Below are positions 1 through 64,000 of a DNA stretch of 64,000 bases, one piece after another. The notes under the pieces were generated by a model. It had not been told where the DNA came from. It worked only from the letters and a program-made list of their open reading frames with translations, and made no database searches. The first letter of the stretch is position 1. Every line of letters begins with the position of its first letter. The translations under genes and the position numbers were made by a program. This DNA comes from Skermanella mucosa (GTDB lineage Bacteria > Pseudomonadota > Alphaproteobacteria > Azospirillales > Azospirillaceae): contig NZ_CP086107.1 of the NCBI RefSeq assembly GCF_016765655.2, positions 496,001 through 560,000 of the forward strand, given 5' to 3'.

Positions 1-1224
1 CGCGCATCGGGCGACCGCGCAGTACCCCGACACGCGAACTGTCTCCGGTCGCAGTTCGGTCATCGCCCGGGTCGCCACGATATGGTCCAGCCATCCTCCT
101 GTGCCCTCGAAGTATTCGGTGCACTGCATCTCGGGCTTGAGGTGCCGGAACGCCACGGACTGGCGCCCGAGAACGGCCTCGACATCGGCGATCTCCCGAC
201 GGTCCGAGATCCCGCCATCCATGCCCATGGTATTCCAGTCACCGAGGATGACGATGTCCTGATCGGTGCGTGCCAGCTGGGCGGCGACATAGGCCACCCG
301 GTCGCGAGCCCGTTCCCGGTGGCCCAGATCGCGCTCCGATCGGCCGGAGTCGGCGTGGACGACGATCAAGTGGAAATCGGGGCCGCCGCCAAGGCTGCTG
401 ACACGGGCATGGTAGCCGGGCCGGAGGTTGCCGGCACACGGGCTGTTGGGAGAGCGGGCGGCGCCGTTGAGACGCCATTCGTCCCGGGCATCCGCGACAT
501 GCATGGTCCCGGCATTCCAGAGGAACCCGACGTGCTGCGCGGTGGCGCCGCCGCACTGCTGGAATCCGGCGCGCCACGGATGGCCGGTCAGGTCGCCCAG
601 GCGGCCGAGCAGCGCCTCCAGCGAGGCTTGCGCCTGCCGGGTGTCCAGCATTTCCTCGACCGCGACCAGATCGGTATCCAGCCACGTTATCGCGCAGGCC
701 AGCCACTCTATGTCGGTCGGCGTGGCCCTGTCCTGCCCGGGAGCGCCGCCGATAGGAAACCAGCGGATGTTCCAAGTCGCGATACGACGGCTTCGCGGTT
801 CCGCCTTGGGCAGCCGACCGCCGGCCTGGACGACGTCAAGGCAGCCGGTCCGGCTCGCCCACACCCGCGCTTCCTGATCCTGGAGGGCAGGCCGTTTGCC
901 GGGCACGTTGGGAGGCGGCACGACACGACCGATGTAGCGGGGCACGATCCAGCCGGTCCGGCCGTCCGGCAGGCGAACGTTGAGCCAGTGCTTGTCCGCG
1001 GTAGCACCGATCACCTCCGCGCCGCTGCCATCGGCGATGCGTCCGGTCATGCTCGGGCGCGGTCCCGCATGCAGCGGCACGCCATGGGCATGCTCGGCGT
1101 TCAGCTCGATCGTATCCCCGACCTGCTGCGCCTCCGCGACCGGTATCAATGCCAGGACGACCAGTATCGCCGCCATGGCGTTGCGGAGGAGGAACGGCAA
1201 GGATACGGACCTGAAGGACTGCAC
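1..1224 (-). CDS. Secreted endonuclease/exonuclease/phosphatase-family protein with SH3-like domain (3' end missing)
   Basis: The frame is open from a GTG at 1224 to the window edge, at least 408 residues, so the C-terminus is missing. The first 33 or so residues form a signal peptide ending in VAEA before QQ. An SH3b-like stretch follows (WLNVRLPDGRTGWI). From about residue 125 the EEP nuclease fold is visible: IATWNIRWFP, VAVEEML (metal-binding Glu), VGFLWN, LIVVHADSG, ILGDWNTMG (Asp-x-Asn) and GWLDHI (catalytic Asp-His). It is therefore probably an exported metal-dependent nuclease or phosphodiesterase; the substrate is not deducible. GTG 1224 is preferred because GAGG lies 8 nt upstream. 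An ATG at 1260 would add 12 residues without a better ribosome site. No partner gene is evident. Confidence 0.85.
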   Translation of the reverse strand, partial: MQSFRSVSLPFLLRNAMAAILVVLALIPVAEAQQVGDTIELNAEHAHGVPLHAGPRPSMTGRIADGSGAEVIGATADKHWLNVRLPDGRTGWIVPRYIGRVVPPPNVPGKRPALQDQEARVWASRTGCLDVVQAGGRLPKAEPRSRRIATWNIRWFPIGGAPGQDRATPTDIEWLACAITWLDTDLVAVEEMLDTRQAQASLEALLGRLGDLTGHPWRAGFQQCGGATAQHVGFLWNAGTMHVADARDEWRLNGAARSPNSPCAGNLRPGYHARVSSLGGGPDFHLIVVHADSGRSERDLGHRERARDRVAYVAAQLARTDQDIVILGDWNTMGMDGGISDRREIADVEAVLGRQSVAFRHLKPEMQCTEYFEGTGGWLDHIVATRAMTELRPETVRVSGYCAVARCA

Positions 1225-1366
1225 TGGGTGAACCTCGTTTGATGTCGGAAAAAATCTCATCGCGACCGGTATAGGATCGTTGTCGGCACACAGGCCGACG
1301 GTTCCTTTGCCTGCCGACAAGCCACGTGTTCCTGCGCCACACGGGAAAGATGGCCGGGAAGGCTCC

Positions 1367-2110
1367 TTACCGGCACTCGATCCTGCCGTCGAGATAGGAC
1401 ACCCGTGTTCCCGGAGCGCAGTTCAGCAGCCCAGTCGCCGGTGGCGCCGCGGGTCGATTCTGTCCGGATCGGACTGGAACCTCAACGGGCTGACCGGTGA
1501 TCGCGGCTCGTGCCTGCAATCCCGATAGAACGTCGGCGAAGCTGACAGGCTCGGATCCTGCCTCCTCGGCCGAAGGTTCAGCCGCGGCTGCCCCGGTCGC
1601 CCGAGCGAGCGAGTCCTGGGTGCCGACGCAGATGTTCTTGCCGTTCCACCGTATTGGAGCCGTTCCCGGCGGGCAGTCATCGGCACCGGCTCCGGCCCGC
1701 CGGTCCAGGTTGGAAGCCTCCCCGCCATCGGCAGGTCCCGGCCGCATCCCGATCGCCGGTTCGAGAGGCATTGGCGGTGGCGCCGGCGCTGCCGTCCGCA
1801 GTTTCGCCGGCTTGGCCGCCGCCAGGTCCTGGGAATCGGTCCTCCTCGCCCGGAATGTCGTTATGTCGGCTGCGGACACGTCGGAAGGATAGCACAAGGG
1901 GGACCGGCCGCCCGGGCGGCTGTAGGCGCTCGATCCACCACACCGGTGACCGTTTCCCTTCGAGTTGTAGGGGCACGGACAATTGCCGCTGTAGCCCGCG
2001 ATCGACTGCTCGATCAGCAAACGCCTGATCGCATCGTCGGAGAGGCCTTGTGCGGATGCCTGCGGAACGGAGACAAGGAAAAGCCCGAGGAGTGCTACTA
2101 TAAACTTCAT
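1367..2110 (-). CDS. Secreted hypothetical protein, Cys-containing N-terminal domain and Pro/Ala-rich tail
   Basis: The product is about 247 residues starting at MKFIVALLGLF, a clear signal peptide ending near ASAQG. The mature N-terminus has a short conserved-looking block (DDAIRRLLIEQSI, then CPCPYN, HRCGG, PLCYPSDVS). Small periplasmic proteins of alphaproteobacteria commonly show this arrangement, with spaced Cys that may pair. The rest is low-complexity Pro/Ala-rich, then two short modules of the form CPPGTAPIRWNGKNIC and CAPGTRVSYLDGRIEC, which look like a repeated two-Cys unit. The frame stays open upstream to 2257, but that extension lacks secretion features, so the ATG at 2110 is chosen. 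Function unknown. Confidence 0.7.
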   Translation of the reverse strand: MKFIVALLGLFLVSVPQASAQGLSDDAIRRLLIEQSIAGYSGNCPCPYNSKGNGHRCGGSSAYSRPGGRSPLCYPSDVSAADITTFRARRTDSQDLAAAKPAKLRTAAPAPPPMPLEPAIGMRPGPADGGEASNLDRRAGAGADDCPPGTAPIRWNGKNICVGTQDSLARATGAAAAEPSAEEAGSEPVSFADVLSGLQARAAITGQPVEVPVRSGQNRPAAPPATGLLNCAPGTRVSYLDGRIECR

Positions 2111-2316
2111 GAACGGGAGTTCCGCCACAATCAGGGTGCTGCGGCAAGTGCAATCAAGGATATGGTCCGAGGCGATAAGCAAGTCCTGTGGCTTAATGAG
2201 GGCCTCGGCACCGAATAACAGGAAACGCCGTGAGGTGGAAGATGCATACCGGTCCACCGGGCAGCGAATGATGAAGTCCCGGCCGGACAGCGATCACGCA
2301 CAGATACTTGGTGCTG

Positions 2317-2568
2317 TCACGAAGGGGTGCGGTAGTCCTCAAGCCGGTATCCCGCGGCGGCGGCACTGTCGATCCAGGCACCGACGATATCGTCGTGGGT
2401 TGGGCCGGCACGGACGTCCCGGCACCCATACAGGGAACCGTCATCTTCCCGGTAGGCGACAACGGTGCCATCCCCGTCTCGGGGTAGCAGCACCAGGGCC
2501 ACGGGCCGGAGCGGCATCCGCTCCCAGTCTATCGTGCCGTCCATTGTGCACATGGCATCCTTCGTCAT
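2317..2568 (-). CDS. Small hypothetical protein
   Basis: An 83-residue acidic reading frame (MTKDAMCTMDGTIDWERM...), with AGG 7 nt before the ATG. It has no signal peptide, membrane segment or motif I can name. Composition is balanced (many Asp, Gly and Arg, plus aromatic residues) rather than the Arg/Pro-rich pattern typical of antisense frames here, which is the main reason for calling it. Function unknown; it may be a lineage-specific orphan. Confidence 0.4.
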   Translation of the reverse strand: MTKDAMCTMDGTIDWERMPLRPVALVLLPRDGDGTVVAYREDDGSLYGCRDVRAGPTHDDIVGAWIDSAAAAGYRLEDYRTPS

Positions 2569-2783
2569 TGTTGGCCTGCGGTCCGCCGTCGGGGATGGCG
2601 CCGTACTCCGTCGCGGTCTGGGGCGATCATCATCGATCTACCGGTTCACGGCGGCTACCCCCCAGGAACTTCGGCGCGGTGCGACGTTTCGTCTGCAGGG
2701 TCCCTGCTTGCAAACGTATTCAGATTGAACCGATCTCATATACTATCTAATTTCGAGTAACAATATCCTGAACTACCACCGTA

Positions 2784-3080
2784 ATGAACAACACCAGTTC
2801 CATCCCGGCACTTCTCCTGCGCGCGGCAACGGTGATCGTAACGGTGATAATCGCCGTCGCTTCCCTGTCACCACAGGCGCCGGCGGTCGCGACCGGCATC
2901 AGCGACAAGGTCGATCACCTCACAGCCTATGCCTGCCTTGGCTTTCTGCTGACCCTAGACTGGTCCCGGCGAACTTCCGGGCCGGTGATCATGGCGGCCG
3001 GTGCGGCGGTCGGCGCCGTGCTCGAACTGACCTTGCCCCACCAGACCGGACCGGGTGATGGCGTGCGGCCGGCTGATTGA
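2784..3080 (+). CDS. VanZ-like membrane protein, probably truncated
   Basis: A 98-residue protein with two predicted membrane segments: residues 8-27 (LLLRAATVIVTVIIAVASL) and about 62-82. Between them is the VanZ-family signature DKVDHLTAYACLGFLL. Intact VanZ-like proteins continue after the Glu of the last helix into a further segment and a loop rich in Gly and Asp. Here the frame degenerates into HQTGPGDGVRPAD and stops, consistent with a frameshift around 3045. Functional status is doubtful. The gene lies about 190 bp before the RTX gene, and an alternating GGCC/GGTC tract (3101-3130) follows it. Confidence 0.5.
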   Translation: MNNTSSIPALLLRAATVIVTVIIAVASLSPQAPAVATGISDKVDHLTAYACLGFLLTLDWSRRTSGPVIMAAGAAVGAVLELTLPHQTGPGDGVRPAD

Positions 3081-3270
3081 CCGGATCCAGGCATGCATCA
3101 GGCAGGCCGGCCGGCCGGCCGGTCGGTCGGCGTCAGCGGTATGACCAGCGGCGGCTGACGGTAAATATCCATTTCAGCGATATCGGGAGGATTAGCTCGA
3201 TCTCTACCAGAGCAGGACGCCTTTAGGCATGCCAACGTCCTCACCCAAGTACATCTGGCGGGGGCAACCA

Positions 3271-4341
3271 ATGGCTATGATCAAGGGTACGAATAACTCC
3301 GAGACCAAGTACGGCACGGCATTTGTCGATACTATCTACGGCTACGGCGGCAACGACAGCCTATACGGCCGGGCAGGTAGCGATACGATCTGGGGCGGAG
3401 TCGGCAACGACAAGATTTGGGGCGACGCCGGCAACGATACTCTGCGCGGCGAGGACGGGACGGACTTCGTCTATGGGGGCGACGGTAACGACCTGATCTA
3501 TGGCGGATCCGGCAACGATACGCTCTACGGCGACGCGGGCACCGACACGATCTACGGCGGCGCCGGGAACGACGTCATCAAGGGCGGAACCGGAATCTCA
3601 CATCTCTACGGCGGCAGCGGCAACGACTCCCTCTACTACGATCCGACAACCGAGAACATCAGCAAGCTCGGCAGCTATCTCTCGACGACGACGCTGGACG
3701 GCGGGGCCAACTACGACACGCTCTACGTCTACAGTCGCGCGACCTACACCGAGACCGGCACCGGCTTGGTCAAGCCCGCGCAGGTCGAGATAGATATCGG
3801 GTACGACACCAATACCCTCTACTTTGAGGGGCCGCGCCGGCAGGATCCATTCATCAAGGCTGGTACGTTCACGAACATCGAAAAGATCGTTGCCGGAGGC
3901 AACACGGCAATCGACTTCTGGGGCTCGCACGAAGACCGGGGCATGACGGTCATCGGCTCCAGCGCCAGGGACACGTTCAACAGCTCCTACGCGAACGACA
4001 TTATGGACGGCGGCGCCGGCGATGATCGGTTCAACATGTGGGAAGGTACGGGCGTAGACATCATCTACAGCACCGAAACAGATAACGACACCTTCTACTT
4101 CACTGCATACGACGGTGCTGCAGCCAAGATCAACGGCTTCAACGGCGAGGGTGTAGCTCGCGGTGACAAGCTGATTTTCAGCGTCTATAAAGATATGTGG
4201 CCGGAGCCGCCGGAAAGCCTGCTTACAGTTTCGGAGAGTGGCAATAGGACCTTCTTCGACTTCGACAATGGCGCCATCTACGCCGAAGTCGATGCCGTCG
4301 GCCTGAAGCCGGGGCTCGATTACGCCTTCGAGGTCTTGTAG
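3271..4341 (+). CDS. RTX-type calcium-binding repeat protein
   Basis: The product is 356 residues. Residues about 15-125 hold consecutive nonapeptide repeats of the GGxGxDxxx type (GYGGNDSLYG, GGVGNDKIWG, GDAGNDTLRG, GGDGNDLIYG, GGSGNDTLYG, GGAGNDVIKG). These fold into a calcium-loaded parallel beta-roll in haemolysin-type proteins. A further partial repeat lies near residue 255 (DGGAGDDRFNM). The C-terminal 100 residues resemble the C-terminal type I secretion region of RTX proteins, so export by an ABC/TolC-type system is likely, but no transporter genes are nearby. The ATG at 3271 follows GGCGGGGG at good spacing; an ATG at 3229 would add 14 residues. The stop codon lies only 3 bp before the IS3 inverted repeat. 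No enzymatic domain is visible. Confidence 0.85.
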   Translation: MAMIKGTNNSETKYGTAFVDTIYGYGGNDSLYGRAGSDTIWGGVGNDKIWGDAGNDTLRGEDGTDFVYGGDGNDLIYGGSGNDTLYGDAGTDTIYGGAGNDVIKGGTGISHLYGGSGNDSLYYDPTTENISKLGSYLSTTTLDGGANYDTLYVYSRATYTETGTGLVKPAQVEIDIGYDTNTLYFEGPRRQDPFIKAGTFTNIEKIVAGGNTAIDFWGSHEDRGMTVIGSSARDTFNSSYANDIMDGGAGDDRFNMWEGTGVDIIYSTETDNDTFYFTAYDGAAAKINGFNGEGVARGDKLIFSVYKDMWPEPPESLLTVSESGNRTFFDFDNGAIYAEVDAVGLKPGLDYAFEVL

Positions 4342-4405
4342 GCCGTTTAAGAGCCCGTTTGATAAATGACCTTGCCCCCGTGCAGCGCCTTCCATAGCGC
4401 CTGAG

Positions 4406-5296
4406 TTATGCCGCCAACGTTTTCTGCTGGCGACGCCAATTTTCCTCGAACGCCATCGGGCTTGTGTAGCCCAGGGTAGAATGCATTCTGTTCCGGCTGT
4501 AGAAGGTCAGCCAGTCAACAACCTCATCTTTGGCCTGGCGCCGGATCTCGAAGTGCATGCCATGCAGGCGTTCAACCTTCAACGAGCCGAAAAGCGTTTC
4601 CGTCACCGAGTTATCCCAACAGTTTCCCTTGCGGCTCATCGATCCGCGTATGCCGTAGCGGCGCAAGGTCGCTTGGAAATCGGTACTGGCATATTGCGAG
4701 CCTTGATCCGAATGGAAGATCAAACCTTTCGCCGGCTGTCGCCGGAACCATGCCATGGTCAGGGCATCGATCACGAGGTGTCGTGTCATGCGCTCGCCCG
4801 TCGCCCAGCCGACCACTTGCCGGCTGAACAGGTCGATGACGACGGCCAGGTACAACCAGCCTTCCTGCGTAGCAATATACGTGATGTCGCCGGTCCACAC
4901 CAGATCCGGCCGTTTCGGCTGGAAGTTACGGTTCAGCAGGTTGTCCGAGACTGGTAAGCCATGATTGCTGTCGGTCGTCGCTTTGTATTTCCGCTTTGAC
5001 CGCGCCCGAATGGCGTTGTCGTGCATCATCCTGCGCACCCGTTCCTTACCGACCCGAAAGCCTCGATGCCGCAGCTCACGCCAGATCCGAGGTCATCCAT
5101 AGGCGCCCCTGGTTTCGGCATGGATCGCCTTGATGTGGGTCAGCAGGGCCATGTCACTGACGCGCCCCACGTCCTTGTCGGGGATTCTTGTCCGACGCAG
5201 GTATTGATGAAATCCTCTGGCACTGACATCCAGGACAGAGCGTTGTATCGAGACAGGCCAGTCCCGTCGGTGCCGCTCGATAAAGGCGTACTTCAC
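4406..5296 (-). pseudogene. IS3-family transposase OrfB with in-frame nonsense codon
   Basis: The DDE integrase domain is readable as DITYIATQEGW (first Asp), FHSDQGSQYAS (second Asp) and NSVTETLFGSLKVE (Glu). A TGA at 5093-5095 interrupts the frame, where related proteins read GAYG-W/S-PRIWREL. The N-terminal part (from the GTG at 5296) and the catalytic part (restarting at an ATG at 5038) are thus separate frames. The DDE part is intact but would lack the N-terminal HTH/helical region. Transposition activity is probably lost unless the stop is read through. Confidence 0.85.
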
Positions 5297-5585
5297 AGCG
5301 ACTCCCTGGCGAAGTACGCCGCTGCTTTTTTAATATGTCGCGCTCCATTTTTACACGCGACAATTCCGTTCGTAGACGACTGATTTCCATTTGTTCAGCA
5401 CTGACTGCCGGTGTAACAGAACTTTTCAACCCACCGTTGCCGGCTGCCTTGACCCAGTTATGTGACGTCTGCTCCGACAGGCCGAGATTCCTGGCGACCG
5501 TCGCCACCCGCTCGCCACCGGTGACCAGACGAACGGCCTCTTCCTTGAACTCCAGCGTGTAGCGTGCCCTTGTTGATTTCGTCAT
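5154..5585 (-). CDS. IS3-family transposase OrfA (HTH)
   Basis: The N-terminal 95 residues are a typical OrfA: YTLEFKEEAVRLV, then a helix-turn-helix (VATVARNLGLSEQTSHNWVK), then a leucine-zipper-like helix (ISRLRTELSRVKMERDILKK). An A6G slippery heptamer on the minus strand (complement of 5325-5331) marks the expected -1 frameshift into OrfB. The 45 residues after the heptamer overlap OrfB in another frame and are probably not a functional domain. OrfA binds the IS ends in this family. Confidence 0.85.
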   Translation of the reverse strand: MTKSTRARYTLEFKEEAVRLVTGGERVATVARNLGLSEQTSHNWVKAAGNGGLKSSVTPAVSAEQMEISRLRTELSRVKMERDILKKQRRTSPGSRCEVRLYRAAPTGLACLDTTLCPGCQCQRISSIPASDKNPRQGRGARQ

Positions 5586-5800
5586 TCCGCCTCCATCCTC
5601 TCGCCGATCTTATCCGGCTATGGGAGGCGCTGCACGGGGGCAAGGTCAAAATGCTTAAAAACTCATCATGTTGTAGGTCTTTCGAATGATCAAACGGGCT
5701 CTTAAACCGCGAAATGGATTACGCTTTGGTTAACGGTATTGTTCCCGACCCGACGGCTCCCGCCCTCCCCCGCCTTGCCATCACTTCCCAAACCGGCAAC

Positions 5801-7243
5801 TCACACCGGATGGGCCATGGCGAACTCGTCGAGCACGAGGTGGACCCACTCGTGGAAATGGACCGCCTCGACCGACGTCCCCGGCAGCTTCGACCGGGGA
5901 GACCTGTCGGCGGCCTTGCGCCGGGCCAGGTTCAGCCACCGCTGCCGCTGCTGGGCCACCATGTTGCTGAGCGAGAACATGGCCCTGCAGTTGGGCTGGT
6001 CCAGGTCGCGGCCCAGGGCTTCGGTCCAATCCGCCGGACGGCCCTGCTGCACGGCCAGGACCAAGTCCCCGAACATGGTGGTCAGCCAGCGCTCGAACAC
6101 CCGGGCGGGCCGGTCGACCTTGACGCCGTGCCGGGCGCACCATTCCGCCCAGGCCACCACCAGGTCGTCGATCGGCGCGTGGCCGTAATCGGCGCGCAGA
6201 CGCTCGCGGGTCTGGGCCGTCAGCCTGCGGGCCAATGCTGCCGGATCGATCTCGCAAGCAGGATCGACCGCCGGCAGGTCGAGGGTGAGCTGCCCTGGCA
6301 GGTCCTGCGGCTCGGCCTCCATCTTGGCGGGCGGAAGCGCGCTGCTCGGTCCTTCCACCACGAAGGTCACATGGGTCCGCCGCCGCGTCCGCTCATCCGC
6401 GATCAACTCGTAGCGGACGCGGAAGGCGGCATACCGGTTGATCTCGTCCACGGCCACCTTGAGCACGCGACGCTCGAACGCCGCCCAGGAGTCGTAACTC
6501 GCCGCGGCCGCGTTCAGCACCTGCCTCAGATCGCCCACCGACACCGTCCAGGAAAAGGTCTCGCGGTCGGCATTGGCGCAGAGGAGCTGGTAGAGGCGGT
6601 GGCTGTAGCCGGAGGTGAGCTTGGCCAGCACCTTCAGCTGCACCAGGAACCGCTCGCCCCGCGTGGACATCAGCTTCTCCAGCTCGGGACTGAAGCGCCA
6701 ATACACGATGCCCTGGTTCTCGGGCACATCGGACAGGGTGACGAGGCTGATGTTCATGTGGCGGAGATTGTCGTCGCCCGGCGCGAAGTAGCCGATCGTG
6801 ATGACCGACCCCTGCAGCTTCCGGGCCGCCGCCAGAAGGCTCTTGTTGCTCTTATGCCCTTCCCATCCCATCGCCCGCTTCATGTCGGTCGCGAGAGCGG
6901 AGTAGAGCATCGTGCCGGGAGACGACTTGCCGCTGGCGACGACGCTCACCACGGCGTCGGTGGCGTGGGCCAGCATGGCGTCGAGGAGCTTGCGGTCGGT
7001 GACCGACAGCTCTGGATCCACGACCTCGATCAGTTCCCGCACCTTCAGGAAGCTGGGATCGCCGTGGATCCAGTTCGACACGGCCAGCGGGCTGGTCCTC
7101 AAGGCCGGATCCGGCGGCAGGACCTCCGGCACCTTGCCGGTGCCGGCCGGACCGGTAGCACCCCTGCCGCAGCCGCCCAGCGCGGCATCGAAACTGTCGG
7201 TATCGAAATCCTGCACGAGAACCTCTCCCGGGGCCCGCTCCAT
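5801..7243 (-). CDS. Plasmid replication initiator, Rep_3-like
   Basis: The product is 480 residues. Residues about 70-330 resemble Rep_3/RepB-type initiators with two winged-helix domains (PELSVTDRKLLDAMLAHA; NKSLLAAARKLQG; YWRFSPELEKLMS; YSHRLYQLLCANAD; WTVSVGDLRQVLN; FERRVLKVAVDEINRY). Such proteins bind iterons and open the origin. The C-terminal 150 residues are an added Arg-rich segment typical of large alphaproteobacterial plasmid initiators. The start is the ATG at 7243 preceded by GGGGGCC. This ATG lies inside an iteron copy (7241-7270), so the initiator probably represses its own synthesis. The iteron array continues upstream to about 8015, and partition genes lie 3-5 kb away. The gene defines this DNA as an autonomous replicon. 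Confidence 0.88.
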   Translation of the reverse strand: MERAPGEVLVQDFDTDSFDAALGGCGRGATGPAGTGKVPEVLPPDPALRTSPLAVSNWIHGDPSFLKVRELIEVVDPELSVTDRKLLDAMLAHATDAVVSVVASGKSSPGTMLYSALATDMKRAMGWEGHKSNKSLLAAARKLQGSVITIGYFAPGDDNLRHMNISLVTLSDVPENQGIVYWRFSPELEKLMSTRGERFLVQLKVLAKLTSGYSHRLYQLLCANADRETFSWTVSVGDLRQVLNAAAASYDSWAAFERRVLKVAVDEINRYAAFRVRYELIADERTRRRTHVTFVVEGPSSALPPAKMEAEPQDLPGQLTLDLPAVDPACEIDPAALARRLTAQTRERLRADYGHAPIDDLVVAWAEWCARHGVKVDRPARVFERWLTTMFGDLVLAVQQGRPADWTEALGRDLDQPNCRAMFSLSNMVAQQRQRWLNLARRKAADRSPRSKLPGTSVEAVHFHEWVHLVLDEFAMAHPV

Positions 7244-8015
7244 GATGGCCCCCAGGACGTCATGGTGACCTGTTCGGGGCCATCCTGACAACCCGTCGAA
7301 AGGCGGCGGGTTGTCCAACATGACGCGCCGGGGGCCATAAAGGCGCCAGCAGCACCGAACAGGGCGACTTGGAGGCCAGCCAAACCCCCGCGTCATCCCG
7401 GGCTGAGGCCATCACGGCCTCCTATACGTCACGATGACCTGTCCGGGTCCATGATGGCGCCCGCACTGAACGCCCATGCACGCCGATTCGGCAGGTGTGC
7501 GGGATGGTCGATCGCACCGCGTCATCCCCAAAGCCCTTCCTTCGCGGCCATGGGCGCCGACCGAAAGGGTGACATTGAAGCGTCAGAACGGTTTCGACGC
7601 CACCGACGCCCCAGGCACGTCAGGGTGACGTATCCGAGGGCATGATGGCTGATCCTCCAGGATCTTCCGGATGCCATCATGCCCCCAAACACGTCACCCC
7701 CCTCCCAGGGCACGCTTTTGGAGCCATCATGCCTCCAACTACGTCACCTTGACGTCCCGGGGGGCATGATGGCGCCTTGGTCGAGAACCCCGCGGACCCG
7801 GGCAAGCCCAACGAACCAGTGCCCAGGGGCATTCCGATCGATGCGGAGTTGCGATTCGCAGGGTGACGCGACGGGGGGGTTGATGGCAGGCGGAAGCTCG
7901 CACCACCATGCCCCACGACCCGTCACCCTGACGCCGCTGACGGCATGATGGCAGGTGCGCCGGCGCCTTTATCCACCCCTGGCCGTCACCATGACGCGGT
8001 GGGGGCCATATTGGC
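7241..8015. repeat. Iteron array, candidate plasmid origin (oriV)
   Basis: About ten degenerate copies, in both orientations, of a bipartite repeat GTCACC-N-TGACG, then about 9 bp, then GGGGCATGATGGC. Clear copies begin near 7241 (minus), 7256, 7315, 7427, 7617, 7672 (minus), 7725 (minus), 7738, 7860, 7922 and 7984. The copies at 7725 and 7738 share one GTCACCTTGACG dyad, and so do those at 7241 and 7256. Spacing is irregular. Immediate placement upstream of the initiator is the standard layout of iteron plasmids. No protein-coding frame in 7400-8206 looks real. Confidence 0.85.
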
Positions 8016-8206
8016 GGGGAAAAACCGAACATCAGCGTGTGAATCGGTCGGTAGACCCCATGAGGGAGCGGGCCATCCGGATGCGGTCCTCCTCCATGCC
8101 CGGTCCCGGCGGCAGTCGAACGATCGCCGGACGGGAGATGGTCAGGACGGATCGCGCCGAGATGACGACGACCCGACCCGATTGACGACTTGAAAGGATT
8201 TGCTGC

Positions 8207-9052
8207 ATGGAATGCCGTTCCAGGCAGAGGATCGGGCTCGTTCCGGCCCGTTATCTGGACCACCCCGACCTGGGCGCCGCCGACCTGGCCGTCCTGTTCG
8301 TCCTCTGCGCCCATGCCGACCGACACGGCCTGTGCTGGCCTTCGCAATCCACGATCGCCGCCAAGTCGAAGCTCGACCGCAGTACCGTCAACCGTATCCT
8401 GGCGAAGCTCGTGGATCTCGCGTTGATCGCGAAGGGCCGGCATCCGAACCCGAGGATCCGCACCTGCACCTACCGTCTTGCGGGGCATGAAGCCCTGTTC
8501 CGGATCTTTTCCGACGACCTGGACAGCGAGCCCGAAAGGGCGGGCCCTTCGCCTTCGAAGGATCTACCGGCCGAGCATCTGTCGGCGGAGGCTGCTGTCG
8601 TCCAGCGCGACACAGAACACCTTGAACAACAAACCTCTCCCCCTGGAGGCGCTGGCGCGCGGGAGGCGGGAAATTCCGGGACCGGCATGACGGTCGCGGC
8701 AGAACCGACGGTCCTGGGCGACGATTGGACGCCCGACCCGTCCGACCTGGTATTCGCCCGCGACCACCGGAGCGACCTCACGCCGGAAGACGTCGCCCTG
8801 GTTACCCGCAAGTTCATCCTCCATCACGGCGGCAGGCCGCTCACCGACCCGTCGAGCCTGTTCCGCCGCTGGCTGCTCACCGAAAGGAAGACGCATGCGT
8901 GCCCCGACGCTTCCCGCGACCCCCGACGCCCTGCCCCGCGCTCCGGTTTCCCCCGAGGCGGCGCGACCCAGGGGCCTGCCGGCCAAGCCCGATTTGACGC
9001 CTGGGCTCGCGCGGCTGCTGAACGGCGAGCGCGTTACGCTCACCACGCCTGA
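8207..9052 (+). CDS. Helix-turn-helix plasmid protein
   Basis: A 281-residue protein. Residues 15-90 form a winged-helix/HTH unit (HPDLGAADLAVLFVLCAHADRHG; WPSQSTIAAKSKLDRSTVNRILAKLVDLALI), like the HTH_36 domains in plasmid replication and phage O proteins. The middle is low-complexity and acidic. Residues 175-225 form a second small helical block (FARDHRSDLTPEDVALVTRKFI...RRWLL). AAAGGA lies 8 nt before the ATG. The last 50 or so residues are Arg/Ala-rich, overlap the next gene and may not be conserved. The position beside oriV suggests a role in replication control, not demonstrated here. Confidence 0.75.
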   Translation: MECRSRQRIGLVPARYLDHPDLGAADLAVLFVLCAHADRHGLCWPSQSTIAAKSKLDRSTVNRILAKLVDLALIAKGRHPNPRIRTCTYRLAGHEALFRIFSDDLDSEPERAGPSPSKDLPAEHLSAEAAVVQRDTEHLEQQTSPPGGAGAREAGNSGTGMTVAAEPTVLGDDWTPDPSDLVFARDHRSDLTPEDVALVTRKFILHHGGRPLTDPSSLFRRWLLTERKTHACPDASRDPRRPAPRSGFPRGGATQGPAGQARFDAWARAAAERRARYAHHA

Positions 9053-10610
9053 TCCCGGCGACGACACGGCGCCCTGCCGGCCCGATTTCGTGGGGACCGC
9101 CGAGAAGCCGTGGCACCCCGCTCCCCTGCCCGCCTGCCAAGTCACGGAGGCACGGCGGATACTTGCCGGGTTCGACGACTACCTGCGTCCGCAGGACTGG
9201 GACGAGAACGGGAGGGCCATGCGGGCCATCGCCGTCCTGCTGTCCAGATACAGGCAAGCTGACAGGCCTCCGGAGATGGAGGAGGATATCGCCGCGGAGT
9301 GGGGCGAGGATGTCGAGGAATACCCACTCTGGGCGGTCCAGGAAGCCTGCCGCAGTTGGCGGCGCGATCCGAACAACCGCCGGGCTCCCCATCCGGGGGA
9401 GTTCCGGACCCTGTGCGAGTCGCTGGTCCGGGAAGCCCGGCAGCAGCGGGACCGCCTGAAGCGCTGCCTGGAAATGCCCCCCTTGCTGGAAGCGCCGAGA
9501 CCGCTTTCGGCGAAGGACCGCGCCGCCCTGGAGGACCGCCGGAGGGCGGAACGACAGGCCGAGATCGCGCGCTTCGAGGAGATCAAGGCGCGGCTGGTGG
9601 CAGAGGGCAAATGGCCCGGCAGGATCGCCGGTACTCCCCTTCCCTCTCCCGACGAGGCTGCCGGTCCGCCGCCGGATCCCGCATCGGAGCCGTCCGGCGG
9701 ACGGCTGCCGGACCGCTCAGTCGCCGACGATGTCGACTCCGCGATGCGCAGTATCCTGGACGCCGCCGCCCTCCAGGAGGCGGATGCTGTCCTCGACTTC
9801 CGCCAGGGCGCGGCGGAGACGGTCGCGCTGAGCCTTCAGCCGGCGCAGGTCGAGGGTGCCTTGGCGGGGCTTGGCGGCGCGCAGCGAGCGCTTGAAATCG
9901 ATGATGTCCTTGCGCCCGATGTCCGGCCGCACGAGGCCGGACTGACGGGCGCGCTTGATCTCCTCGTCGGACAGGGTGGTCAGCTGGTAGGCGACGGAAT
10001 AGGACGGAGGGATCTCCTCCTCGACCAGCTTCCGCTCCTCCACCGCCTTGGCGATGGCGATCATCTGGCTGGCGATCGGGCGCGAAAACGGCAGTCCCTC
10101 GATCAGCCGCTCGAAACGCCCTGGCTGGTCCTCAAGCTTCTCCAGGGCGTTCAGCAGGTTGCGGCCGATCGCCAGCACGCGCTGACGGGTTTCACGCCAG
10201 AGGCGGTCGAGATGCTCCCGGAACGCGTCGACATCCTCGGGATCGACGATGCGCTCGAGGCCGGCGTCCGGCGCGACCGGCACGGCGCGGGTCTCCTCCG
10301 GGTCGCCGATGAAGGACAGCGCCCGGGTGTCGGCGACGGCGGCCTTCTTCTTCGCCTGAGTAAGACTGACCATCACAGCCTCATTTCGTTACGGACGAAG
10401 TGCCACAGCCCGATGCAGTCGTCGCGGCCCTTGGCATTGTCGATGTCGACCGCGGATAGGCCCTGGTCGGCGAAGGAATGGATGTGCTCGAGATCGGGAA
10501 TGTCCACCGGGCAGAGACGGCCCTCCTTCAGGAGCAGCTTCTTGGCGTCGCGAAACGCCACCGTCCCCCGCTTCACGCGGTTCATGACGAACGCGGCCTC
10601 CTTGCCGTAG
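8895..10610 (+). CDS. Hypothetical plasmid protein; C-terminal half runs antisense to the partition genes
   Basis: The ATG at 8895 has a good ribosome site (GAAAGGAAG) and overlaps the HTH gene by 158 bp. Residues 1-275 look genuine: a Pro-rich leader, then a helical region (VTEARRILAGFDDYLRPQDW; RAMRAIAVLLSRYRQ; PLWAVQEACRSWRRDPNNRRAPHPGEFRTLCESL) and a charged coiled-coil-like segment (AALEDRRRAERQAEIARFEEIKARL). This resembles conserved proteins found near rep genes of Azospirillum-type plasmids. From about position 9717 the frame is antisense to the two partition genes and reads like an accidental frame to its stop at 10610. The original stop was probably displaced by a frameshift near 9700. 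Function unknown. Confidence 0.55.
   Translation: MRAPTLPATPDALPRAPVSPEAARPRGLPAKPDLTPGLARLLNGERVTLTTPDPGDDTAPCRPDFVGTAEKPWHPAPLPACQVTEARRILAGFDDYLRPQDWDENGRAMRAIAVLLSRYRQADRPPEMEEDIAAEWGEDVEEYPLWAVQEACRSWRRDPNNRRAPHPGEFRTLCESLVREARQQRDRLKRCLEMPPLLEAPRPLSAKDRAALEDRRRAERQAEIARFEEIKARLVAEGKWPGRIAGTPLPSPDEAAGPPPDPASEPSGGRLPDRSVADDVDSAMRSILDAAALQEADAVLDFRQGAAETVALSLQPAQVEGALAGLGGAQRALEIDDVLAPDVRPHEAGLTGALDLLVGQGGQLVGDGIGRRDLLLDQLPLLHRLGDGDHLAGDRARKRQSLDQPLETPWLVLKLLQGVQQVAADRQHALTGFTPEAVEMLPERVDILGIDDALEAGVRRDRHGAGLLRVADEGQRPGVGDGGLLLRLSKTDHHSLISLRTKCHSPMQSSRPLALSMSTADRPWSAKEWMCSRSGMSTGQRRPSFRSSFLASRNATVPRFTRFMTNAASLP
9717..10376 (-). CDS. Putative plasmid partition partner of ParA
   Basis: A 219-residue protein downstream of parA with a 4-bp ATGA overlap, so the two are translationally coupled. 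Helical blocks are seen at 45-75 (VDAFREHLDRLWRETRQRVLAIGRNLLNALEKL), 80-115 (FERLIEGLPFSRPIASQMIAIAKAVEE) and 120-165 (YSVAYQLTTLSDEEIKRARQSG...FKRSL). The second block has an HTH-like pattern, and the C-terminus is a coiled coil (RRLKAQRDRLRRALAEVEDSIRLLEGG). It lacks the ParB/Srx nuclease-like N-terminal motifs, so it is not a canonical ParB. It sits where a centromere-binding protein is expected. DUF3102-like proteins are a possible relative. Confidence 0.7.
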   Translation of the reverse strand: MMVSLTQAKKKAAVADTRALSFIGDPEETRAVPVAPDAGLERIVDPEDVDAFREHLDRLWRETRQRVLAIGRNLLNALEKLEDQPGRFERLIEGLPFSRPIASQMIAIAKAVEERKLVEEEIPPSYSVAYQLTTLSDEEIKRARQSGLVRPDIGRKDIIDFKRSLRAAKPRQGTLDLRRLKAQRDRLRRALAEVEDSIRLLEGGGVQDTAHRGVDIVGD

Positions 10611-11110
10611 TGCTTCATCACGCCCATCCAGGGTATGGCGGAGCGGCGGTCGTCGAAGGTCATTCCCGTCGGCAGGAGGACGAAGTCCGCCAGGCCGATC
10701 AGGCGGATCACCGCGTCCCGGTAGGCCTGGACGGCGTTGGGCGTGTCGATCACGACGAGATCGTAGCCGGTCAGCTTCTCGATCTCCTCGGGAGCGGTCG
10801 TGATGTCCATCGGGAAGCAGTCGAGCTTCGCAAGGCTCTCGTAGCCGGATTCGTCCCGCAGGGTATGCCAGGCGGCAAGGCTTCTCTGGTCGTCGGTATC
10901 GACGAGCGCCACCCGCAGTCCGTCCAGGCTCGCGGCGACCCCGACGATGCGGCTGCATCCTGTCTTGCCGATGCCGCCCTTGCTTCCGGAAATGAGCAGC
11001 TTCCGCGGTAGCTTGGCCGTTTCCGCGACCGCACCGTCCGGTGCCGGCGTTCCACTGGTTTTCTTCGACCTGGGTTTCTTCATCATGACCGCATCGTCCA
11101 CCATGGCCAC
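10373..11110 (-). CDS. parA: ParA-family partition ATPase
   Basis: A 245-residue Walker-type ATPase with a deviant Walker A motif (GSKGGIGKTG, residues 36-45), a switch region (LVDTDDQRSL) and Walker B (LVVIDTPNAV). ATP-driven ParA proteins segregate low-copy plasmids over the nucleoid together with a centromere-binding partner. Residues 1-30 are a Lys-rich leader. The ATG at 11110 is preceded by AGGGGG. The downstream gene overlaps by 4 bp, forming a two-gene partition operon. A 21-bp palindrome about 100 bp upstream (11207-11227) is a candidate operator or centromere site. Confidence 0.92.
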   Translation of the reverse strand: MAMVDDAVMMKKPRSKKTSGTPAPDGAVAETAKLPRKLLISGSKGGIGKTGCSRIVGVAASLDGLRVALVDTDDQRSLAAWHTLRDESGYESLAKLDCFPMDITTAPEEIEKLTGYDLVVIDTPNAVQAYRDAVIRLIGLADFVLLPTGMTFDDRRSAIPWMGVMKHYGKEAAFVMNRVKRGTVAFRDAKKLLLKEGRLCPVDIPDLEHIHSFADQGLSAVDIDNAKGRDDCIGLWHFVRNEMRL

Positions 11111-11206
11111 CCCCTGGTGATTGGTAATCCCGACGGTCTTATAGGAAACGGCAAGTCAAGAACAGCAGCATGACGCGGCGGCGACGCGGTTGACCGGCCG
11201 GTGTGT

Positions 11207-11227
11207 CCCGTTTACCCGGTAAACGGG
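11207..11227. promoter_or_regulatory. Palindromic site upstream of parA (copy 1)
   Basis: A perfect 10-bp inverted repeat around a single base, CCGTTTACC-C-GGTAAACGG with C/G flanks, 97 bp upstream of the parA start. A near-identical palindrome occurs at 13520-13540 and no third copy was seen. The position suggests a partition site or operator. Confidence 0.55.
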
Positions 11228-11509
11228 TTCGCAGCGGCAAGACGGGGCGTCACAAGAGACCCGCATGTGACGACTTGATGAGCACCATGAACGCGTTTCG
11301 CGGCGGCAGTTGAGTACTGCGGAAGCTGCGGAAGCTGCGGAGCTGCCTGGCAGGCTGAGTACCGGCCGGACTTTGAGCGGGCCGCACGCCGCGGTGGTCG
11401 TCCCCCGCCAGGCAAGCATTGGGTGGACGACAAGAAGCGACCGCTCAGGGCAGCGCCGGATATGGTCCGGAAAAGGAGTCTGGTCCTGGATGAACAGGAC
11501 GGGATCGTG

Positions 11510-11665
11510 GGACCGGCCGGCGGTTTGTCGAACCCGGCCTCGGTGGGCGCCGTGAGCACCCCGAGGGTGGCCCCCTCGCTGTCGAGCAGCCGGTAGGCCG
11601 CCTTCAGGTCGGTCATGCCGGCCACCTGCCGGGGCAGGTTCTGATCGCTGTGCTCGCCCTGGCCT
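11510..11665 (-). pseudogene. Remnant of an IS4-type transposase N-terminus
   Basis: One frame reads NLPRQVAGMTDLKAAYRLLDSE...LGVLTAP, which matches the N-terminal DNA-binding region of IS4/Tn5-like transposases (typically LP...LKAAYRLfd). Nothing recognisable continues on either side. The rest of 11111-11830 holds no credible gene, only a parA-upstream palindrome and short GCGGAAGCT tandem repeats near 11320. Confidence 0.5.
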
Positions 11666-11828
11666 CCAGCGCCACGGCCCACCGGATCCGCCGGCGATCT
11701 TCCAGGTCACACGTCGACCACTGCTCTTCCGCCCGTCGCCTCCAGCAGGCAAACCACGATCAACACTGAGTCGACAGCCAAGCGCGGTGTTCACCCCCAT
11801 GAGGGACTGAGATGGGCGTAACGTTATG

Positions 11829-11876
11829 GGCTCCAGCCAAGGGCTTGCGCGCCGCCAACGGCCCGTGCTCCGTCAT
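11829..11876 (-). repeat. 48-bp inverted repeat, left copy
   Basis: Reading on the minus strand, this segment matches 13911-13958 on the plus strand at 43 of 48 positions (shared core GAGCACGGG-N-CGTTGGCGGCG). The pair flanks the decayed monooxygenase region and ends 78 bp before the TnpB start codon, so it may be a transposon end. Confidence 0.6.
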
Positions 11877-13215
11877 GTTGCACAGGGCAGCCGATGGGTC
11901 GAGGGAGCGACCGTCGTGAACAGGTTGGGATAGCCATGCACCTGGAGGCCCATGGTGGTGCGGATGTCCCTGCCCCGGGCCTGCCGGAGCGGGCGCCCTC
12001 CCCGCCTGCGGATGTCGATCCGGGTCAGGGCTCTGGCGCCCGAATCAAACCCCGTCGCGAGGGTGATGATATTCAACTCATGGAGTGTGTCGTCGGCGGT
12101 CCTGATGCCATCCGGGGTCATGCACTCGATTGCGTTGCAGGCGATGCCGACGGCTTCGACATTCGGGGGGTGATAGACTTCGAGATGACCAGCCTCCAGC
12201 GGGACGCGGCGAGGTCCGAACCCGTAGCCGGGCGGAACGTGAAGAACACAGAGCCTTGGGTCCTTCAGCTGTGCCCTCCTCTTCCCGCGCACGAATTTGG
12301 AGATTTCCTCGCTGACCGCTTCTTCGAAGAACATCTCCGCCAAGGAGGCAAGCCAGAGCTTCAGCAAGCCCTTTTCGTAGTTTTTTCCAGCACCTCGCGG
12401 CGGCGCGCCGGCGTCAGATCCGTCCATCTGTGCTGTAAATCGTACCCTAAGCCGGTGTAAGGTGTGCGGAAGAGTCGCTTCCAGTTCGTCGAATCACTCC
12501 TTGTAAGCCACCACGTCGGAAGCCGTACCGACGTTTCCTCATGGGCAAGACCTACTGGGGCGTCCGCCCGAGAACCTTCGAATACCCGACCTCCGCAGCG
12601 ATGACCTGGATACCGGTCGCCCCCACGACGGCGACGCCGACGCGCGTGCCGACGAACTCGACCCGCTCGCAAGGCTACCGCGCGGTGTCCAGGATCGGTC
12701 CCCTGAAACCATCGCGGCCGGGGAACGGATCGCTCAGCGGAGCCGAGAGCATCCAGCAGCAGGTGATCAGGAACCGGATGTCGATGCTCTCGCCACGGCT
12801 GGTCGCGACCGTCCAGCAGGCGGCGTCCTTGTTCTAAAGGGCACTGTTGGTGGCCGTCCCGAACTGGATGTCCCTGCGGACGTCGAGGAGGTCGGCGACG
12901 TCGTGCATCCACCGTTCTACTTCCGGCTGTCCAGGGTACCGCTCGCGGCGGCTTCATCCCTGGTACCGATCCTCCGCGAGAAGGTATTGGTAGATACAGG
13001 CATCGGTGTCGAGGCGTGCCCCCCGCATAGCGCTTAGAGTAACAGGTGCCGCCGACATCGGACGCGCTGTCAAACGCCTTGGCGCTAAGCCCCTGGTTCC
13101 TGAGAGAATGCAGCTGGTATAGCCCCGCAATGCTGGCGCCGACGATCGTCGCGTCCAGCCTTCCCTGGAGCGGTTTCGGCCCAGTCCAACCCGAACAATC
13201 GATGTCCGCAGCCAT
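11830..13215 (-). pseudogene. Decayed Baeyer-Villiger (flavin) monooxygenase
   Basis: The N-terminus reads DATIVGASIAGLYQLHSLRNQGL...VGGTCYSKRYAG, the FAD-binding GxGxxG and VGGTWYxNRYPG signatures of Baeyer-Villiger monooxygenases. The middle (VEFVGTRVGVAVVGATGIQVI) is the NADP-binding region, and the C-terminal part (YGFGPRRVPLE; IITLATGFDSGARALTRIDI; TMGLQVHGYPNLFTTVAPS) matches the end of the family. These pieces lie in at least three frames with internal stops, so the gene is dead. Intact relatives insert oxygen beside a ketone, including acetone to methyl acetate. Confidence 0.85.
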
Positions 13216-13910
13216 TCTGCCGTTTCCCCGTTATTATTTTGTCGGACCGCCGTTGTGGTCAGCCGGGGCCGGGAGACGCGCTGCATCGTCCCGGGATCTG
13301 GCAGTCGGCGCGCACGCAGGCAGGATGCCGGTACCGCAAGCCAGCTGTAACGAACGCTTCCTGACGTTCGCCGGGTGATCGCGTCAGGAACATCTATGTG
13401 GCCGGGATAGAGCTGGCCCGGGATGTTGCGTCGCCGCGCCGCGCGTTTCGTGGAAGGGCAGGGCCGCGCGGTCGGTCGCGAGGCACTTTCGAGGATCGCC
13501 GTTCAGAGGGCAGTATCTCTCCGTTTACCTGGTAAACGGGGACGACCGCCGTCGGTAGAAGCTCAGATCGGCTGGTCTTTCTGACAGGTGGGTTGGCCGC
13601 TCATCCCGTGAGTAAGTCCGGGGGCAAACCGCGGACGCGTGGACCGGGATCACGCAGCCCATGGTGTCCCCCGTTCCGCACGGCGCCAGTCGCCCTGACG
13701 ATGTCGGCCTGTCGCGCATCGGGAGGGATCTTTAGGACATGCTCATGGGAGCGCACCGCGTGGCCCGAGAGCCGCCAGGCGGTCCTCCTGCTGACCTAGG
13801 ATCTCGGCCAAGCTGCCCCCGATCACGGGCGCCAAGGCCTGCCCGACCCGTTCGCCACGACCGCGAATCGGGTGTCATACCGGACCCAACAATCCGTGGC
13901 CAAGAGTCAG
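13216..13910. other. Intergenic, no credible gene
   Basis: No frame here has family resemblance or a good ribosome site. The stretch contains the second palindromic site (13520-13540) and otherwise looks like decayed sequence. Confidence 0.5.
13520..13540. promoter_or_regulatory. Palindromic site (copy 2)
   Basis: CCGTTTACC-T-GGTAAACGG, the same palindrome as at 11207-11227 apart from the central base and flanks. The copies are about 2.3 kb apart and bracket the monooxygenase pseudogene. Confidence 0.5.
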
Positions 13911-13958
13911 CTGACCGAGCACGGGACGTTGGCGGCGCGCAAGCCCTTTGCTTGAGCC
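13911..13958 (+). repeat. 48-bp inverted repeat, right copy
   Basis: Partner of 11829-11876 in opposite orientation with five mismatches. It lies 78 bp upstream of the TnpB gene and could be part of its left end. Confidence 0.6.
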
Positions 13959-14035
13959 ATGGGGACAACGCCGCCCCTCTCCGCAGGCGAAAACGAAAGA
14001 TGGAAAGCAGATATACAGAGCCCTAGAATCACACG

Positions 14036-15577
14036 ATGCGTGCCAAGACCCCCTCCTTCATCGCCGAGTTCCCGCTGCGCACCACCGCCGCGGACGAGCG
14101 AACGCTGGAGGTGCGCCTGGAAGCGGCCCGCCACGTCTACAATGCCTGCCTGGGTGAAAGCCTGAGGCGTCTCGCCCTGATGCGCCATTCGAAGGACTGG
14201 CAGGCGGCCCGCGCCATGGCCAAGGGCAAGCAGCGAACAGCACTGTTCAAGTCGACGATGCAGCGCTTCGGGTTTTCCTCGGCGTCCATCCAGAAGCACG
14301 CAGAGGCGTGCCGGGACGCCTGCTGGCTGGGTGACCACATCGGCAGCCACGATACCCAGACCACGTCCTTGCGCGCCTTCAAGGCGGTGCAGATGCACGC
14401 CTACGGCAAGCGCGGCCGGCCGCGCCTCAAGGGCCGGAACCGCTTGCACTCGGTCGAGGGCAAGGGCGACGCCGTGATCCGGCTCCGCTGCCAGGACGAG
14501 AGGCCGGTCGTGCTGTGGGACGGTCTCGTGCTGCCGCTGATGCTCGACCCGCGCGACCGCGACCGCTGGCAGGAGCAGGCGCTGTCGTGCCGCACCAAGT
14601 ACGTCCGCATCCTGCTGCGCAGCGTGCGCGGCAAGACGCTCTGGTATGCGCAACTGGTGCAGGAGGGATTGGCCCCGCGCAAGGAGCGCCTGCCGCTCGG
14701 CGACGGTGTCGTCGGCCTGGACCTCGGTCCTAGCACCATCGCCGCCGTGTCGGACACCGACGCCACGCTGGAGCCGTTCTGCCCCGGCGTGGCCGACATG
14801 GACGCGGTGATCCGCCGCCTGCAGCGCGCCCTGGACCGGTCGCGGCGCGCCACCAACCCCGACGCCTTCAACGACGACGGCACGTATCGCCCGGGTGCCC
14901 GGATCACGGTGCGCTCGCGCCGTTACCGCGAACTCGCGGCGAAGAGGGCAGACCGCGAGCGGCGCCTGGCGTCGGAACGCAAGCGGGCGCAGGGCGAACT
15001 CGCCAACCGCGTGCTGGCCTGGGGCAACCTCATCAAGACGGAGAAGGTGAGCTACAAGAGTTTCCAGAGGAATTTCGGCCGGAGCGTGAAGCGGCGCGCG
15101 CCTTGCCTGTTCGTCTCGACGCTGAAGCGCAAGGCTGCGAGTGCCGGCGTTTCGGTGGTCGAGTTCGCGACGCGGACGACGCGACTGTCGCAGTTCAGCC
15201 ATGACACGGGCGGGTACGTGAGGAAGCCGCTGTCGCAGCGGTGGCACGTGTTCGCCGACGGCAGCCGGGTGCAGCGCGACCTGTACTCGGCCTGGCTGGC
15301 GCGCTTCGTCGACCGGGACAGGCTCGACGCATCCCGGTGCCGACGGCACTGGGCGGCTGCGGAACCGCTGCTGAGACGGGCGGCGTCGGGCTTGAAGCAA
15401 TCCGCGAGCGGGGCGGGCTTTGCCCGTCCCCACGCCCGCCCCGGCAACGGGGGTGTCGTCGGAGCGGATCGTCCGTCGCAGGGGGAGGGCCGCTGGAACG
15501 AGGCCGCGGATGCTGTAGCGCAAGCGAGAGCCGCGGAGAGTTCCGGCACACGCACCCCCAGAACTCCCGCCTTATAG
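14036..15577 (+). CDS. TnpB-family (IS1341/IS605-type) protein without zinc finger
   Basis: A 513-residue TnpB-like protein. The RuvC-like nuclease centre appears intact: D229 in [11 protein letters not shown]336 in [12 protein letters not shown] and D415 in [12 protein letters not shown]. The N-terminal half matches the WED/REC-like part ([35 protein letters not shown]). The C4 zinc ribbon normally between the second and third RuvC motifs is replaced by [19 protein letters not shown]...[10 protein letters not shown] with no cysteine. TnpB proteins are RNA-guided nucleases whose guide RNA overlaps the 3' end of the gene. The last 100 residues (Gly/Ala/Arg-rich) probably reflect that RNA region rather than protein. 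No TnpA transposase is adjacent, and the downstream serine hydrolase is cut at the element's 3' edge. Confidence 0.8.
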
Positions 15578-16301
15578 GGCTGGAGAGGTTCAGCCCCCTG
15601 CTGTTCGATCCGGGCGAGAAGTGGGAATACGGGAGCAACATCGACGGGTGCGGGCAAGTCGTCGAGGGCATCACCGGCCAGAGGCTGGGAGAAGTCCTCA
15701 CGACGCGCATCTTCGAACCGCTCGGCATCCGAGACATGACGTTCGAACTCGATGACGGGCTTCGGCGCAGGCTTGCCGGGATGCATGCGCGCAATCCGGA
15801 CGGCTCCCTGACGCCGATGGACTTCGAGCTGCCTGCAAATCCCGAGGTCCACATGGGCGGCCATGGCCTCTACGGGACGGTCGGCGACTACATGCGGTTC
15901 ATACGCATGTGGCTCAAGGACGGGCAGGGGGAGCACGGGCGCGTCCTCAAACCCGAAACCGTGGCCATGGCCGAGAAGAACCATCTCGGCGACATGAAGG
16001 TCTCCATGCTTCCCGGCGTGATCCCGTCGCTGCCCACGACGCGGAGTTGTTCCCCGGCCTGTCGAAATCCTGGTCCTTCACCTTCATGGTCAACGACGAG
16101 GAGGCGCCTACCGGAAGGCCTGCCAAATCCCTCGGATGGGCGGGGCTGGCCAACCTGTTCTACTTCATCGACCGGAAGAACGGCTATGGCGGGTTCTGGG
16201 CGACGCAGATCCTGCCCTTCGGCGCCCGCGTGTCGTTCAGCGGGTATGTGGACTTCGAATCCGCCCTCTATTCCTGCCTGAAGCGGACCAAGGCCGCCTG
16301 A
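15571..16301 (+). pseudogene. Serine hydrolase (class C beta-lactamase fold), 5' truncated and frameshifted
   Basis: The retained part reads [65 protein letters not shown] and, after a frameshift near 16030, [22 protein letters not shown]...[13 protein letters not shown]. This is the C-terminal half of a serine esterase/beta-lactamase-like protein, with the Tyr motif YGSN present. The catalytic SxxK N-terminus is absent because homology starts at the TnpB element's 3' end. Not functional. Confidence 0.8.
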
Positions 16302-17533
16302 CCCCTGCTGGACCCCGGCCCGGATCGCCGGGCTTGGCCGGTCTCGCGGATCACCGCATCTCCGCGTCCGCGCACTTCCGGCAGGAGCGCGGTGCCCAGG
16401 CCCGGCCCGGTGGGCGCTTGCACCATGCCGTTCACGATCACCGGAAGGTCGGTGACAAGATCCCGGTACCACGTGGCCAGGGTCGCCCTGACGACCTCCT
16501 GGAAGATCGCGGTCGGGGCGTGCAGGCCCAGATGAAGGCCCGCGATCAGGGTCACCGGCCCGGTACAGTCGTGGGGCGCCAGCGGCTTGGCGTAGGCCTC
16601 GGCCAGGGCCGCGATCTTGCGCCCCTCCGTCAACCCGCCGCACCAGGCGAGATCGAGCATGACGACGTCGACCGCGTCAGCCTCCAGCATGCCCCGGAAC
16701 GAGACGGCGCCGCCCAGCGTCTCGCTGCCGCAGACGGGCACCCGTGTGCGGCGGCGCAGGTCGGCCAGGGCCTTCGCATCGCTCATCTTGGCGATCGGGT
16801 CCTCGACCCAGAAGACGTCGAACTCTTCCAGCGCCTGGCAGATCCGGAGGGCGGCGCCGGCACTCCACAGGCTGTGCAATTCGCACATGATGTCGATCCT
16901 GTCGCCGACCGCGGCACGGACCCTGCGGAACGGCTCGATCCCGGCCTTCAGGTCGGCCAAGCCGATCATCTGGCCGCCCGAAGCATCGGCGTAGATATCG
17001 AGCGGCCAGATCTTCATGGCCGTGAATCCTTCCGCCAGGAGGCTTTCCGCTAGACCGCCGGCGTCGCGCATGAAGGCGATCTGATCGTCATAGGGGCCGG
17101 CAGGAGCGTCCGCGGCGTGGATGGCGCGGCGCGCGACGCCGCCGCTGTTGTAGGCATAGCCGGCGCAGGTGTTATAGGCGCGGATCTCCGTCCGGACCGC
17201 CCCGCCCAAAGCCTCGTGCACCGGAACTCCATGACGCTTTCCCGCGAGATCCCACAGGGCGAGATCGATGGCGCTGGCCGCGCGCATCTCGGCCCCGGTG
17301 CTGTGGAACCCCAGGTAGGGCGTCATCAGATGGCGCGATACCGCTTCGATGCGGCGGGAATCGCGGCCGACCAGCCAAGGGGCGACCTGCTCGTGGACCA
17401 CCGCCTCGACGGCCTGGGCGCCGCGGAAGCTTTCGCCGAGACCGGTCAGGCCCTCGTCCGTCTCGATCTCGACCCAGATGAGGTTGGGCCGTTCCGCGAT
17501 GCGGATCGTGCGGACGCAGTGCACCTTCGACAT
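16268..17533 (-). CDS. Enolase-superfamily (mandelate racemase/muconate lactonizing) protein
   Basis: The product is 421 residues from the ATG at 17533 ([17 protein letters not shown]). The N-terminal capping domain covers residues 1-125, with the barrel from about 140. Likely catalytic and metal-binding elements are FTAMKIWPL (Lys), DIMCELH (Glu/Asp), FWVEDPI (Glu) and VCGSETLGG (Glu). These mark the family that abstracts an alpha-proton from carboxylates, commonly acid-sugar dehydratases or racemases; APHDCTGPV supplies the late His-Asp. The exact substrate cannot be deduced. It overlaps the serine hydrolase remnant tail-to-tail by 34 bp. The C-terminal 25 residues after [12 protein letters not shown] look like a run-on. 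Confidence 0.85.
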
Positions 17534-17669
17534 TCCTGTTACCCGCCGTGGATGTTGTTGCCGTGGGAAACAGCCTATCACCATGGCCGGCCTCGATCGA
17601 TTCGGGTATGGCGATTCGGCTGGCTGGGGCGCTCGCGTCCCGTCGGCATGCGGACCATGCCGACAGCGT

Positions 17670-18882
17670 TCAGGAAGGGAGCCGGCTCGCGGCCAATCCC
17701 GCCAGCGTGCGCTTGGTCCGCGCGATCGCCCGGTCGGTGTCCGCCAGCAGCGCATCCAGATCGACCGGCGTGGCAGACTGATGACGGTGGGGCCGGGCGG
17801 AGATTTCCAGCACCTGCCGCACCGGCTCCTCCAGGTCCCGATCGGATTCCGGCTCGTCCCGGAGCGGCGGCCGGCCGATCATGCCGGCCTGCGGGCGGCG
17901 AGGCCCGGCAGTGGCCAAGCGGAGCGGGACCAGGTCGGGCAGGCCGTACAAGCGATGGGTCCGCCGGCCGGTCAGCTCGACCGCGACGCCGAGGCCGACC
18001 AGCTCGTTCAGCGCCGTCGTCGCGGCCGGGATGCTGCGGCGGAGCACCCGCGCCAGCTGGGCCGGTCCAAGGGTCGGCGCGGATGCCGGCAGGGTGACGG
18101 TGCGGGGCAGGGGAGAGTCGGAACGGACGGCCCGGCGCCGGCCCTGTCCGGCCGGCCCGCTGCTCCAAGGCGTCAAGGGCGTTCAGCCACGCTCTCTCCA
18201 TCGTCCACAGCAGACGGACACCCTCGTCCGCCTGTTCCGCCAAGGTGTCGAGGATCACAACGAGCCGCCGACCGGCGATGGCTCGGCCGTCGCCCAGCGG
18301 GGCATCGCCGGTCAGGTTGGGACACAGGGACCGCATCAGCCCGCGCTCGACCAGCAGCCGGGGGATCGCCGCCCGGATCGCGCCGCGGTCGTCGGATCGC
18401 TCCAGCCAAGTCATCAGGCGGGCGGCGGCCGTCGACAGCACCGGACTGTCGGCCGGACCGGAACGCAGGTGCGCCAGCGCCGTCCCGACCGCCGCCTCCA
18501 GTTCGGTCCGCTCGCTGTCGGGATCCTCGGCCGGTGGCTCGGCGGGGTCCGCCGCCACGGCCATCAGGCGGTCATGCCGGCAGGCCAGCAGGTATCCCGC
18601 CATCTCGATCGAGCGGTCGACCAGCGACTAGCGGCGATCCACGGTCAGCCGCAGGCCCTCAATCATGGCGCCCAGGCGGCGCGGGTCGACGCTGTGTCCA
18701 TCGGTCTCCGCATGCCGGCACGCCGGGCGGGTTCGATGCCGCCATGCCGGCGCCAGCGGGTGGCCGGTGACGGCGCTTTCGAGCCGGCCAAGCGCGGCTG
18801 CGGTGCGCTCCAGGGCCAGCAAGCCTGCGCGGTCGCCGTTGTGTAGTGGCGGAACGTTGTTACTGGCCGTCGCCGTGATCAT
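17670..18882 (-). pseudogene. Decayed DUF1612 (RHE_PE00001-like) plasmid protein
   Basis: Three consecutive frames together resemble the intact gene at 20116-21309: an N-terminal piece (LLALERTAAALGRLESAVTG...CRHAETDGHSVDPRRLGAMIEGL), a middle piece (VLSTAAARLMTWLERSDDRGAIRAAIPRLLVERGL) and a C-terminal HTH piece (LGPAQLARVLRRSIPAATTALNELVGLGVAVEL...DALLADTDRAIARTKRTLAGL). At least two frameshifts (near 18610 and 18170) separate them. Not functional as one protein. Confidence 0.75.
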
Positions 18883-18922
18883 TGGACCCAGCACCTGCTC
18901 GCCCAAGCCTCGTAGGCGCGCG

Positions 18923-19926
18923 TCACAATGTCTTCGGCTGCAGGCGCCCGCCCTGGTCATCGTAGGTCGTGATCATCACCGCACTGGATGAGGCGCCCGG
19001 CAAAGCGCAGCCCGGAGGCATGTCGGTCAGCCATGTCCAGGCGGGCTGCCTAAGTTCGTCCCGCACCAGACCCGGTAGGCTGTCGAAATGGCTCTCGATC
19101 TCGCCGGACCGGGCGGGTTCCTGGATCGGGAACCGTGTTTCCGAAAAGATCAGGCTGTCACCGTCGAAGTTGACGAGGCTGGGCATCGGCTGGCCCGGAA
19201 CGCCGCGCAGCGACCTTTCCAGCACGCCTGGGTGAACAGCGGCGCCATCTCGCCGAGAAAGGCGTCCGCCACCGGACACCGATCGATGGCGCCGATCGGG
19301 ACGCCCTGCTGCCTGGCCCGCCGCTTGACGCTGCGGGCGAAGCTTTTCCGGGCCTGGGTGAACCCGTCGAGCAGGGCACCGCTGTCCTCGAACGTCAGCG
19401 GCATGCCGCCGCCGGCCATGGGCACCTCGGTGCCGCGCGGCAACATTCGGGCGGCGGTGCGGTCCCATTGGGCGAGGCTCCGGGAAGCCGGCCGGTTCTT
19501 GACCTGGATCGGATCGCCGCCGCGGATCATGTCCCGGGCCACGAAGTGGCGGCCCGGCGTGGTGCCGACGACCTCGTGTATGCGCATGACCGAACGGCGC
19601 AGGGCCTCCAGATAGCGCCTGACCGGCGCCGGCTCCTTCCAGCCGGCGCGCTTGAGATAGTCGTCGACGACGTTCCGGCCGTCAGGTTCGAAGTCGCAGG
19701 TCACGAAGTCCTCGAAGGCGCAGCCGATCAGCTGGGTGTAACCGCCCGGTCCGAGCAGATCCGGCAGTTCGTCTGGCTTGAGGTCGAAGTGCCTGAAAGC
19801 CGGCTCGAGGTGGTCGGCAATGATGGCGTCGAGACGGCCGCGCCGTTCCCCCCTTCCGCCTACCTCATGATCGCGGCGATTGCCTTGTCGTGAGCGGAAA
19901 CCCGCATGCCTCGCCCTCCCGGTCAC
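18923..19926 (-). pseudogene. Conserved hypothetical protein, frameshifted near its C-terminus
   Basis: The upstream frame (to about 19170) reads FRHFDLKPDELPDLLG, FEDFVTCDFEPDGRNVVDDYLKR, RRSVMRIHEVVGTTPGRHF, RDMIRGGDPIQVKNRPASRSL and QWDRTAARMLPRG. It continues in another frame with LVNFDGDSLIFSETRFPI...FDSLPGLVRDELRQPAWTWL. The mix suggests a conserved gene broken by one frameshift, or a sequencing error. The family function is unknown to me. Upstream of about 19880 the start is uncertain. Confidence 0.6.
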
Positions 19927-20115
19927 TCATGGGGAGAAACGGTAGCGGGTCAGAAACCGCCCGGCAAAGGCGTAGAAAGGATCAGAGGGGCAGGATATCC
20001 TTATCACGGGAGACGAGGGGCGCGGCTCTCATCCAGCTCGCCTGGTCGGGGTCAGCTCGCCAAAGCGGACGGCGTGACCGCGTGAAAATCAGCCAACCCT
20101 TCGGTCGTGGAACAA

Positions 20116-21309
20116 TCAGGATCCGGCGGTTCCCGGCTCTTCTGTTCCGGCATCGGTTGGAAAGGGTCTGTCGCCGCGGGCGATCCGGCCGAGCAGACGA
20201 CGCACCCTGCGGGTCCGCTCGTCGGCTGCGGCGATCAGCCGGTCGAGCGCGTCGAAGTCGAAACTCACTGCCGCGAGGCGCGCCGGCTCGACCGGATCGG
20301 TGTCCGGCGTCCTGTCCTCCGCCTGCTGTTCGTCCGCCAGTTCGGCGAAGGGGGCGGTCAGGTCGCGTTTCGGCCGCCCGCGCGGTCCGCCCCTGGCCCG
20401 GCGTCGGACGGCGGTGGTCTCGGCCCGGATCGGCAGCAGGCGCTTGAGGCCGTAGAGCCGCCGGGCGCCTCGGCCGGTCCGGCCGGTGACCTCGGCGGCG
20501 ACCTCGAACCGGACCAGGAAGTCCAGCATCCGCGACGCCCCCTCGACCGAGCAGCCCAGCGCCTCGGCGAGGGCCGAGATGCTGAGCAGGGGCGAGGCGG
20601 CCAGCAGGTCGACCGCCGCCGGCAGCCGGCTGTTGGACCGGGCGCCGGCGCGATGGTCGACCCGGAGACGGGCCTGGCGCCACTCCCGCTCCAGCGTCAC
20701 CAGCAGGTCGCGGCCCTCCGCGGCCTCGCGCCCGACCGTCTCAAGGAAGCGCACCGTGAAGCCGTCGGGATCGTCGGGTCCGGCCCGCAGGGCATCGCCG
20801 CCGGTGACGGCGGCCAGGGTATGGATCGTGAGCCCGCGGTCGCGCAGGTAGAGCGGCACGGCGGCACGGATCGCGGGCCGGCTGCCCTGTCCCGCCAGCC
20901 AGTCGAGCATGCCGCGGGCCGCGGCGGCGAGCACCGGCCGTCCGCTTTCCCCGGCCCGCAGGCTGTCCAGGGCGATGTCGCGCAGGCGCACTTGGTCGGG
21001 ATCCGGGGCCGCCATCCAGGAGCGCAACTCGACCGCGTGGTTCAGGCCGGCGATTTCGCGGCCGCGCTCGGGAGCGGAGGTCGTATCGCCGAGCCGGAGC
21101 GGCAGTCCGTGGAGGTGGGCGGCGAGGCGGAACAGATCGACCTTGCGGCCGTCGGCCTCGGCGTGGCGGCGGGCGGCGTCGAGTTCGCTCCAGAAGGTCC
21201 AGGCCCGGCGGAGCGGGGTGCCGGCCAGGGCGGCGTCGAGGCGGCCGACGGCGACGGCGGCCTGCTCCAGCGCCGTGACGATCCCGCCGGAGACGAACAG
21301 GTCAGCCAT
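20116..21309 (-). CDS. DUF1612 / RHE_PE00001-family HTH plasmid protein
   Basis: A 397-residue intact member of a family found mainly on rhizobial and azospirilla plasmids. The N-terminal domain (FVSGGIVTALEQAAVAVGRLDAAL; WTFWSELDAARRHAEADG) is followed by a helical middle (RPVLAAAARGMLDWLAGQGSRPAIRAAVPLYL). A winged-helix/HTH region at about 240-290 (LLSISALAEALGCSVEGASRMLDFLVRFEVAAEV) precedes a Leu-rich C-terminal helix (DFDALDRLIAAADERTRRVRRLLG). It is probably a DNA-binding regulator of plasmid genes. A 23-bp near-palindrome 87 bp upstream (21396-21418) is a plausible autoregulatory operator. A decayed paralogue lies downstream. Confidence 0.85.
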   Translation of the reverse strand: MADLFVSGGIVTALEQAAVAVGRLDAALAGTPLRRAWTFWSELDAARRHAEADGRKVDLFRLAAHLHGLPLRLGDTTSAPERGREIAGLNHAVELRSWMAAPDPDQVRLRDIALDSLRAGESGRPVLAAAARGMLDWLAGQGSRPAIRAAVPLYLRDRGLTIHTLAAVTGGDALRAGPDDPDGFTVRFLETVGREAAEGRDLLVTLEREWRQARLRVDHRAGARSNSRLPAAVDLLAASPLLSISALAEALGCSVEGASRMLDFLVRFEVAAEVTGRTGRGARRLYGLKRLLPIRAETTAVRRRARGGPRGRPKRDLTAPFAELADEQQAEDRTPDTDPVEPARLAAVSFDFDALDRLIAAADERTRRVRRLLGRIARGDRPFPTDAGTEEPGTAGS

Positions 21310-21395
21310 CCGTCGTCCCGCACCGGCATGCCGTCATCCTCAGCCCTCTCATCGGTGGAATCACCGTTTCCCTACAGCAGGTTGAAGCTATCAAT

Positions 21396-21418
21396 CAACC
21401 CAAAACGGTTTTAGGTTG
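21396..21418. promoter_or_regulatory. Near-palindromic operator upstream of the DUF1612 gene
   Basis: Two arms, CAACC-C-AAAAC and GTTTT-A-GGTTG, are symmetrical except for one mismatched pair and the centre. The 23-bp site lies 87 bp before the start codon of the HTH protein, as expected for an operator. Confidence 0.5.
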
Positions 21419-21429
21419 AAACCCATATG

Positions 21430-22700
21430 ATTTTCTCGGGTCTCTGCTCCCGCATCCAAAAGCGCTCCCCGTGCCGGCCGCTGGATGTCGTTGTCGGTCA
21501 GTTCGTGAGAAAAGCGGGATTCCGGGCGGTTGGGCACCCTATCAGGCCCTGTTTTGCAGACCGGATCATGCTGAATGTTTTGAGCCGTTCATGCGAAAAG
21601 CCCGCCATCCGGACGCGGGGCATCACCGCACGCTGTTGAAAAACAAGCCTTTTCCGAAAAGGAAGCTTGAGGACGCAGCCTGTGCAGGGACCTGACTGTT
21701 GCCGGACATCCTGCCGCGTCCTGACGCCGAAACGCCCTCGCGGTTCATCTCGTCCCAATCGGCCAGTCCCCACCGGCAGCAGGGGTACACCGGCCATCAC
21801 CACCGCCGTGACGCTTAGGTATTTTACCAAACGGCCATTTGCTCATAGCTGCTAGTTTGGTAAAATGACCGAACAGAGGGCTTTTCCGGTTCGAAGGGCG
21901 TCCATCACTGTCACTGCGTGGATGTCCAGCACTTTTCACTCAATCCACCCTCAGCTTTTCACCAGAATAACTCTCCTTTTCTCATGAACCTCTCTAAGGA
22001 AAGGGACTAACCACCGCGGAATCCCTGACCAACTTTTCGCATCAACTACTCTGCGGTGACAGGGGGAATGGACGGCGATGGCATGGCGCTTTCGCCGTTG
22101 TCCGCCGTGGTGCCAGGGCAGGCGCCACCGCAATCCGCCGGAGCCGCACAGTCAGGATCGCTTCCGCATCGATCCGACGAGGGCGACCGGGTTGTGAGCA
22201 GTGGGAGGGGCAGGGTGCCGCCAGGCAAGTTTTCGGGGCTATGGCCATTCACTCCGAGCGACCACCGGGTTCGAGCCTAGGTGCGGGTGATTTGCTCCGC
22301 CGCGTCCTCGGGCGGGCAGGGGCGGGTTGTTCGACGTCATTCCGGCGCCGCGATCGTGGCTTGTGCGTGGTCCTGCTCCCGCCGTCGTCATCGGTACTGA
22401 CCCGCACGGTTGAACGCCACAGGAGATAGGCGTTCTCGCGCCGCGTCCGGCTTTCCGGCAGCAGGGCAGGGGGCACCCGGCAGTCCGGCTCGCCCGGCCG
22501 CGGCCCCCAGGCCGCCACCCAGGCGCCCTGGTCGGCAAGAACAGCCAGCCGGTCGCGCCACAGGTCATCGGGGGATACCCAGTGCGGATGGGCCTGCGTG
22601 CCCCCGGTTATCGCCAGCAGCGCTGCTGCAAGCCGCCACGCGAGCGGTGAGGTCGCTGGCCCGGTATACAGGATCGTCCATGCCTCTCGGATCGCCTCGT
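21430..22700. other. Intergenic region without a confident gene
   Basis: Several short frames exist but none shows family features or a good start. The best, a minus-strand frame around 22249-22600 (RLAVLADQGAWVAAWGPRPGEPDC), could be the tail of a lost hypothetical gene. A 12-bp inverted repeat (ATTTTACCAAAC at 21821-21832, complement at 21855-21866, 22-bp loop) is the clearest structure. Confidence 0.4.
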
Positions 22701-22704
22701 CAAT

Positions 22705-22891
22705 GTGGGTCGGCGTCCAAGCTTAGGCCATGACCGTACTACACCTACCGCATTGATTTTTCGTGGAAATTCGCTTCATGAGGTGGCCTTCTATCGGCGC
22801 CGATGGAGGGCCATCTTGGGAGCTTTTTTCCTCGGAAAATCAACACTTTGACCCGCCCTAGGTCATGGCCTAAGCTTGAACGCCGATCCAC
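22705..22891. repeat. 187-bp imperfect palindrome, MITE-like
   Basis: The outer arms 22712-22735 and 22861-22884 are inverted repeats with one mismatch in 24 bp (both contain AAGCTTAGGCCATGACC on one strand). Symmetry continues inwards, with mismatches, to the centre ATCGGCGCCGAT at 22793-22804. The whole segment could fold into one long hairpin. No coding frame is inside. A miniature inverted-repeat element or a terminator-like structure both fit. Confidence 0.65.
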
Positions 22892-22937
22892 AGATGCAGG
22901 GCGACAAGCGAGTCAAGCAGTGTGTCCCCGCTACGCA

Positions 22938-23852
22938 TTACCGCCGCTGTTTGAGCACGGCGTGCAGCAGAAAATGGCCCTGCAGCCAACCCCGCACATA
23001 ATCCGACAGTCCGAACGTGCTTTGCGACCTAGCGAGAACGGTCCGCAGGATAATCTGGTAGTCCGCCCGTTCGCGGATGAGCTGGCGCAGCAAATGCCCA
23101 GTCACGGACTGGCGGAAGCCGACAGTCCGGTGATCGTTCCAGAGATCGCGAAGGCAGCCGACCACCGCCTGCACGTGTGAGATCGGCTCTGCAGCGCGCC
23201 CGCCGATCATGTTGCTCAAGGTCCGGAATAGATAGCCGAGCGCATTACCTGCAGCCGCGTCGAGGCGCGCCGCTTGGGCCAACACCGCGCCCGACACACC
23301 CAGGTAATTGTGTCCCGCATCTACAAGGTGGGCCGACCAGCGCACGTAGTGGTCGAAGTTGATCGGCTTCCAGTCCAAGGCGACGCTGAAGACAACGTGC
23401 AGCCAAGCGCCGCCACTGCCTCCCATGACGCGGTCGACCTCGCGCGTGGGCAGGTCGTCGGTGACGAGCAGCGTCCCAGATTGTCGGGCGAGGATCAGAC
23501 CGTCGAAGATCTCGGATCGCCCGATGCGCAGGTGCTCCCGCAGGCCTTCCGGCATATCGTCGCTCGCCACCACCGGCGACACGGTCGCGTTCGCCTCCGC
23601 CCACTCGATGGCACGGTCAATCTCGTCGCGCAGGCCTGCGACCACCTCCGCCGACACCTCGTGCAGCACTATCCTGCCGTCCTCGTAGCCCGCACTCTTG
23701 TGGCCGTCTCGTGCCGAGAACTCGAACTGCTCACGACGTCCGCGGAGCCGGTCCAAGACGCTCTGCGGCAGTTGGATCGGCCCGCACGGCGTCAAGCGCC
23801 TCAAGCCGCCACGCCGTCCAGAACGCCAGGAGGTCGGTAACCGGCCGTTCAA
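22938..23852 (-). pseudogene. C-terminal PIN-type part of a TPR-GreAB-C-PIN protein, cut off by IS66
   Basis: This carries the C-terminal region of the gene whose 5' part is at 26540-29657. Readable segments are CGPIQLPQSVLDRL, FDGLILARQSGTLLVTDDLPTREV (a PIN-like strand with paired Asp), HVVFSVALDW, HYVRWSAHLVDAGHNYLGVSG and a helical tail ending FLLHAVLKQRR. The frame shifts near 23770: immediately upstream, a different frame reads DLLAFWTAWRLEALDAVRA, the expected preceding sequence. IS66 insertion plus the frameshift detach this part from the nuclease/TPR part. Confidence 0.75.
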
Positions 23853-24070
23853 GGCCCAGGGACTGGTTTTTTGTAGAGGGGTATGAGGTCGCGCAGGCTC
23901 TCGATGCCGAAGGCAGTGAACGCCAGGACTTCCTCGCCTCCGACGCCGTAGATCCAGAGGACGCCGTCCTCGGGTTCCATGTCGAGACTGACCTCGTGCA
24001 GCAGATCCTCGTCCTCGCCGAGCATGTCGGCGACGCGAGCGATGGTGAAGACGGAGCCGATCGCGGCCAT
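23849..24070 (-). CDS. Small IS66-associated accessory protein
   Basis: A 73-residue acidic protein (MAAIGSVFTIARVADMLGEDEDLLHEVSLDM...VLWIYGVGGEEVLAFTAFGIESLRDLI). It directly follows tnpC with a 1-bp gap. Similar small acidic ORFs sit at the 3' end of other IS66 elements; their role is not known. The last residues (KKPVPGP) lie at the element border. Confidence 0.65.
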   Translation of the reverse strand: MAAIGSVFTIARVADMLGEDEDLLHEVSLDMEPEDGVLWIYGVGGEEVLAFTAFGIESLRDLIPLYKKPVPGP

Positions 24071-24071
24071 T

Positions 24072-25697
24072 TCAGGCGGCTTGTGCCCGGAGCGCCTCGC
24101 TGGAGGCCCAGTTCCAGGGCAGGAGTTCGTGCAGGCGGCTGACCAGCTGGTCGCCGATGCGGTCGAGTACGGCCGCGAGATAGGCCTCGGGATCGAGACC
24201 CGAGAGCTTGGCCGTCTCGATGATCGTCATCGCGTCCGCGATCACCGCGCCGCCGGCGTCCGAGCCGGCGAAGAGATAGTTCTTCCTGCCCACCGAGATC
24301 GGCCGGATCGCCCGCTCGGCCGGATTGTTGTCGATCGCCACGCGCCCATCCTCGAGGAACAGGGAGAAGGCCTCGACGCGCTTGAGGAAGTAGCGCATTG
24401 CGGTTGGCAGGTCGCCCTTGCCGGGAATGCGCCGGAGCCGGTCCTCGCACCAGGCCAGGAAGGCTTCGACCGGACCCCGGCTTCGCTCCTGCCGAATGCG
24501 GCGGCGCTCCTCCGCCGGTCGCCCGGTGATCTCGCGCTCGATGTCGTACAGGACGCCGATCCGCTCCAGCGCCTCAAGGGCGATTGGGGAGCCGGTGGAC
24601 TTCCAGACGTCGTGGAAGGCGCGGCGCAGATGAGCCCAGCACGCCGCCTCGCGGATCCGCCGATGACCCTCGGCGCCCGGCTGGTAGAGCTTCCTGAAGC
24701 CGCCGTAGGCGTCGGCCTGCAACACGCCCTCGAAGCCCGCGAGATGGGCCTGCGGGTGCTCGCCCTTGCGGTCGGGCGAGAAGAAGTAGGTCACGGCGGG
24801 CGGATCGCTTCCGCCCCAGGGCCGGTCGTCGCGGAGATAAACCCAGATCCGTCCTTCCTTGACCCCGCGGGTTTTGCCCTCGGCGGCGCGGCGTCCGGGA
24901 TCGAGGACGCGGATTGGGGTATCGTCCGCGTGCAGCCGGTCCGACCGCATGACCTCGGCGCGGATCAGCTCGGTCAGGGGGCGCAGCGCCGCGACCGCCT
25001 GGCCGCACCAGTCGATCAGGGTGGACCGGGGAATGTCGGCCCCCATCCGGGCGAAGATCTCGCCCTGGCGGTACAGGGGCAGGTGATCGTCGAACTTCGA
25101 GACCAGGACATGGGCCAGCAGGGCCGGACCCGCCATTCCCCGCCGGATCGGCCGGGACGGCGCCGGCTCCTGGACGATCCTCTCGCACAGCCGGCAGGAC
25201 TTCTTCAGCCTGCTGGTCTCGATCACCTTGAGCTTGGCCGCGACGAACTCGAGGACCTCGGACAAGTCCTCGCCGAGCAGACGAAGCGGGCCGCGGCAGT
25301 CGGGGCAGTGGTCGCCGGGATCGAGCACGATCCGCTCGCGCGGCGCGTCGTCGCGAAGGCGCGGTTTACCCCGCCGGCGCGGTTCGGTCCTCGGCAATGC
25401 CGGCTCCTCCCCGGCGTCATCGGCATCGGAACGTTCGGCCGAAGCGTCGTTGGCGGCCATCGCCACCTCGACGTCCTCGAGCGTCAGCTGGAGTTGCTCG
25501 AGTTCACGGCCGATCCGCTCCGAACTCGGTCCGAACCGCTGCCGCCGCAGCTTGGCGATCTGGATCCGGAGCGCCTGGACCAGGGCCTCGAAGGCCAGCG
25601 CCGAGGCCCTGGCGCGGGCCATCTCCTCACGCTGGGCAAGGATGATCGCCTTCAGGGCGGCTGGGTCGTCGGGCAGGGCATCGGGCAACGGCGGCAT
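24072..25697 (-). CDS. tnpC: IS66-family transposase TnpC
   Basis: A 541-residue transposase. The N-terminus has a leucine-zipper-like coil (AIILAQREEMARARASALAFEALVQAL split over two heptads) and the conserved RRQRFGPSSER. A zinc-ribbon CPDC...CRLC pair comes next. The DDE domain has DETPI replaced by DDTPIRVLDP (first Asp), GVLQADAYGGFRKLY (second Asp) and the late Glu in NNPAERAIRPISVGRKNYLF. The signatures are complete, so it is probably active. Confidence 0.93.
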   Translation of the reverse strand: MPPLPDALPDDPAALKAIILAQREEMARARASALAFEALVQALRIQIAKLRRQRFGPSSERIGRELEQLQLTLEDVEVAMAANDASAERSDADDAGEEPALPRTEPRRRGKPRLRDDAPRERIVLDPGDHCPDCRGPLRLLGEDLSEVLEFVAAKLKVIETSRLKKSCRLCERIVQEPAPSRPIRRGMAGPALLAHVLVSKFDDHLPLYRQGEIFARMGADIPRSTLIDWCGQAVAALRPLTELIRAEVMRSDRLHADDTPIRVLDPGRRAAEGKTRGVKEGRIWVYLRDDRPWGGSDPPAVTYFFSPDRKGEHPQAHLAGFEGVLQADAYGGFRKLYQPGAEGHRRIREAACWAHLRRAFHDVWKSTGSPIALEALERIGVLYDIEREITGRPAEERRRIRQERSRGPVEAFLAWCEDRLRRIPGKGDLPTAMRYFLKRVEAFSLFLEDGRVAIDNNPAERAIRPISVGRKNYLFAGSDAGGAVIADAMTIIETAKLSGLDPEAYLAAVLDRIGDQLVSRLHELLPWNWASSEALRAQAA

Positions 25698-25759
25698 GGA
25701 ACAAGTCTAACAAAAATCCGCCCCTGGTGACAGTATTCATCAGTCATGAACAGGGAAAA

Positions 25760-26107
25760 TCATCCCACCCGCATCGGTCCGGCAGTCCAGGCGGGACGCC
25801 TCCAGTCGATTCCCTCCCACAGCATTGCCAGTTGTGCCGCCGTCAGCCGTACCGATCCGTCCGAAGGTGCCGGCCAGGGGAAGCGGCCCTGCTCGAGAAC
25901 CTTGTAATACAGACAAAACCCCTGGCCGTCCCAGTGGAGCAGCTTGATTCTGTCGCCCCGACGCCCCCGGAAGGCGAAGACGGCACCCGAGCCGGGGGCC
26001 TGCCGGAGGTGCTCCTGCGCGACCGCCGCCAGCCCGGTGATTCCCTTGCGCAGGTCCGTGACCCCGCAGGCGAGATAGACCCGAACGCCGGTGCCCAGGC
26101 CGATCAT
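25760..26107 (-). CDS. tnpB: IS66 protein TnpB
   Basis: A 115-residue protein (IGLGTGVRVYLACGVTDLRKGITGLA...FAFRGRRGDRIKLLHWDGQGFCLYYKVLEQGRF). It matches the compact IS66 Orf2 family, which is required for transposition but has no known enzymatic activity. Its ATG overlaps the tnpA stop by 4 bp, implying translational coupling. Confidence 0.92.
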   Translation of the reverse strand: MIGLGTGVRVYLACGVTDLRKGITGLAAVAQEHLRQAPGSGAVFAFRGRRGDRIKLLHWDGQGFCLYYKVLEQGRFPWPAPSDGSVRLTAAQLAMLWEGIDWRRPAWTAGPMRVG

Positions 26108-26478
26108 GCCGCCTCCGCGACCCGGATCAGCCGCATCAGAACGCGATCCGGAAGGTCGGCGGCAAAGCGCAGGGTGCGGCCACTGCGCAGCCCGATCTCG
26201 ACAGGGTGGCTTGGCGCATCCCCGCCACATCCGGCGCCCAGGCCCGGCTCCTCCTCCGTCACCTCGACCGGGAGGAATACGGCCTTGCCCGTTGGATGGA
26301 CGGCCTTGCGCTTCAACTCGCAGCGCCACTGATAGATGTTCTGCCGGGAGATGTCATGCCGGCGCGCCACCTCCGAGACGCTCGACCCGGGAGCGGCAGC
26401 CTCGGCGACAATCCGCATCTTCTCGTCCAAAGACCAGCGACGCCGGCGCTCACTTCCATTCAGAACCTCCACCCGCAT
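26104..26478 (-). CDS. tnpA: IS66 protein TnpA (HTH)
   Basis: A 124-residue protein with an N-terminal helix-turn-helix: RRRWSLDEKMRIVAEA, then VSEVARRHDISRQNIYQWR. It is the first gene of the IS66 operon and presumably binds the element ends. The C-terminal half is a small beta-rich domain with FLPVEVTEE and LRSGRTLRF. Confidence 0.92.
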   Translation of the reverse strand: MRVEVLNGSERRRRWSLDEKMRIVAEAAAPGSSVSEVARRHDISRQNIYQWRCELKRKAVHPTGKAVFLPVEVTEEEPGLGAGCGGDAPSHPVEIGLRSGRTLRFAADLPDRVLMRLIRVAEAA

Positions 26479-26513
26479 ATCTCACCTCGCTGTTGACGTC
26501 CATAACGACGTCG

Positions 26514-29500
26514 TTAACGACGTAAGCTATCTCGATAGCAAAATCCTTGTAAGGCGGCCTGGATCGGCCGGTTACGGAGGTCGAGCACGCAGCCGCGTCG
26601 CGCGTTCTCGCGGACCGCCCGGCTGGCGGACTCGCGCTCATCGAGGTTTCCAACCGCGACCTTGAGCTTCACGCCATGCCCGGCCAGTCCGCCCGCCACC
26701 TCGATCGTGTCCATGCCGACCCGATGCGAGAGGACGCCGAGCGGCATCGGGCCGTTGAGGTACTGGGTTTCCTCCTCCTCGATCCAGTCGCGCCGCGCCT
26801 TCACTTGTGCGATCAGACCGTCGAGTCCGCCCGGCTGCGTGACGTCGACCGAGACGCGCCTGAACCCGGTGATCTCAGGGAAGCGCGTCTCGTGATGCTC
26901 AATCACGTAGTGGAGCCGGGCGACGTACTTGTGCCGAACCTGGCGAACGACGCCTTCGCGCCCGTCCGGGCCAACGAAGCGCTCGCCCACTTTGAGCCCC
27001 GTCACGGCCCGCACCAGCGCGTGGTCCGGCTCCCAGGACTCGGGATCGAACTTGCGCAACGCCGCATCGGGCTCGACGACGAAGAAGAGCTCCGCGCCGT
27101 CATCGTACGCGAGATCCACGGCTGCGTTCGGACCGACAGCCGACACGTTCCACAGCCGCGGTTTGTCCTTCTCACCTCGACCCTCGTCCAGAACGAGCAT
27201 CGACAGCGTTATCCAGGCCCGAGACCGATCGCGATGCTGCAGGAACAATCGGTAGGCGAAGTCGGCCGCGCGCTCGGCGAATCCGAAGTGGCCGAGCAGT
27301 GACGCCAAGCGGAATTGGTCGCTCGGTCGGTTCCACGGCAAGCGCTCGAGCGGCTTCTCCAACTCCGAGAACAGTTCGACGGAGCGGTCCTGCCGAACGA
27401 AGATCTCAATCCTGAGCAGTCGCGCCCGCGGCTGGTCGGACTCCTGGGCCAACAGGTCGTCCACGGCCGCCATCGCGGCGGTCAGGTCCCCCACGTTCCA
27501 GGCGTGTGCCGCGACCGTCCAGAGCGTCGCCGGGTCGTTGCGCACCTCCGGCGCCGCCTCGGCCAAAGCCGTTTGGAACGCCGCGTCGCGACGCGCGCCT
27601 GCTAAGCTCTGGAGGAACAACGACGTCGACGGGCTCGGCCGCGTCAGATCGACATGCCCCTCGAGAAGCCTCGACGCCTCGTCCGGCAGATCCTGGTTCC
27701 GAAGCTCAACCGCCAAGAAGTAGCGCGAAACCATGTCGAGATCGGACGGCACGGAAGCCGCGAGCGCCCGCAGCCGATCCTGGGCAGCCTCCTCATCCGC
27801 CACCGTCTTCCGCTCGCCCCGAATCTCCAGCAGGCTCGCGCCGATTTCCTGCGGGTCGATGGCACGTAGGCCGGCTACCGCAGCATCGAGACTGGCCCGA
27901 TCATCCAGGCGCAGGGCGCACTCGCCGATGATCCGCCAGCGAAGCCGTTGCAGCCGCTCCGGCAGACCATCCGTTTCGGTTGCAAGCGCGCCCGCCATAG
28001 CGCCGGCCGCGTCACCGGAGGAGGCTTGTAGCTCGGCCCGGAGGATCTGGTTTTCCGGGTCGGTGTCCCCATCGAGCGCTGCGACAGCTTCCTCGTCACG
28101 ATCCTGAACCGAGCGAGCCAGGGCTAGCAGGCGTCTCAGTTGCGGTTGGTCGCCAACCTTCGGCATCCCGCGCACGAGGAGCGCCTCGCTCTCGCCGTGG
28201 CGTTCGCAGAGCCGAAGCAGAACGGCGGCGTTGTTCAGATGAACCATCAAGTCGTGTGCATCAGGGAACCCGACGGCAAGGCAGTGCTCGACCAAGGCCT
28301 TCATGTCGTCCGCCGCCGCGCTCAGCTCGGCGCTGGTCACAGGGCCGTGACCGCCGGGGATGATCGCTCCCGACTCGACCGCCAGCGACAGCACGGCGAT
28401 AGCCCGAACGAGCTTAAACTCCGGCAGTTGGGCATGGCGGCGCGCCATTTCGAGGCTGCGTTCGGCCCAGCCCGGCACGTCTCGGCGGCGCAGAAACTCC
28501 GCCATGCCGATGTCCGCCTGCGCCGAGCCCACGAGGTCCGGCGGAATGAGGGTCTCAGGATCTTCCTGCCAGTCGGACCGGGCAGCCGCCTGGAGCAGGT
28601 AACCCACCGCGTGGTCGGCCCGTGGGTCGCCGTTGAGGGCGGATTGCGCCGCGGCCATCGCCTCTTCGAACCGCCCCTGTATGGTTCGGGCCAAGGCCAG
28701 GTTCGCCAGCGCGTTGGGATCTTCGGGGCGAACCGCGTGGGCGGCCTCGAAGCGGGTGGCTGCTTCCGCCTCGCGCCCAAGGTCGATCGCAATCGAGCCG
28801 AGGTTCGTCTCGATGCGATATCGCGCCCATGGCTTCGCCGACAGGTCTTCCCTACTCAAGATCGCTAGCAACCCCTTCTCGGCGAGCAGCGGCTCACCCT
28901 GCTCCTTGAAGAGATCGCGAAAGGTGTCGATGCGGGCATGGAGCGCCGGATCTTCTTCGGCGCTGGCGGCGCCCTCACGCGGCGCGGCGGTCAGGCTGGC
29001 GCCGCGCATCTGCTTCACGACCTGGGCCGCGACGAGCGCCGCGAACTCCGGTGTGCCAGCGGCTGGTCCCGTGTTCTGGGGCACGGAGCTGGCGACTGCG
29101 GAGGGATGGAAAGCGTTGTACGCCACCTCGTGGGGCGCGATGAGCGTCTGGAGCTGCCCCCACCCGTAGACCACGATCGTCAGATCGTGCCTCTCGGCCT
29201 TCAGCTTCCGGGTGACGGCGATGGCGGCGTCGGACGCCGTCGTGTCGTCCGGTGCCGTGGTCGCGAAGATGAGCTCCTTCAACCCCGCCTTGAGATTCAG
29301 CGCCTCCCGGGCGTCGGAGAGGATCTTCGCCTCTTTGATCGGATTGGTGATGAGCCGACACTGCACCCCAACAAAGTGTTCGTCCCGTCCATCGCGGCGG
29401 GCGAGGATGTCGATGCCGCCCTGTTTCTGCCCGGCGCGGCCATATTCCTGCGCGTGGGGGTCGTTCAGCTCGGCGCGGAACAGCAGCACGCAGTTTCGCT

Positions 29501-29657
29501 GGAATGCTTGCCAGTCCTTCGGCTTTGGGATCTCGATCGCGAGCCGCGTCGTGATCGGGATACTCGCCTTCCCGCCCTGGCCGAGAGGCGGGAAAGGAAG
29601 AATACTATTGTCGGGCTCCACCCCTTCGGACACGTCGCGACCTACTCGTTCCCGCAA
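26514..29657 (-). pseudogene. PD-(D/E)XK nuclease / TPR / GreAB-C-like conflict protein, 3' end removed by IS66
   Basis: The open frame encodes 1047 residues. The N-terminal domain at 40-100 (DWQAFQRNCVLLFRAEL; GRAGQKQGGIDILARR; HFVGVQCRL) fits a restriction-endonuclease-like PD-(D/E)XK fold. Residues about 110-190 look like a small Rossmann-type segment (LIFATTAPDDTTASDAAIAVT). From 240 to 850 there are many helical TPR-like repeats (NALANLALARTIQGRFEEAMAAAQ). Residues about 890-1000 resemble a GreA/B C-terminal domain (LKVGERFVGPDGREGVVRQV). The PIN-like region should follow but is separated by IS66, and the last residues (GFCYRDSLRR) are element sequence. This architecture matches the TPR-GreAB-C-PIN conflict systems described by comparative genomics. 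The start is probably TTG 29657 but could be an internal GTG. Likely non-functional now. Confidence 0.75.
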
Positions 29658-30236
29658 CGCCTCCTTTTGCGCTCGCCGTCGGCTGGTTGCGATTACCTAC
29701 TGCTCATCACCCGGGCTCGGGGAGGGCTGACAAATCATAGGGATCGGTCACTCGATACGCCAGACTTGGCTGCACGGCTCTGTCAACTTTCGGGGCGAGT
29801 TGCGCAGCAGACAAGCGTCTGACTACCAGAAGCTATATCAGGCGGCGGAGATCAGGTCCCGCAGCGCGACCACGCGCTGCACGTGGATGACCCGCCGACA
29901 GGTCAGCGAGATGGTCTGGTTGATGTATGTAGCTGGCCTCAGAGCTGTAACCCGCCACGTCCTGTTCGCCTGGGACCGGGACGGGTCCTGATACTCCTGT
30001 CTGGAACAGCGAAGGCGTGCGATTGCTTATCAAGTAGCCATGGCCAAGCCGGAGGCGTAACCAGCTTGGCCTCTGGAAAGCTGACCGAAACCGAACTGGC
30101 CGTTAATCAAGACGCTGCGAGCCTCGAGCGGCAGAACGGCGAAAAGTAGAGCCGGAAGTAGCCCGGTCATGGGCTGAGTTGGAATGCAGCTGCCTGCCCG
30201 TGGGTGCTATGCACTTGGCGGACAGGCGGCTCTATT
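29658..30236. other. Intergenic, no credible gene
   Basis: Short frames only, none with a family signature or good ribosome site. Any promoter for the leftward TPR gene would be here. Confidence 0.5.
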
Positions 30237-31010
30237 TCAGGTTTCTTTGCGACCGCTCTGCCGTCTCATCATGGTTCCGGCCGCAACGAGACCGACCATC
30301 AGCATGGCACCGGTGGCGGGCTCGGGAACTGAAACCGGATCGCCATCCAGGAGATTCAGCTCAATATCATCAACCCAGCCGCCTTCGCTGATGGCGAACG
30401 TGAAGCGAAAATTACACTGAGTGAACGGCTCATCGACACCGCAGAAAGCCTGCTGCGCGAAATCGCCGAACCCGTCGCTGCCAAAAAACTGCTTTCGAAC
30501 ATCGAGATCGAACAGCACCGTGTAGCTGTCGCCATCGACAGTCAATGCGGTACCGGATTGCGTAAACGGATATGAGACGATGTCAGGAAGATTCCCACTC
30601 TCATCCTCCTGAACAAAGATTGGCGTAAACCCTTCCGCGAACCTCAGCTCGCGTAATCCTGATCCCTGGAATGAGAACTCATACCTGCCGCTATACAGGT
30701 TCGGCAACGGTCCGGTCGTAAAACTTGCTGCCGATCCTGGAATGGGGCTGCCGTTGTCCGTGGTTTGCCCCGGCTCGGCATAGGCCGCGAAGTTGCCCGA
30801 TCCCCCTCCTGCCACGTCAGGAGGCGCGGCAACAAGGCAGCCGGTATAACCGAGAAGGAAATCGGTACCCGTGCAATTGCTGCTGGCTCCGATCTCGCCA
30901 CTCTCGAAATCATTCTGATACACAACGATCGCTGAAGCCGTCGATGCCAGCGAGCAGGAAAAAGCCAGCGCCAGTGCCGAGAGCCCAGCGAACCTATTGA
31001 TTTCGATCAC
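30237..31010 (-). CDS. PEP-CTERM sorted exported protein
   Basis: A 257-residue protein. Residues 1-27 are a signal peptide (SALALAFSCSLASTASA). The mature part is a beta-rich, low-charge domain with paired Cys (SSNCTG; GYTGCLV; FCGVDEP; FTQCNF). The C-terminus is a textbook PEP-CTERM sorting signal: VPEPATG, then a hydrophobic segment (AMLMVGLVAAGTMM), then RRQSGRK. Such proteins are processed by exosortase and linked to exopolysaccharide/biofilm production. No exosortase gene is in the window. The biological role of this one is unknown. Confidence 0.88.
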   Translation of the reverse strand: MIEINRFAGLSALALAFSCSLASTASAIVVYQNDFESGEIGASSNCTGTDFLLGYTGCLVAAPPDVAGGGSGNFAAYAEPGQTTDNGSPIPGSAASFTTGPLPNLYSGRYEFSFQGSGLRELRFAEGFTPIFVQEDESGNLPDIVSYPFTQSGTALTVDGDSYTVLFDLDVRKQFFGSDGFGDFAQQAFCGVDEPFTQCNFRFTFAISEGGWVDDIELNLLDGDPVSVPEPATGAMLMVGLVAAGTMMRRQSGRKET

Positions 31011-31317
31011 ATCATCCTCCCCTGAGTCTCAGGTTCAAATAGGTGTCATGATCATCACCGGGACAAGGCGCTCATCCAGCATAACCCAACTGAGGCATAC
31101 CGCTAATAAAACAAGCTGATGATCTCAGGTAAAGAACTGGAGGACAGAAACAATAACTTGTCTGCCAGACCAAGGATACCGCCTACCTTTTCTGGAGATC
31201 CTTCGATCCGCGAACAGGTTATTCGCGAGTATTCAAGGGTTTTCTCAAAAATAACCACAGAGTGTATATCACCATCACGCCGATCATAAACAAACCAAGT
31301 TTCTTCCCTCAACAGAA

Positions 31318-31373
31318 AATGACCGACCCTGTGCGTGTGCAGCGCCTCCCATAACGCCTGAATTATGCCGACA
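31318..31373. repeat. Remnant of an IS3-element end
   Basis: The core GTGCAGCGCC and the following 30 bases match the left end of the IS3 element (4380-4420) at about 36 of 40 positions, in the same orientation. No transposase follows. It abuts the recombinase gene and marks an old insertion or recombination event. Confidence 0.65.
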
Positions 31374-31496
31374 AGCGATCTTTTCGGACATTGCAGACGA
31401 GTAGAACTTCCGGTACAGCTACCCGCGAGAGAAGTCAGCGTGGGCGATCTGACGTCCTGTGGGATGACCGGGCGGCGGGGCGGGGGAGGGGACAGG

Positions 31497-32600
31497 GTGG
31501 ACGGCGAGATTTTCACGGCGGCACCAGGGCAGGGGCTGGTGGTGTCGACCGGCATCCTCGGCGACCTCGTCCTTCCAGAAGGCACGTTCGACCCTGACCG
31601 CGCCGACGAGATCCGGGACCTCGCTGCTCAAGCTGCGGTCTATGCCACCCAGGCACGCGGACCAGGCACGCTGCGGGCATACCGGTCGGCTTGGCGCCAG
31701 TACGATGCCTGGTGCACCCGCCTCGGCCTGCCGGCGCTGAGCGGCGACCCCAGGCTTGTCGGCATGTATCTCACATCCGCGGCCGAGCGCCTCGCCGTCG
31801 CGACGCTCCAGGTCCACCTCGCCGCGATCGTCACCGCCCACCGCCTGGTCGGGTTGTCGCTCGACCCCGGTCACCCGAGCATCGCGCTGCTGATGGACGG
31901 TATCCGCCGGCGCAGGGGCACCCGCCCGGCCCGCCAGGCGACACCGATTACGCTGGCGATGCTGGCCCGCATGGTCCGGGCCCAGCCCGACACGCCGCTC
32001 GGCCTGCGCAACCGCGCCATCCTGCTCGCCGGCTTCGGCGGCGCCCTGCGGCGCTCCGAGATCGTAGCGCTCGACGCCGGCGACCTTGAGTTCGTCGAGG
32101 GCCGGGGGGTTGTGCTGACGGTCCGGCGCTCCAAGACCGACCAGCATGGGGCCGGGCAGGCGATCGCGGTCTGGCGCTCCGACGACCCGGATCTGTGCGC
32201 CCCGACCGCGCTGCGCCGCTGGCTTGATCACCGCGATGCTAATCATTCCGACGACCCTCTGTTCGTTGGCTTACGCGCCGGCGGTGTCATGACCGCCACC
32301 CGGCTATCGGACAAGGCGGTAGTTCGGCTCGTCAGAGACACCGCCGAGGCGGTCGGCGACGGCGATCCCGGGCTGATGGAAAGAACCTTCGGCAGCCTCG
32401 CTGTTAGTGCCACCCGCAGCTACTCGGGCCACAGCCTGCGCGCCGGCCTCGCCACCGCGGCGGCCGAGGCGGAGGCTCAACTCCACGACGTCATGCGCCA
32501 GACCCGCCACAAGTCGGTCGAGGTCGCCCGCCGCTACATGCGCTCCGCCGACCTCTGGCGCAACAACGTCACCGAGAAGGTCATTCGCCCTCGACCGTGA
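31497..32600 (+). CDS. Tyrosine recombinase / phage-type integrase
   Basis: A 367-residue recombinase. The N-terminal SAM-like core-binding domain runs from about 30 to 120 (TLRAYRSAWRQYDAWCTRLGL; VGMYLTSAAERL). The catalytic domain has Arg in GFGGALRRSEIVAL, Lys in VRRSKTDQHG, His and Arg in YSGHSLRAGLATA, and His and the nucleophile Tyr in TRHKSVEVARRYMR. All catalytic residues are present, so it may be active. The GTG at 31497 follows GGGGGAGGGG at suitable spacing; the frame is open further upstream into the IS3 remnant. Another recombinase C-terminal fragment lies at 35120. Confidence 0.9.
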   Translation: MDGEIFTAAPGQGLVVSTGILGDLVLPEGTFDPDRADEIRDLAAQAAVYATQARGPGTLRAYRSAWRQYDAWCTRLGLPALSGDPRLVGMYLTSAAERLAVATLQVHLAAIVTAHRLVGLSLDPGHPSIALLMDGIRRRRGTRPARQATPITLAMLARMVRAQPDTPLGLRNRAILLAGFGGALRRSEIVALDAGDLEFVEGRGVVLTVRRSKTDQHGAGQAIAVWRSDDPDLCAPTALRRWLDHRDANHSDDPLFVGLRAGGVMTATRLSDKAVVRLVRDTAEAVGDGDPGLMERTFGSLAVSATRSYSGHSLRAGLATAAAEAEAQLHDVMRQTRHKSVEVARRYMRSADLWRNNVTEKVIRPRP

Positions 32601-32802
32601 GGGCGGGGGGAGCGGTGAGGCCGCCAAAACAAAGCTGAGATCGCAAAGAGAAGACACACCTGTGAGCGGCTGCGTCCGCCGAAGTTGCTTCGACCCGGCG
32701 GATCGATCGGACGGGTCTGACAGTGCCGATGTGCTATACAGACGCCGGGGAGCCGCATGGGCGAGCTTTGATCTTGTTCGCAATCATACAAGGACTTTCA
32801 TC

Positions 32803-33162
32803 TTGGACGCTGTCGACCATCTGACGGAGAACCAGGGCCCGATTGCTCCGACCCGGCCGCGGTCGGTTTACTTTGACGTCGTTGTCGAGGCAAAGAAGCC
32901 CGGCTTTGATGCCGACAGCTTCCGCCGGGGGCTGCAGGAGGCGCTTGTCCAGGATCCCGACCTGCTGGCGCTCGGCCGCACGCAGGGCGGCTTCACTGAC
33001 CATGCCCGGTTCGTTGGCGTCGGTGTCGAACAGGCTGTGGCGGCTGCTCCTGCGGCGGCCTACCGGGTGCGCATTGACTTCAGGCCCGACGGCTGGATCG
33101 ACCGCGACGTCGTCGACGCCATCATCGCCGACAACGTGAAAGCGGAGATGACGCTCTCCTGA
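32803..33162 (+). CDS. Small hypothetical protein
   Basis: A 119-residue frame from a TTG (AAGGA about 8 nt upstream) with balanced composition (VYFDVVVEAKKPGFDADSF; EQAVAAAPAAAYRVRIDF; DVVDAIIADNVKAEM). The frame is open upstream but that part overlaps the integrase and looks non-coding. No motif recognised. The confident extent is about 32800-33162. Confidence 0.5.
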   Translation: MDAVDHLTENQGPIAPTRPRSVYFDVVVEAKKPGFDADSFRRGLQEALVQDPDLLALGRTQGGFTDHARFVGVGVEQAVAAAPAAAYRVRIDFRPDGWIDRDVVDAIIADNVKAEMTLS

Positions 33163-33307
33163 AGCCGCGCCGCATGCCGGAAGGCAGCAGACCAGACGGT
33201 AAGGACGGTAGTGAAGTCATCCGCTATCATCGCCCCCGCCCGAACCGCCTGACTTTCACCATCCGAAGCGTTTGGTGACAGGTCCGATGGTCCCGCACTG
33301 AGCTGAT

Positions 33308-33337
33308 GGGCACGGCTTTCCCACAAGCGCCGTGCCC
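33308..33337. terminator. Hairpin between HU and the opposite gene
   Basis: A perfect 9-bp stem (GGGCACGGC at 33308-33316, complement at 33329-33337) with a 12-nt loop just after the HU stop codon. No U-tract follows, so it may act as an mRNA 3' end stabiliser or weak terminator. Confidence 0.5.
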
Positions 33338-33342
33338 CCGCC

Positions 33343-33621
33343 TCAGCCACCGTTGAGCGCGTCCTTGACAGCCTTGGCCGCCGTGAACTTAGCGGCTTTC
33401 GAGGCTGCGATCGTGATCGCCTCGCCGGTCTGGGGATTACGGCCCTGACGCTCGCCGCGCTCGGAAATCCCGAAGCTGCCGAAACCGGAGATGCGGACCT
33501 CGTCGCCCTGCTGCAGCGCCTCGGTGACCGTGCCGACCAGGGCCTCCACCGCCTTACCGGCGTCAGCTTTTGTCAGGCCGGCGCGCTCCGCAACAGCGGC
33601 AATCAACTCTGCCTGGTTCAT
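33343..33621 (-). CDS. HU-family DNA-binding protein
   Basis: A 92-residue HU protein with the full fold: NQAELIAAVAERAGLTKADAGKAVEAL (helical body), then GDEVRISGFGSFGI (beta), then the arm RQGRNPQTGEAI with the conserved Asn-Pro. HU bends and compacts DNA and helps site-specific recombination and replication initiation, which fits a replicon carrying a recombinase and iterons. Monocistronic, with a hairpin after the stop. Confidence 0.95.
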   Translation of the reverse strand: MNQAELIAAVAERAGLTKADAGKAVEALVGTVTEALQQGDEVRISGFGSFGISERGERQGRNPQTGEAITIAASKAAKFTAAKAVKDALNGG

Positions 33622-33812
33622 GATTGAATTTCCCTTTCAATACTTTGCTCAAACAGGCGTCTAGGCTTTTCTGTGTCATTAAGTGGACCTGATAACAAGC
33701 AAAAATCTGTGTATGAGCTGCATAATCGGAGAGAACTCTGACCATAGTAGTAGCCCAAATACCCTTGGCAATGCTGGAGTCTTGGTCATGCCATAAAGGG
33801 CCGCGTCCGATT

Positions 33813-34211
33813 TCAGGAGGCTGAGGACGGATCTTCCGGGATCAGTGCGAGGCGGCCCGCGTAATAATCATCATAAGCTTGGTCCAGGGCTTTTTGGACC
33901 TGCGCCCGCAGGTCCGGCGTGGCGCCAATTTCCTGAACCGTCCAGTCAGTCAGTCCGGCGATCCGGTCGACGAACGCGAGAGCCGCCGCCAGCACCTTGA
34001 TCTGCCGAACCACCGCAAGGCCGGACGGCAGGTGGGTCACGGACCATCCGCTGGTTCCCGCCTCGCCGATGGTCCGCTGGTCGATCCCGAACGGCGAACG
34101 GACGATCCCGTCAACATTGAGCCAGCCCTGGGGCGTGCTGATCGCAAAGGATGAGGCACGCCAGCCGGACGCCTGCGCGGCTTGACTGTCTGGCAGCATG
34201 GCAGATTGCAT
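33813..34211 (-). CDS. Hypothetical protein
   Basis: About 132 residues (MQSAMLPDSQAAQ start at 34211; the frame is open to 34250). Segments such as WLNVDGIVRSPFGIDQRTIGEAGTSGWSVTHLPSGLAVV and IAGLTDWTVQEIGATPDLRAQV have natural composition. No known domain. Function unknown. Confidence 0.6.
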   Translation of the reverse strand: MQSAMLPDSQAAQASGWRASSFAISTPQGWLNVDGIVRSPFGIDQRTIGEAGTSGWSVTHLPSGLAVVRQIKVLAAALAFVDRIAGLTDWTVQEIGATPDLRAQVQKALDQAYDDYYAGRLALIPEDPSSAS

Positions 34212-34320
34212 CGTGTGGCCCATGACGGCAGAATTGCAGAACCAAACCAAAACGTCTAGTTCGGTCCGACGCGATCATGCCCGGAGCGACAGCATACGCC
34301 GGCATCCCTCACGGGGCGGT

Positions 34321-34647
34321 TCAGCCGACAAGGACCTCCTCATCGAACGCCGCGCGCGCATCCTGTTCAGGCTGCCGATCGGCCATCGCGGTGCGGTACC
34401 AGTGCTCGGCATGCTGGAGATTGTGCTGCGTCGCGATTTCGTCGCCGATCACCTTGGCCTGCTGGGCAAGTTCCAGGTAGCGCGCGTACTTTGCCATGGC
34501 ATTGCCGCCGACCTTGCCCCGGTCGGCCCCCGATCGACCGGCCCTGCCGTTCCATGACGGCTTGGGATCGGCCGGATACCGGCTGCGGGATCTTGATCGG
34601 TGCTGGTCAGGCGGCGTCACGGATGCCCTCATTGTATTGTGGATCAT
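34321..34647 (-). CDS. DUF4167-like small protein
   Basis: A 108-residue basic protein. Its C-terminal half (KVGGNAMAKYARYLELAQQ; IATQHNLQHAEHWYRTAM) resembles the DUF4167 module of alphaproteobacterial proteins, usually KVRGxxxxxxEKYLxLAR...ENYLQHAEHYxR. The N-terminus is Arg/Ser-rich, as in that family, which is thought to bind nucleic acid. It is shorter than chromosomal members, suggesting a plasmid-borne truncated paralogue. Confidence 0.7.
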   Translation of the reverse strand: MIHNTMRASVTPPDQHRSRSRSRYPADPKPSWNGRAGRSGADRGKVGGNAMAKYARYLELAQQAKVIGDEIATQHNLQHAEHWYRTAMADRQPEQDARAAFDEEVLVG

Positions 34648-34649
34648 GA

Positions 34650-35115
34650 TCGATGGGGCGGTTGTACCGCTGCCGGAGGGATATCACGCATTCCTGGAAA
34701 GAGCTACCAGGTGGATCCGGAACGGGCTCGGCCCAGCTCCGGGCGCTGAGGGTCAGGCGGGAAGTGACCGTCGGGAGTGGCGGGACGGGAAAGGCTCGCC
34801 GGGATGGTTGTCGGCCTTATGATGGTAATGGTGACCAGCGATGGGCAGATGTGAGGCCCGGAGTGACGCTGCTGTCCGGGCTATGACCTTGATTTTGCTC
34901 AGTGGTGACAAAGTGACACCGGTGGCACTCCGCGACAGCCTCTGAGGCCGACGAGAAGGCCGACGCGCCGTAGGCTTTTTCCCATGCCGGTAGGGACTTG
35001 TCGGCAACCCATGTTGCGAAAATAATTTATGGGAAATGTCGTTATTTCAAGATGTAGTTATACCACCACGGTCGCGATGAATGATGGCGACGAGCGTGCC
35101 ATCCGGCTCAACTCG
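34650..35115. other. Intergenic, no credible gene
   Basis: No frame with coding character or family match was found. Base composition becomes less GC-rich towards the right. Confidence 0.5.
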
Positions 35116-35202
35116 GCCATGCCAGCGCCGAGATGACCCGTCGGTACATCCGCGAGGCCAACATCTTCCGGCGAAGTTCTGCTGGCAAACTCGGACTCTG
35201 AA
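35116..35202 (+). pseudogene. Tyrosine recombinase C-terminal remnant
   Basis: The frame reads ASAEMTRRYIREANIFRR...AGKLGL before a stop. This matches the C-terminal end of tyrosine recombinases around the nucleophile Tyr. Nothing coherent precedes it. It resembles, but is not a copy of, the end of the integrase at 31497-32600. Confidence 0.6.
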
Positions 35203-35471
35203 ATGCGAGTGCCTAAATCGCTGTCGGCTGAGGTTGGGTCTGCTACCATCGGATCCAGGAGACCGACTGACGTACAAAAACACCCAAAGCAGCAGATCCT
35301 GTGTCAAGCCGCCGATGGGCTGGTAGCTTGCATCTCGAGAACCAGATGGCCGTCCGAAGGGAGCAGGCGGTCGACTGACACACCAGGTGGCAGCCTCATT
35401 CTTCTCAAAGTAGCATCACGATCAGCATCGACTGGCATGACCCTTCTGCGAACAAACTCTCAGGCCGGAAA

Positions 35472-35488
35472 CCACATGTGTCATGTGG
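35472..35488. promoter_or_regulatory. Palindrome upstream of the sigma-54 activator gene
   Basis: CCACATG-TGT-CATGTGG, a perfect 7-bp inverted repeat, 116 bp before the activator start. It contains TGTGTCA, the same half-site seen twice upstream of mimA, and TGACACA occurs at 35376-35382. It may be an autoregulatory site. Confidence 0.45.
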
Positions 35489-35603
35489 CAACTTATGAAC
35501 ATCTCTGTGTTAATAAGGTCTAGGTGATCTTTGTCATAACCTATAGAGTGCTTCCACAATACAGAGCCAAAAAATACAAGAATTAAGCGAGGGAGAGACG
35601 TTT

Positions 35604-37619
35604 ATGAGCACGAACAAGTTGATAGGAAAGCGCATCGCTGACGCGTTGCGCACCACCAACTCTGACGTACTCGCCGGAAGCCAATCTATAACTATGAATG
35701 CATGGGAAAGTTTTGTTTTAGGACGCACTGACCGGGTTCCGGCGGTGCGTAATGTCATCGCGAATTCTTGGATGCGCTGCCTAGGTGATGGTGTCAACCC
35801 ACATGGCTCGACGGCGCCATTGGTACCTTGCAGCGATATCGAGCTGGAAAGACAGCTTAATTGTGATTTGTTGCAGGCCGCCTCCGGCGTGCTGGCAGAA
35901 GCAGTCGATCTGTTGGCAGGCACAGGATCGCTCATGCTGATTACGAATGCCGATGGTGTCGTGCTTGAAGCCGTTGGTGATCTGCGGACGGTTAGCGCTG
36001 GGCAGGAAATTTGCCTAGGTCAAGGCGGGCACTGGAAGGAGAGCAATGCTGGCACCAATGGCATTGGCACAGCGCTCGCAGCAGGGCAACCAGTGTTGAT
36101 AAATGCGGCCGAACACTATTGCGAAGGCATCAAGAAGTGGAGTTGCGCTGGTGCGCCAATCCGCGATCCAATAGACGGAACTATTATCGGCTTGCTCGAT
36201 ATATCAGGACTAAAACAAACTTTTACTGTACAGGTTCTTGCCTTAACTACAATTGCAGCTCATGCCATTGAACGTAATATTGCGCAGCAGACAGAAATTA
36301 AGCATTTTCGCCTATTGGAAGCCTGTCTGGAGGAGTCCGCAAAATATGCAGAGGATGGCCTGATTGCATGTGATGCTAAAGGACGCGTGCTGCACGTCAG
36401 TCGCAAAGCGATACAATTACTTGAACGACAGTTCGGACCGGGCGTAGTGAACCTCAGGCGTGGGAACCGGATCTCCAATTTGCCCGGACTGGCGGAGGTG
36501 AGTGATTGTGCCACCAGTTTATTGCCTGAGCTACGAGCAGATTGGGTCAAGCCCCTGTTCGTAGACGGAAAACGCTGCGGCACACTACTTGTGATCCCAG
36601 GCACATCCGGGAGGCGGATTGCTGGTCGCGTCCGCTCCGTGCCACATGAGAGCGACCCTGGCCGTGCAGACTTCAATTGCATTATCGGGAACAGCCCGAG
36701 CATGCAAACCGTCATAGATCAAGCTCGCCGATTGGCATCTCTGTCTATCCCGGTCCTTATCGAGGGTGAAACGGGGGTCGGCAAAGAACTCTTTGCGCGG
36801 GCGATCCACGGCACCAGCGATGTGGCAGGCGGACCATTCGTTCCGTTCAACTGTGGCGCTGTTTCCAAGGAGATGTTGGCTAGTGAGCTATTCGGCTATG
36901 TCCGTGGAGCCTTCACGGGGGCAAGCACCGAAGGTCGCGTAGGACGTTTCGAGCTTGCTAATGATGGCGTACTGTGCTTGGACGAAATCGGTGAATTGCC
37001 TCTCGATCTGCAACCCTATCTTCTGCGCGTTCTAGAGGAAGGGATCATTTATCGTATTGGCGACAACACTCCCCGGCGGGTTAACGCCCGTCTTTTGGCA
37101 ATGACCAACCGAAACTTGCGCGAGGAAGTTGCAGCAGGGCGCTTCCGGCGGGATCTTTATTACCGGCTTAACGTGGTTAAATTGCACGTCCCTCCGCTCC
37201 GGAAGCGGGACGGAGATGTCGATCAGCTAATAGCCCACTTCAACCAAATAGTGGCCGATCGCTACAGCAGGGACCCTGTCCAGTTCACGGCCGAGACTAT
37301 GGATGCGCTCCGTCTCTATGCTTGGCCGGGCAATGTCCGGGAGGTAAGGAATCTGATGGAGCGACTGATTTTGTTGTCTTCTAAGAAAATCGTCGGTGTG
37401 GAAGATTTGCCGGAGGAACTGCGTGAAACAGTTGCTGAGACCGGATCTGCTAAACCGTTAGAAGGACCGGCAACACTTGAAATGACTGAGCGTAGGGTCA
37501 TAGAGGCGGCCGTTGCAGAAAGCCGGGGTAATATGACGGACGCGGCACGCGCATTGGGCATTTCCCGCAGTACCCTGTACCGGAAAATGAGTCAGTACGA
37601 GATTGATCGCGATAGTTGA
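35604..37619 (+). CDS. Sigma-54-dependent transcriptional activator, AcoR/MimR-like
   Basis: A 671-residue enhancer-binding protein. Residues about 85-230 form a GAF-type sensor (LNCDLLQAASGVLAEAVDLL; ESNAGTNGIGTALA; HYCEGIKKWSCAGAPI), followed by a PAS-like segment near 245-330. The AAA+ domain at 358-585 has Walker A GETGVGKE (388-395), the sigma-54-contacting GAFTGA loop (435-440), Walker B VLCLDE (456-461) and the arginine-finger stretch GRFRRDLYYRL. A Fis-type HTH (MTDAARALGISRSTLYRKM) ends the protein. The start is supported by GAGGGAGAG. The AcoR family responds to small ketones/alcohols, and the mycobacterial MimR regulates an acetone-inducible monooxygenase operon. It lies 16 kb from, and probably activates, the -24/-12 promoter at 53627. 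Its base composition is visibly less GC-rich than the plasmid backbone. Confidence 0.9.
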   Translation: MSTNKLIGKRIADALRTTNSDVLAGSQSITMNAWESFVLGRTDRVPAVRNVIANSWMRCLGDGVNPHGSTAPLVPCSDIELERQLNCDLLQAASGVLAEAVDLLAGTGSLMLITNADGVVLEAVGDLRTVSAGQEICLGQGGHWKESNAGTNGIGTALAAGQPVLINAAEHYCEGIKKWSCAGAPIRDPIDGTIIGLLDISGLKQTFTVQVLALTTIAAHAIERNIAQQTEIKHFRLLEACLEESAKYAEDGLIACDAKGRVLHVSRKAIQLLERQFGPGVVNLRRGNRISNLPGLAEVSDCATSLLPELRADWVKPLFVDGKRCGTLLVIPGTSGRRIAGRVRSVPHESDPGRADFNCIIGNSPSMQTVIDQARRLASLSIPVLIEGETGVGKELFARAIHGTSDVAGGPFVPFNCGAVSKEMLASELFGYVRGAFTGASTEGRVGRFELANDGVLCLDEIGELPLDLQPYLLRVLEEGIIYRIGDNTPRRVNARLLAMTNRNLREEVAAGRFRRDLYYRLNVVKLHVPPLRKRDGDVDQLIAHFNQIVADRYSRDPVQFTAETMDALRLYAWPGNVREVRNLMERLILLSSKKIVGVEDLPEELRETVAETGSAKPLEGPATLEMTERRVIEAAVAESRGNMTDAARALGISRSTLYRKMSQYEIDRDS

Positions 37620-37691
37620 TCCTTGTAGCGTTTCGGTCAGCAGTATGGGATGGCGGGGGTGACCGGGAGGGTACAGCGGGCCGGGTGAAGA

Positions 37692-37723
37692 TTTTTATTG
37701 ATTTCGGCCAGTTACGTTCATCG
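37692..37723. repeat. Scar of an IS21-type terminal repeat
   Basis: ATTGATTTCGGCCAGTT followed by GTTCATCG closely matches the right end of the IS21 element at 63385-63420 (complement), about 28 of 36 positions. No istAB genes are near. It sits between the activator gene and pyc, which converge here. Confidence 0.6.
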
Positions 37724-37754
37724 CATCTATGTGGCGCGATCCACGTAGATCGTT

Positions 37755-40700
37755 TTAAGGCTGCAGTGAAATGACGAGGAGTAAATCTTTGGCGTCGATC
37801 TGGTCGCCGACCTTGACTAGGACTTCGGCGATGGTTCCGTCCTTTTCCGCATGCAGCGCGGTTTCCATCTTCATAGCCTCGATGGAAAGCAGCACATCGC
37901 CCGTCTTGACAACCTGACCTGGGGTAATGAAGACGTGGGAGATGACGCCAGGCATTGGGGCTCCGAGATGGGCGTTATTGCCGGTTTCCGCCTTTCGTAC
38001 GGCCGAACCTATCGCGCCATGGGTACGGTCAGGCACCTTGATGCGGCGTGGCTGCCCGTTCAGTTCGAAGAAGACCGTGACCATGCCCTGAGCGTCCGTG
38101 CCGCTCATTGCCTGGTTGACGATGACCAGCGTCTTCCCCTTCTCGATCTCGGCGAGCAACTCTTCGCCGTCGCCAAGCCCGTAAAAATAGGCATGCGTCG
38201 GCAACACCGAGACGGGACCATAGGTATCGCTCGCCAGGGCGAAATCGGTGAACACCTTCGGGTACATGAGGTAGGAGGCGAGTTCGAAATCGTCGACCGC
38301 CCGCTCTAGCTTGGCTTCGATCGCTTTCCTTTCGGCGTCGAGATCGGCTTCAGCAAGCAGCGAGCCGGGACGGACCTTATAGGGCTTTTCGCCCTTCAGC
38401 GCCTTTTTCTGCAGCGCTTCCGGCCAGCCGTTCGGCGGCTGGCCGAGATCTCCCTTCAGCATCGAAATGACCGAGTCCGGAAAGGCGATATCTTTGGCGG
38501 GGTTTTCGACATCTGCGACCGTCAGATCCTGAGAGACCATCATCAGCGCCATGTCGCCGACCACCTTGGAGGATGGCGTGACCTTGACGATATCACCGAA
38601 CATCTTGTTGGCGTCCGCATAGGTCTGCGCCACCTGATGCCAGCGTGCATCAAGGCCGAGAGAGCGGGCTTGTTCCTTGAGATTGGTGAACTGGCCACCC
38701 GGCATCTCGTGCAGGTAGACTTCCGATGCCGGGCCCTTGAGATCGCTTTCGAAAGCCGCATATTGACCGCGAACCGCTTCCCAATAGAAGGAAATGCGGC
38801 GAATCCATTCCGTATCGAGGCCGGGGGCGCGTTCGGAGGTCGACAGCGCCTCGACAATCGAGCCGAGGCATGGCTGCGAGGTGTTGCCGGAAATGGCGTC
38901 CATTGCCGCATCCACCGCATCCACGCCCGCATCGACGGCGGCAAGCACGGTCGCGGCTGAAATGCCGGAGGTATCATGGGTGTGAAAATGAATCGGCAAG
39001 CTGGTCGCCTCGCGCAATGCCTTGAACAGCACACCCGCCGCAGCGGGTTTCAACAGGCCGGCCATGTCCTTGACGGCGATGATATGGGCGCCGGCCTTTT
39101 CCAGCTCTTCGGCTAGCCCGATATAATACTTGAGGTCGTATTTCGGGCGCGCGCTATTGAGGAGATCGCCGGTATAGCAGATCGCCGCTTCGCACAGCTT
39201 GTTCTCTTGCCTGATCGCATCCATGGAGACGCGCATGTTCTCGACCCAGTTGAGGCAGTCAAAAACGCGGAAGACGTCAATCCCACCACTGGCCGCTTGG
39301 CGGACAAAAAACTTGACGACATTGTCTGGATAATTGGTGTAACCAACACCATTCGCGCCGCGCAGCAGCATCTGCAGCAGGATATTCGGGGCGCCTTCAC
39401 GGATCATCGCCAGACGTTCCCATGGGTCTTCCGTGAGGAAGCGCATGGACACATCGAAGGTGGCGCCGCCCCAGCATTCGAGCGAGAAGAGGTTCGGCAG
39501 TGCGCGTGCATAAACGCCGGCGGCGCGAGCGATGTCATAAGTGCGCATGCGGGTCGCAAGCAGCGATTGGTGTCCGTCGCGCATCGTCGTGTCGGTCACT
39601 AGCAGGCGTTTCTGGCCGCGCATCCATTCGGCAAATTTTTGTGGGCCAAGGCTGTCCAGCAACTGTTTGGTGCCGTCTGGCACCAAACAGTTGCTATAGG
39701 GCAGCACGGGCTTGGTGGCGTGCAGCGAGGGCATCGGTCGCCCTTTGGTCTCAGGGTGACCGTTGACTGTCACGTCGGCCAGATAGGTGAGAAGCTTGGT
39801 GGCGCGGTCGGCCCGCTTCACCTGCGCGAAAAGCTCTGGCGTCGAATCGATGAAGCAGGTCGTGTAGCTGTTGTCGCCGAATTTCGGATGGGTAATGATC
39901 GCTTCGAGGAAGGTGAGGTTGGTCGCGACGCCACGGATGCGGAATTCACGCAGCGCCCGGTCCATGCGTCTGATCGCTTCCTCCGGGCTGCCACCCGATG
40001 CCGTAACCTTCTCCAGCAGCGGATCGTAATAGCGGGTGATGATCGCGCCTGTATAGGCCGTGCCGCCATCGAGGCGGATGCCGAAACCGGCAGCTGAGCG
40101 ATAAGCCGTGATGCGGCCATAGTCGGGAATGAAATTATGCTCCGGGTCTTCCGTAGTGATGCGACATTGCAGCGCGTGTCCATTGAGGTGGATATCTTCC
40201 TGTTTCGGCACGCCCGACTCCGGCATTCCGATGACCGCGCCCTCGAGAATGTGGATCTGCGCCTTGACGATATCGATGCCGGTCACGACCTCAGTGACAG
40301 TATGCTCGACTTGGATGCGTGGATTGACTTCGATGAAGTAGAATTTGCCAGTATCGGCATCCATCAGATATTCGACGGTGCCAGCCCCGACATAGTTCGT
40401 CGCCTCGGCGATCTTCAACGAATAAGTCGCTAGTTCCTGACGTTGCGCTTCCGAGAGATAGGGAGCGGGTGCTCGCTCTACGACCTTCTGGTTGCGGCGC
40501 TGGATGGAGCAATCGCGCTCGAACAGATGCACGACATTGCCATGAGTGTCGCCGAGAATTTGGCTTTCGACGTGGCGCGCGCGCTCGACCAGTTTTTCCA
40601 AATAGACCTCGTCCTTGCCGAAGGCAACCATGGCTTCGCGCTTGGCTTCCATCACCTCCTTTGCAAGATCCTTCGGATCGCGGATGGCACGCATGCCGCG

Positions 40701-41219
40701 GCCCCCGCCGCCCCAGGATGCCTTGAGCATCACAGGATAACCGATCTCTCCGGCCATGTGGGCAACCTCCGCCATGTCGTCCGGCAGAGGTTCTGTCGCA
40801 GGAATCACCGGCACGCCGACCGAAATCGCCAAGTTTCGGGCTGCGACCTTGTTGCCGAGCCGACGCATGGTATCCGGTGTTGGGCCGATGAAAATGAAGC
40901 CTGCATCGCTGCAGGCCTCGACGAATTCGGGGCTTTCCGATAGGAAGCCGTAGCCTGGATGGATCGCATCGGCGCAGGAAAGCCTAGCTACCCGGATCAC
41001 TTCGGAGATGGAGAGATAGCTCTCGATCGGCCCCATATCCTTGGAGAGATGCGGACCCCGGCCGACCTGGTAGCTTTCATCGGCCTTGAACCGATGTAGC
41101 GAAAGCTTGTCCTCTTCCGCCCATATGGCGACGGTCTTGATACCGAGTTCATTGGCGGCCCGAAACACGCGGATGGCGATCTCGGATCGGTTAGCAACGA
41201 GAATTTTTGAAATCGGCAA
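37755..41219 (-). CDS. pyc: Pyruvate carboxylase
   Basis: A 1154-residue single-chain biotin enzyme that carboxylates pyruvate to oxaloacetate. Order of domains: biotin carboxylase (ISKILVANRSEIAIRVFRAA; ATP-grasp loop KASWGGGGRGMR; EVNPRIQVEHTVTE), carboxyltransferase barrel (VTDTTMRDGHQSLLATRMR; IIAVKDMAGLLKP; HFHTHDTSG), and C-terminal biotinyl domain with the lysine in EAMKMET. Length and sequence are typical of rhizobial PycA. The TTG at 41219 is the likely start: AGGAGG lies 6-7 nt upstream, while an ATG at 41243 would place that site inside the coding sequence. It supplies C4 acids during growth on C3 substrates, which suits the neighbouring C3 pathway. Confidence 0.96.
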   Translation of the reverse strand: MPISKILVANRSEIAIRVFRAANELGIKTVAIWAEEDKLSLHRFKADESYQVGRGPHLSKDMGPIESYLSISEVIRVARLSCADAIHPGYGFLSESPEFVEACSDAGFIFIGPTPDTMRRLGNKVAARNLAISVGVPVIPATEPLPDDMAEVAHMAGEIGYPVMLKASWGGGGRGMRAIRDPKDLAKEVMEAKREAMVAFGKDEVYLEKLVERARHVESQILGDTHGNVVHLFERDCSIQRRNQKVVERAPAPYLSEAQRQELATYSLKIAEATNYVGAGTVEYLMDADTGKFYFIEVNPRIQVEHTVTEVVTGIDIVKAQIHILEGAVIGMPESGVPKQEDIHLNGHALQCRITTEDPEHNFIPDYGRITAYRSAAGFGIRLDGGTAYTGAIITRYYDPLLEKVTASGGSPEEAIRRMDRALREFRIRGVATNLTFLEAIITHPKFGDNSYTTCFIDSTPELFAQVKRADRATKLLTYLADVTVNGHPETKGRPMPSLHATKPVLPYSNCLVPDGTKQLLDSLGPQKFAEWMRGQKRLLVTDTTMRDGHQSLLATRMRTYDIARAAGVYARALPNLFSLECWGGATFDVSMRFLTEDPWERLAMIREGAPNILLQMLLRGANGVGYTNYPDNVVKFFVRQAASGGIDVFRVFDCLNWVENMRVSMDAIRQENKLCEAAICYTGDLLNSARPKYDLKYYIGLAEELEKAGAHIIAVKDMAGLLKPAAAGVLFKALREATSLPIHFHTHDTSGISAATVLAAVDAGVDAVDAAMDAISGNTSQPCLGSIVEALSTSERAPGLDTEWIRRISFYWEAVRGQYAAFESDLKGPASEVYLHEMPGGQFTNLKEQARSLGLDARWHQVAQTYADANKMFGDIVKVTPSSKVVGDMALMMVSQDLTVADVENPAKDIAFPDSVISMLKGDLGQPPNGWPEALQKKALKGEKPYKVRPGSLLAEADLDAERKAIEAKLERAVDDFELASYLMYPKVFTDFALASDTYGPVSVLPTHAYFYGLGDGEELLAEIEKGKTLVIVNQAMSGTDAQGMVTVFFELNGQPRRIKVPDRTHGAIGSAVRKAETGNNAHLGAPMPGVISHVFITPGQVVKTGDVLLSIEAMKMETALHAEKDGTIAEVLVKVGDQIDAKDLLLVISLQP

Positions 41220-41472
41220 AGCAGGCCTCCTGTGCCTGTGCATTCGTTTCCAAACTCCCGAGCGGCTTGCAACGGAGCCTTCGGGGTAAATCAGCTGCTG
41301 TTAGTCTCTATCGAAACAATTGCAGCTTCAGGTATTCGGATAGGGGTATAACGGTTGCAAGAAGGTGACGGGTCAAAAGGGCCAAGTGCTGGTCGATGGC
41401 AAGGGTAATCTGCTGAAGACAAAGGTTCCCTAGGCCAACATTCATCTGGGCCCGATGTCGACGTTCAACGAA

Positions 41473-41853
41473 CTACTTCGATTGTTTCTGCAAATAGGCG
41501 ATAATGTCCCGCCGTTGCTTCTCATTCTTGACGCCAGCAAAGGCCATTTTGTTACCGGCAATTTTGCCCTTCGGATCGGCGAGGAAGGTGTCAAGGTTTA
41601 CTTCATCCCAGGTGATTTGGGAATTCTTCACTGCCGCGGAGTACTGGAAGCCTTCCACCGAGCCGGCCTTGCGCCCGACGACGCTATGGAGATTTGGGCC
41701 GATGCGGTTGGGGCTACCTTTCTCAATAGTGTGGCAGGCCTTGCAGGCGTTGAACCCCTTCTCGCCGGCGGCGGCATCGCCTTCCGCCCAGGCGGGGCCT
41801 GTGCCGAGCGCGATGAGGTTCGCCACGCCGGCTGCTAGGATATATCGCTTCAT
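41473..41853 (-). CDS. Periplasmic class I cytochrome c (c550/c2 type)
   Basis: A 126-residue protein. The signal peptide (residues 1-23, ANLIALGTGPAWA) directs it to the periplasm. One haem site CKACH (about residue 37), RIGPNLHSVVGR, and a methionine ligand in NKMAFAGV mark a small soluble c-type cytochrome that shuttles electrons to a terminal oxidase. GGAG lies 8 nt before the ATG. It is 254 bp upstream of pyc and on the same strand. A role as acceptor for the periplasmic GMC dehydrogenase or other dehydrogenases nearby is plausible but not shown. Confidence 0.92.
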   Translation of the reverse strand: MKRYILAAGVANLIALGTGPAWAEGDAAAGEKGFNACKACHTIEKGSPNRIGPNLHSVVGRKAGSVEGFQYSAAVKNSQITWDEVNLDTFLADPKGKIAGNKMAFAGVKNEKQRRDIIAYLQKQSK

Positions 41854-42094
41854 AAGTGGACTCCTCTGATGATCTTTTTTACGGCCTCCAGAAAGCACTG
41901 GAATATTCCGAGATTTCATGCGACGCGCGAAAAGCGTGCCAAAAGTCAACAATGGCTGAGCTACCTGAAAAATCCAAATGTCCGGTTTGCCATCGCGCTT
42001 ATTCTCGACTTTACTGCTCAATCCATAATTCCCGAAGGAACAAGTACCGCATCTATCGGACAAGACATGCCCGCCTAAGCTGCTTTGCTTGCCG

Positions 42095-43462
42095 CTAAAG
42101 ATCAATTTTCAAATTTTCTAAAGCTAACTTCCTATTCCGTGGCCAACTTGCAACGGATTCGGCAAATCCGGTATGGTTCTCCAACGCTTGCGGCAGTGGA
42201 CCGCCGGTCGCCCAGTCCAGCAGTTCGACCGTATGGACGATCGGGATCGACGTGCCCGATCCGATCTGGGTTATGCAGCCGATATTGCCCGCCGCGATCA
42301 CCTGCGGCTTGGTGCTCTCGATGTTGCGGACCTTGCGCTCGCGCAGCTCCCCCGCGATCTCCGGCTGGACCAGGTTGTAGATACCGGCGGAGCCGCAGCA
42401 CAGGTGCCCTTCAGGCACCTCGCGGATCTGGAACCCCGCCTTGCCCAGCAGCGAGCGCGGCGGCGTCTTGATCTTCTGGCCGTGCTGCATCGAACAGGCG
42501 GAGTGGTAGGCAACCACCTGCCCCGTCTCGACCACCGGCTCGCCAAGGCCAAGCTCCGCCATGAACTCGGTCACGTCCTTTGCCAGCGCCGAGATCCGCG
42601 CCGCCTTGTCCGCCATCTCCTTGTCCTCGCGGAACATGAAGCCGTAGTCCTTGACGGTCGTTCCGCAGCCGGACGTATTGATGACGACCGCGTCCAGCCC
42701 GCCCTTCTCGATCTCCCTGGTCCACGCCAGGATATTGGCGCGGGCATAGCCGTGGGCGTTGTCGGTCAGGCCCATGTGATGGGTCAGCGCGCCGCAGCAC
42801 CCGGCGCCCTTGGCGACCACCACCTCGACCCCGTGCCGGGTCAGCAGCCGCACCGTCGATTCGTTGATCGCCGTGTTCAGCACCTGCTGGGCGCAGCCGT
42901 TCAGGATCGCGACCCGCTTCCGCCGCGTCCCCTCCGCCGGGATCACCTGCGGCTTGTCCACGGGGCTGGGACCGGGGATCTTCTTCGGGGCCAGCGCCAG
43001 CATGCCCTTGAGCTTGGCCGGCATCACGCCGGCAACAGGCCGCCCGGCCTTGGCCGCCATCAGGGCCATCCGGAACAGGCCCGGACGCGGCAGCACCGTC
43101 GCCAGCATCTTGCGCATCAGGCGCTCGGAGGCAGGGCGGCGGTAGGTCTTCTCGATATGAGCGCGGCCATGGTCGACCAGATGCATATAGTGCACGCCGG
43201 ACGGACACGTGGTCATGCACGACAGGCAAGTCAGGCAGCGATCGATATGCTTGACCACCTGATCGGTCGCCGGCTTGTCGTTCTCCAGCATGTCCTTGAT
43301 CAGGTAGATCCGGCCCCGCGGGCTGTCCAATTCGTCGCCCAGCAGGGCATAGGTCGGACAGGTCGCGGTACAGAAGCCGCAGTGGACGCAGGCGCGCAGG
43401 ATCTTTTCGGATTCCCGCGTATCGGCGTCGGCAAGCTGGGCCAGGGAGAAGTTGGTCTGCAT
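42095..43462 (-). CDS. glcF: Glycolate/D-lactate oxidase iron-sulfur subunit GlcF
   Basis: A 455-residue protein with two N-terminal ferredoxin-type [4Fe-4S] motifs (CVHCGFCTATCP and CLTCLSCMTTCP). Two CCG domains follow (GCAQQVLN; GAGCCGALTHHMG; STSACSMQHG-like HSACSMQHGQ; HLCCGSAGIY). Residue patterns are those of GlcF, which passes electrons from the flavin subunits to the quinone pool or another carrier. Last gene of glcDEF, 14 bp after glcE. Confidence 0.95.
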   Translation of the reverse strand: MQTNFSLAQLADADTRESEKILRACVHCGFCTATCPTYALLGDELDSPRGRIYLIKDMLENDKPATDQVVKHIDRCLTCLSCMTTCPSGVHYMHLVDHGRAHIEKTYRRPASERLMRKMLATVLPRPGLFRMALMAAKAGRPVAGVMPAKLKGMLALAPKKIPGPSPVDKPQVIPAEGTRRKRVAILNGCAQQVLNTAINESTVRLLTRHGVEVVVAKGAGCCGALTHHMGLTDNAHGYARANILAWTREIEKGGLDAVVINTSGCGTTVKDYGFMFREDKEMADKAARISALAKDVTEFMAELGLGEPVVETGQVVAYHSACSMQHGQKIKTPPRSLLGKAGFQIREVPEGHLCCGSAGIYNLVQPEIAGELRERKVRNIESTKPQVIAAGNIGCITQIGSGTSIPIVHTVELLDWATGGPLPQALENHTGFAESVASWPRNRKLALENLKIDL

Positions 43463-43476
43463 GGCGGTTCTCCGCG

Positions 43477-44700
43477 TCAGACCCCGGCGTACATACGGCC
43501 GGGATTGAAGATGCGCTTAGGGTCCTGGGATTCCTTGACGCGTGCCGACAAGGCCGCCAGCGTCGCTGCCTGGGGATGAAAGACGTCCGCCGAGGCCCGC
43601 ACCATATCGGGCGCCCGGATCAGCGTCGCGTGGCCGCCGCCGAGACCTATGGCCTCACGGATCACTTCCTGCCCCGCGCGCTCGACCGTGGGATCGACCG
43701 CCAGCCAGATCAGCCCGCCGCCCCAGTCGAAATACGCCTCCGCCGGAATCCTTGAGGCGATGTCGGCCGCCACCCGCGCGCCATCCGCCGGCGGCACCGA
43801 CAAGCGCCATACCAGCTTTTCCGGGTTGGCGACGAACGGCTTCACGTCCCTGACCGCCGCCCAGAACGCCAGCGACGGCTTCCGCTCCAGGAACTCGACG
43901 CTGCCGAAGTCCCGGAACAGGTCGCGGAACTTGCCGGCCCGGTACTCGATCGACGGCCCGAAGCCTTCCAGCCGGATCGCCGTCGCCGCGACGCCGCTGC
44001 CAAGCTCCTCGACCCCGACGCCGCCCGCCAGGGCTGCTGGGATATGGGCGGCAGCCGCCACCTCGTAAGGACTCTGAAGCGCCAGCGCCATGACCCGGAT
44101 CGCCGTCGCGTCGTCCAGCCCCCGGATCAGGACCGTCCTGGTGTCCTCCGGCGCCGGCAGCACCTTGAGCGTGACTTCCGTCAGCAGCGCCAGCGTGCCG
44201 TAGGACCCGGCGAGCAGCTTCGGCAGGTCGTAGCCCGTGACGTTCTTCACCACGCGGCCACCCGCCTTGAAGGCCTCGCCGCGACCGCTGACCGCCTGAC
44301 AGCCCAGGAAGTGGTCGCGCGCCGCCCCGGCCTTGACCCGCCGGGGGCCGGCCAGATTGCACGACACCACGCCGCCGATCGTCTGCTTGCCGGCCTCTCC
44401 GCCCAGCAGCGGCCCGAAATCGGGCGGCTCGAAGGCGAATTGCTGGCGGTTCTCATCCAGCAGCGCCTCCAGCTCGGCCAAAGGCGTTGCGGCCTGCGCC
44501 GACAGCACCAGTTCCGCCGGTTCATAGAACTTCAGGCCCGACAGGTCCGATACGTCCAGCGTGTGGGTCGCCTGGAACGGCCGGCCCAGCGCCCGCTTGG
44601 TGCCGTGGCCCACCAGTTCCAGCGGGGTTTCCTCGGAAATGGCCCAGCGGACGGCTTCCAGCGCCTGCGCCGCGTCCGCCGGCTTCAAATGAGTCGTCAT
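43477..44700 (-). CDS. glcE: Glycolate/D-lactate oxidase FAD-binding subunit GlcE
   Basis: A 407-residue FAD-binding protein of the vanillyl-alcohol-oxidase fold: PLELVGHGTKRALGRP, FEPPDFGPLLGGEAGKQTIGGVVSCNLAGPRR and GGRVVKNVTGYDLPKLLAGSYGTLALLTEV. It is shorter than GlcD because it lacks the full C-terminal substrate domain, as usual for GlcE. The start at 44700 lies 9 bp after glcD and fits operon translation. An upstream extension to 44838 overlaps glcD and is not used. Confidence 0.95.
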   Translation of the reverse strand: MTTHLKPADAAQALEAVRWAISEETPLELVGHGTKRALGRPFQATHTLDVSDLSGLKFYEPAELVLSAQAATPLAELEALLDENRQQFAFEPPDFGPLLGGEAGKQTIGGVVSCNLAGPRRVKAGAARDHFLGCQAVSGRGEAFKAGGRVVKNVTGYDLPKLLAGSYGTLALLTEVTLKVLPAPEDTRTVLIRGLDDATAIRVMALALQSPYEVAAAAHIPAALAGGVGVEELGSGVAATAIRLEGFGPSIEYRAGKFRDLFRDFGSVEFLERKPSLAFWAAVRDVKPFVANPEKLVWRLSVPPADGARVAADIASRIPAEAYFDWGGGLIWLAVDPTVERAGQEVIREAIGLGGGHATLIRAPDMVRASADVFHPQAATLAALSARVKESQDPKRIFNPGRMYAGV

Positions 44701-44708
44701 GCCAGCCC

Positions 44709-46199
44709 TTAAAAGCGCGGAAGATCGGGGAACGGCAACTGGCCGCGGTGGATATGCATGCGGCCCAGTTCGGCGCACCGGTGAAGCTGCGGGAACACCT
44801 TGCCGGGGTTCAGCAGGCCGTCGGGGTCGAAGGCGCACTTGACCCGCTGCTGCTGGTTCATGTCGGTTTCGGTGAACTGATGGATCATCAGGTCACGCTT
44901 CTCGACCCCGACGCCATGCTCGCCTGTCAGCACGCCGCCGACCTCGACGCACAGCTTCAGGATATCCGCGCCGAAGTCCTCCGCCGCCTGCAACTCGCCC
45001 GGCTTGTTGGCATCGTACAGGATCAGCGGGTGCAGGTTGCCGTCGCCCGCGTGGAACACGTTGGCGACCCGCAAACCGTAGCGCTCCGACATCTCCGCCA
45101 TCCGGTTCAGCACCAGCGGCAGTTCCTTGCGCGGGATCGTACCGTCCATGCACAGATAGTCCGGGCTGATCCGCCCGACGGCGGGGAACGCCGCCTTGCG
45201 CCCGGCCCAGAACACCATCCGCTCGTCCTCGGACGAACTGACGCGGATCGACACCGCCCCGCATTTGCGGGCGATCGTCTCGACCTCGCCGATCAGGTGG
45301 TTGACCTCCGCCTCCGGTCCGTCCAGTTCGACGATCAGAATAGCTTCCACATCAAGCGGATAGCCCGCGTGGACGAATTCCTCCGCCGCGTGGATCGCCG
45401 GCTTGTCCATCATCTCCATGCCGCCGGGGATGATGCCCGCCGCGATGATGGCCGCGACGCAGTCTCCCCCAGTCTCGCTGCTGGGAAAACCGATCAGCAC
45501 GGCCCGCAGCGTCTCCGGCTTCTTCAGGATGCGCACCGTCACCTCGGTCACGACGCCCAGCAACCCTTCGGAGCCGGTCATGATGCCGAGCAGGTCGTAG
45601 CCGTCGCTGTCCAGGTGCTTGCCGCCCAAGCGCACGACGTCGCCATTCATCAGCACCATCTCGATGCCGAGGACGTTGTTGGTGGTCAACCCGTATTTGA
45701 GGCAGTGGACCCCGCCGGAGTTCTCGGCGATGTTGCCGCCGATCGTGCAGGCGATCTGGCTGCTGGGGTCCGGCGCGTAATAGAAGTCCTCATGCGCCAC
45801 AGCATTGGTGATGCCCAGGTTGGTGACGCCTGGCTGGACCGTGACGGTCCGGTTGCCGTAGTCGATATCCAGGATCTTGTTGAACTTGCCGAGCCCCAGG
45901 ATAATGCCGTCGGCCAGCGGCAGCGCTCCACCGGACAGCGACGTGCCGGCTCCGCGCGGGACGACCTTGATCCCGATCTCGTTGCAGTATTTGAGGACTT
46001 GGGAGACCTGCTCGGTCGTCTTCGGCAGGACGACGATCATCGGCAATTGGCGGTAGGCGGTCAGGGCGTCGGTTTCGTAGGCGCGGAGTTCGTCGGTGTC
46101 ATCGATCACGCCCTCGCCGGGTACCATCGTCCGCAGGGCTTCGACAATTTCGCGGCGGCGGGTCAGAACCGACGCATCGAGTGGTGGCATCTGCATCAT
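44709..46199 (-). CDS. glcD: Glycolate/D-lactate oxidase catalytic flavoprotein GlcD
   Basis: A 496-residue FAD-linked oxidase. The FAD site (VVPRGAGTSLSGGALPLADGIIL; IGGNIAENSGGVHCLKYGLTTNNVLG) lies at 80-170. The FAD-oxidase C-terminal domain has NVFHAGDGNLHP (metal/substrate His) and the signature GGVLTGEHGVGVEKRD. GlcD enzymes oxidise glycolate to glyoxylate and also D-lactate to pyruvate. GGGGA lies upstream of the ATG at 46199. Sequence and base composition fit the plasmid's host better than the mim genes do. First gene of glcDEF. Confidence 0.96.
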   Translation of the reverse strand: MMQMPPLDASVLTRRREIVEALRTMVPGEGVIDDTDELRAYETDALTAYRQLPMIVVLPKTTEQVSQVLKYCNEIGIKVVPRGAGTSLSGGALPLADGIILGLGKFNKILDIDYGNRTVTVQPGVTNLGITNAVAHEDFYYAPDPSSQIACTIGGNIAENSGGVHCLKYGLTTNNVLGIEMVLMNGDVVRLGGKHLDSDGYDLLGIMTGSEGLLGVVTEVTVRILKKPETLRAVLIGFPSSETGGDCVAAIIAAGIIPGGMEMMDKPAIHAAEEFVHAGYPLDVEAILIVELDGPEAEVNHLIGEVETIARKCGAVSIRVSSSEDERMVFWAGRKAAFPAVGRISPDYLCMDGTIPRKELPLVLNRMAEMSERYGLRVANVFHAGDGNLHPLILYDANKPGELQAAEDFGADILKLCVEVGGVLTGEHGVGVEKRDLMIHQFTETDMNQQQRVKCAFDPDGLLNPGKVFPQLHRCAELGRMHIHRGQLPFPDLPRF

Positions 46200-46355
46200 T
46201 GTGTATTCCCCTATTGCTTCCCACTCGCCGCCCAACCCATTCGCCGCCCAACGGGCTATCCCCCCCGCGGAGGTCAAACATGACCCAAGGTCACTACGCC
46301 TCAATGCCTCAATACGGATAAGGTTTGTCGCGAAGGATGAAGCGGTTGACAGACG

Positions 46356-46538
46356 CTACTTCCTCTCCGCCTCCTCCGGTTTCACCTTCTTCTCCGCGAT
46401 GTAGCGGGCGCCCAGGATCAGGGCGCCTATCGTGAAGTCCTCACCGTGCACGGCGGTCATTTCTTGTGACAGGTCGGCGATCCGCTTGAAGAACTCATCC
46501 TTGGATGCCTGCTCGTCCGGTGTCGATTGTTCGGTCAT
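46356..46538 (-). CDS. Small conserved hypothetical protein upstream of glcD
   Basis: A 60-residue protein (EFFKRIADLSQEMTAVHGEDFTIGALILGARYIAEKKVKPEE) with GGGA upstream. Small proteins of this pattern are seen in azospirilla near metabolic operons. It starts 339 bp upstream of glcD on the same strand; co-transcription is possible. Function unknown. Confidence 0.65.
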   Translation of the reverse strand: MTEQSTPDEQASKDEFFKRIADLSQEMTAVHGEDFTIGALILGARYIAEKKVKPEEAERK

Positions 46539-46845
46539 TGTGTTGATTTCCCAGTTTTAAGTTTAGTTCGTTCCGGTATTAGGCGCTTAATGATCTTCTC
46601 GGTTGCTACCACAGCAAGGTATTAGTGGTATCGACAACCATTCAACCATTGATCGGGGCCCATCCCCCTGCCCAGCGCACGTTATTCGAGCATCTCCATC
46701 GGCAGACTTCAGCACCGGAATCTATCTCTTAGACATACGGCTCTAGAATCCTTCACTGTTGCTCACCCCCGTGCGACACTGTTCAAGACTAGCAGCTGAA
46801 GTACATCAGGACTCTCAAGAAAATTCAACAGCACGTTACCTTTAC
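46539..46845. other. AT-richer intergenic stretch
   Basis: No gene seen. Base composition drops relative to the glc side and marks the junction between backbone-like and mim-island sequence. Confidence 0.5.
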
Positions 46846-47112
46846 TCAAGTTTCTTTAGGTTTATGTACTATAATCCTTGTATTAGGATGTCGCTTCTCG
46901 TTTACTTCCTTGAGTATGCCACTAATCTGATCAAGAAGTTCGTGGGCTTGATCTTTTGATACTTCGGCGTTTACGGGATTGACATCATCGTATTCTTGAT
47001 TGAGACCGATTAAAGCGGACATTATATATACGAATTCACTTGTTGAAAACTCAACAATGATGTTTTGACTGGCAACATCAGTTTCCGGATGTGTAACGTC
47101 AATAAGTCTCAT
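46846..47112 (-). CDS. Small hypothetical protein at the end of the mim operon
   Basis: The product is about 88 residues from an ATG at 47112 with GGAGG five bases upstream. The sequence (MRLIDVTHPETD...IIVEFSTSEFVYIMSALIGLNQEY; AEVSKDQAHELLDQISGILKEV) suggests one beta strand and two helices. No signal peptide or membrane segment. It is the last gene before the glc region, separated from the chaperonin gene by a hairpin (47137-47154). A role in the monooxygenase system is suggested only by position. Confidence 0.65.
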   Translation of the reverse strand: MRLIDVTHPETDVASQNIIVEFSTSEFVYIMSALIGLNQEYDDVNPVNAEVSKDQAHELLDQISGILKEVNEKRHPNTRIIVHKPKET

Positions 47113-47136
47113 ATTTCCCTCCATTGTAAGAATACA

Positions 47137-47154
47137 GAGCCGGCTACCCGGCTC
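47137..47154 (-). terminator. Short hairpin between the chaperonin gene and the last small gene
   Basis: Arms GAGCCGG (47137-47143) and CCGGCTC (47148-47154) with a 4-nt loop, on both strands. A following T-rich stretch on the minus strand (TGTATTCTTAC) suggests partial termination, which would lower expression of the 46846 gene. Confidence 0.5.
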
Positions 47155-47189
47155 CGTATCTCTATCCTGGTTTCACGTCTCGATGAATC

Positions 47190-48830
47190 TTACTGGCGGC
47201 CAAGCATCTCGGCACCACCACCCCGGGCCAAGCCCGCAGTAGGATCAACGTTTTCCGGTCTGTCAGCAATCAACGTATGGGTGGTAAGGATCAGCTTAGC
47301 GACCGAGACTGCATTCCGCAGCGCGCTGCAGGTTACCTTAACGGGATCGATCACACCGGCAGCGAACATGTCGCCAAACTGCCCAGTATGGGCATTGAAA
47401 CCAGTTCCCTGTGCAGCACCGGCGACCTTCGCCACGATGTCGGCGCTGTTCAGCCCGCAGTTCTCAGCGATGCAGGCGAGTGGCTGAGTGATTGCTCGTT
47501 GAACCAGCCGTACACCCTCGCGCTCCCCATTGGTGGTCTCCTCAGCTAAAGCGTCGAGTACCGACGCAATCTGCACCAGAGCAGCTCCACCGCCGGCCAC
47601 CACTCCTTCGGCTCGCGCGGCGCGGGCGGCATTGAGTGAGTCTTCCAAGAGTTGGGCCAAGCGTTTCTGTTCCACTGGCGTTGCGCCGCCAGTCAGGATT
47701 GTGGCCGTACCATTGGTCAGCTTGGCTAATCGCTCCGCAAGTTTATCGCGTTCTATGTTCGGAGGCGCAGCCTCCAGTAGACGCTGAACCTGGGCGCGGC
47801 GAGCGTGGACTGTGGCGACGTCACCATGTCCGCGGACGAGGATCGTTTCATTGGCCGAGATGTGCGCTTGGTCGGCCGAGCCTAGGTCATCCAGTGTGAC
47901 GGTCTCAATCTTGCCACCGAGATCGCGTGCAATGACGCGACCACCAGTTAAGATCGATATGTCTTCCATCATTGCCTTACGCCAGTGTCCGAATTCCGGC
48001 GGGTTCACAGCAACCGCCACTCCCTGGCTGTTGCGTCGCATTGCCATCAGGGCAGCAACGACCTCAGGCGAAACCTCATCGGCGACGATTAGCAATGGCC
48101 TGCCGGTCCGGGATACCTGCTCCAGGATGCGGATTACTGGGTCGGGTGTCGTGATTTTATGGTCGGTCAGGAGAATATAGGGCTCGTCGAGCACCGCCCG
48201 CATGTTTGTAGTATCGGTTGCCATATGATGGGAGATGAAGCCTCGATCAAATGCCATACCTTCGAGGACGTTGAGTGTAGTTTCAGTGCCCGGAACCCCA
48301 TATTCGACCTCTACGATGCCTTCTGAGCCGACCCGGATCAGAGCGTCAGCAATCAACCGCCCGAGCGCTGGCTCGGTTGCGGCGACGATAGCCACTTGTT
48401 CCAGCTCAGCATTATTGCGTAGCGGGCGGGCCGAGCGCCGTAGTTCTCGCGTTGTGAGGTCACAGGCGCGTTCAATCCCCGCTATGAGGTCGACCGCACT
48501 ATGACCAGCGTTCAGCACCTTGACCCCATCTTGGATCAATGCGTTGGCCAGTACGGTGGCAGTCGTCGTGCCGTCACCGGCGACCTCATTGGTCTGCTTT
48601 GATACCTCACGAACGACCTGGGCACCCATGTTCTCGAACCGGCACTCCAGTTCGATCTCGTCTGCGATGCTGACACCATCGCGCGAGATGAGGGGGGTAC
48701 CAATCGGCCGGTCGATAATCGCGTTTGTGCCTTTGGGTCCGAGGGTGCCCTGCACGGCCCGAGCCAGTTTGGCAACACCGCGGGCCAACGCTGCACGCGC
48801 CTCTTCATGGTGCAACATCATCTTTGACAT
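47190..48830 (-). CDS. mimG: GroEL-like chaperonin of the monooxygenase operon
   Basis: A 546-residue HSP60 protein. The ATP-binding equatorial motifs are present (VQGTLGPKGTNAIID; EVAGDGTTTATVLANALI; GVVAGGGAALVQ), as are an apical domain (LLIVADEVSPEVVAALMAM) and helices that contact substrate. It is divergent from housekeeping GroEL, and its C-terminus (GLARGGGAEMLGRQ) lacks the GGM-repeat tail. In mycobacteria the GroEL-like MimG is required to assemble the large subunit of acetone/propane-type monooxygenases. No groES is beside it. It lies 195 bp downstream of mimD, with a hairpin between. Confidence 0.93.
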   Translation of the reverse strand: MSKMMLHHEEARAALARGVAKLARAVQGTLGPKGTNAIIDRPIGTPLISRDGVSIADEIELECRFENMGAQVVREVSKQTNEVAGDGTTTATVLANALIQDGVKVLNAGHSAVDLIAGIERACDLTTRELRRSARPLRNNAELEQVAIVAATEPALGRLIADALIRVGSEGIVEVEYGVPGTETTLNVLEGMAFDRGFISHHMATDTTNMRAVLDEPYILLTDHKITTPDPVIRILEQVSRTGRPLLIVADEVSPEVVAALMAMRRNSQGVAVAVNPPEFGHWRKAMMEDISILTGGRVIARDLGGKIETVTLDDLGSADQAHISANETILVRGHGDVATVHARRAQVQRLLEAAPPNIERDKLAERLAKLTNGTATILTGGATPVEQKRLAQLLEDSLNAARAARAEGVVAGGGAALVQIASVLDALAEETTNGEREGVRLVQRAITQPLACIAENCGLNSADIVAKVAGAAQGTGFNAHTGQFGDMFAAGVIDPVKVTCSALRNAVSVAKLILTTHTLIADRPENVDPTAGLARGGGAEMLGRQ

Positions 48831-48947
48831 TTCTGCTTTCCTCGCCTTTATTGCCTATCTCGTACCCACAGGCCGGACTGGCTTTTTTCGGTGATGCTTG
48901 TTCGATGAGGATCGTTTAAGGGGTGTTGGATCGCGCTAAGAAAAGGA

Positions 48948-49018
48948 GGCCGCTGGGCAGTTTGGAAGGCATTCAGGCGGGGAGGGAGATCCGGAAGCCT
49001 TAGATGTTCCCAGCGGCC
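48948..49018 (-). terminator. Hairpin between mimD and the chaperonin gene
   Basis: Ten-base arms GGCCGCTGGG (48948-48957) and CCCAGCGGCC (49009-49018), with a partly self-pairing 51-nt loop, are followed on the minus strand by CTCCTTTTCTT. It could act as a terminator or attenuator that sets chaperonin level below that of the monooxygenase subunits. Confidence 0.5.
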
Positions 49019-49024
49019 CGACGC

Positions 49025-49381
49025 TCACTCGTATTGGAGCGCGTCATCCATGTTGCCGAACAGCATGACCGTGTCGTCGTCGATCATGACCATGCGGCCG
49101 TAATGGGTGGAGGTGGAGATCTCGAACAGATGCGGGGTCATTTCACGCCCAAGGGCCTCGCTGATCTCGTTCATCTTGAACTCGATCCTGCCTTCGCCAT
49201 CGATACGAATCATGGCAGGTAGATAGGTTACCTTGATGCCGGGCTTTTCCTCCATCACTTCGGCAATGCAACGAGCCTCGACACTATCGTTCATCGTCAC
49301 CCCGCACTGGTGTGAGACCGTGCCGTCCAAAGTAATGTTATCGATCGACTTGAATAACTGCTGTCCCGTGGTCACGCTCAT
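49025..49381 (-). CDS. mimD: Coupling/regulatory protein of the diiron monooxygenase
   Basis: A 118-residue protein of the MmoB/DmpM type: VGVTMNDSVEARCIAEVMEE-like (CGVTMNDSVEARCIAEVME), VTYLPAMIRIDGEGRIEFKM and LGREMTPHLFEISTSTHYGRMV. These small proteins bind the hydroxylase and tune oxygen activation. It is the fourth gene of the operon, 27 bp after mimC. Family length is typical. Confidence 0.94.
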   Translation of the reverse strand: MSVTTGQQLFKSIDNITLDGTVSHQCGVTMNDSVEARCIAEVMEEKPGIKVTYLPAMIRIDGEGRIEFKMNEISEALGREMTPHLFEISTSTHYGRMVMIDDDTVMLFGNMDDALQYE

Positions 49382-49408
49382 AACATCTTCCTCACACTAG
49401 GGGGTGAC

Positions 49409-50554
49409 TCATTCGGCAGCGGGGGCAACATCCGCGTCACGCGCCGGACCGGAGATGTTGGGCACCATGATGTCGATGCCGATCTCGCGGCAGATTGCCT
49501 CAACGCGGTTCTTGGCCTGAGCGAAGGCGTCGGTGAACTGCGCCACCTTGACCCGAGGATGCGACCAGATCGGCTGGAGCTGCAGGGCCGCCTTGACGAT
49601 GAGGGTACAGTGCCAAGAGAACCATTCCTGCATAATCGCCCGATTGTGCAGGCCCTGAGTGGGGTCTTGGGCCAACAAAGCGAACAACTCGACAGTGTTA
49701 GCCAGATTTCGCTCGTAATCCGCTTCTGCTGCCGAGACTACTGTCGGTGTGGAGAAATCGTTGTGCGCTGCTGCGGTCTGCATGACGAAGCCGCTACGAA
49801 ATAGTTCGCCGATCAGCGGCTCAAACACGACATTGATCGCGAAATACTGCTCCAGGTAGTCCGATGCACCGCGGATGTGCTCGACCGCCTCACGGCAGCC
49901 CTGCCAGATCGGGTCTTCCAGCCAATGCTTCTTGCCGGCATCGGCATCGAACATGCCAATGTCCATGCCGATCTCAGCCAGATACAGAGTCAGATCCTGT
50001 GCGAAGCGCAGCTTGTACGATGAGTTGGTCAATATGGCATTGTTGACCATCTGGGTGTAACCATACCGCTGGGCATGCATCAGCGCCGTGCCCAGGCCGT
50101 ATTCAGCATGCTTGAAGGCGCCGACATGGTCCTGCAGAACCTTCACCCAGGCTTGGTCAAAGCGCTTTGGCGCACCCGCCCGGCGGGCATTTTCGACCAC
50201 ATTCTGAATCATGCCGACAATGGTCGATTGGCGCTGGTAATGGGTACGTTCCCATTCCTGGTCGGGAGCACGGAATTTGTGCCAGTCGGAACTCTTCAGG
50301 CGCGTCCAGTCTTTGGAGTAAGTTGGCACACCATCGCCAAAGGACAGTATCCAGTTCTGGAGCAGATAGCGTTCCGGATCTGGCTGAACGTCCAGCGTCA
50401 TGTCCTCATAGTGGGTAGCCCTGCGGCCTTTGGGCTCGAAGTAGTTATACTGGCGACTGTCCCAGCCGGGGAACTTCTTGGCGCCGGCCGCTCCGGATCT
50501 CACTTCCTGAACGGGTATCGGTTCCTGAGCGGGGATTGCTTCCTGAACGGACAT
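49409..50554 (-). CDS. mimC: Diiron monooxygenase small (beta) hydroxylase subunit
   Basis: A 381-residue beta subunit of the soluble diiron monooxygenase hydroxylase (alpha2-beta2 or with gamma). Features: RRATHYEDMTLDVQPDPERYLLQNW, TYSKDWTRLKSSDWHKFRAPD, EYGLGTALMHAQRYGYTQMVNN and a Pro-rich N-terminus. It has no iron ligands, as expected. It is packed between the reductase and coupling protein genes (gaps of 27 bp). A run of repeated QE/PV residues at the N-terminus (AIPAQEPIPVQEV) looks like a simple repeat. Confidence 0.94.
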   Translation of the reverse strand: MSVQEAIPAQEPIPVQEVRSGAAGAKKFPGWDSRQYNYFEPKGRRATHYEDMTLDVQPDPERYLLQNWILSFGDGVPTYSKDWTRLKSSDWHKFRAPDQEWERTHYQRQSTIVGMIQNVVENARRAGAPKRFDQAWVKVLQDHVGAFKHAEYGLGTALMHAQRYGYTQMVNNAILTNSSYKLRFAQDLTLYLAEIGMDIGMFDADAGKKHWLEDPIWQGCREAVEHIRGASDYLEQYFAINVVFEPLIGELFRSGFVMQTAAAHNDFSTPTVVSAAEADYERNLANTVELFALLAQDPTQGLHNRAIMQEWFSWHCTLIVKAALQLQPIWSHPRVKVAQFTDAFAQAKNRVEAICREIGIDIMVPNISGPARDADVAPAAE

Positions 50555-50581
50555 TGTTTTCCTCCCTTCGTCTTGTCTGGG

Positions 50582-51637
50582 TCAGTGTGTGGCAGGGGTA
50601 AATTTATCGAAGTAGATCCGGTCTGATTCGACCCCGGCTACCTGCATTACAGGCAGAACGGCATCGATCATCGGCGGCGGTCCGCACGAGTAGGCATCGG
50701 CCTGGTGAACCTCATCAAGTGTGGCCAGAGAGCGCCGCACCACATCGTGGATGAAGCCGGTTTCGCCCGACCAACCGTCGCCGTCCTGCGCATGAGAGAG
50801 TGCGGGAATGAACGCAAAGTCGGGCATCCGCCCAGCCAAGTCGGCGAAAAGATCAAGATGGAACAGGTCACTCTTGGAACGCGCACCGTAGAAGAACCGG
50901 ACTGGGCGGGTCTCGCCGCTCTCCGCTTGATCTAGCAGGATCGATAGCAGAGGTGACATACCGGAGCCGCCGCCAACCAGCAACATCGGCCCCTCGCGTC
51001 CCTCGCGCCGGAAACAGGTGCCATAGGGACCGCGGATCGACACCTGGTCGCCTACCTTGAGGCCACCATCAAGCTCCGAGGAGAAGGCCCCTTGCGGATA
51101 TTTTTTGATGATGAAGCGCAGTCGCTGCTGCTCACTCGGCGGATTAGCCATGGAGAAGGAGCGGGTGATACCTTTGCCCGGCAGAGTGATATCGACATAC
51201 TGCCCAGCCCAGAACTTGATCGGCTGCTCGACTTCGATCTCGAGGAGCCGGATGTCCTGAGTAAGACTTTCAATCCGGGTTAGGTGAGCGGCATAGTCCT
51301 TGACTGGGATCGAGCGCGACAGCAGATCCTCGTCATAACTCAGCAGCTCGACTTCGATGTCGCTGTAGGCGAGCGTCCGGCACAATAGAATGTGATTAGT
51401 CTCGCGCTCGGGGTCGGACAGAGCGAAAGTCGAATATTTCATCATCTCGACATCGCCATCGGTCAGGATGCACTTGCAAGCGGAACACTGTCCTTCCTTG
51501 CAGCCGTGCATGAGCGAAATGCCTTGGCGGAAAGCGGCATCAAGGACCGTTTCACCCTCCTCGACCTCCATTTCAATGCCGACCGGCTCAAGTCGAACTT
51601 TATGGACAGCAGACTTTGGCATGATGTTCTGGATCAT
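50582..51637 (-). CDS. mimB: Monooxygenase reductase (2Fe-2S / FAD / NADH)
   Basis: A 351-residue reductase. The N-terminal plant-type [2Fe-2S] domain has the cysteines in GCKEGQCSACKC and LLCRT. The FAD site is ITRSFSMAN and the NAD(P)H domain LVGGGSGMSPLLSILLDQ and SCGPPPMIDA. It passes electrons from NADH to the hydroxylase. The gene is located second in the operon, between alpha and beta subunits, which is the order of mim/prm clusters. Its start is at 51637 and 113 bp separate it from mimA. Confidence 0.95.
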   Translation of the reverse strand: MIQNIMPKSAVHKVRLEPVGIEMEVEEGETVLDAAFRQGISLMHGCKEGQCSACKCILTDGDVEMMKYSTFALSDPERETNHILLCRTLAYSDIEVELLSYDEDLLSRSIPVKDYAAHLTRIESLTQDIRLLEIEVEQPIKFWAGQYVDITLPGKGITRSFSMANPPSEQQRLRFIIKKYPQGAFSSELDGGLKVGDQVSIRGPYGTCFRREGREGPMLLVGGGSGMSPLLSILLDQAESGETRPVRFFYGARSKSDLFHLDLFADLAGRMPDFAFIPALSHAQDGDGWSGETGFIHDVVRRSLATLDEVHQADAYSCGPPPMIDAVLPVMQVAGVESDRIYFDKFTPATH

Positions 51638-51750
51638 TGGTCATAGCCTTCGGTTCAGCGTGCAGAGCACGCTGTCTGGCAGGGCAGGGCCGGCTGGTCA
51701 TCGGGAGAGACGGGGAGGAATTACGCTCTCCCCGCATCCCATCGAAGATT

Positions 51751-53415
51751 TTAGATGCGCCGAACCGTGAAGCCCTTCCGGTACTCCTCAATGTGCTGCT
51801 GGCGCTGCTCCGGGGCCATTTGGCGAAGCTTAACCAATGGGCTCTCGAGCGTATAGCCGCGGACGTGATCGAGCGTCCACATATCCTTTTCCTCAAAGGA
51901 CAGGTGCGGCTGTGCAATCAGCGTCTTACCATCGGACCGCACGAAGCCCATGTCCTGGATCACGTCGGCGATATCCCAGCCGTGATAGACTTCTTCCCAC
52001 TGACGCCGGCCGGAAAAACGGCCCATTGCCGGAGTCGGGCGTCCCTTGTACTCAGAAGCGAACGCCTCCTTGTGGGTCCAACGATCGACCTCGTGCGCAT
52101 AAGTATAGAGCTGCCCGTCAACCTCATCAACCATGAAGTCTTCGCGAATGACGCAAGGTACCAAGTTGGACCAGCAGCGGTGTGGATAAACGTAACCAGT
52201 ATCGGCAAAGGTGATGGGTACGCTTCCCGGCTTGCTTAGCTTAGCATAGTTTTCCCACCATGCGCCGTATTCATCATACCAGCCCGGATACTTATGTTCG
52301 AACCACTCGAAATCACGCTCGTCAAGCGCTCCGATTCGCCAAAAATTGGCCCACCAGCCGGCTGAGAAGAACTGAGCCACCTTGTGGACATAGCCCTTCT
52401 TAACGATGCTGTCGAACGCCTCATGGACATCGTCGTGGTGGATCTTGATGCCATACTTCTCCAGCGGTAGCATATAGGTCCGGTAATAATCCTCGTAAAT
52501 CCACCGATGCCACAACTCGGCATAGGATTCCTTGTTCTTGTCCCGATTCTTGGTGCCGTATTCGATGATGGTACCAATCGCGGCATCTACGATGGCGTGG
52601 TTCTGCCAGAACGCGTAACGAACATCACGTTCGAGTAGCATATGATTGTCCGGTTCCTTGAGAACCGACATCAGCATTGAATGGCCGTTGCCGATGTGCC
52701 GGGATTCGTCGCTCTGGACCGACAGGAACACGGTCGGCAGAGCATAATCGCCGTTGCGAGCAGCTTCGGACGGCATAGCGACGAATAACGTGTTCGTAAA
52801 GGCAGTTTCGGCAACCACCTGGAGGTAGATATTGGATGAGGTAATGGCGTCTCCGGTTATAAAAGCTTCACCAAACTGCCGCCCGATGGTAGTGGCATAG
52901 CACTTGCCGAAAGCCTTTTCAGTAATATCAAACCCGGCTGGGTCGATATAATTTTCCATGTACCATTTCTTCAAGTTCATCTGAATGGTTGAGTGCCGGA
53001 ACTCATCAACCATCTGCATTGTGAACCCGGTCCGCAGTTCATCGCCCGGGGCGAGTTGGCCGAGCATGGCCATGGCGCGGGCTGCGGAGATCTCCGGAAA
53101 TGGAATGATCGCCAAGAACAGCTTCATCCACTCGACCCACTGGGGCTCGACGTTTCGGAACATATCGCCGCGCAAGGCTGCATCCAAGGCGCCATAAACA
53201 CGGTTGTCTTTCTCCTCCTCCATTGGGAAGTAAGAACGCAGGACCTGCTTCATAGGGTCCCGAGGAGCCTTGGTGATCTTGTAGTCCGTCGGGAAGGTCA
53301 TTGCCTCCTTGACGTAGGATGGCGTCCAGCCTAGGTCGGCAACACGGCGTGCGGCCTCGCTGATGCTGATACCCTTTTGACTTGTGATTTTGTTGAGCGT
53401 CAACCCATCAGGCAT
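51751..53415 (-). CDS. mimA: Diiron monooxygenase large (alpha) hydroxylase subunit, propane/acetone type
   Basis: A 554-residue alpha subunit. Expected diiron ligands are visible: E108 in IIPFPEISAAR, E138 and H141 in VDEFRHST, E203 in VVAETAFTN, and E237 and H240 in SDESRHIG. The sequence context (LRSYFPMEEEKDNRVYGA; FEWFEHKYPGWYDEYG; MGRFSGRRQWEEVYHG) is closest in my recollection to mycobacterial MimA / propane-monooxygenase (group 5/6 SDIMO) enzymes. Those act on propane, acetone, phenol or other small substrates; the actual substrate here must be tested. First gene of the operon, with a 212-bp leader from the -24/-12 promoter. Confidence 0.95.
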   Translation of the reverse strand: MPDGLTLNKITSQKGISISEAARRVADLGWTPSYVKEAMTFPTDYKITKAPRDPMKQVLRSYFPMEEEKDNRVYGALDAALRGDMFRNVEPQWVEWMKLFLAIIPFPEISAARAMAMLGQLAPGDELRTGFTMQMVDEFRHSTIQMNLKKWYMENYIDPAGFDITEKAFGKCYATTIGRQFGEAFITGDAITSSNIYLQVVAETAFTNTLFVAMPSEAARNGDYALPTVFLSVQSDESRHIGNGHSMLMSVLKEPDNHMLLERDVRYAFWQNHAIVDAAIGTIIEYGTKNRDKNKESYAELWHRWIYEDYYRTYMLPLEKYGIKIHHDDVHEAFDSIVKKGYVHKVAQFFSAGWWANFWRIGALDERDFEWFEHKYPGWYDEYGAWWENYAKLSKPGSVPITFADTGYVYPHRCWSNLVPCVIREDFMVDEVDGQLYTYAHEVDRWTHKEAFASEYKGRPTPAMGRFSGRRQWEEVYHGWDIADVIQDMGFVRSDGKTLIAQPHLSFEEKDMWTLDHVRGYTLESPLVKLRQMAPEQRQQHIEEYRKGFTVRRI

Positions 53416-53626
53416 TTCTTTACTCCCTAGAATACTGCGTCACTGGAGGGCGGTTAGCTATCCGCTCCGAAGCGCATTGCTGCCGGAACCTTGGCCACAA
53501 CTTTCGGCCTAGCCGCTGCTCCGGTTCACGATAGCTTCCGTTGCGTCGCCATTGTGGAGCCAACTCCAAACGGTCATTTGGTTCATTGCCGCAGGTGCTA
53601 TGGATTCCCGCAGCGCAGAGAAGGTT

Positions 53627-53642
53627 AGCAATCCGCGTGCCA
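53627..53642 (-). promoter_or_regulatory. Sigma-54 (-24/-12) promoter of the mim operon
   Basis: On the minus strand the sequence TGGCACG-CGGA-TTGCT matches the RpoN consensus TGGCACG-N4-TTGCW without a mismatch and with exact GG to GC spacing. It lies about 212 bp before the mimA start. An AcoR-type sigma-54 activator is encoded in the window. Confidence 0.85.
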
Positions 53643-53692
53643 AGTACTCGGCTCCCATTTTTCAGAAGTTTTTTGCAAACAAGGCTTCAACC

Positions 53693-53741
53693 TGTGTCAA
53701 AATGAGACATTTATCTGTGTCATGCGTCTCAGAATGAAACA
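53693..53741 (-). promoter_or_regulatory. Candidate upstream activator sites of the mim promoter
   Basis: Half-sites TGTGTCA (53693-53699 and 53716-53722), TGAGACA (53703-53709) and TGAAACA (53735-53741) form inverted pairs, 50-110 bp upstream of the promoter core. That distance suits enhancer binding by a sigma-54 activator. The surrounding 100 bp are AT-rich. Confidence 0.6.
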
Positions 53742-53970
53742 TTTGTTTTGGTACAAATAGATCTATTGCAAAATTCACTATTATGGAATTCAGTTTCATT
53801 GAATATAAAATTATAAATAGGAATTAATCTTGAGCATTATTCAAGGTTATTTTTGCACTGCAGCATAGTGCGCCTCAAAGAAATCCAACTTCTAGCGCTG
53901 TCTCGACTTCAAGAGCAGACTATTCTTGGAAGCTCTCAAGCTGGAAACGGAATGACATGAGCGCAGCTAT

Positions 53971-53993
53971 CCCCCGGACCAGCGGCCCGGGGG
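53971..53993 (-). terminator. Hairpin after the VOC gene
   Basis: A strong stem (CCCCCGG at 53971-53977 with CCGGGGG at 53987-53993) lies just past the VOC stop codon. No clear T-tract follows on the minus strand, so it may be a terminator or RNA-stabilising structure separating that gene from the mim promoter region. Confidence 0.55.
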
Positions 53994-54003
53994 ACTGCGG
54001 CTA

Positions 54004-54399
54004 TTACCGGTAACGACCGTGCTTCTGCAGAACCTCGATTTTGTAGCCGTCAGGGTCTTGGACGAAGAAGAATTTCGCCATCAGGGAGCCGTCTCGGAAA
54101 AATTCCTTGATGTCCGTTGGGTTGTAGCCGAGTTCCCGGTGTCGCCGGTGCTCGGCTTCCAAGTCGTCCACCACGACGGCGATATGGCCGTAGCCGTCAC
54201 CGTGGGTATAGGGCTCTTTTCGGTCATGGTTTATGGTCAACTCCAACTCGGCGCTGCTCGCCTCGTCCAGCAGGTAGACTAAGGTGAATCCATCAAACGG
54301 GAACCGCGCTGCCTCCTTGAAGCCGAAGGCGTTCGCATAGAATTGTTTCGACCGGTCTTCCTCGAGAACCCGGATCATCGCATGGATGAACTTAGCCAT
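54004..54399 (-). CDS. VOC-family protein, lactoylglutathione-lyase (glyoxalase I)-like
   Basis: A 131-residue protein with the glyoxalase fold repeated: MAKFIHAMIRVLEEDRSKQFYANAFGF and YGHIAVVVDDLEAEHRR. Candidate metal ligands are H5, the Glu in LELTINHD, H in YGHIAVVV and Glu in YKIEVLQ. Those four positions match a metal-dependent glyoxalase I, which converts the methylglyoxal-glutathione adduct to lactoylglutathione. The start at 54399 has GGAGAGAG upstream. It is 19 bp from the small secreted gene and in the same direction as mim. Dioxygenase-type VOC members are an alternative. Confidence 0.85.
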   Translation of the reverse strand: MAKFIHAMIRVLEEDRSKQFYANAFGFKEAARFPFDGFTLVYLLDEASSAELELTINHDRKEPYTHGDGYGHIAVVVDDLEAEHRRHRELGYNPTDIKEFFRDGSLMAKFFFVQDPDGYKIEVLQKHGRYR

Positions 54400-54418
54400 G
54401 GTCTCTCTCCAATTGCTC

Positions 54419-54766
54419 TTATTTCGGCTGCTCACCCGTTTTCGGGCGGGCACCAGCTGCGGCGTCCATGTCGGTCGCGCCCTTGCCAGGCTTCAATAAC
54501 TTTCCTTGCTGTTCCTGGGAGTTGTCGGTCTTCGAGGGCGCCGGTGGGCCCTCCGTAGTCGTGCCGGGAGTTCCAGGGCCCGGCGAGGACCCGGTCACGG
54601 CGGCTCCCGGAGCGACCTGACCGGCACCCTGCGCCGGTAGCGGCTCAGTTGACCGAGGCGAGGTCTGCGTCGTAGTTTGCTGCGCCGATGCCGTTCCCGC
54701 GCTGCCGTTCACGGCAGACAACAAGGTCAGCACACCCGTTAATGCAATCAGTCGGCTCTTGGTCAT
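54419..54766 (-). CDS. Small secreted Pro/Gly/Thr-rich protein
   Basis: A 115-residue protein. The signal peptide (LIALTGVLTLLSAVNGSAGTASA) is followed by a disordered low-complexity region rich in Pro, Gly, Thr and Ser and by a charged tail. The start has a strong GGGAGG. It precedes the VOC gene by 19 bp. No enzymatic domain; a periplasmic or envelope accessory role is possible. Similar small disordered proteins accompany GMC-type dehydrogenases in some bacteria, but I cannot confirm homology here. Confidence 0.7.
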   Translation of the reverse strand: MTKSRLIALTGVLTLLSAVNGSAGTASAQQTTTQTSPRSTEPLPAQGAGQVAPGAAVTGSSPGPGTPGTTTEGPPAPSKTDNSQEQQGKLLKPGKGATDMDAAAGARPKTGEQPK

Positions 54767-55004
54767 TACGTTCCTCCCTTTGGTGCATTGAAACCGTTCC
54801 GGTGCCCCATTGTGTTGGTATCAATGTCACTGAGTCCGACTGAATGGAGATCTTTCTGCACGGCGGCGCTCACCAAACCCTCCGCTCAGGCATCGAGACT
54901 CTATCGAGATCCCTACAAGCCCGGCCCTCAGCCGGTAGAGACCTCTACTGACGCCGCCTTATTCTCGGCAGGCGGATGCGCTCTCCATAGGTCGACCAGT
55001 CACG

Positions 55005-55039
55005 GAAAAGGGCAGGGGGCGGGCGCGCCCGCCCCTGCC
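55005..55039 (-). terminator. Rho-independent terminator after the GMC gene
   Basis: A GC-rich stem centred on GGGCGCGCCC, with arms of about 14 bases (55011-55039), is followed on the minus strand by CCTTTTCC. It lies 9 bp past the GMC stop codon and separates that operon from the small secreted gene. Confidence 0.8.
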
Positions 55040-55047
55040 TTCCTCGG

Positions 55048-56616
55048 TCAGATTTCCTTTTTGCCCATCTGGTTGGCGATATATTCGGCCTGCCGGATAG
55101 CGAGCGTCACAATCGTCAGCGTCGGGTTCTCTGCGGCCCCGGTCGTGAACTGACTGCCGTCAGAGATAAACAGATTCTTCACATCCCAAGTCTGGCCCCA
55201 CTTATTGACGACGCCGTCTCGAGCGTTAGCACTCATGCGATTGGTGCCAAGATTGTGCGTCGAGGGGTAGGGCGGCGTTTCGTACACCTCTTGGGCTCCC
55301 GCCGCCTTGTACACCTCCGTGCCCTGCTTGTAGGCATGGCTACGCATAGCAATGTCGTTGGGGTGATCGTCGAAATGCACATTCGGTATAGGCATTCCGA
55401 ACTTGTCCTTCTCGCTCCCGTGCAGCGTCACTCGGTTGGTCTCGCGCGGCATGTCCTCACCGACGATCCACATACCGGCCATATTGGAATAGTTTTCCAT
55501 CTTGTGCGTGAACTCGCTGCCCCATGCGCCGGGATCGAGGAAAGCGGCCATAAAGGGCAAACCGAGTGAGAGCGTCTCCATCTCATAGCCACCGGCGAAG
55601 CCGCGCTCGGGCCGGTGTCCGGCCTCGTCGCGAATGATGCCAGCCATCGTTGTGCCGCGGAACATGTGCACGGGCTGGTCAAACGCAGCGTAGACTGTGC
55701 CGGTCACGTGCCGCATGTAGTTACGCCCTACTTGGCCGGAACTGTTGGCAAGGCCGTCTGGGAACTTGGCTGAAGCCGAGTTCAAAAGAAGGCGAGGGCT
55801 TTCGATGGAATTGCCAGCGACACAGACGACCCGCGCCTTCTGCAAATGCTGCTGGCCATCCTTGGATGCATAGAGCACACCGCTGACCTTACCGGCTGCA
55901 TTATGCTGAATCTGTAGGACTTGGCATTCACTCCTCAGCTCCAGTTTGCCGGTCTCCAGTGCGGCTGGGATCTCAGTATTGAGCGTGCTCCACTTCGCCC
56001 CGCTTTTGCAGCCTTGAAAACAGAAGCCAATCTGCTGGCAACTTGGACGGTCGTGCCTAGGCACGCTGTTGATAGCCATGTGCCCGGTACTGACTTCCTT
56101 ATACCCGAGCCGCTTCGCACCCGTGTACATGACCTTGAAGTTGTTATTACCCGGCAGGCCAGGGATGCCGTTAGTTCGTGTCACGCCCATTTTGTCCTCG
56201 GCCCTTGCATAATAGGGCTCGAGTTCAGCAAGTGTGACGGGCCAGTCAAGCAGGTTAGCGCCCTGTATCTCGCCGAAGTTCGTTTTGCTTCTGAATTCAT
56301 GCTCTTGGAAGCGGAGAGAAGCTCCAGCCCAGTGCGTACTCGTGCCGCCTACAGTCTTGCAGATCCAAGCCGGAAGGTTGGGAAAGTCACGCGCGATTCG
56401 CCAGCTTCCCGAGGTAGTGCGCTTGTCTAACCAGGCGAGCTGGGCGAAGCTTGCCCACTCGTCGTTGACGAAGGTGTCAATGCTTTCCTGTCCCCCAGCC
56501 TCGAGAAGTACAACGCTGATGCCTTTTTGGCAAAGCTCATTGGCGAGCGTGCCGCCACCGGCTCCGGAGCCGATGATAACGACTACCCCGTCGTCTTTGA
56601 GATCAAATGTTGCCAT
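55048..56616 (-). CDS. GMC-family oxidoreductase (gluconate-dehydrogenase-type flavoprotein subunit)
   Basis: A 522-residue FAD protein. The N-terminal Rossmann motif is VVIIGSGAGGGTLANELCQKG. The middle has GGTSTHWAGASLRF, GYKEVSTGHMAINS and CFQGCKSGAKWS (an arrangement typical of gluconate/sorbitol dehydrogenase alpha subunits). The C-terminal GMC signature includes THNLGTNRMSAN and GQTWDVKNLFISDGSQFTTGAAENPTL, holding the catalytic His and Asn. It has no signal peptide of its own, so export together with the adjacent Tat subunit is likely. It is 20 bp downstream of that subunit. Such enzymes oxidise alcohols or sugars in the periplasm and pass electrons to a cytochrome c; the substrate here is unknown but 2-propanol or acetol are reasonable candidates. 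Confidence 0.9.
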   Translation of the reverse strand: MATFDLKDDGVVVIIGSGAGGGTLANELCQKGISVVLLEAGGQESIDTFVNDEWASFAQLAWLDKRTTSGSWRIARDFPNLPAWICKTVGGTSTHWAGASLRFQEHEFRSKTNFGEIQGANLLDWPVTLAELEPYYARAEDKMGVTRTNGIPGLPGNNNFKVMYTGAKRLGYKEVSTGHMAINSVPRHDRPSCQQIGFCFQGCKSGAKWSTLNTEIPAALETGKLELRSECQVLQIQHNAAGKVSGVLYASKDGQQHLQKARVVCVAGNSIESPRLLLNSASAKFPDGLANSSGQVGRNYMRHVTGTVYAAFDQPVHMFRGTTMAGIIRDEAGHRPERGFAGGYEMETLSLGLPFMAAFLDPGAWGSEFTHKMENYSNMAGMWIVGEDMPRETNRVTLHGSEKDKFGMPIPNVHFDDHPNDIAMRSHAYKQGTEVYKAAGAQEVYETPPYPSTHNLGTNRMSANARDGVVNKWGQTWDVKNLFISDGSQFTTGAAENPTLTIVTLAIRQAEYIANQMGKKEI

Positions 56617-56636
56617 GGTGTCCTCCGTCTCCCCAT

Positions 56637-57197
56637 TCAGCCTGTGAACGCCGGCGGACTTGCCTCGGCATCCGGCTCCACCGTCCAGCCCGCATCCTGA
56701 AATCCTCGGAACAGGTAGCCGCCCTGCTCGGCGGAGCTGCCCTGATAGCCAAAGGTGGGCCAAATGTTCTTGTTGTTATACAGGGCTACGACAGTGTGTC
56801 CGCGCAAGGTCTGGAAGAACTTGCCGGCCTCGATACGCTTCAGTGCATCGAGCTGATAGCCCTTGGACAGAGTGATCCACGGCATGCCATAGGCGCTGTC
56901 GAGGTCGGCGATGCCTGTCTTGACCAGAGTCATCAACTCCGGACTGGCCGCCATTTTGGCGTCGAATGCCTCGACTACCTCGGCGTAGTAGATATCGCCC
57001 AGCATCTCATGGGGATAAAGGTGCCGCGCCACCTTGAGTAGCACCTCCGCCTCACGCTGCGGCAACGTCTGGAGCGTCATAGCCCACGCGCCATTCGATG
57101 CCAGTAGTGTTGTTGCACCTGCGAGCACGACGACGCTGGCCGCGGCGGTGCCGGCACTGCGGATAAACTCCCGCCGGTTCAGGATGCGCTTCGCCAT
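56637..57197 (-). CDS. Tat-exported gluconate 2-dehydrogenase subunit 3-like protein
   Basis: A 186-residue protein from the ATG at 57197. The N-terminus contains a Tat motif (NRREFIRSAG) and a hydrophobic stretch ending GAWA. The body (LQTLPQREAEVLLKVARHLYPHEML; VVALYNNKNIWPTFGYQGSSAEQGGYLFRGFQDAGW) matches the small gamma subunit of membrane-bound gluconate-type dehydrogenases, which escorts the flavoprotein through the Tat system. First gene of a two-gene operon with the GMC subunit. Confidence 0.9.
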   Translation of the reverse strand: MAKRILNRREFIRSAGTAAASVVVLAGATTLLASNGAWAMTLQTLPQREAEVLLKVARHLYPHEMLGDIYYAEVVEAFDAKMAASPELMTLVKTGIADLDSAYGMPWITLSKGYQLDALKRIEAGKFFQTLRGHTVVALYNNKNIWPTFGYQGSSAEQGGYLFRGFQDAGWTVEPDAEASPPAFTG

Positions 57198-57731
57198 CCC
57201 TATTCCTCCCAAAGATTATTATTATCGTGGAAACTAGCCGTTACGTGCTGACGAGCTGAGACCCCTCCCTGTGCAGGAAAGCATGCAACGCAAACGCAGA
57301 AGGCTGGAGTTGGTAAGCTTGTCGATCTTTCTCATCTTTGAACATTTCCCTAGATTATCGGTTGAGTTCGAGTTGCTGTCAGATCTCCGCTAGAGTGGAT
57401 AACTGCTTCAGTTATACCGGGCACTCATCATGACCCTTCACCAAAGGGGCCCTAAATCAGGATGCCCTCCTAAATCATCAAGCATGCGCTTACCTGCTTG
57501 AGCCATTCTGGACGGCTGGGACTTTTCTCAAACCATAAGCAAGGCTTGTGCCATCTCAAATGTGGCATTGACGGCAAATTTGATGCGCGTTATTTGATGC
57601 CACGTGTTTCATCTTGGGACAGGCGACGTCTCAAGTGTTCTAAAATGGCGCATCAAGGTCGTCCCTTGGCTACAATCGATGTTGGTACGGCCTGAGCTGG
57701 ACTTTTCAGTTTTGGGAAGGATTGCAGGCCA
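57198..57731. other. Promoter-bearing intergenic region of the GMC operon
   Basis: No gene visible. It is AT-richer than the backbone and must contain the promoter of the leftward GMC operon, but I found neither a -24/-12 element nor a copy of the mim half-site pairs. Confidence 0.5.
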
Positions 57732-57747
57732 GGGGCGACGCATGAAA

Positions 57748-58311
57748 TCAGCCCATCAGAAGAGAGAGCATGTACTCGTCATTCCAGGCGGCCTGCTTAC
57801 GACGGGCGCGCATGCTGATCCGGGATGTCCAATTGCGGCCAATGAGGCTGATGACGATCTTGCGCAGGATGGCCAGATTGCGAGCTGCCGTTCGATCCCG
57901 AACACGGCTGTCATTCTCGCGGAACGTGACATCCAGGATCCAATGGAGCCCATTTTCAATCGTCCAGTGTCGGCAGATTGCCTGAACCAGCTCGGTGGGA
58001 TCATCGCGGCAGCTTGACAGGAAGTAGCGGATCTCGGCTTCAACCTTGCCGGAGCCGTTGACCCCGCGGATGGTTTCCACCGCCAGCACGGTGCGCAGCC
58101 CAGGCCAAGCCTTCAGCACTTCCAAAGAAGCAGCCTGCGGGCAGACGAACACGCGCCGGCGGACCAGGCGGCCATGACTGTCGTCGAAGGCATCGAACAC
58201 CGGCTTGGCCGTGGCGCCACGAGCAAAACAGTGCTGCTCCCAACACTCCTTTACCGCTAGGAACGCCTTGCTCTGACTGGCCTTGAGCACCAGCAGGTAA
58301 TCGGCGCCCCG
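57748..58311 (-). pseudogene. ISAs1-family transposase, 5' truncated
   Basis: The C-terminal 187 residues of an ISAs1/H repeat-type transposase: GLRTVLAVETIRGV, HWTIENGLHWILDVTFREND and AARNLAILRKIVISLIG. The Glu in IEN and the Asp in LDV are conserved. Homology stops at about 58311 beside a GGGGCGACGCATGAA motif, which recurs at 57732. The N-terminal half is missing, so it is inactive. Confidence 0.85.
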
Positions 58312-58459
58312 CTCTAGGGGCGACGCATGAAACGAGTTGTTGAAGGGATTTTTAGATTAGCACCGCCGCGTTAACGGCGAGGGCTGACAGCAGGAGATAC
58401 CCTGCGTATAAGAGTAGCTATGTGAAGCGTTGTGTGGATATGAGGCCATCACGCAATTT

Positions 58460-59401
58460 ATGTCTGGAGGGGGCGTGCTCGTCACATCTGCACTCGATCT
58501 GATCGGTAAGACGCCATTGATCACCTTGAGCCGGGCTTACAGCGGACCCGGTCGCATCGTCGCGAAGGCGGAGTTCCTGCAACCGGGCGGCAGTGTCAAG
58601 GATCGTGCAGCGAAAGCGATCCTGCTTGCTGCGCGTGAGGATTGCCGCCTGCGTCCGGGAATGCCTGTTGTTGAAATGACAAGCGGAAATATGGGAGCTG
58701 GGCTGGCGGTTGTCTGCGCGACGCTCAATCACCCTTTGGTAGTCACCATGTCTGCTGGGAACAGTCCTGCACGGGCGAAGATGCTGGAAGGTCTGGGCGC
58801 CGAGGTGGTGCTGGTCGCGCAGGTAGACGGCAGCCCTGGTCAGGTAACGGGCCGAGATGTCGAGGCAGCGGCCGAAGCAGCGCGAGCAATAGCAGACGAG
58901 CGCGACGGCTTCTACGTCGATCAGTTCCATGCCGCGGAAGGCATAACCGCCCATGAGACGACAACCGGACCTGAGATTCTCGAACAACTTGGACGCCCTG
59001 TTGATGGCTGGGTTGCAGCAGTAGGTACTGGCTGCACCTTCATGGGTGTTGCGAAAGCACTGAAGGCCGCCAACTCCGCCACCATCTGCGCGGTGGTCGA
59101 GCCGTATGGATGCCGTCCGCTGGCAGGTGAACCCGTCGCTAAGGCCCGCCACATCCTCCAGGGGATCGGCTATGGCGCCATCCCGCCCCATTGGGATCCG
59201 ACGCTGATGGACCTGAGCCTGGTGGTCAGCGATGACGAAGCCGAAAAGTGGCGGCGTAAGCTTGCGATTGAAGAAGGCCTCTATGTTGGCTACTCGGCGG
59301 CCGCAAATGTCTGCGCTGCTGCCAACCTGTTGCAGTCAGGCCGGCTCGAAGCGGATGCCGTGGTCGCGACCGTGCTGTGTGACACCGGCCTCAAATACTG
59401 A
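58460..59401 (+). CDS. Cysteine-synthase-family PLP-dependent enzyme
   Basis: The product is about 313 residues. The fold-type II PLP signatures are present: LIGKTPLITLSR, QPGGSVKDRAAKAI (Schiff-base lysine), EMTSGNMGAGLAVVCA (substrate loop), GTGCTFMGVAKAL (phosphate-binding loop) and a late VATVLCDTGLKY. It belongs to the O-acetylserine sulfhydrylase/cystathionine-synthase group. EMTSGNMG replaces the typical EPTSGNTG, so specificity may differ. The ATG at 58460 and a GTG at 58475 (with GGAGGGGG before it) are both plausible. It is flanked by ISAs1 remnants on both sides. Confidence 0.85.
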   Translation: MSGGGVLVTSALDLIGKTPLITLSRAYSGPGRIVAKAEFLQPGGSVKDRAAKAILLAAREDCRLRPGMPVVEMTSGNMGAGLAVVCATLNHPLVVTMSAGNSPARAKMLEGLGAEVVLVAQVDGSPGQVTGRDVEAAAEAARAIADERDGFYVDQFHAAEGITAHETTTGPEILEQLGRPVDGWVAAVGTGCTFMGVAKALKAANSATICAVVEPYGCRPLAGEPVAKARHILQGIGYGAIPPHWDPTLMDLSLVVSDDEAEKWRRKLAIEEGLYVGYSAAANVCAAANLLQSGRLEADAVVATVLCDTGLKY

Positions 59402-59416
59402 TACGCAGCCAGGACT

Positions 59417-59524
59417 GGGGCGATGCATGAAATCAGCCTGCCAGAAGCGACATCATGTACTCGTCATTCCAGGCGGCCTGCTTGCGACGGGCCCGCATAC
59501 TGATCCGGGTTGTTCGGCTGCGGC
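59417..59524 (-). repeat. ISAs1 3' end remnant (second copy)
   Basis: A 108-bp segment closely matching 57732-57840, which is the 3' end of the ISAs1 transposase gene (shared stretches such as CATGTACTCGTCATTCCAGG). With the first copy it forms direct repeats around the cysteine-synthase-like gene. Confidence 0.8.
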
Positions 59525-59610
59525 TTGCTTATGTCAATGAACTGCGGGTTCTTCGTTCTTTTATGTGCACAGCTTTTGAAAGAAGTTATTGGTTGACTTT
59601 TCTCCTATGC

Positions 59611-60790
59611 GGCGGTAAGCACTCTGTGGCGCAGAAGGTCGAATCCGGCACGTCCGTACATGGAGCGCTTGATGGCCTTCAACCGATTGATCTGTCCCTC
59701 GACCGGACCGGTGCTCCAGGACAGTGTCAGGGCGGCATGTACGGCATCGTGATCCTGACGCAGACTCGCCCCTGAAGCCGCCGTTCTCAGCGGCTGAGAT
59801 CCAGCCGTCCAACTGGTCGGCCAGGCCGTTCCTGATCATGGTCGAGAATGCTTTGGACAGCTCGACCGCCTGGGCGATCGGCGGCGACAGTTCGAGCAGC
59901 GCCGTCACGAACCGGCGGTCACCCTCATCCAGCTTGTCCGGCTCGCTCATCAGCAGGCGCGCTGCCTTGCGCACGGTCGGCGGCTGGGCTTTGGGCGGAT
60001 TGGTCGGTGTCGTCAGGTCCGCGGACGGATCTTGACGGCGCCGTCGAGCCGCCCATTGCCGGACGATTCCGGATTGCCCGGCAAAACCACGTTCGCGGAT
60101 TTTCCGCCACAGGCCGGTTCCGTTGCGGTATCCCTCAGCCCAACGCGCCTCCAGATAGTCCCGGAACGGATCAAGACTGCTGCGGCCGCGGTCGGCGTGC
60201 CGCCAGGTCGGGGCATGGTCGGCTTGTAGCCAGCGTCGCACCGTCCGGCGACCGGTTCCGAGCGCCTGGACAATGCCGCGCATGGTCATACCCTGTGCGC
60301 GCAGGCGAACGGCTTCCTCAAAGCGGGCTTCCCTTTGATGCTGGACGTCCAGCGACCGGCGTTCGGCTTTGGTGATCGGCGGTTCGACTTCGCGATCACA
60401 CGTCGCGCCGGGTGCATTGTCGTTGGCTGCCGGTTCGACCGTGACGGCAGCGATCCGGGCGGCTTCGTTCAGATCACGGTGATGGTGGTCGAGCACACCG
60501 CGAAGTGCATCGCCGCTGTTGCGCAGAAGATGCCACCGATCCGCCACCTGGATGGCCTGTGGTGCTCCCTGGCGGGCTCCATCGGCATAGGCGCCGGCGC
60601 GATCGCGCACGACGATTTCAATGGACGGATGGTCCTTCAGCCAGGTGGCCAGGGTCTCAGCCCTGCGGTCGGGCAGCAGGTCGATGACCCGGTCACGCTC
60701 CAGGTCGCACAGGATCGTGCCGTAGCGCTGGTCCTTGCGCCAGGCCCAGTCATCAACACCCAGGACACGGGTCGGCGGCAGGGCCTCCAG
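59611..60790 (-). pseudogene. ISL3 transposase, catalytic part (split and frameshifted)
   Basis: The 3' portion of the ISL3 transposase: ALPPTRVLGVDDWAWRKDQRY (DDE first Asp), DLLPDRRAETLATWL, EIVVRDRAGAYADGA (second Asp), QVADRWHLLRN, a GMTMRGIVQALGTGRRTVRRWL HTH-like insert and, after a frameshift near 59773, LTLSWSTGPVEGQINRLKAIKRSMYG (Glu). The IS21 insertion separates it from its N-terminus at 63425. Inactive. Confidence 0.88.
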
Positions 60791-60925
60791 TGCACATGTT
60801 CATGAATCCGACCGGCATTTTCATCAATCCGGCCACCTGCGCCTCAACCGTAGCAGGCACTTCGCAAGGGCGACGGCGGGCCCCGCCCCATGGGGCGGGG
60901 CCCGCCGTTGGCGTCTGACGTAAGT

Positions 60926-61720
60926 TCACTTTAGGGTTGTTTCCCCGAGGTGGGAAGCAGGTTGATCGATGGCGCTGCCGGAAGGGGCGGTGCCACCACG
61001 GGCGGGTTTTCGCAGGGAGTCGCCCTGGAGTTCAATCCGATAGGCGACGTGAACGATGCGGTCCAGTATCGCCTCGGTATAAGTGGAATCCCCGATCGCC
61101 CGGTGCCAGCTGGATAGGGGGATTTGGGAGGCCAGGATGATCGAGCCGCGGTCATGGCGGTCATCGACAATCTCCATCAGATCGCGGCGCTGGGTCGCGG
61201 TCAGTTCGCTCATCATCCCGTCATCGAGGATCAGGAGATCGACCCTGGCAAGCCGCCGCATCAGAGCGCTGGCTCCTGAGCCAAGACGCGCCGTCGCGAT
61301 GTCGTCCAGCAGGCGCGACAGCCGGGTGTAGAGCACGCTGAAGCCTTCCCGTGCCGCCTGATTGCCGAGCGCGCAAGCGATCCATGTTTTGCCGGTGCCG
61401 GTCGCCCCGGTCAGGATCACGTGGCGGTGCTCGGTTATCCAGCGGCAGGTGAACAGATCGCGGATCAGGCCCTTGTCCAGGCCGCGGGTCGCCTTCAGAT
61501 CCAGGTTCTCGAAGCAGGCCGCCTGTCGCAGACGAGCGCGCTTGAGCCGCATTTCCAGAGCGGCATTGGTGCGGTCGGCCGTTTCCCGCTCGATCAGCAG
61601 GGCGAGCTGATCATCGAAGTCGAGCCGGCCGCGGTCGTCCAGTCCCGTCAACTCCTGCAGCGCCCGGACCATGCCGAACAGACGCAGGGACTTCAGTTTT
61701 TCCAGATTGGCGTGATGCAT
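60926..61720 (-). CDS. istB: IS21 helper ATPase IstB
   Basis: A 264-residue AAA+ helper of the DnaC/IstB group: LDDRGRLDFDDQLALLIERE, Walker A LTGATGTGKTWIACAL, LYTRLSRLLDDIA, Walker B VDLLILDDGMM and sensor region IILASQIPLSSW. IstB assists the IstA transposase in target selection. It starts 17 bp after istA. Confidence 0.96.
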   Translation of the reverse strand: MHHANLEKLKSLRLFGMVRALQELTGLDDRGRLDFDDQLALLIERETADRTNAALEMRLKRARLRQAACFENLDLKATRGLDKGLIRDLFTCRWITEHRHVILTGATGTGKTWIACALGNQAAREGFSVLYTRLSRLLDDIATARLGSGASALMRRLARVDLLILDDGMMSELTATQRRDLMEIVDDRHDRGSIILASQIPLSSWHRAIGDSTYTEAILDRIVHVAYRIELQGDSLRKPARGGTAPSGSAIDQPASHLGETTLK

Positions 61721-61737
61721 GGTTTCTCTCCGGGCAG

Positions 61738-63249
61738 TCAGTGGTAGTAGGCCGGGCCGCGCAGGTTGGCATGGGGACCAAGGCCGCCGGCGGCATCCTC
61801 CACGGCCTCGATCGGGCCCCTGGCCAGCAGGTGCTGGACGAAACGGTAGGAACGCACGTTGGCGCTCAGTGCCGCCGTTGCGGCGGCCTGCAGAGCCACG
61901 GTGCCGTGCAGCTGACCCAGGCGCAGCAGGCCGGCAACCTGGCGAGCGGCCTGGTCGGGATGATCGGCATCGGCGAAGATCCTGTCGGCCAGCAGCTCGA
62001 GCGCACCGCCGAGACCGGCAGCCTCGGCCCGGACTGCCTCCGGCGTCAGCAGCGCCGCGGCGCGGTGATTGGGCGGCCGATGCTCGTCGAGCGTCACCGT
62101 CGCCCGTCCCGGTTCGGCATCGTGGCGGGCATGGGCCGCAACCCGCTGGCCCTTGTGGAAGATGCTGACCAGACTGACCGTGCAGAACACATCGACGTGC
62201 CGGCCGATCAGCCGGTAAGGCACCGAGTAGGCCACGCCCTCGATGCTGACGTGGTAATCGGGCGCCAGCTTGTAACGGAACCAGCGGCCGATCACGAAGG
62301 GCTCCGCCGGCAGCGGCATCAGGAGCGACTTCTCCTGCTCCTCGAACAGCCTGCGCCGGGTCAGCGTCCTGTTGGTCGTCAGCGGCCGCGCGTTGACCGC
62401 AGCGACCAGTTCCCGGATCGCTGCATTGGCTTCGTCCAGCGTGAAGAACACGCGGTTGCGCAGCGCCGCCAGCACCCTGGTCTCAGCAATCTGGACGCCC
62501 TTTTCGGCGGCGGCCTTGTCTCTTGGACGCCGCACCCGCGTTGGAACAACGCCGGTACCGTAATGACGCGCCAGCTCGTGATAGGAGCGGTTGACCACCG
62601 GGTCGTAGAAGCTGGCATGGGTGATGCCGGTCTTAAGATTGTCGGGCACCAGCTTCGACACGACACCGTCAAGGTGGCTGAACAGGCGGACATGGCTGGC
62701 CAGCCAGTCCTCGGCCGTCTGGGTCCAGGTGGCTTCGGCATAGAGATAGCCGGAGAACGGCAGGCAGCCGACGAAGATGCTGGCCTGGCGCGGCCCCTCG
62801 ACCGTGCTGATGGTCAGCGTCATGCCGGCATAATCGACCTCGCAGGCAACCCCCGGAGCATGCTCGCGGCGCATCCGCGGTTCGGCGCCGGCGCTGGTAT
62901 GGTTCAGAAAGTGGCGCCGGAACTGGCTGTAGCTGTAGCCGTCGCGATGCTGCTGGCGGTATTCTTCCCAGACCAGCATCAGGGTGACTCCGCGCCTGCC
63001 GAGCTCGGCAGAACCCCACCCCCAGTCCGGCATCGGCCGTTGCCCGGGCAGTTCGACCCGCTGAAACAGCAGCGCCTCGACCGCTTCCTCGCTCATCCCG
63101 GCAACATCGGCGTAGCAAAGCCCCGCCGTTGCGGCCCGGGCCAGGTAATCGCCCACCGTCGTCTTCGGCATGCGGATCGACAGCGCGATCTGCCGCTTCG
63201 AATAGCCCAGCTCGTGGGCCAGCCTCAGAAGTTCCTTCACTCGTCGCAT
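61738..63249 (-). CDS. istA: IS21 transposase IstA
   Basis: A 503-residue transposase. It has an N-terminal HTH (MRRVKELLRLAHELGYSKRQIALSIRMPKTTV, split over two helices), a DDE integrase core (CEVDYAGMTLTI first Asp; KLVPDNLKTGI second Asp; PRDKAAAEKGVQ Glu) and the C-terminal beta-domain RWFRYKLAPDYHVSIEGVAYSVPY. The ATG at 63249 starts at the HTH; the open frame continues upstream without homology. Confidence 0.96.
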   Translation of the reverse strand: MRRVKELLRLAHELGYSKRQIALSIRMPKTTVGDYLARAATAGLCYADVAGMSEEAVEALLFQRVELPGQRPMPDWGWGSAELGRRGVTLMLVWEEYRQQHRDGYSYSQFRRHFLNHTSAGAEPRMRREHAPGVACEVDYAGMTLTISTVEGPRQASIFVGCLPFSGYLYAEATWTQTAEDWLASHVRLFSHLDGVVSKLVPDNLKTGITHASFYDPVVNRSYHELARHYGTGVVPTRVRRPRDKAAAEKGVQIAETRVLAALRNRVFFTLDEANAAIRELVAAVNARPLTTNRTLTRRRLFEEQEKSLLMPLPAEPFVIGRWFRYKLAPDYHVSIEGVAYSVPYRLIGRHVDVFCTVSLVSIFHKGQRVAAHARHDAEPGRATVTLDEHRPPNHRAAALLTPEAVRAEAAGLGGALELLADRIFADADHPDQAARQVAGLLRLGQLHGTVALQAAATAALSANVRSYRFVQHLLARGPIEAVEDAAGGLGPHANLRGPAYYH

Positions 63250-63424
63250 GTCTGACCTTTCCCGCGGCATGCCTCGACCCCCCTGGACTGGACCAAAGAG
63301 ACAGTCATACCGCGCCTGTGAGATCAAACGCTCAACTCGCCTTGCACGTGTGCTGTCCGGTTTCCATGAACATGGCCGGTCGGTTTCGATGAACACAACT
63401 GGCCGAAATCGATGAAAATATGCA

Positions 63425-63868
63425 CTCCAGCGGCGCTTGACGGATGCGGCGCAGCAGGGTCGTGGCGCCGACCGGGATCGCCATCGTGCCCGCCATGCGT
63501 GCTCCAGCATTGCCGCCCAGTGCCAGGACGACGGCGTGGTGCAGGGTACGAAGGCGATCGGTGTGGCGAGCTCTCGACTGAGCGATGGTCGAAGGGTGTT
63601 CGGCGAACGTCCGTTTCCGGCAGACGGCGTTGATGCAGCGGAAGCGGCGGATGCGTACCCGCAGAACAAGCTGACGTCCCAGACAGGGAACGTCGCCAAT
63701 GCTGCGGTGGTAGTGGCTGTGAACCCGTGCTGATCGAACGCCGCAAGCCGGACAGGAGGCGCCCACTTGATCCAGTTGTACTTGAAGTGTCAGGCGAGGG
63801 CTTTGAGGATCGATCCGATCGATGATGTGGAGACCTGGGAAGAACTCTGAAGGGTCGAGGGTGATCAA
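63425..63868 (-). pseudogene. ISL3 transposase N-terminal part
   Basis: The 5' end of the ISL3 transposase with its zinc finger (SCPACGVRS plus CINAVCRKRTF) and the following helices (RARHTDRLRTLHHAVVLALGGNAGARM). The probable start is the TTG at 63868. The IS21 insertion cuts the frame after RRIRQAPLE, continuing at 60790. Confidence 0.88.
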
Positions 63869-64000
63869 TAAAAGTCAGCGTCGTTGTTGAAGATGCTGTC
63901 TTCATATAAGCCCCCCTGACGCGTCATGGCATCAGTTCCACCTGATCGCTGGCCTAATCCATTCAACCATGAGGCGTGCACATAAAAGAACGAAGAACCC

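Follow-up and report, generated by a model that had tools for sequence, protein, structure and literature searches.

A Putative Acetone-to-Oxaloacetate Catabolic Island on a Secondary Replicon of Skermanella mucosa

Introduction

In mycobacteria, MimABCD converts acetone to acetol (PMC8764830, PMC7176365). In Methylocella, the PrMO cluster (Msil_1651-1648, together with Msil_1643 and Msil_1641; PMC7364539) contains mimABCD, a GroEL-like gene, a sigma-54 regulator, and genes for a cytochrome c, a VOC protein, and a GMC dehydrogenase with a small subunit. Deletion of the GMC gene causes acetol to accumulate and abolishes growth on acetone and 2-propanol, and a route from acetone to lactate was proposed in which cytochromes P450, not PrMO, convert acetone to acetol and the named lactate dehydrogenase lies elsewhere in the genome (Msil_2429-2431) (PMC7364539). 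For Methylacidiphilum, the available portions of two reports (IT6, PMC8630023; SolV, PMC12235487) describe an acetone-induced C3 cluster in which gmcAB, gloA, glcD, and glcF lie together, with glcE not named there, and a route through acetone, acetol, methylglyoxal, lactate, and pyruvate.

Here, we compare with these systems a locus on a 669-kb secondary replicon of Skermanella mucosa. We consider it reasonably probable that this replicon carries a regulator-controlled catabolic island for three-carbon ketones, which would take acetone through pyruvate to oxaloacetate. The route is known in outline; the island is an unusually complete, pieced-together form of it.

Results

The island occupies positions 35604–57197 of the window, by which we mean the whole 64,000-nucleotide stretch analyzed. 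A preliminary description of this DNA had named a regulator, pyc, a cytochrome c gene, glcFED, a GroEL-like gene, mimDCBA, a VOC gene, gmcA, and gmcB; all are present as open frames where it placed them, with profile matches that in several cases fall below model cut-offs. All except the regulator are on the minus strand. The likely true starts are corrected to 46196 for glcD, 44700 for glcE, and 41853 for cyc. Three small minus-strand ORFs, as well as the promoter sites described below, were absent from the earlier list: a 60-aa ORF (46356–46538) that is kept at many mim loci and has no Pfam match at E ≤ 1, an 88-aa ORF (46846–47112) for which no match was found, and an ORF with a signal-like start and no Pfam match (54419–54766).

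The mim genes encode two Phenol_Hydrox subunits, a reductase, and an MmoB-type effector in the order A-B-C-D, as in Mim/Prm-type clusters. These are the large hydroxylase subunit MimA (51751–53415; PF02332; 85% identity to Methylocella), the reductase MimB (50582–51637; MmoC-like, 251 bits against a cut-off of 500), the small hydroxylase subunit MimC (49409–50554; PF02332), and the effector MimD (49025–49381; PF02406). MimD scores 117 bits against the NF045941 equivalog, short of its cut-off of 150, so this model gives no firm assignment of substrate class; MimA has no NCBIfam match at E ≤ 1e-3. The diiron-binding motif of the large subunit is (D/E)E-x-RH, and DEFRH and DESRH can be read by eye in MimA, whose relatives of solved structure are methane monooxygenase alpha chains. 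Downstream lies the GroEL-like chaperonin gene (47190–48830; profile matches). Two alcohol dehydrogenase (ADH) queries gave no match in the window, and acetone therefore fits better than propane. Acetone carboxylase (PF08882) was found in none of five genomes of the genus, in a search whose controls also gave no match; in a class-wide repeat the model matched 14 of 190 genomes, indicating that it works.

The oxygenase genes adjoin gmcAB and a gloA-like gene, as expected of an acetol-route C3 cluster. GmcB (56637–57197) is a small subunit with a twin-arginine-like start and only sub-threshold Gluconate_2-dh3 and TAT_signal matches, and GmcA (55048–56616) matches the GMC oxidoreductase profile. 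Relatives of GmcA with solved structures are fructose and glucose dehydrogenases, and C193, C199, and C203, kept in 38 of 38 aligned rows, match cysteines of these enzymes. In the large subunit of this dehydrogenase type, the three cysteines have an Fe-S role, and their retention in GmcA suggests that electrons probably pass to cytochrome c, not NAD. Three-subunit enzymes of the fructose/glucose dehydrogenase type also include a multiheme cytochrome subunit. Because the island cytochrome (41473–41853; 126 aa, signal-like start, PF00034; c550-like, 120 bits against a cut-off of 240) has a single CxxCH (CKACH), GmcAB may work like these enzymes yet is not classed with them. The VOC protein (54004–54399) is glyoxalase I-like, matching a GloA-like profile (8e-40; 136 bits, cut-off 165) and having GloA structures as relatives; its ligand positions H6, E53, and H72 are kept in 44 of 44 rows and E122 in 43. 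As the preliminary description had noted, glyoxalase II is not in the island: a genome search with TIGR03413 found five places, all on the chromosome (C1), with one above the cut-off (C1:2610136-2610888), and no match on C2. GmcA and the VOC protein are 72–73% and 67–68% identical, respectively, to their counterparts in Methylocella clusters with the same genes.

At the other end of the island, a plus-strand gene (35604–37619) encodes a sigma-54-dependent activator (GAF, AAA, and Fis-type HTH; Pfam GAF, Sigma54_activat, HTH_8) that is 57–63% identical to its counterpart in the mim clusters of Azospirillum. Across the window, an exact predicted sigma-54 promoter together with an enhancer-like repeat lies ahead of just two genes, mimA and gmcB. 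The minus-strand mimA promoter (53628–53642; -24/-12 type) is accompanied by two inverted repeats upstream of mimA (53693–53709 and 53725–53741), and that of gmcB (57539–57553, minus strand) by one upstream of gmcB (57605–57621). These are the only two exact promoters in the window, and such a pair occurred in 0 of 300 shuffles, with the repeat definition derived from mimA's own upstream region. Single motifs are at chance level: four promoters with ≤1 mismatch, a number that 11 of 100 shuffles also reach, and three repeats with ≤3 mismatches, reached by 22 of 100. The window scan found no pair ahead of glcD, cyc/pyc, or the regulator, and terminator-like and sigma-70-like sites in 35000–54950 were at chance numbers. 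In Azospirillum, sigma-54-type promoters precede both the mim and the GMC operons at eight of eight named loci, and similar repeats lie ahead of mimA at all eight. An upstream scan of Methylocella and four other GMC genera found no such promoter ahead of the GMC operon; among 20 other GMC loci scanned, the single exact promoter lies inside a GMC gene.

We surveyed the best 80 of 585 confirmed mim loci, many of them kin, with 10-kb flanks. Within this set, MIMB was found at 78, MIMC at 77, and MIMD at 77, in the same order at most loci, together with a GroEL-like chaperonin at 74 and the 60-aa ORF at 47. GMC genes lie within 10 kb at 18 of these best 80 loci, 16 of which also have VOC, which supports mim plus GMC/VOC as a recurring unit, as judged from gene neighborhoods. 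ADH is found at 54 of the 62 other mim loci in this set. A second kind of cluster (e.g., L165 and L167, and L124 on the S. mucosa chromosome) shares mimABCD, the GroEL-like gene, the sigma-54 regulator, and often the 60-aa ORF but, unlike the window, has amidohydrolase and iron-sulfur assembly genes between mimD and groEL and ADH nearby. All 52 named loci of this type among the best 80 of 585 are without GMC; plasmids L166 and L168 carry both.

The converse search found GMCA in 22 of 385 class genomes. At 20 GMC loci (one place each in 20 of the matching genomes, with G155 and G364 left out), gmcB was present at 18, VOC at 15, and mim at 1, as counted with a neighbor-gene caller tuned to high GC that found almost no genes in L217. 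The GMC-VOC operon thus mostly occurs without mim, and the GMC substrate need not come from Mim.

In a tree of 84 rows with MimA, MimB, and MimC at 80% coverage (quick search without bootstrap, omitting L034 and L035, whose genomes are already represented by L125 and L126), the window mim falls in a clade (SH-aLRT 100) that also contains Azospirillum, two sphingomonads, and three Bradyrhizobium, and the five chromosomal copies lie apart. From this topology we reject recent copying of the chromosomal cluster as the origin of the window mim. The three Bradyrhizobium have no GMC within 10 kb. Azospirillum plasmid clusters (e.g., pAB510c, L163) have the regulator, groEL, mimABCD, cytochrome c, VOC, gmcB, and gmcA of the window, and both operons carry sigma-54-type promoters in each. 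In Azospirillum, however, the GMC operon is divergent from mimA and the regulator directly follows groEL, whereas glcDEF, the cytochrome c gene, and pyc sit in the groEL-regulator interval of the window. The Methylocella cluster, with gene order taken from M. tundrae (L164) and M. silvestris TVC (L043), shares its gene families with the window but differs in order and has a ribbon-helix-helix gene for which no counterpart was found in the window; no glcDEF or pyc was found in its 10–16-kb flanks.

The glcDEF genes would provide the lactate-dehydrogenase-type functions of an acetol-route C3 cluster. GlcF (42095–43462), the Fe-S subunit of glycolate/D-lactate dehydrogenase type, and GlcE (43477–44700) score above their cut-offs (NF008434, 474 bits against 333; NF008439, 298 against 284), and the FAD subunit GlcD (44709–46196) scores below both of its equivalog cut-offs (711 against 897 and 535 against 568), with a match covering nearly its whole length. 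Positions 42182–46196 have 94% DNA identity to the glc locus of genome G078 and 85% to a second glcDEF on the organism's own chromosome, eliminating an internal duplicate of that operon. Pyc (37755–41243) scores 1950 bits against TIGR01235 (cut-off 1114) and is the only full-length Pyc of the genome. The other four genomes of the genus have no match at E ≤ 1e-200; among matches in 55 class genomes, the nearest other is 78% identical and from a different family, on a 29-kb contig with no mim match. Given this distribution, we reject the idea that pyc is a housekeeping gene of its genus that was moved to the replicon. As judged by these comparisons, glcDEF and pyc are both imports.

Discussion

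In the mechanism we favor, mimABCD-groEL and gmcB-gmcA-(small ORF)-VOC would be two sigma-54 operons whose transcription the activator induces. With help from its own GroEL-like chaperonin, the diiron monooxygenase Mim would convert acetone to acetol and perhaps also accept propane. The GMC dehydrogenase GmcA, presumably exported along with the GmcB subunit and its Tat-like signal, would oxidize acetol to methylglyoxal, with a c-type cytochrome as electron acceptor. D-lactate would then be formed by glyoxalase I (VOC) and chromosomal glyoxalase II, pyruvate by GlcDEF, and oxaloacetate by pyruvate carboxylase. We infer the substrate, the electron acceptor, the functions that GlcDEF and Pyc serve, and the transcription of glcDEF, cyc, and pyc together with the other island genes. 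Methylacidiphilum has a particulate copper monooxygenase, PMO3, where the window has Mim and PEP synthase (ppsA) where it has pyruvate carboxylase.

The linked pathway proposed in the preliminary description holds best at its center, where the mim-GMC/VOC unit recurs, both operons have sigma-54-type promoters, and Methylocella genetics put GMC at acetol oxidation. It is possible, though we think it rather unlikely, that this center is the whole catabolic unit, with glcDEF, the cytochrome c gene, and pyc as passengers that serve glycolate use and general anaplerosis. These genes have no promoter pair, and a reading of Azospirillum clusters turned up neither glcDEF nor full-length pyc. In addition, glcD-type genes are widespread, being present in 67 of 82 family genomes at E ≤ 1e-150, and the chromosome has its own glcDEF. 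Pyc next to mim has no second case among surveyed loci, whose 10-kb flanks are shorter than the mim-pyc distance in the window. Against passengers, glcDEF is co-directional with and downstream of groEL and, among the matches listed, two sphingomonads have a fused dehydrogenase inside the same groEL-regulator interval and Methylibium has a second glcDEF directly past the regulator. That such genes recur in related clusters supports the lactate step. Among the best 80 of 585 mim loci, 3 of the 18 with GMC and 1 of the 62 without it carry lactate-dehydrogenase-type genes (p = 0.034, uncorrected for kinship). The imported origin of both glcDEF and pyc, and the presence of glcD and glcF in the acetone-induced Methylacidiphilum cluster, also argue against passengers. 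Comparison across strains, which the preliminary description had suggested as a check on whether mim, glc, and pyc occur independently, thus goes mostly against pyc and is mixed for glc.

Its entry from propane through 2-propanol fared worse. Growth on propane, with Mim producing 2-propanol and GMC oxidizing it to acetone before the remaining steps, would agree with the name and order of propane monooxygenase clusters, and PMC8630023 suggests that the GMC enzyme may also oxidize 2-propanol. However, the window has no ADH match, whereas most mim loci without GMC have ADH, and PrMO, a close relative, is reported to give mostly 1-propanol, making this entry weak. PMC12235487 judges a dual GMC role unlikely. 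We consider a propane island improbable. The scarcity of mim at GMC loci, and a second GMC/VOC-type set on the S. mucosa chromosome, could instead point to a general hydroxyketone/methylglyoxal module with many substrates that was recruited beside mim; the gain of sigma-54-type promoters in the window's mim clade, nearly absent from the other GMC loci, makes this still more doubtful. Diiron monooxygenases are promiscuous, and solved relatives include methane, toluene, and phenol enzymes, so Mim might act on an alkene, ether, or aromatic whose product the VOC protein detoxifies via glutathione. Given the kept glyoxalase I ligands and no epoxide-handling gene among the island's profile matches, we regard this as very unlikely.

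Acetone catabolism, our preferred reading, draws on gene content, the mim-GMC-VOC unit, predicted promoter pairs, active-site residues, and recurring lactate-dehydrogenase-type genes, all as they appear in the DNA. More tentatively, and with less than even confidence, we suggest that the island may be a nearly self-contained acetone-to-oxaloacetate unit in which Mim would supply the acetone hydroxylation that the Methylocella route leaves unsettled and acetol would be oxidized in the periplasm with a link to cytochrome instead of NAD. It would be a mosaic of an Azospirillum-like mim/GMC core, a glcDEF segment derived from a different Skermanella-like donor, and a pyc without precedent in the genus, set beside an older chromosomal mim with ADH. 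The preliminary description knew of no published cluster with the full combination. The chain had already been proposed in print for Methylocella and Methylacidiphilum; pyc beside mim was seen at no other locus surveyed.

Steps that in the Methylocella work are dispersed or have no gene assigned come together here at a single locus, which opens the acetone-to-acetol step to direct test. If GMC-dependent acetol oxidation does feed cytochrome c rather than NAD, the Methylocella model as published would need different energy yields. Finally, lactate-dehydrogenase-type genes have joined such clusters in different lineages.

Organization of the island

The genes named in the preliminary description are all present as open reading frames in the window. 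In the direction of transcription, the minus strand carries gmcB, gmcA, a small ORF, the glyoxalase I-like VOC gene, mimA, mimB, mimC, mimD, groEL, an 88-amino-acid ORF, a 60-amino-acid ORF, glcD, glcE, glcF, cyc and pyc, and the regulator gene (35604–37619, plus strand) faces them. As NCBIfam scores for MimB, MimD, GlcD, VOC and the cytochrome are under the curated cut-offs, exact gene names rest partly on gene order. The contig, 668,738 bases of a 7.84-Mb genome in five contigs, encodes a Rep3-type replication initiator above Pfam cut-offs at window positions 5801–7396 (minus strand) and so is probably either a plasmid or a secondary replicon.

Transposase genes flank the island at 24072–25697 and 57748–63699 (IS66; DDE_Tnp_1, ISL3-type, and IS21-type IstB with its partner), the nearest beginning ~550 bases from gmcB. 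The window also encodes an RTX-repeat protein (3229–4341), an enolase-superfamily (MR_MLE) enzyme (16268–17755), a PEP-CTERM protein (30237–31010) and a PIN protein of the TPR-GreAB-C-PIN type near a 1047-amino-acid protein with weak TPR matches (22938–23852 and 26514–29657, minus strand).

A mim-GMC-VOC core recurs at mim loci

Of 585 MimA loci, the best 80, all named, were searched by tblastn with the window's proteins. Within these best 80, GMC occurs at 18, VOC at 22 and the two together at 16. The amidohydrolase that belongs to the other mim architecture is present at 52 of the 80, none of them with GMC (Fisher, 4e-11), and ADH at one of the 18 GMC-bearing loci versus 54 of the 62 others; GMC and amidohydrolase occur together in two plasmid clusters (L166 and L168) outside this set. 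Each of four other genomes of the genus has one mim copy, and S. mucosa has a second on its chromosome (C1:4599183–4600844; MimA 88%). The gene order was read out at three of these five chromosomal loci (L122, L124 and L125) and includes ADH, amidohydrolase and iron-sulfur assembly genes; L124 (G000:C1:4593183–4613182) is the S. mucosa example, so that one cell contains two distinct mim systems.

In a MimABC tree of 84 rows, the window groups with eight Azospirillum, two sphingomonads and three Bradyrhizobium (SH-aLRT 100), separate from the five chromosomal copies of the genus. Methylocella and Beijerinckia lie on a different branch, and the GMC architecture therefore spans more than one Mim clade. 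Strict coupling of mim and GMC is disfavored, since the three Bradyrhizobium of the window's clade (L038, L040 and L041) lack a match to GMC within 10 kb, as they do to VOC and the regulator. In one genome of an Azospirillum-like genus, g3 (G035:C7:503267–506946), mimA is split into two pieces, the first with a stop.

The 60-amino-acid protein (46356–46538, minus strand) matches no Pfam family at E ≤ 1 and is a candidate for an unstudied companion of the Mim monooxygenase. It is found at 47 of the best 80 mim loci, 32 of which carry a WD40-repeat gene versus one of the 33 without it, and also adjoins the chromosomal mim of S. mucosa.

Predicted promoters before mimA and gmcB

The window contains two exact predicted −24/−12 promoters, before mimA (53628–53642) and gmcB (57539–57553), each with a repeat 37–137 bases upstream: two inverted repeats, TGTCTCA-N3-TGAGACA, at mimA and one at 57605–57621 for gmcB. 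Such a pair appeared in none of 300 dinucleotide shuffles of the window; because the repeat was defined from mimA, gmcB is the sole independent match. Taken singly at looser settings, neither motif exceeds chance in the window. No pair precedes glcD, cyc/pyc or the regulator in the window; upstream of pyc, a one-mismatch promoter occurs at a distance of 698 bases, with no accompanying repeat.

In Azospirillum, each of the two divergent operons is preceded by a promoter (≤1 mismatch) and a repeat (≤2 mismatches) at all eight named GMC loci, where the operons share their repeats. A promoter within the same mismatch limit precedes mimA at 17 of the 18 named GMC loci and the GMC operon at 12; the six loci that lack the latter belong to Methylocella (two), Beijerinckia, Pandoraea, Azohydromonas and Methylibium. 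Searching 20 further GMC loci (19 without mim) for exact matches gave one promoter, within a GMC gene.

The GMC-VOC operon and its enzymes

GmcA used as query matched 22 of 385 class genomes at E ≤ 1e-120. One GMC place was read in 20 of the 22, in stretches of 7–20 kb; gmcB was present at 18, VOC at 15 (two at just 30%–32% identity) and mim at one. As the operon mostly occurs without mim nearby, we infer that it is portable and was recruited by mim clusters in differing orientations. The S. mucosa chromosome has its own VOC-gmcB-gmcA set near C1:3718579–3721188 (GmcA 74%); this stand-alone set (in L204, G000:C1:3710000–3729999) also includes a ribbon-helix-helix gene, and like sets without mim exist in other Alphaproteobacteria. 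A ribbon-helix-helix gene precedes VOC in several GMC loci (a cluster of seven, with Pfam confirmation for three members and for the similar gene of L204). A gene of this type also follows the regulator gene in clusters of Azospirillum, Methylocella and Methylibium; a search of the window at E ≤ 1e-6 gave none. At another locus (L223:3064–7047), a FAD_binding_4/FAD-oxidase_C gene lies directly 5′ of gmcB-gmcA and VOC was not found.

Among solved structures, GmcA best matches the large subunits of fructose dehydrogenase (1.8e-46) and glucose dehydrogenase (2.1e-46). Its cysteines 193, 199 and 203 align with theirs, which hold an Fe-S cluster, and do not vary across the 38 rows aligned, near-duplicates included. 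Given these cysteines, the Tat-type small subunit and the presence of cytochrome genes at 13 of the 18 named GMC clusters, GmcA/GmcB is likely, judging from sequence, to be a periplasmic, cytochrome-linked dehydrogenase. One report assumes NADH formation by the GMC enzyme on the basis of automatic annotation (PMC7364539), and another proposes that it is Tat-exported and reduces quinones (PMC8630023). For VOC, whose best solved relative is lactoylglutathione lyase 4mtq, all 44 rows keep H6, E53 and H72, and 43 of them keep E122, again with near-duplicates among the rows.

Proposed lactate and pyruvate steps

The glcDEF segment (42182–46196) derives from another Skermanella-like source, as its DNA identity is 94% to the glc locus of a genus-mate (G078) versus 85% to the S. 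mucosa chromosomal copy. Lactate-dehydrogenase-type genes lie near four of the best 80 mim loci, three of the 18 with GMC versus one of the 62 without (p = 0.034, kinship ignored). Two of these, the sphingomonad loci L033 and L036, encode a fused FAD/Fe-S protein (987 and 979 amino acids) between groEL and the regulator, the interval that glcDEF occupies in the window. The best NCBIfam scores of the fused proteins (GlcD, 190 bits of 568; YdiJ, 159 of 1350) do not discriminate for or against D-lactate as substrate. The Methylibium locus L101 has a second glcDEF after the regulator (L200), and L062 has just glcE and glcF, without GMC.

The island's pyc encodes the sole full-length Pyc of the genome, and none was found at E ≤ 1e-200 in four of four genus-mates. 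Full-length pyc was not found beside mim at any of the best 80 loci (10-kb flanks), nor at any of 21 more widely read loci from Azospirillum and Skermanella, 19 extension stretches included.

Discussion

The preliminary description suggested that these genes could form one pathway, from acetone or propane through acetol, methylglyoxal and D-lactate to pyruvate and oxaloacetate. The mim-GMC-VOC part, which recurs at mim loci, is well supported and the lactate part moderately so; the Pyc part is weakly supported, pyc standing beside mim nowhere else among the loci searched. Among the open-access titles and abstract openings surveyed, none describes the full gene combination. Most probably the island serves the catabolism of acetone, and perhaps of propane, as a unit of a kind already published to which glcDEF, a cytochrome and pyc have been added.
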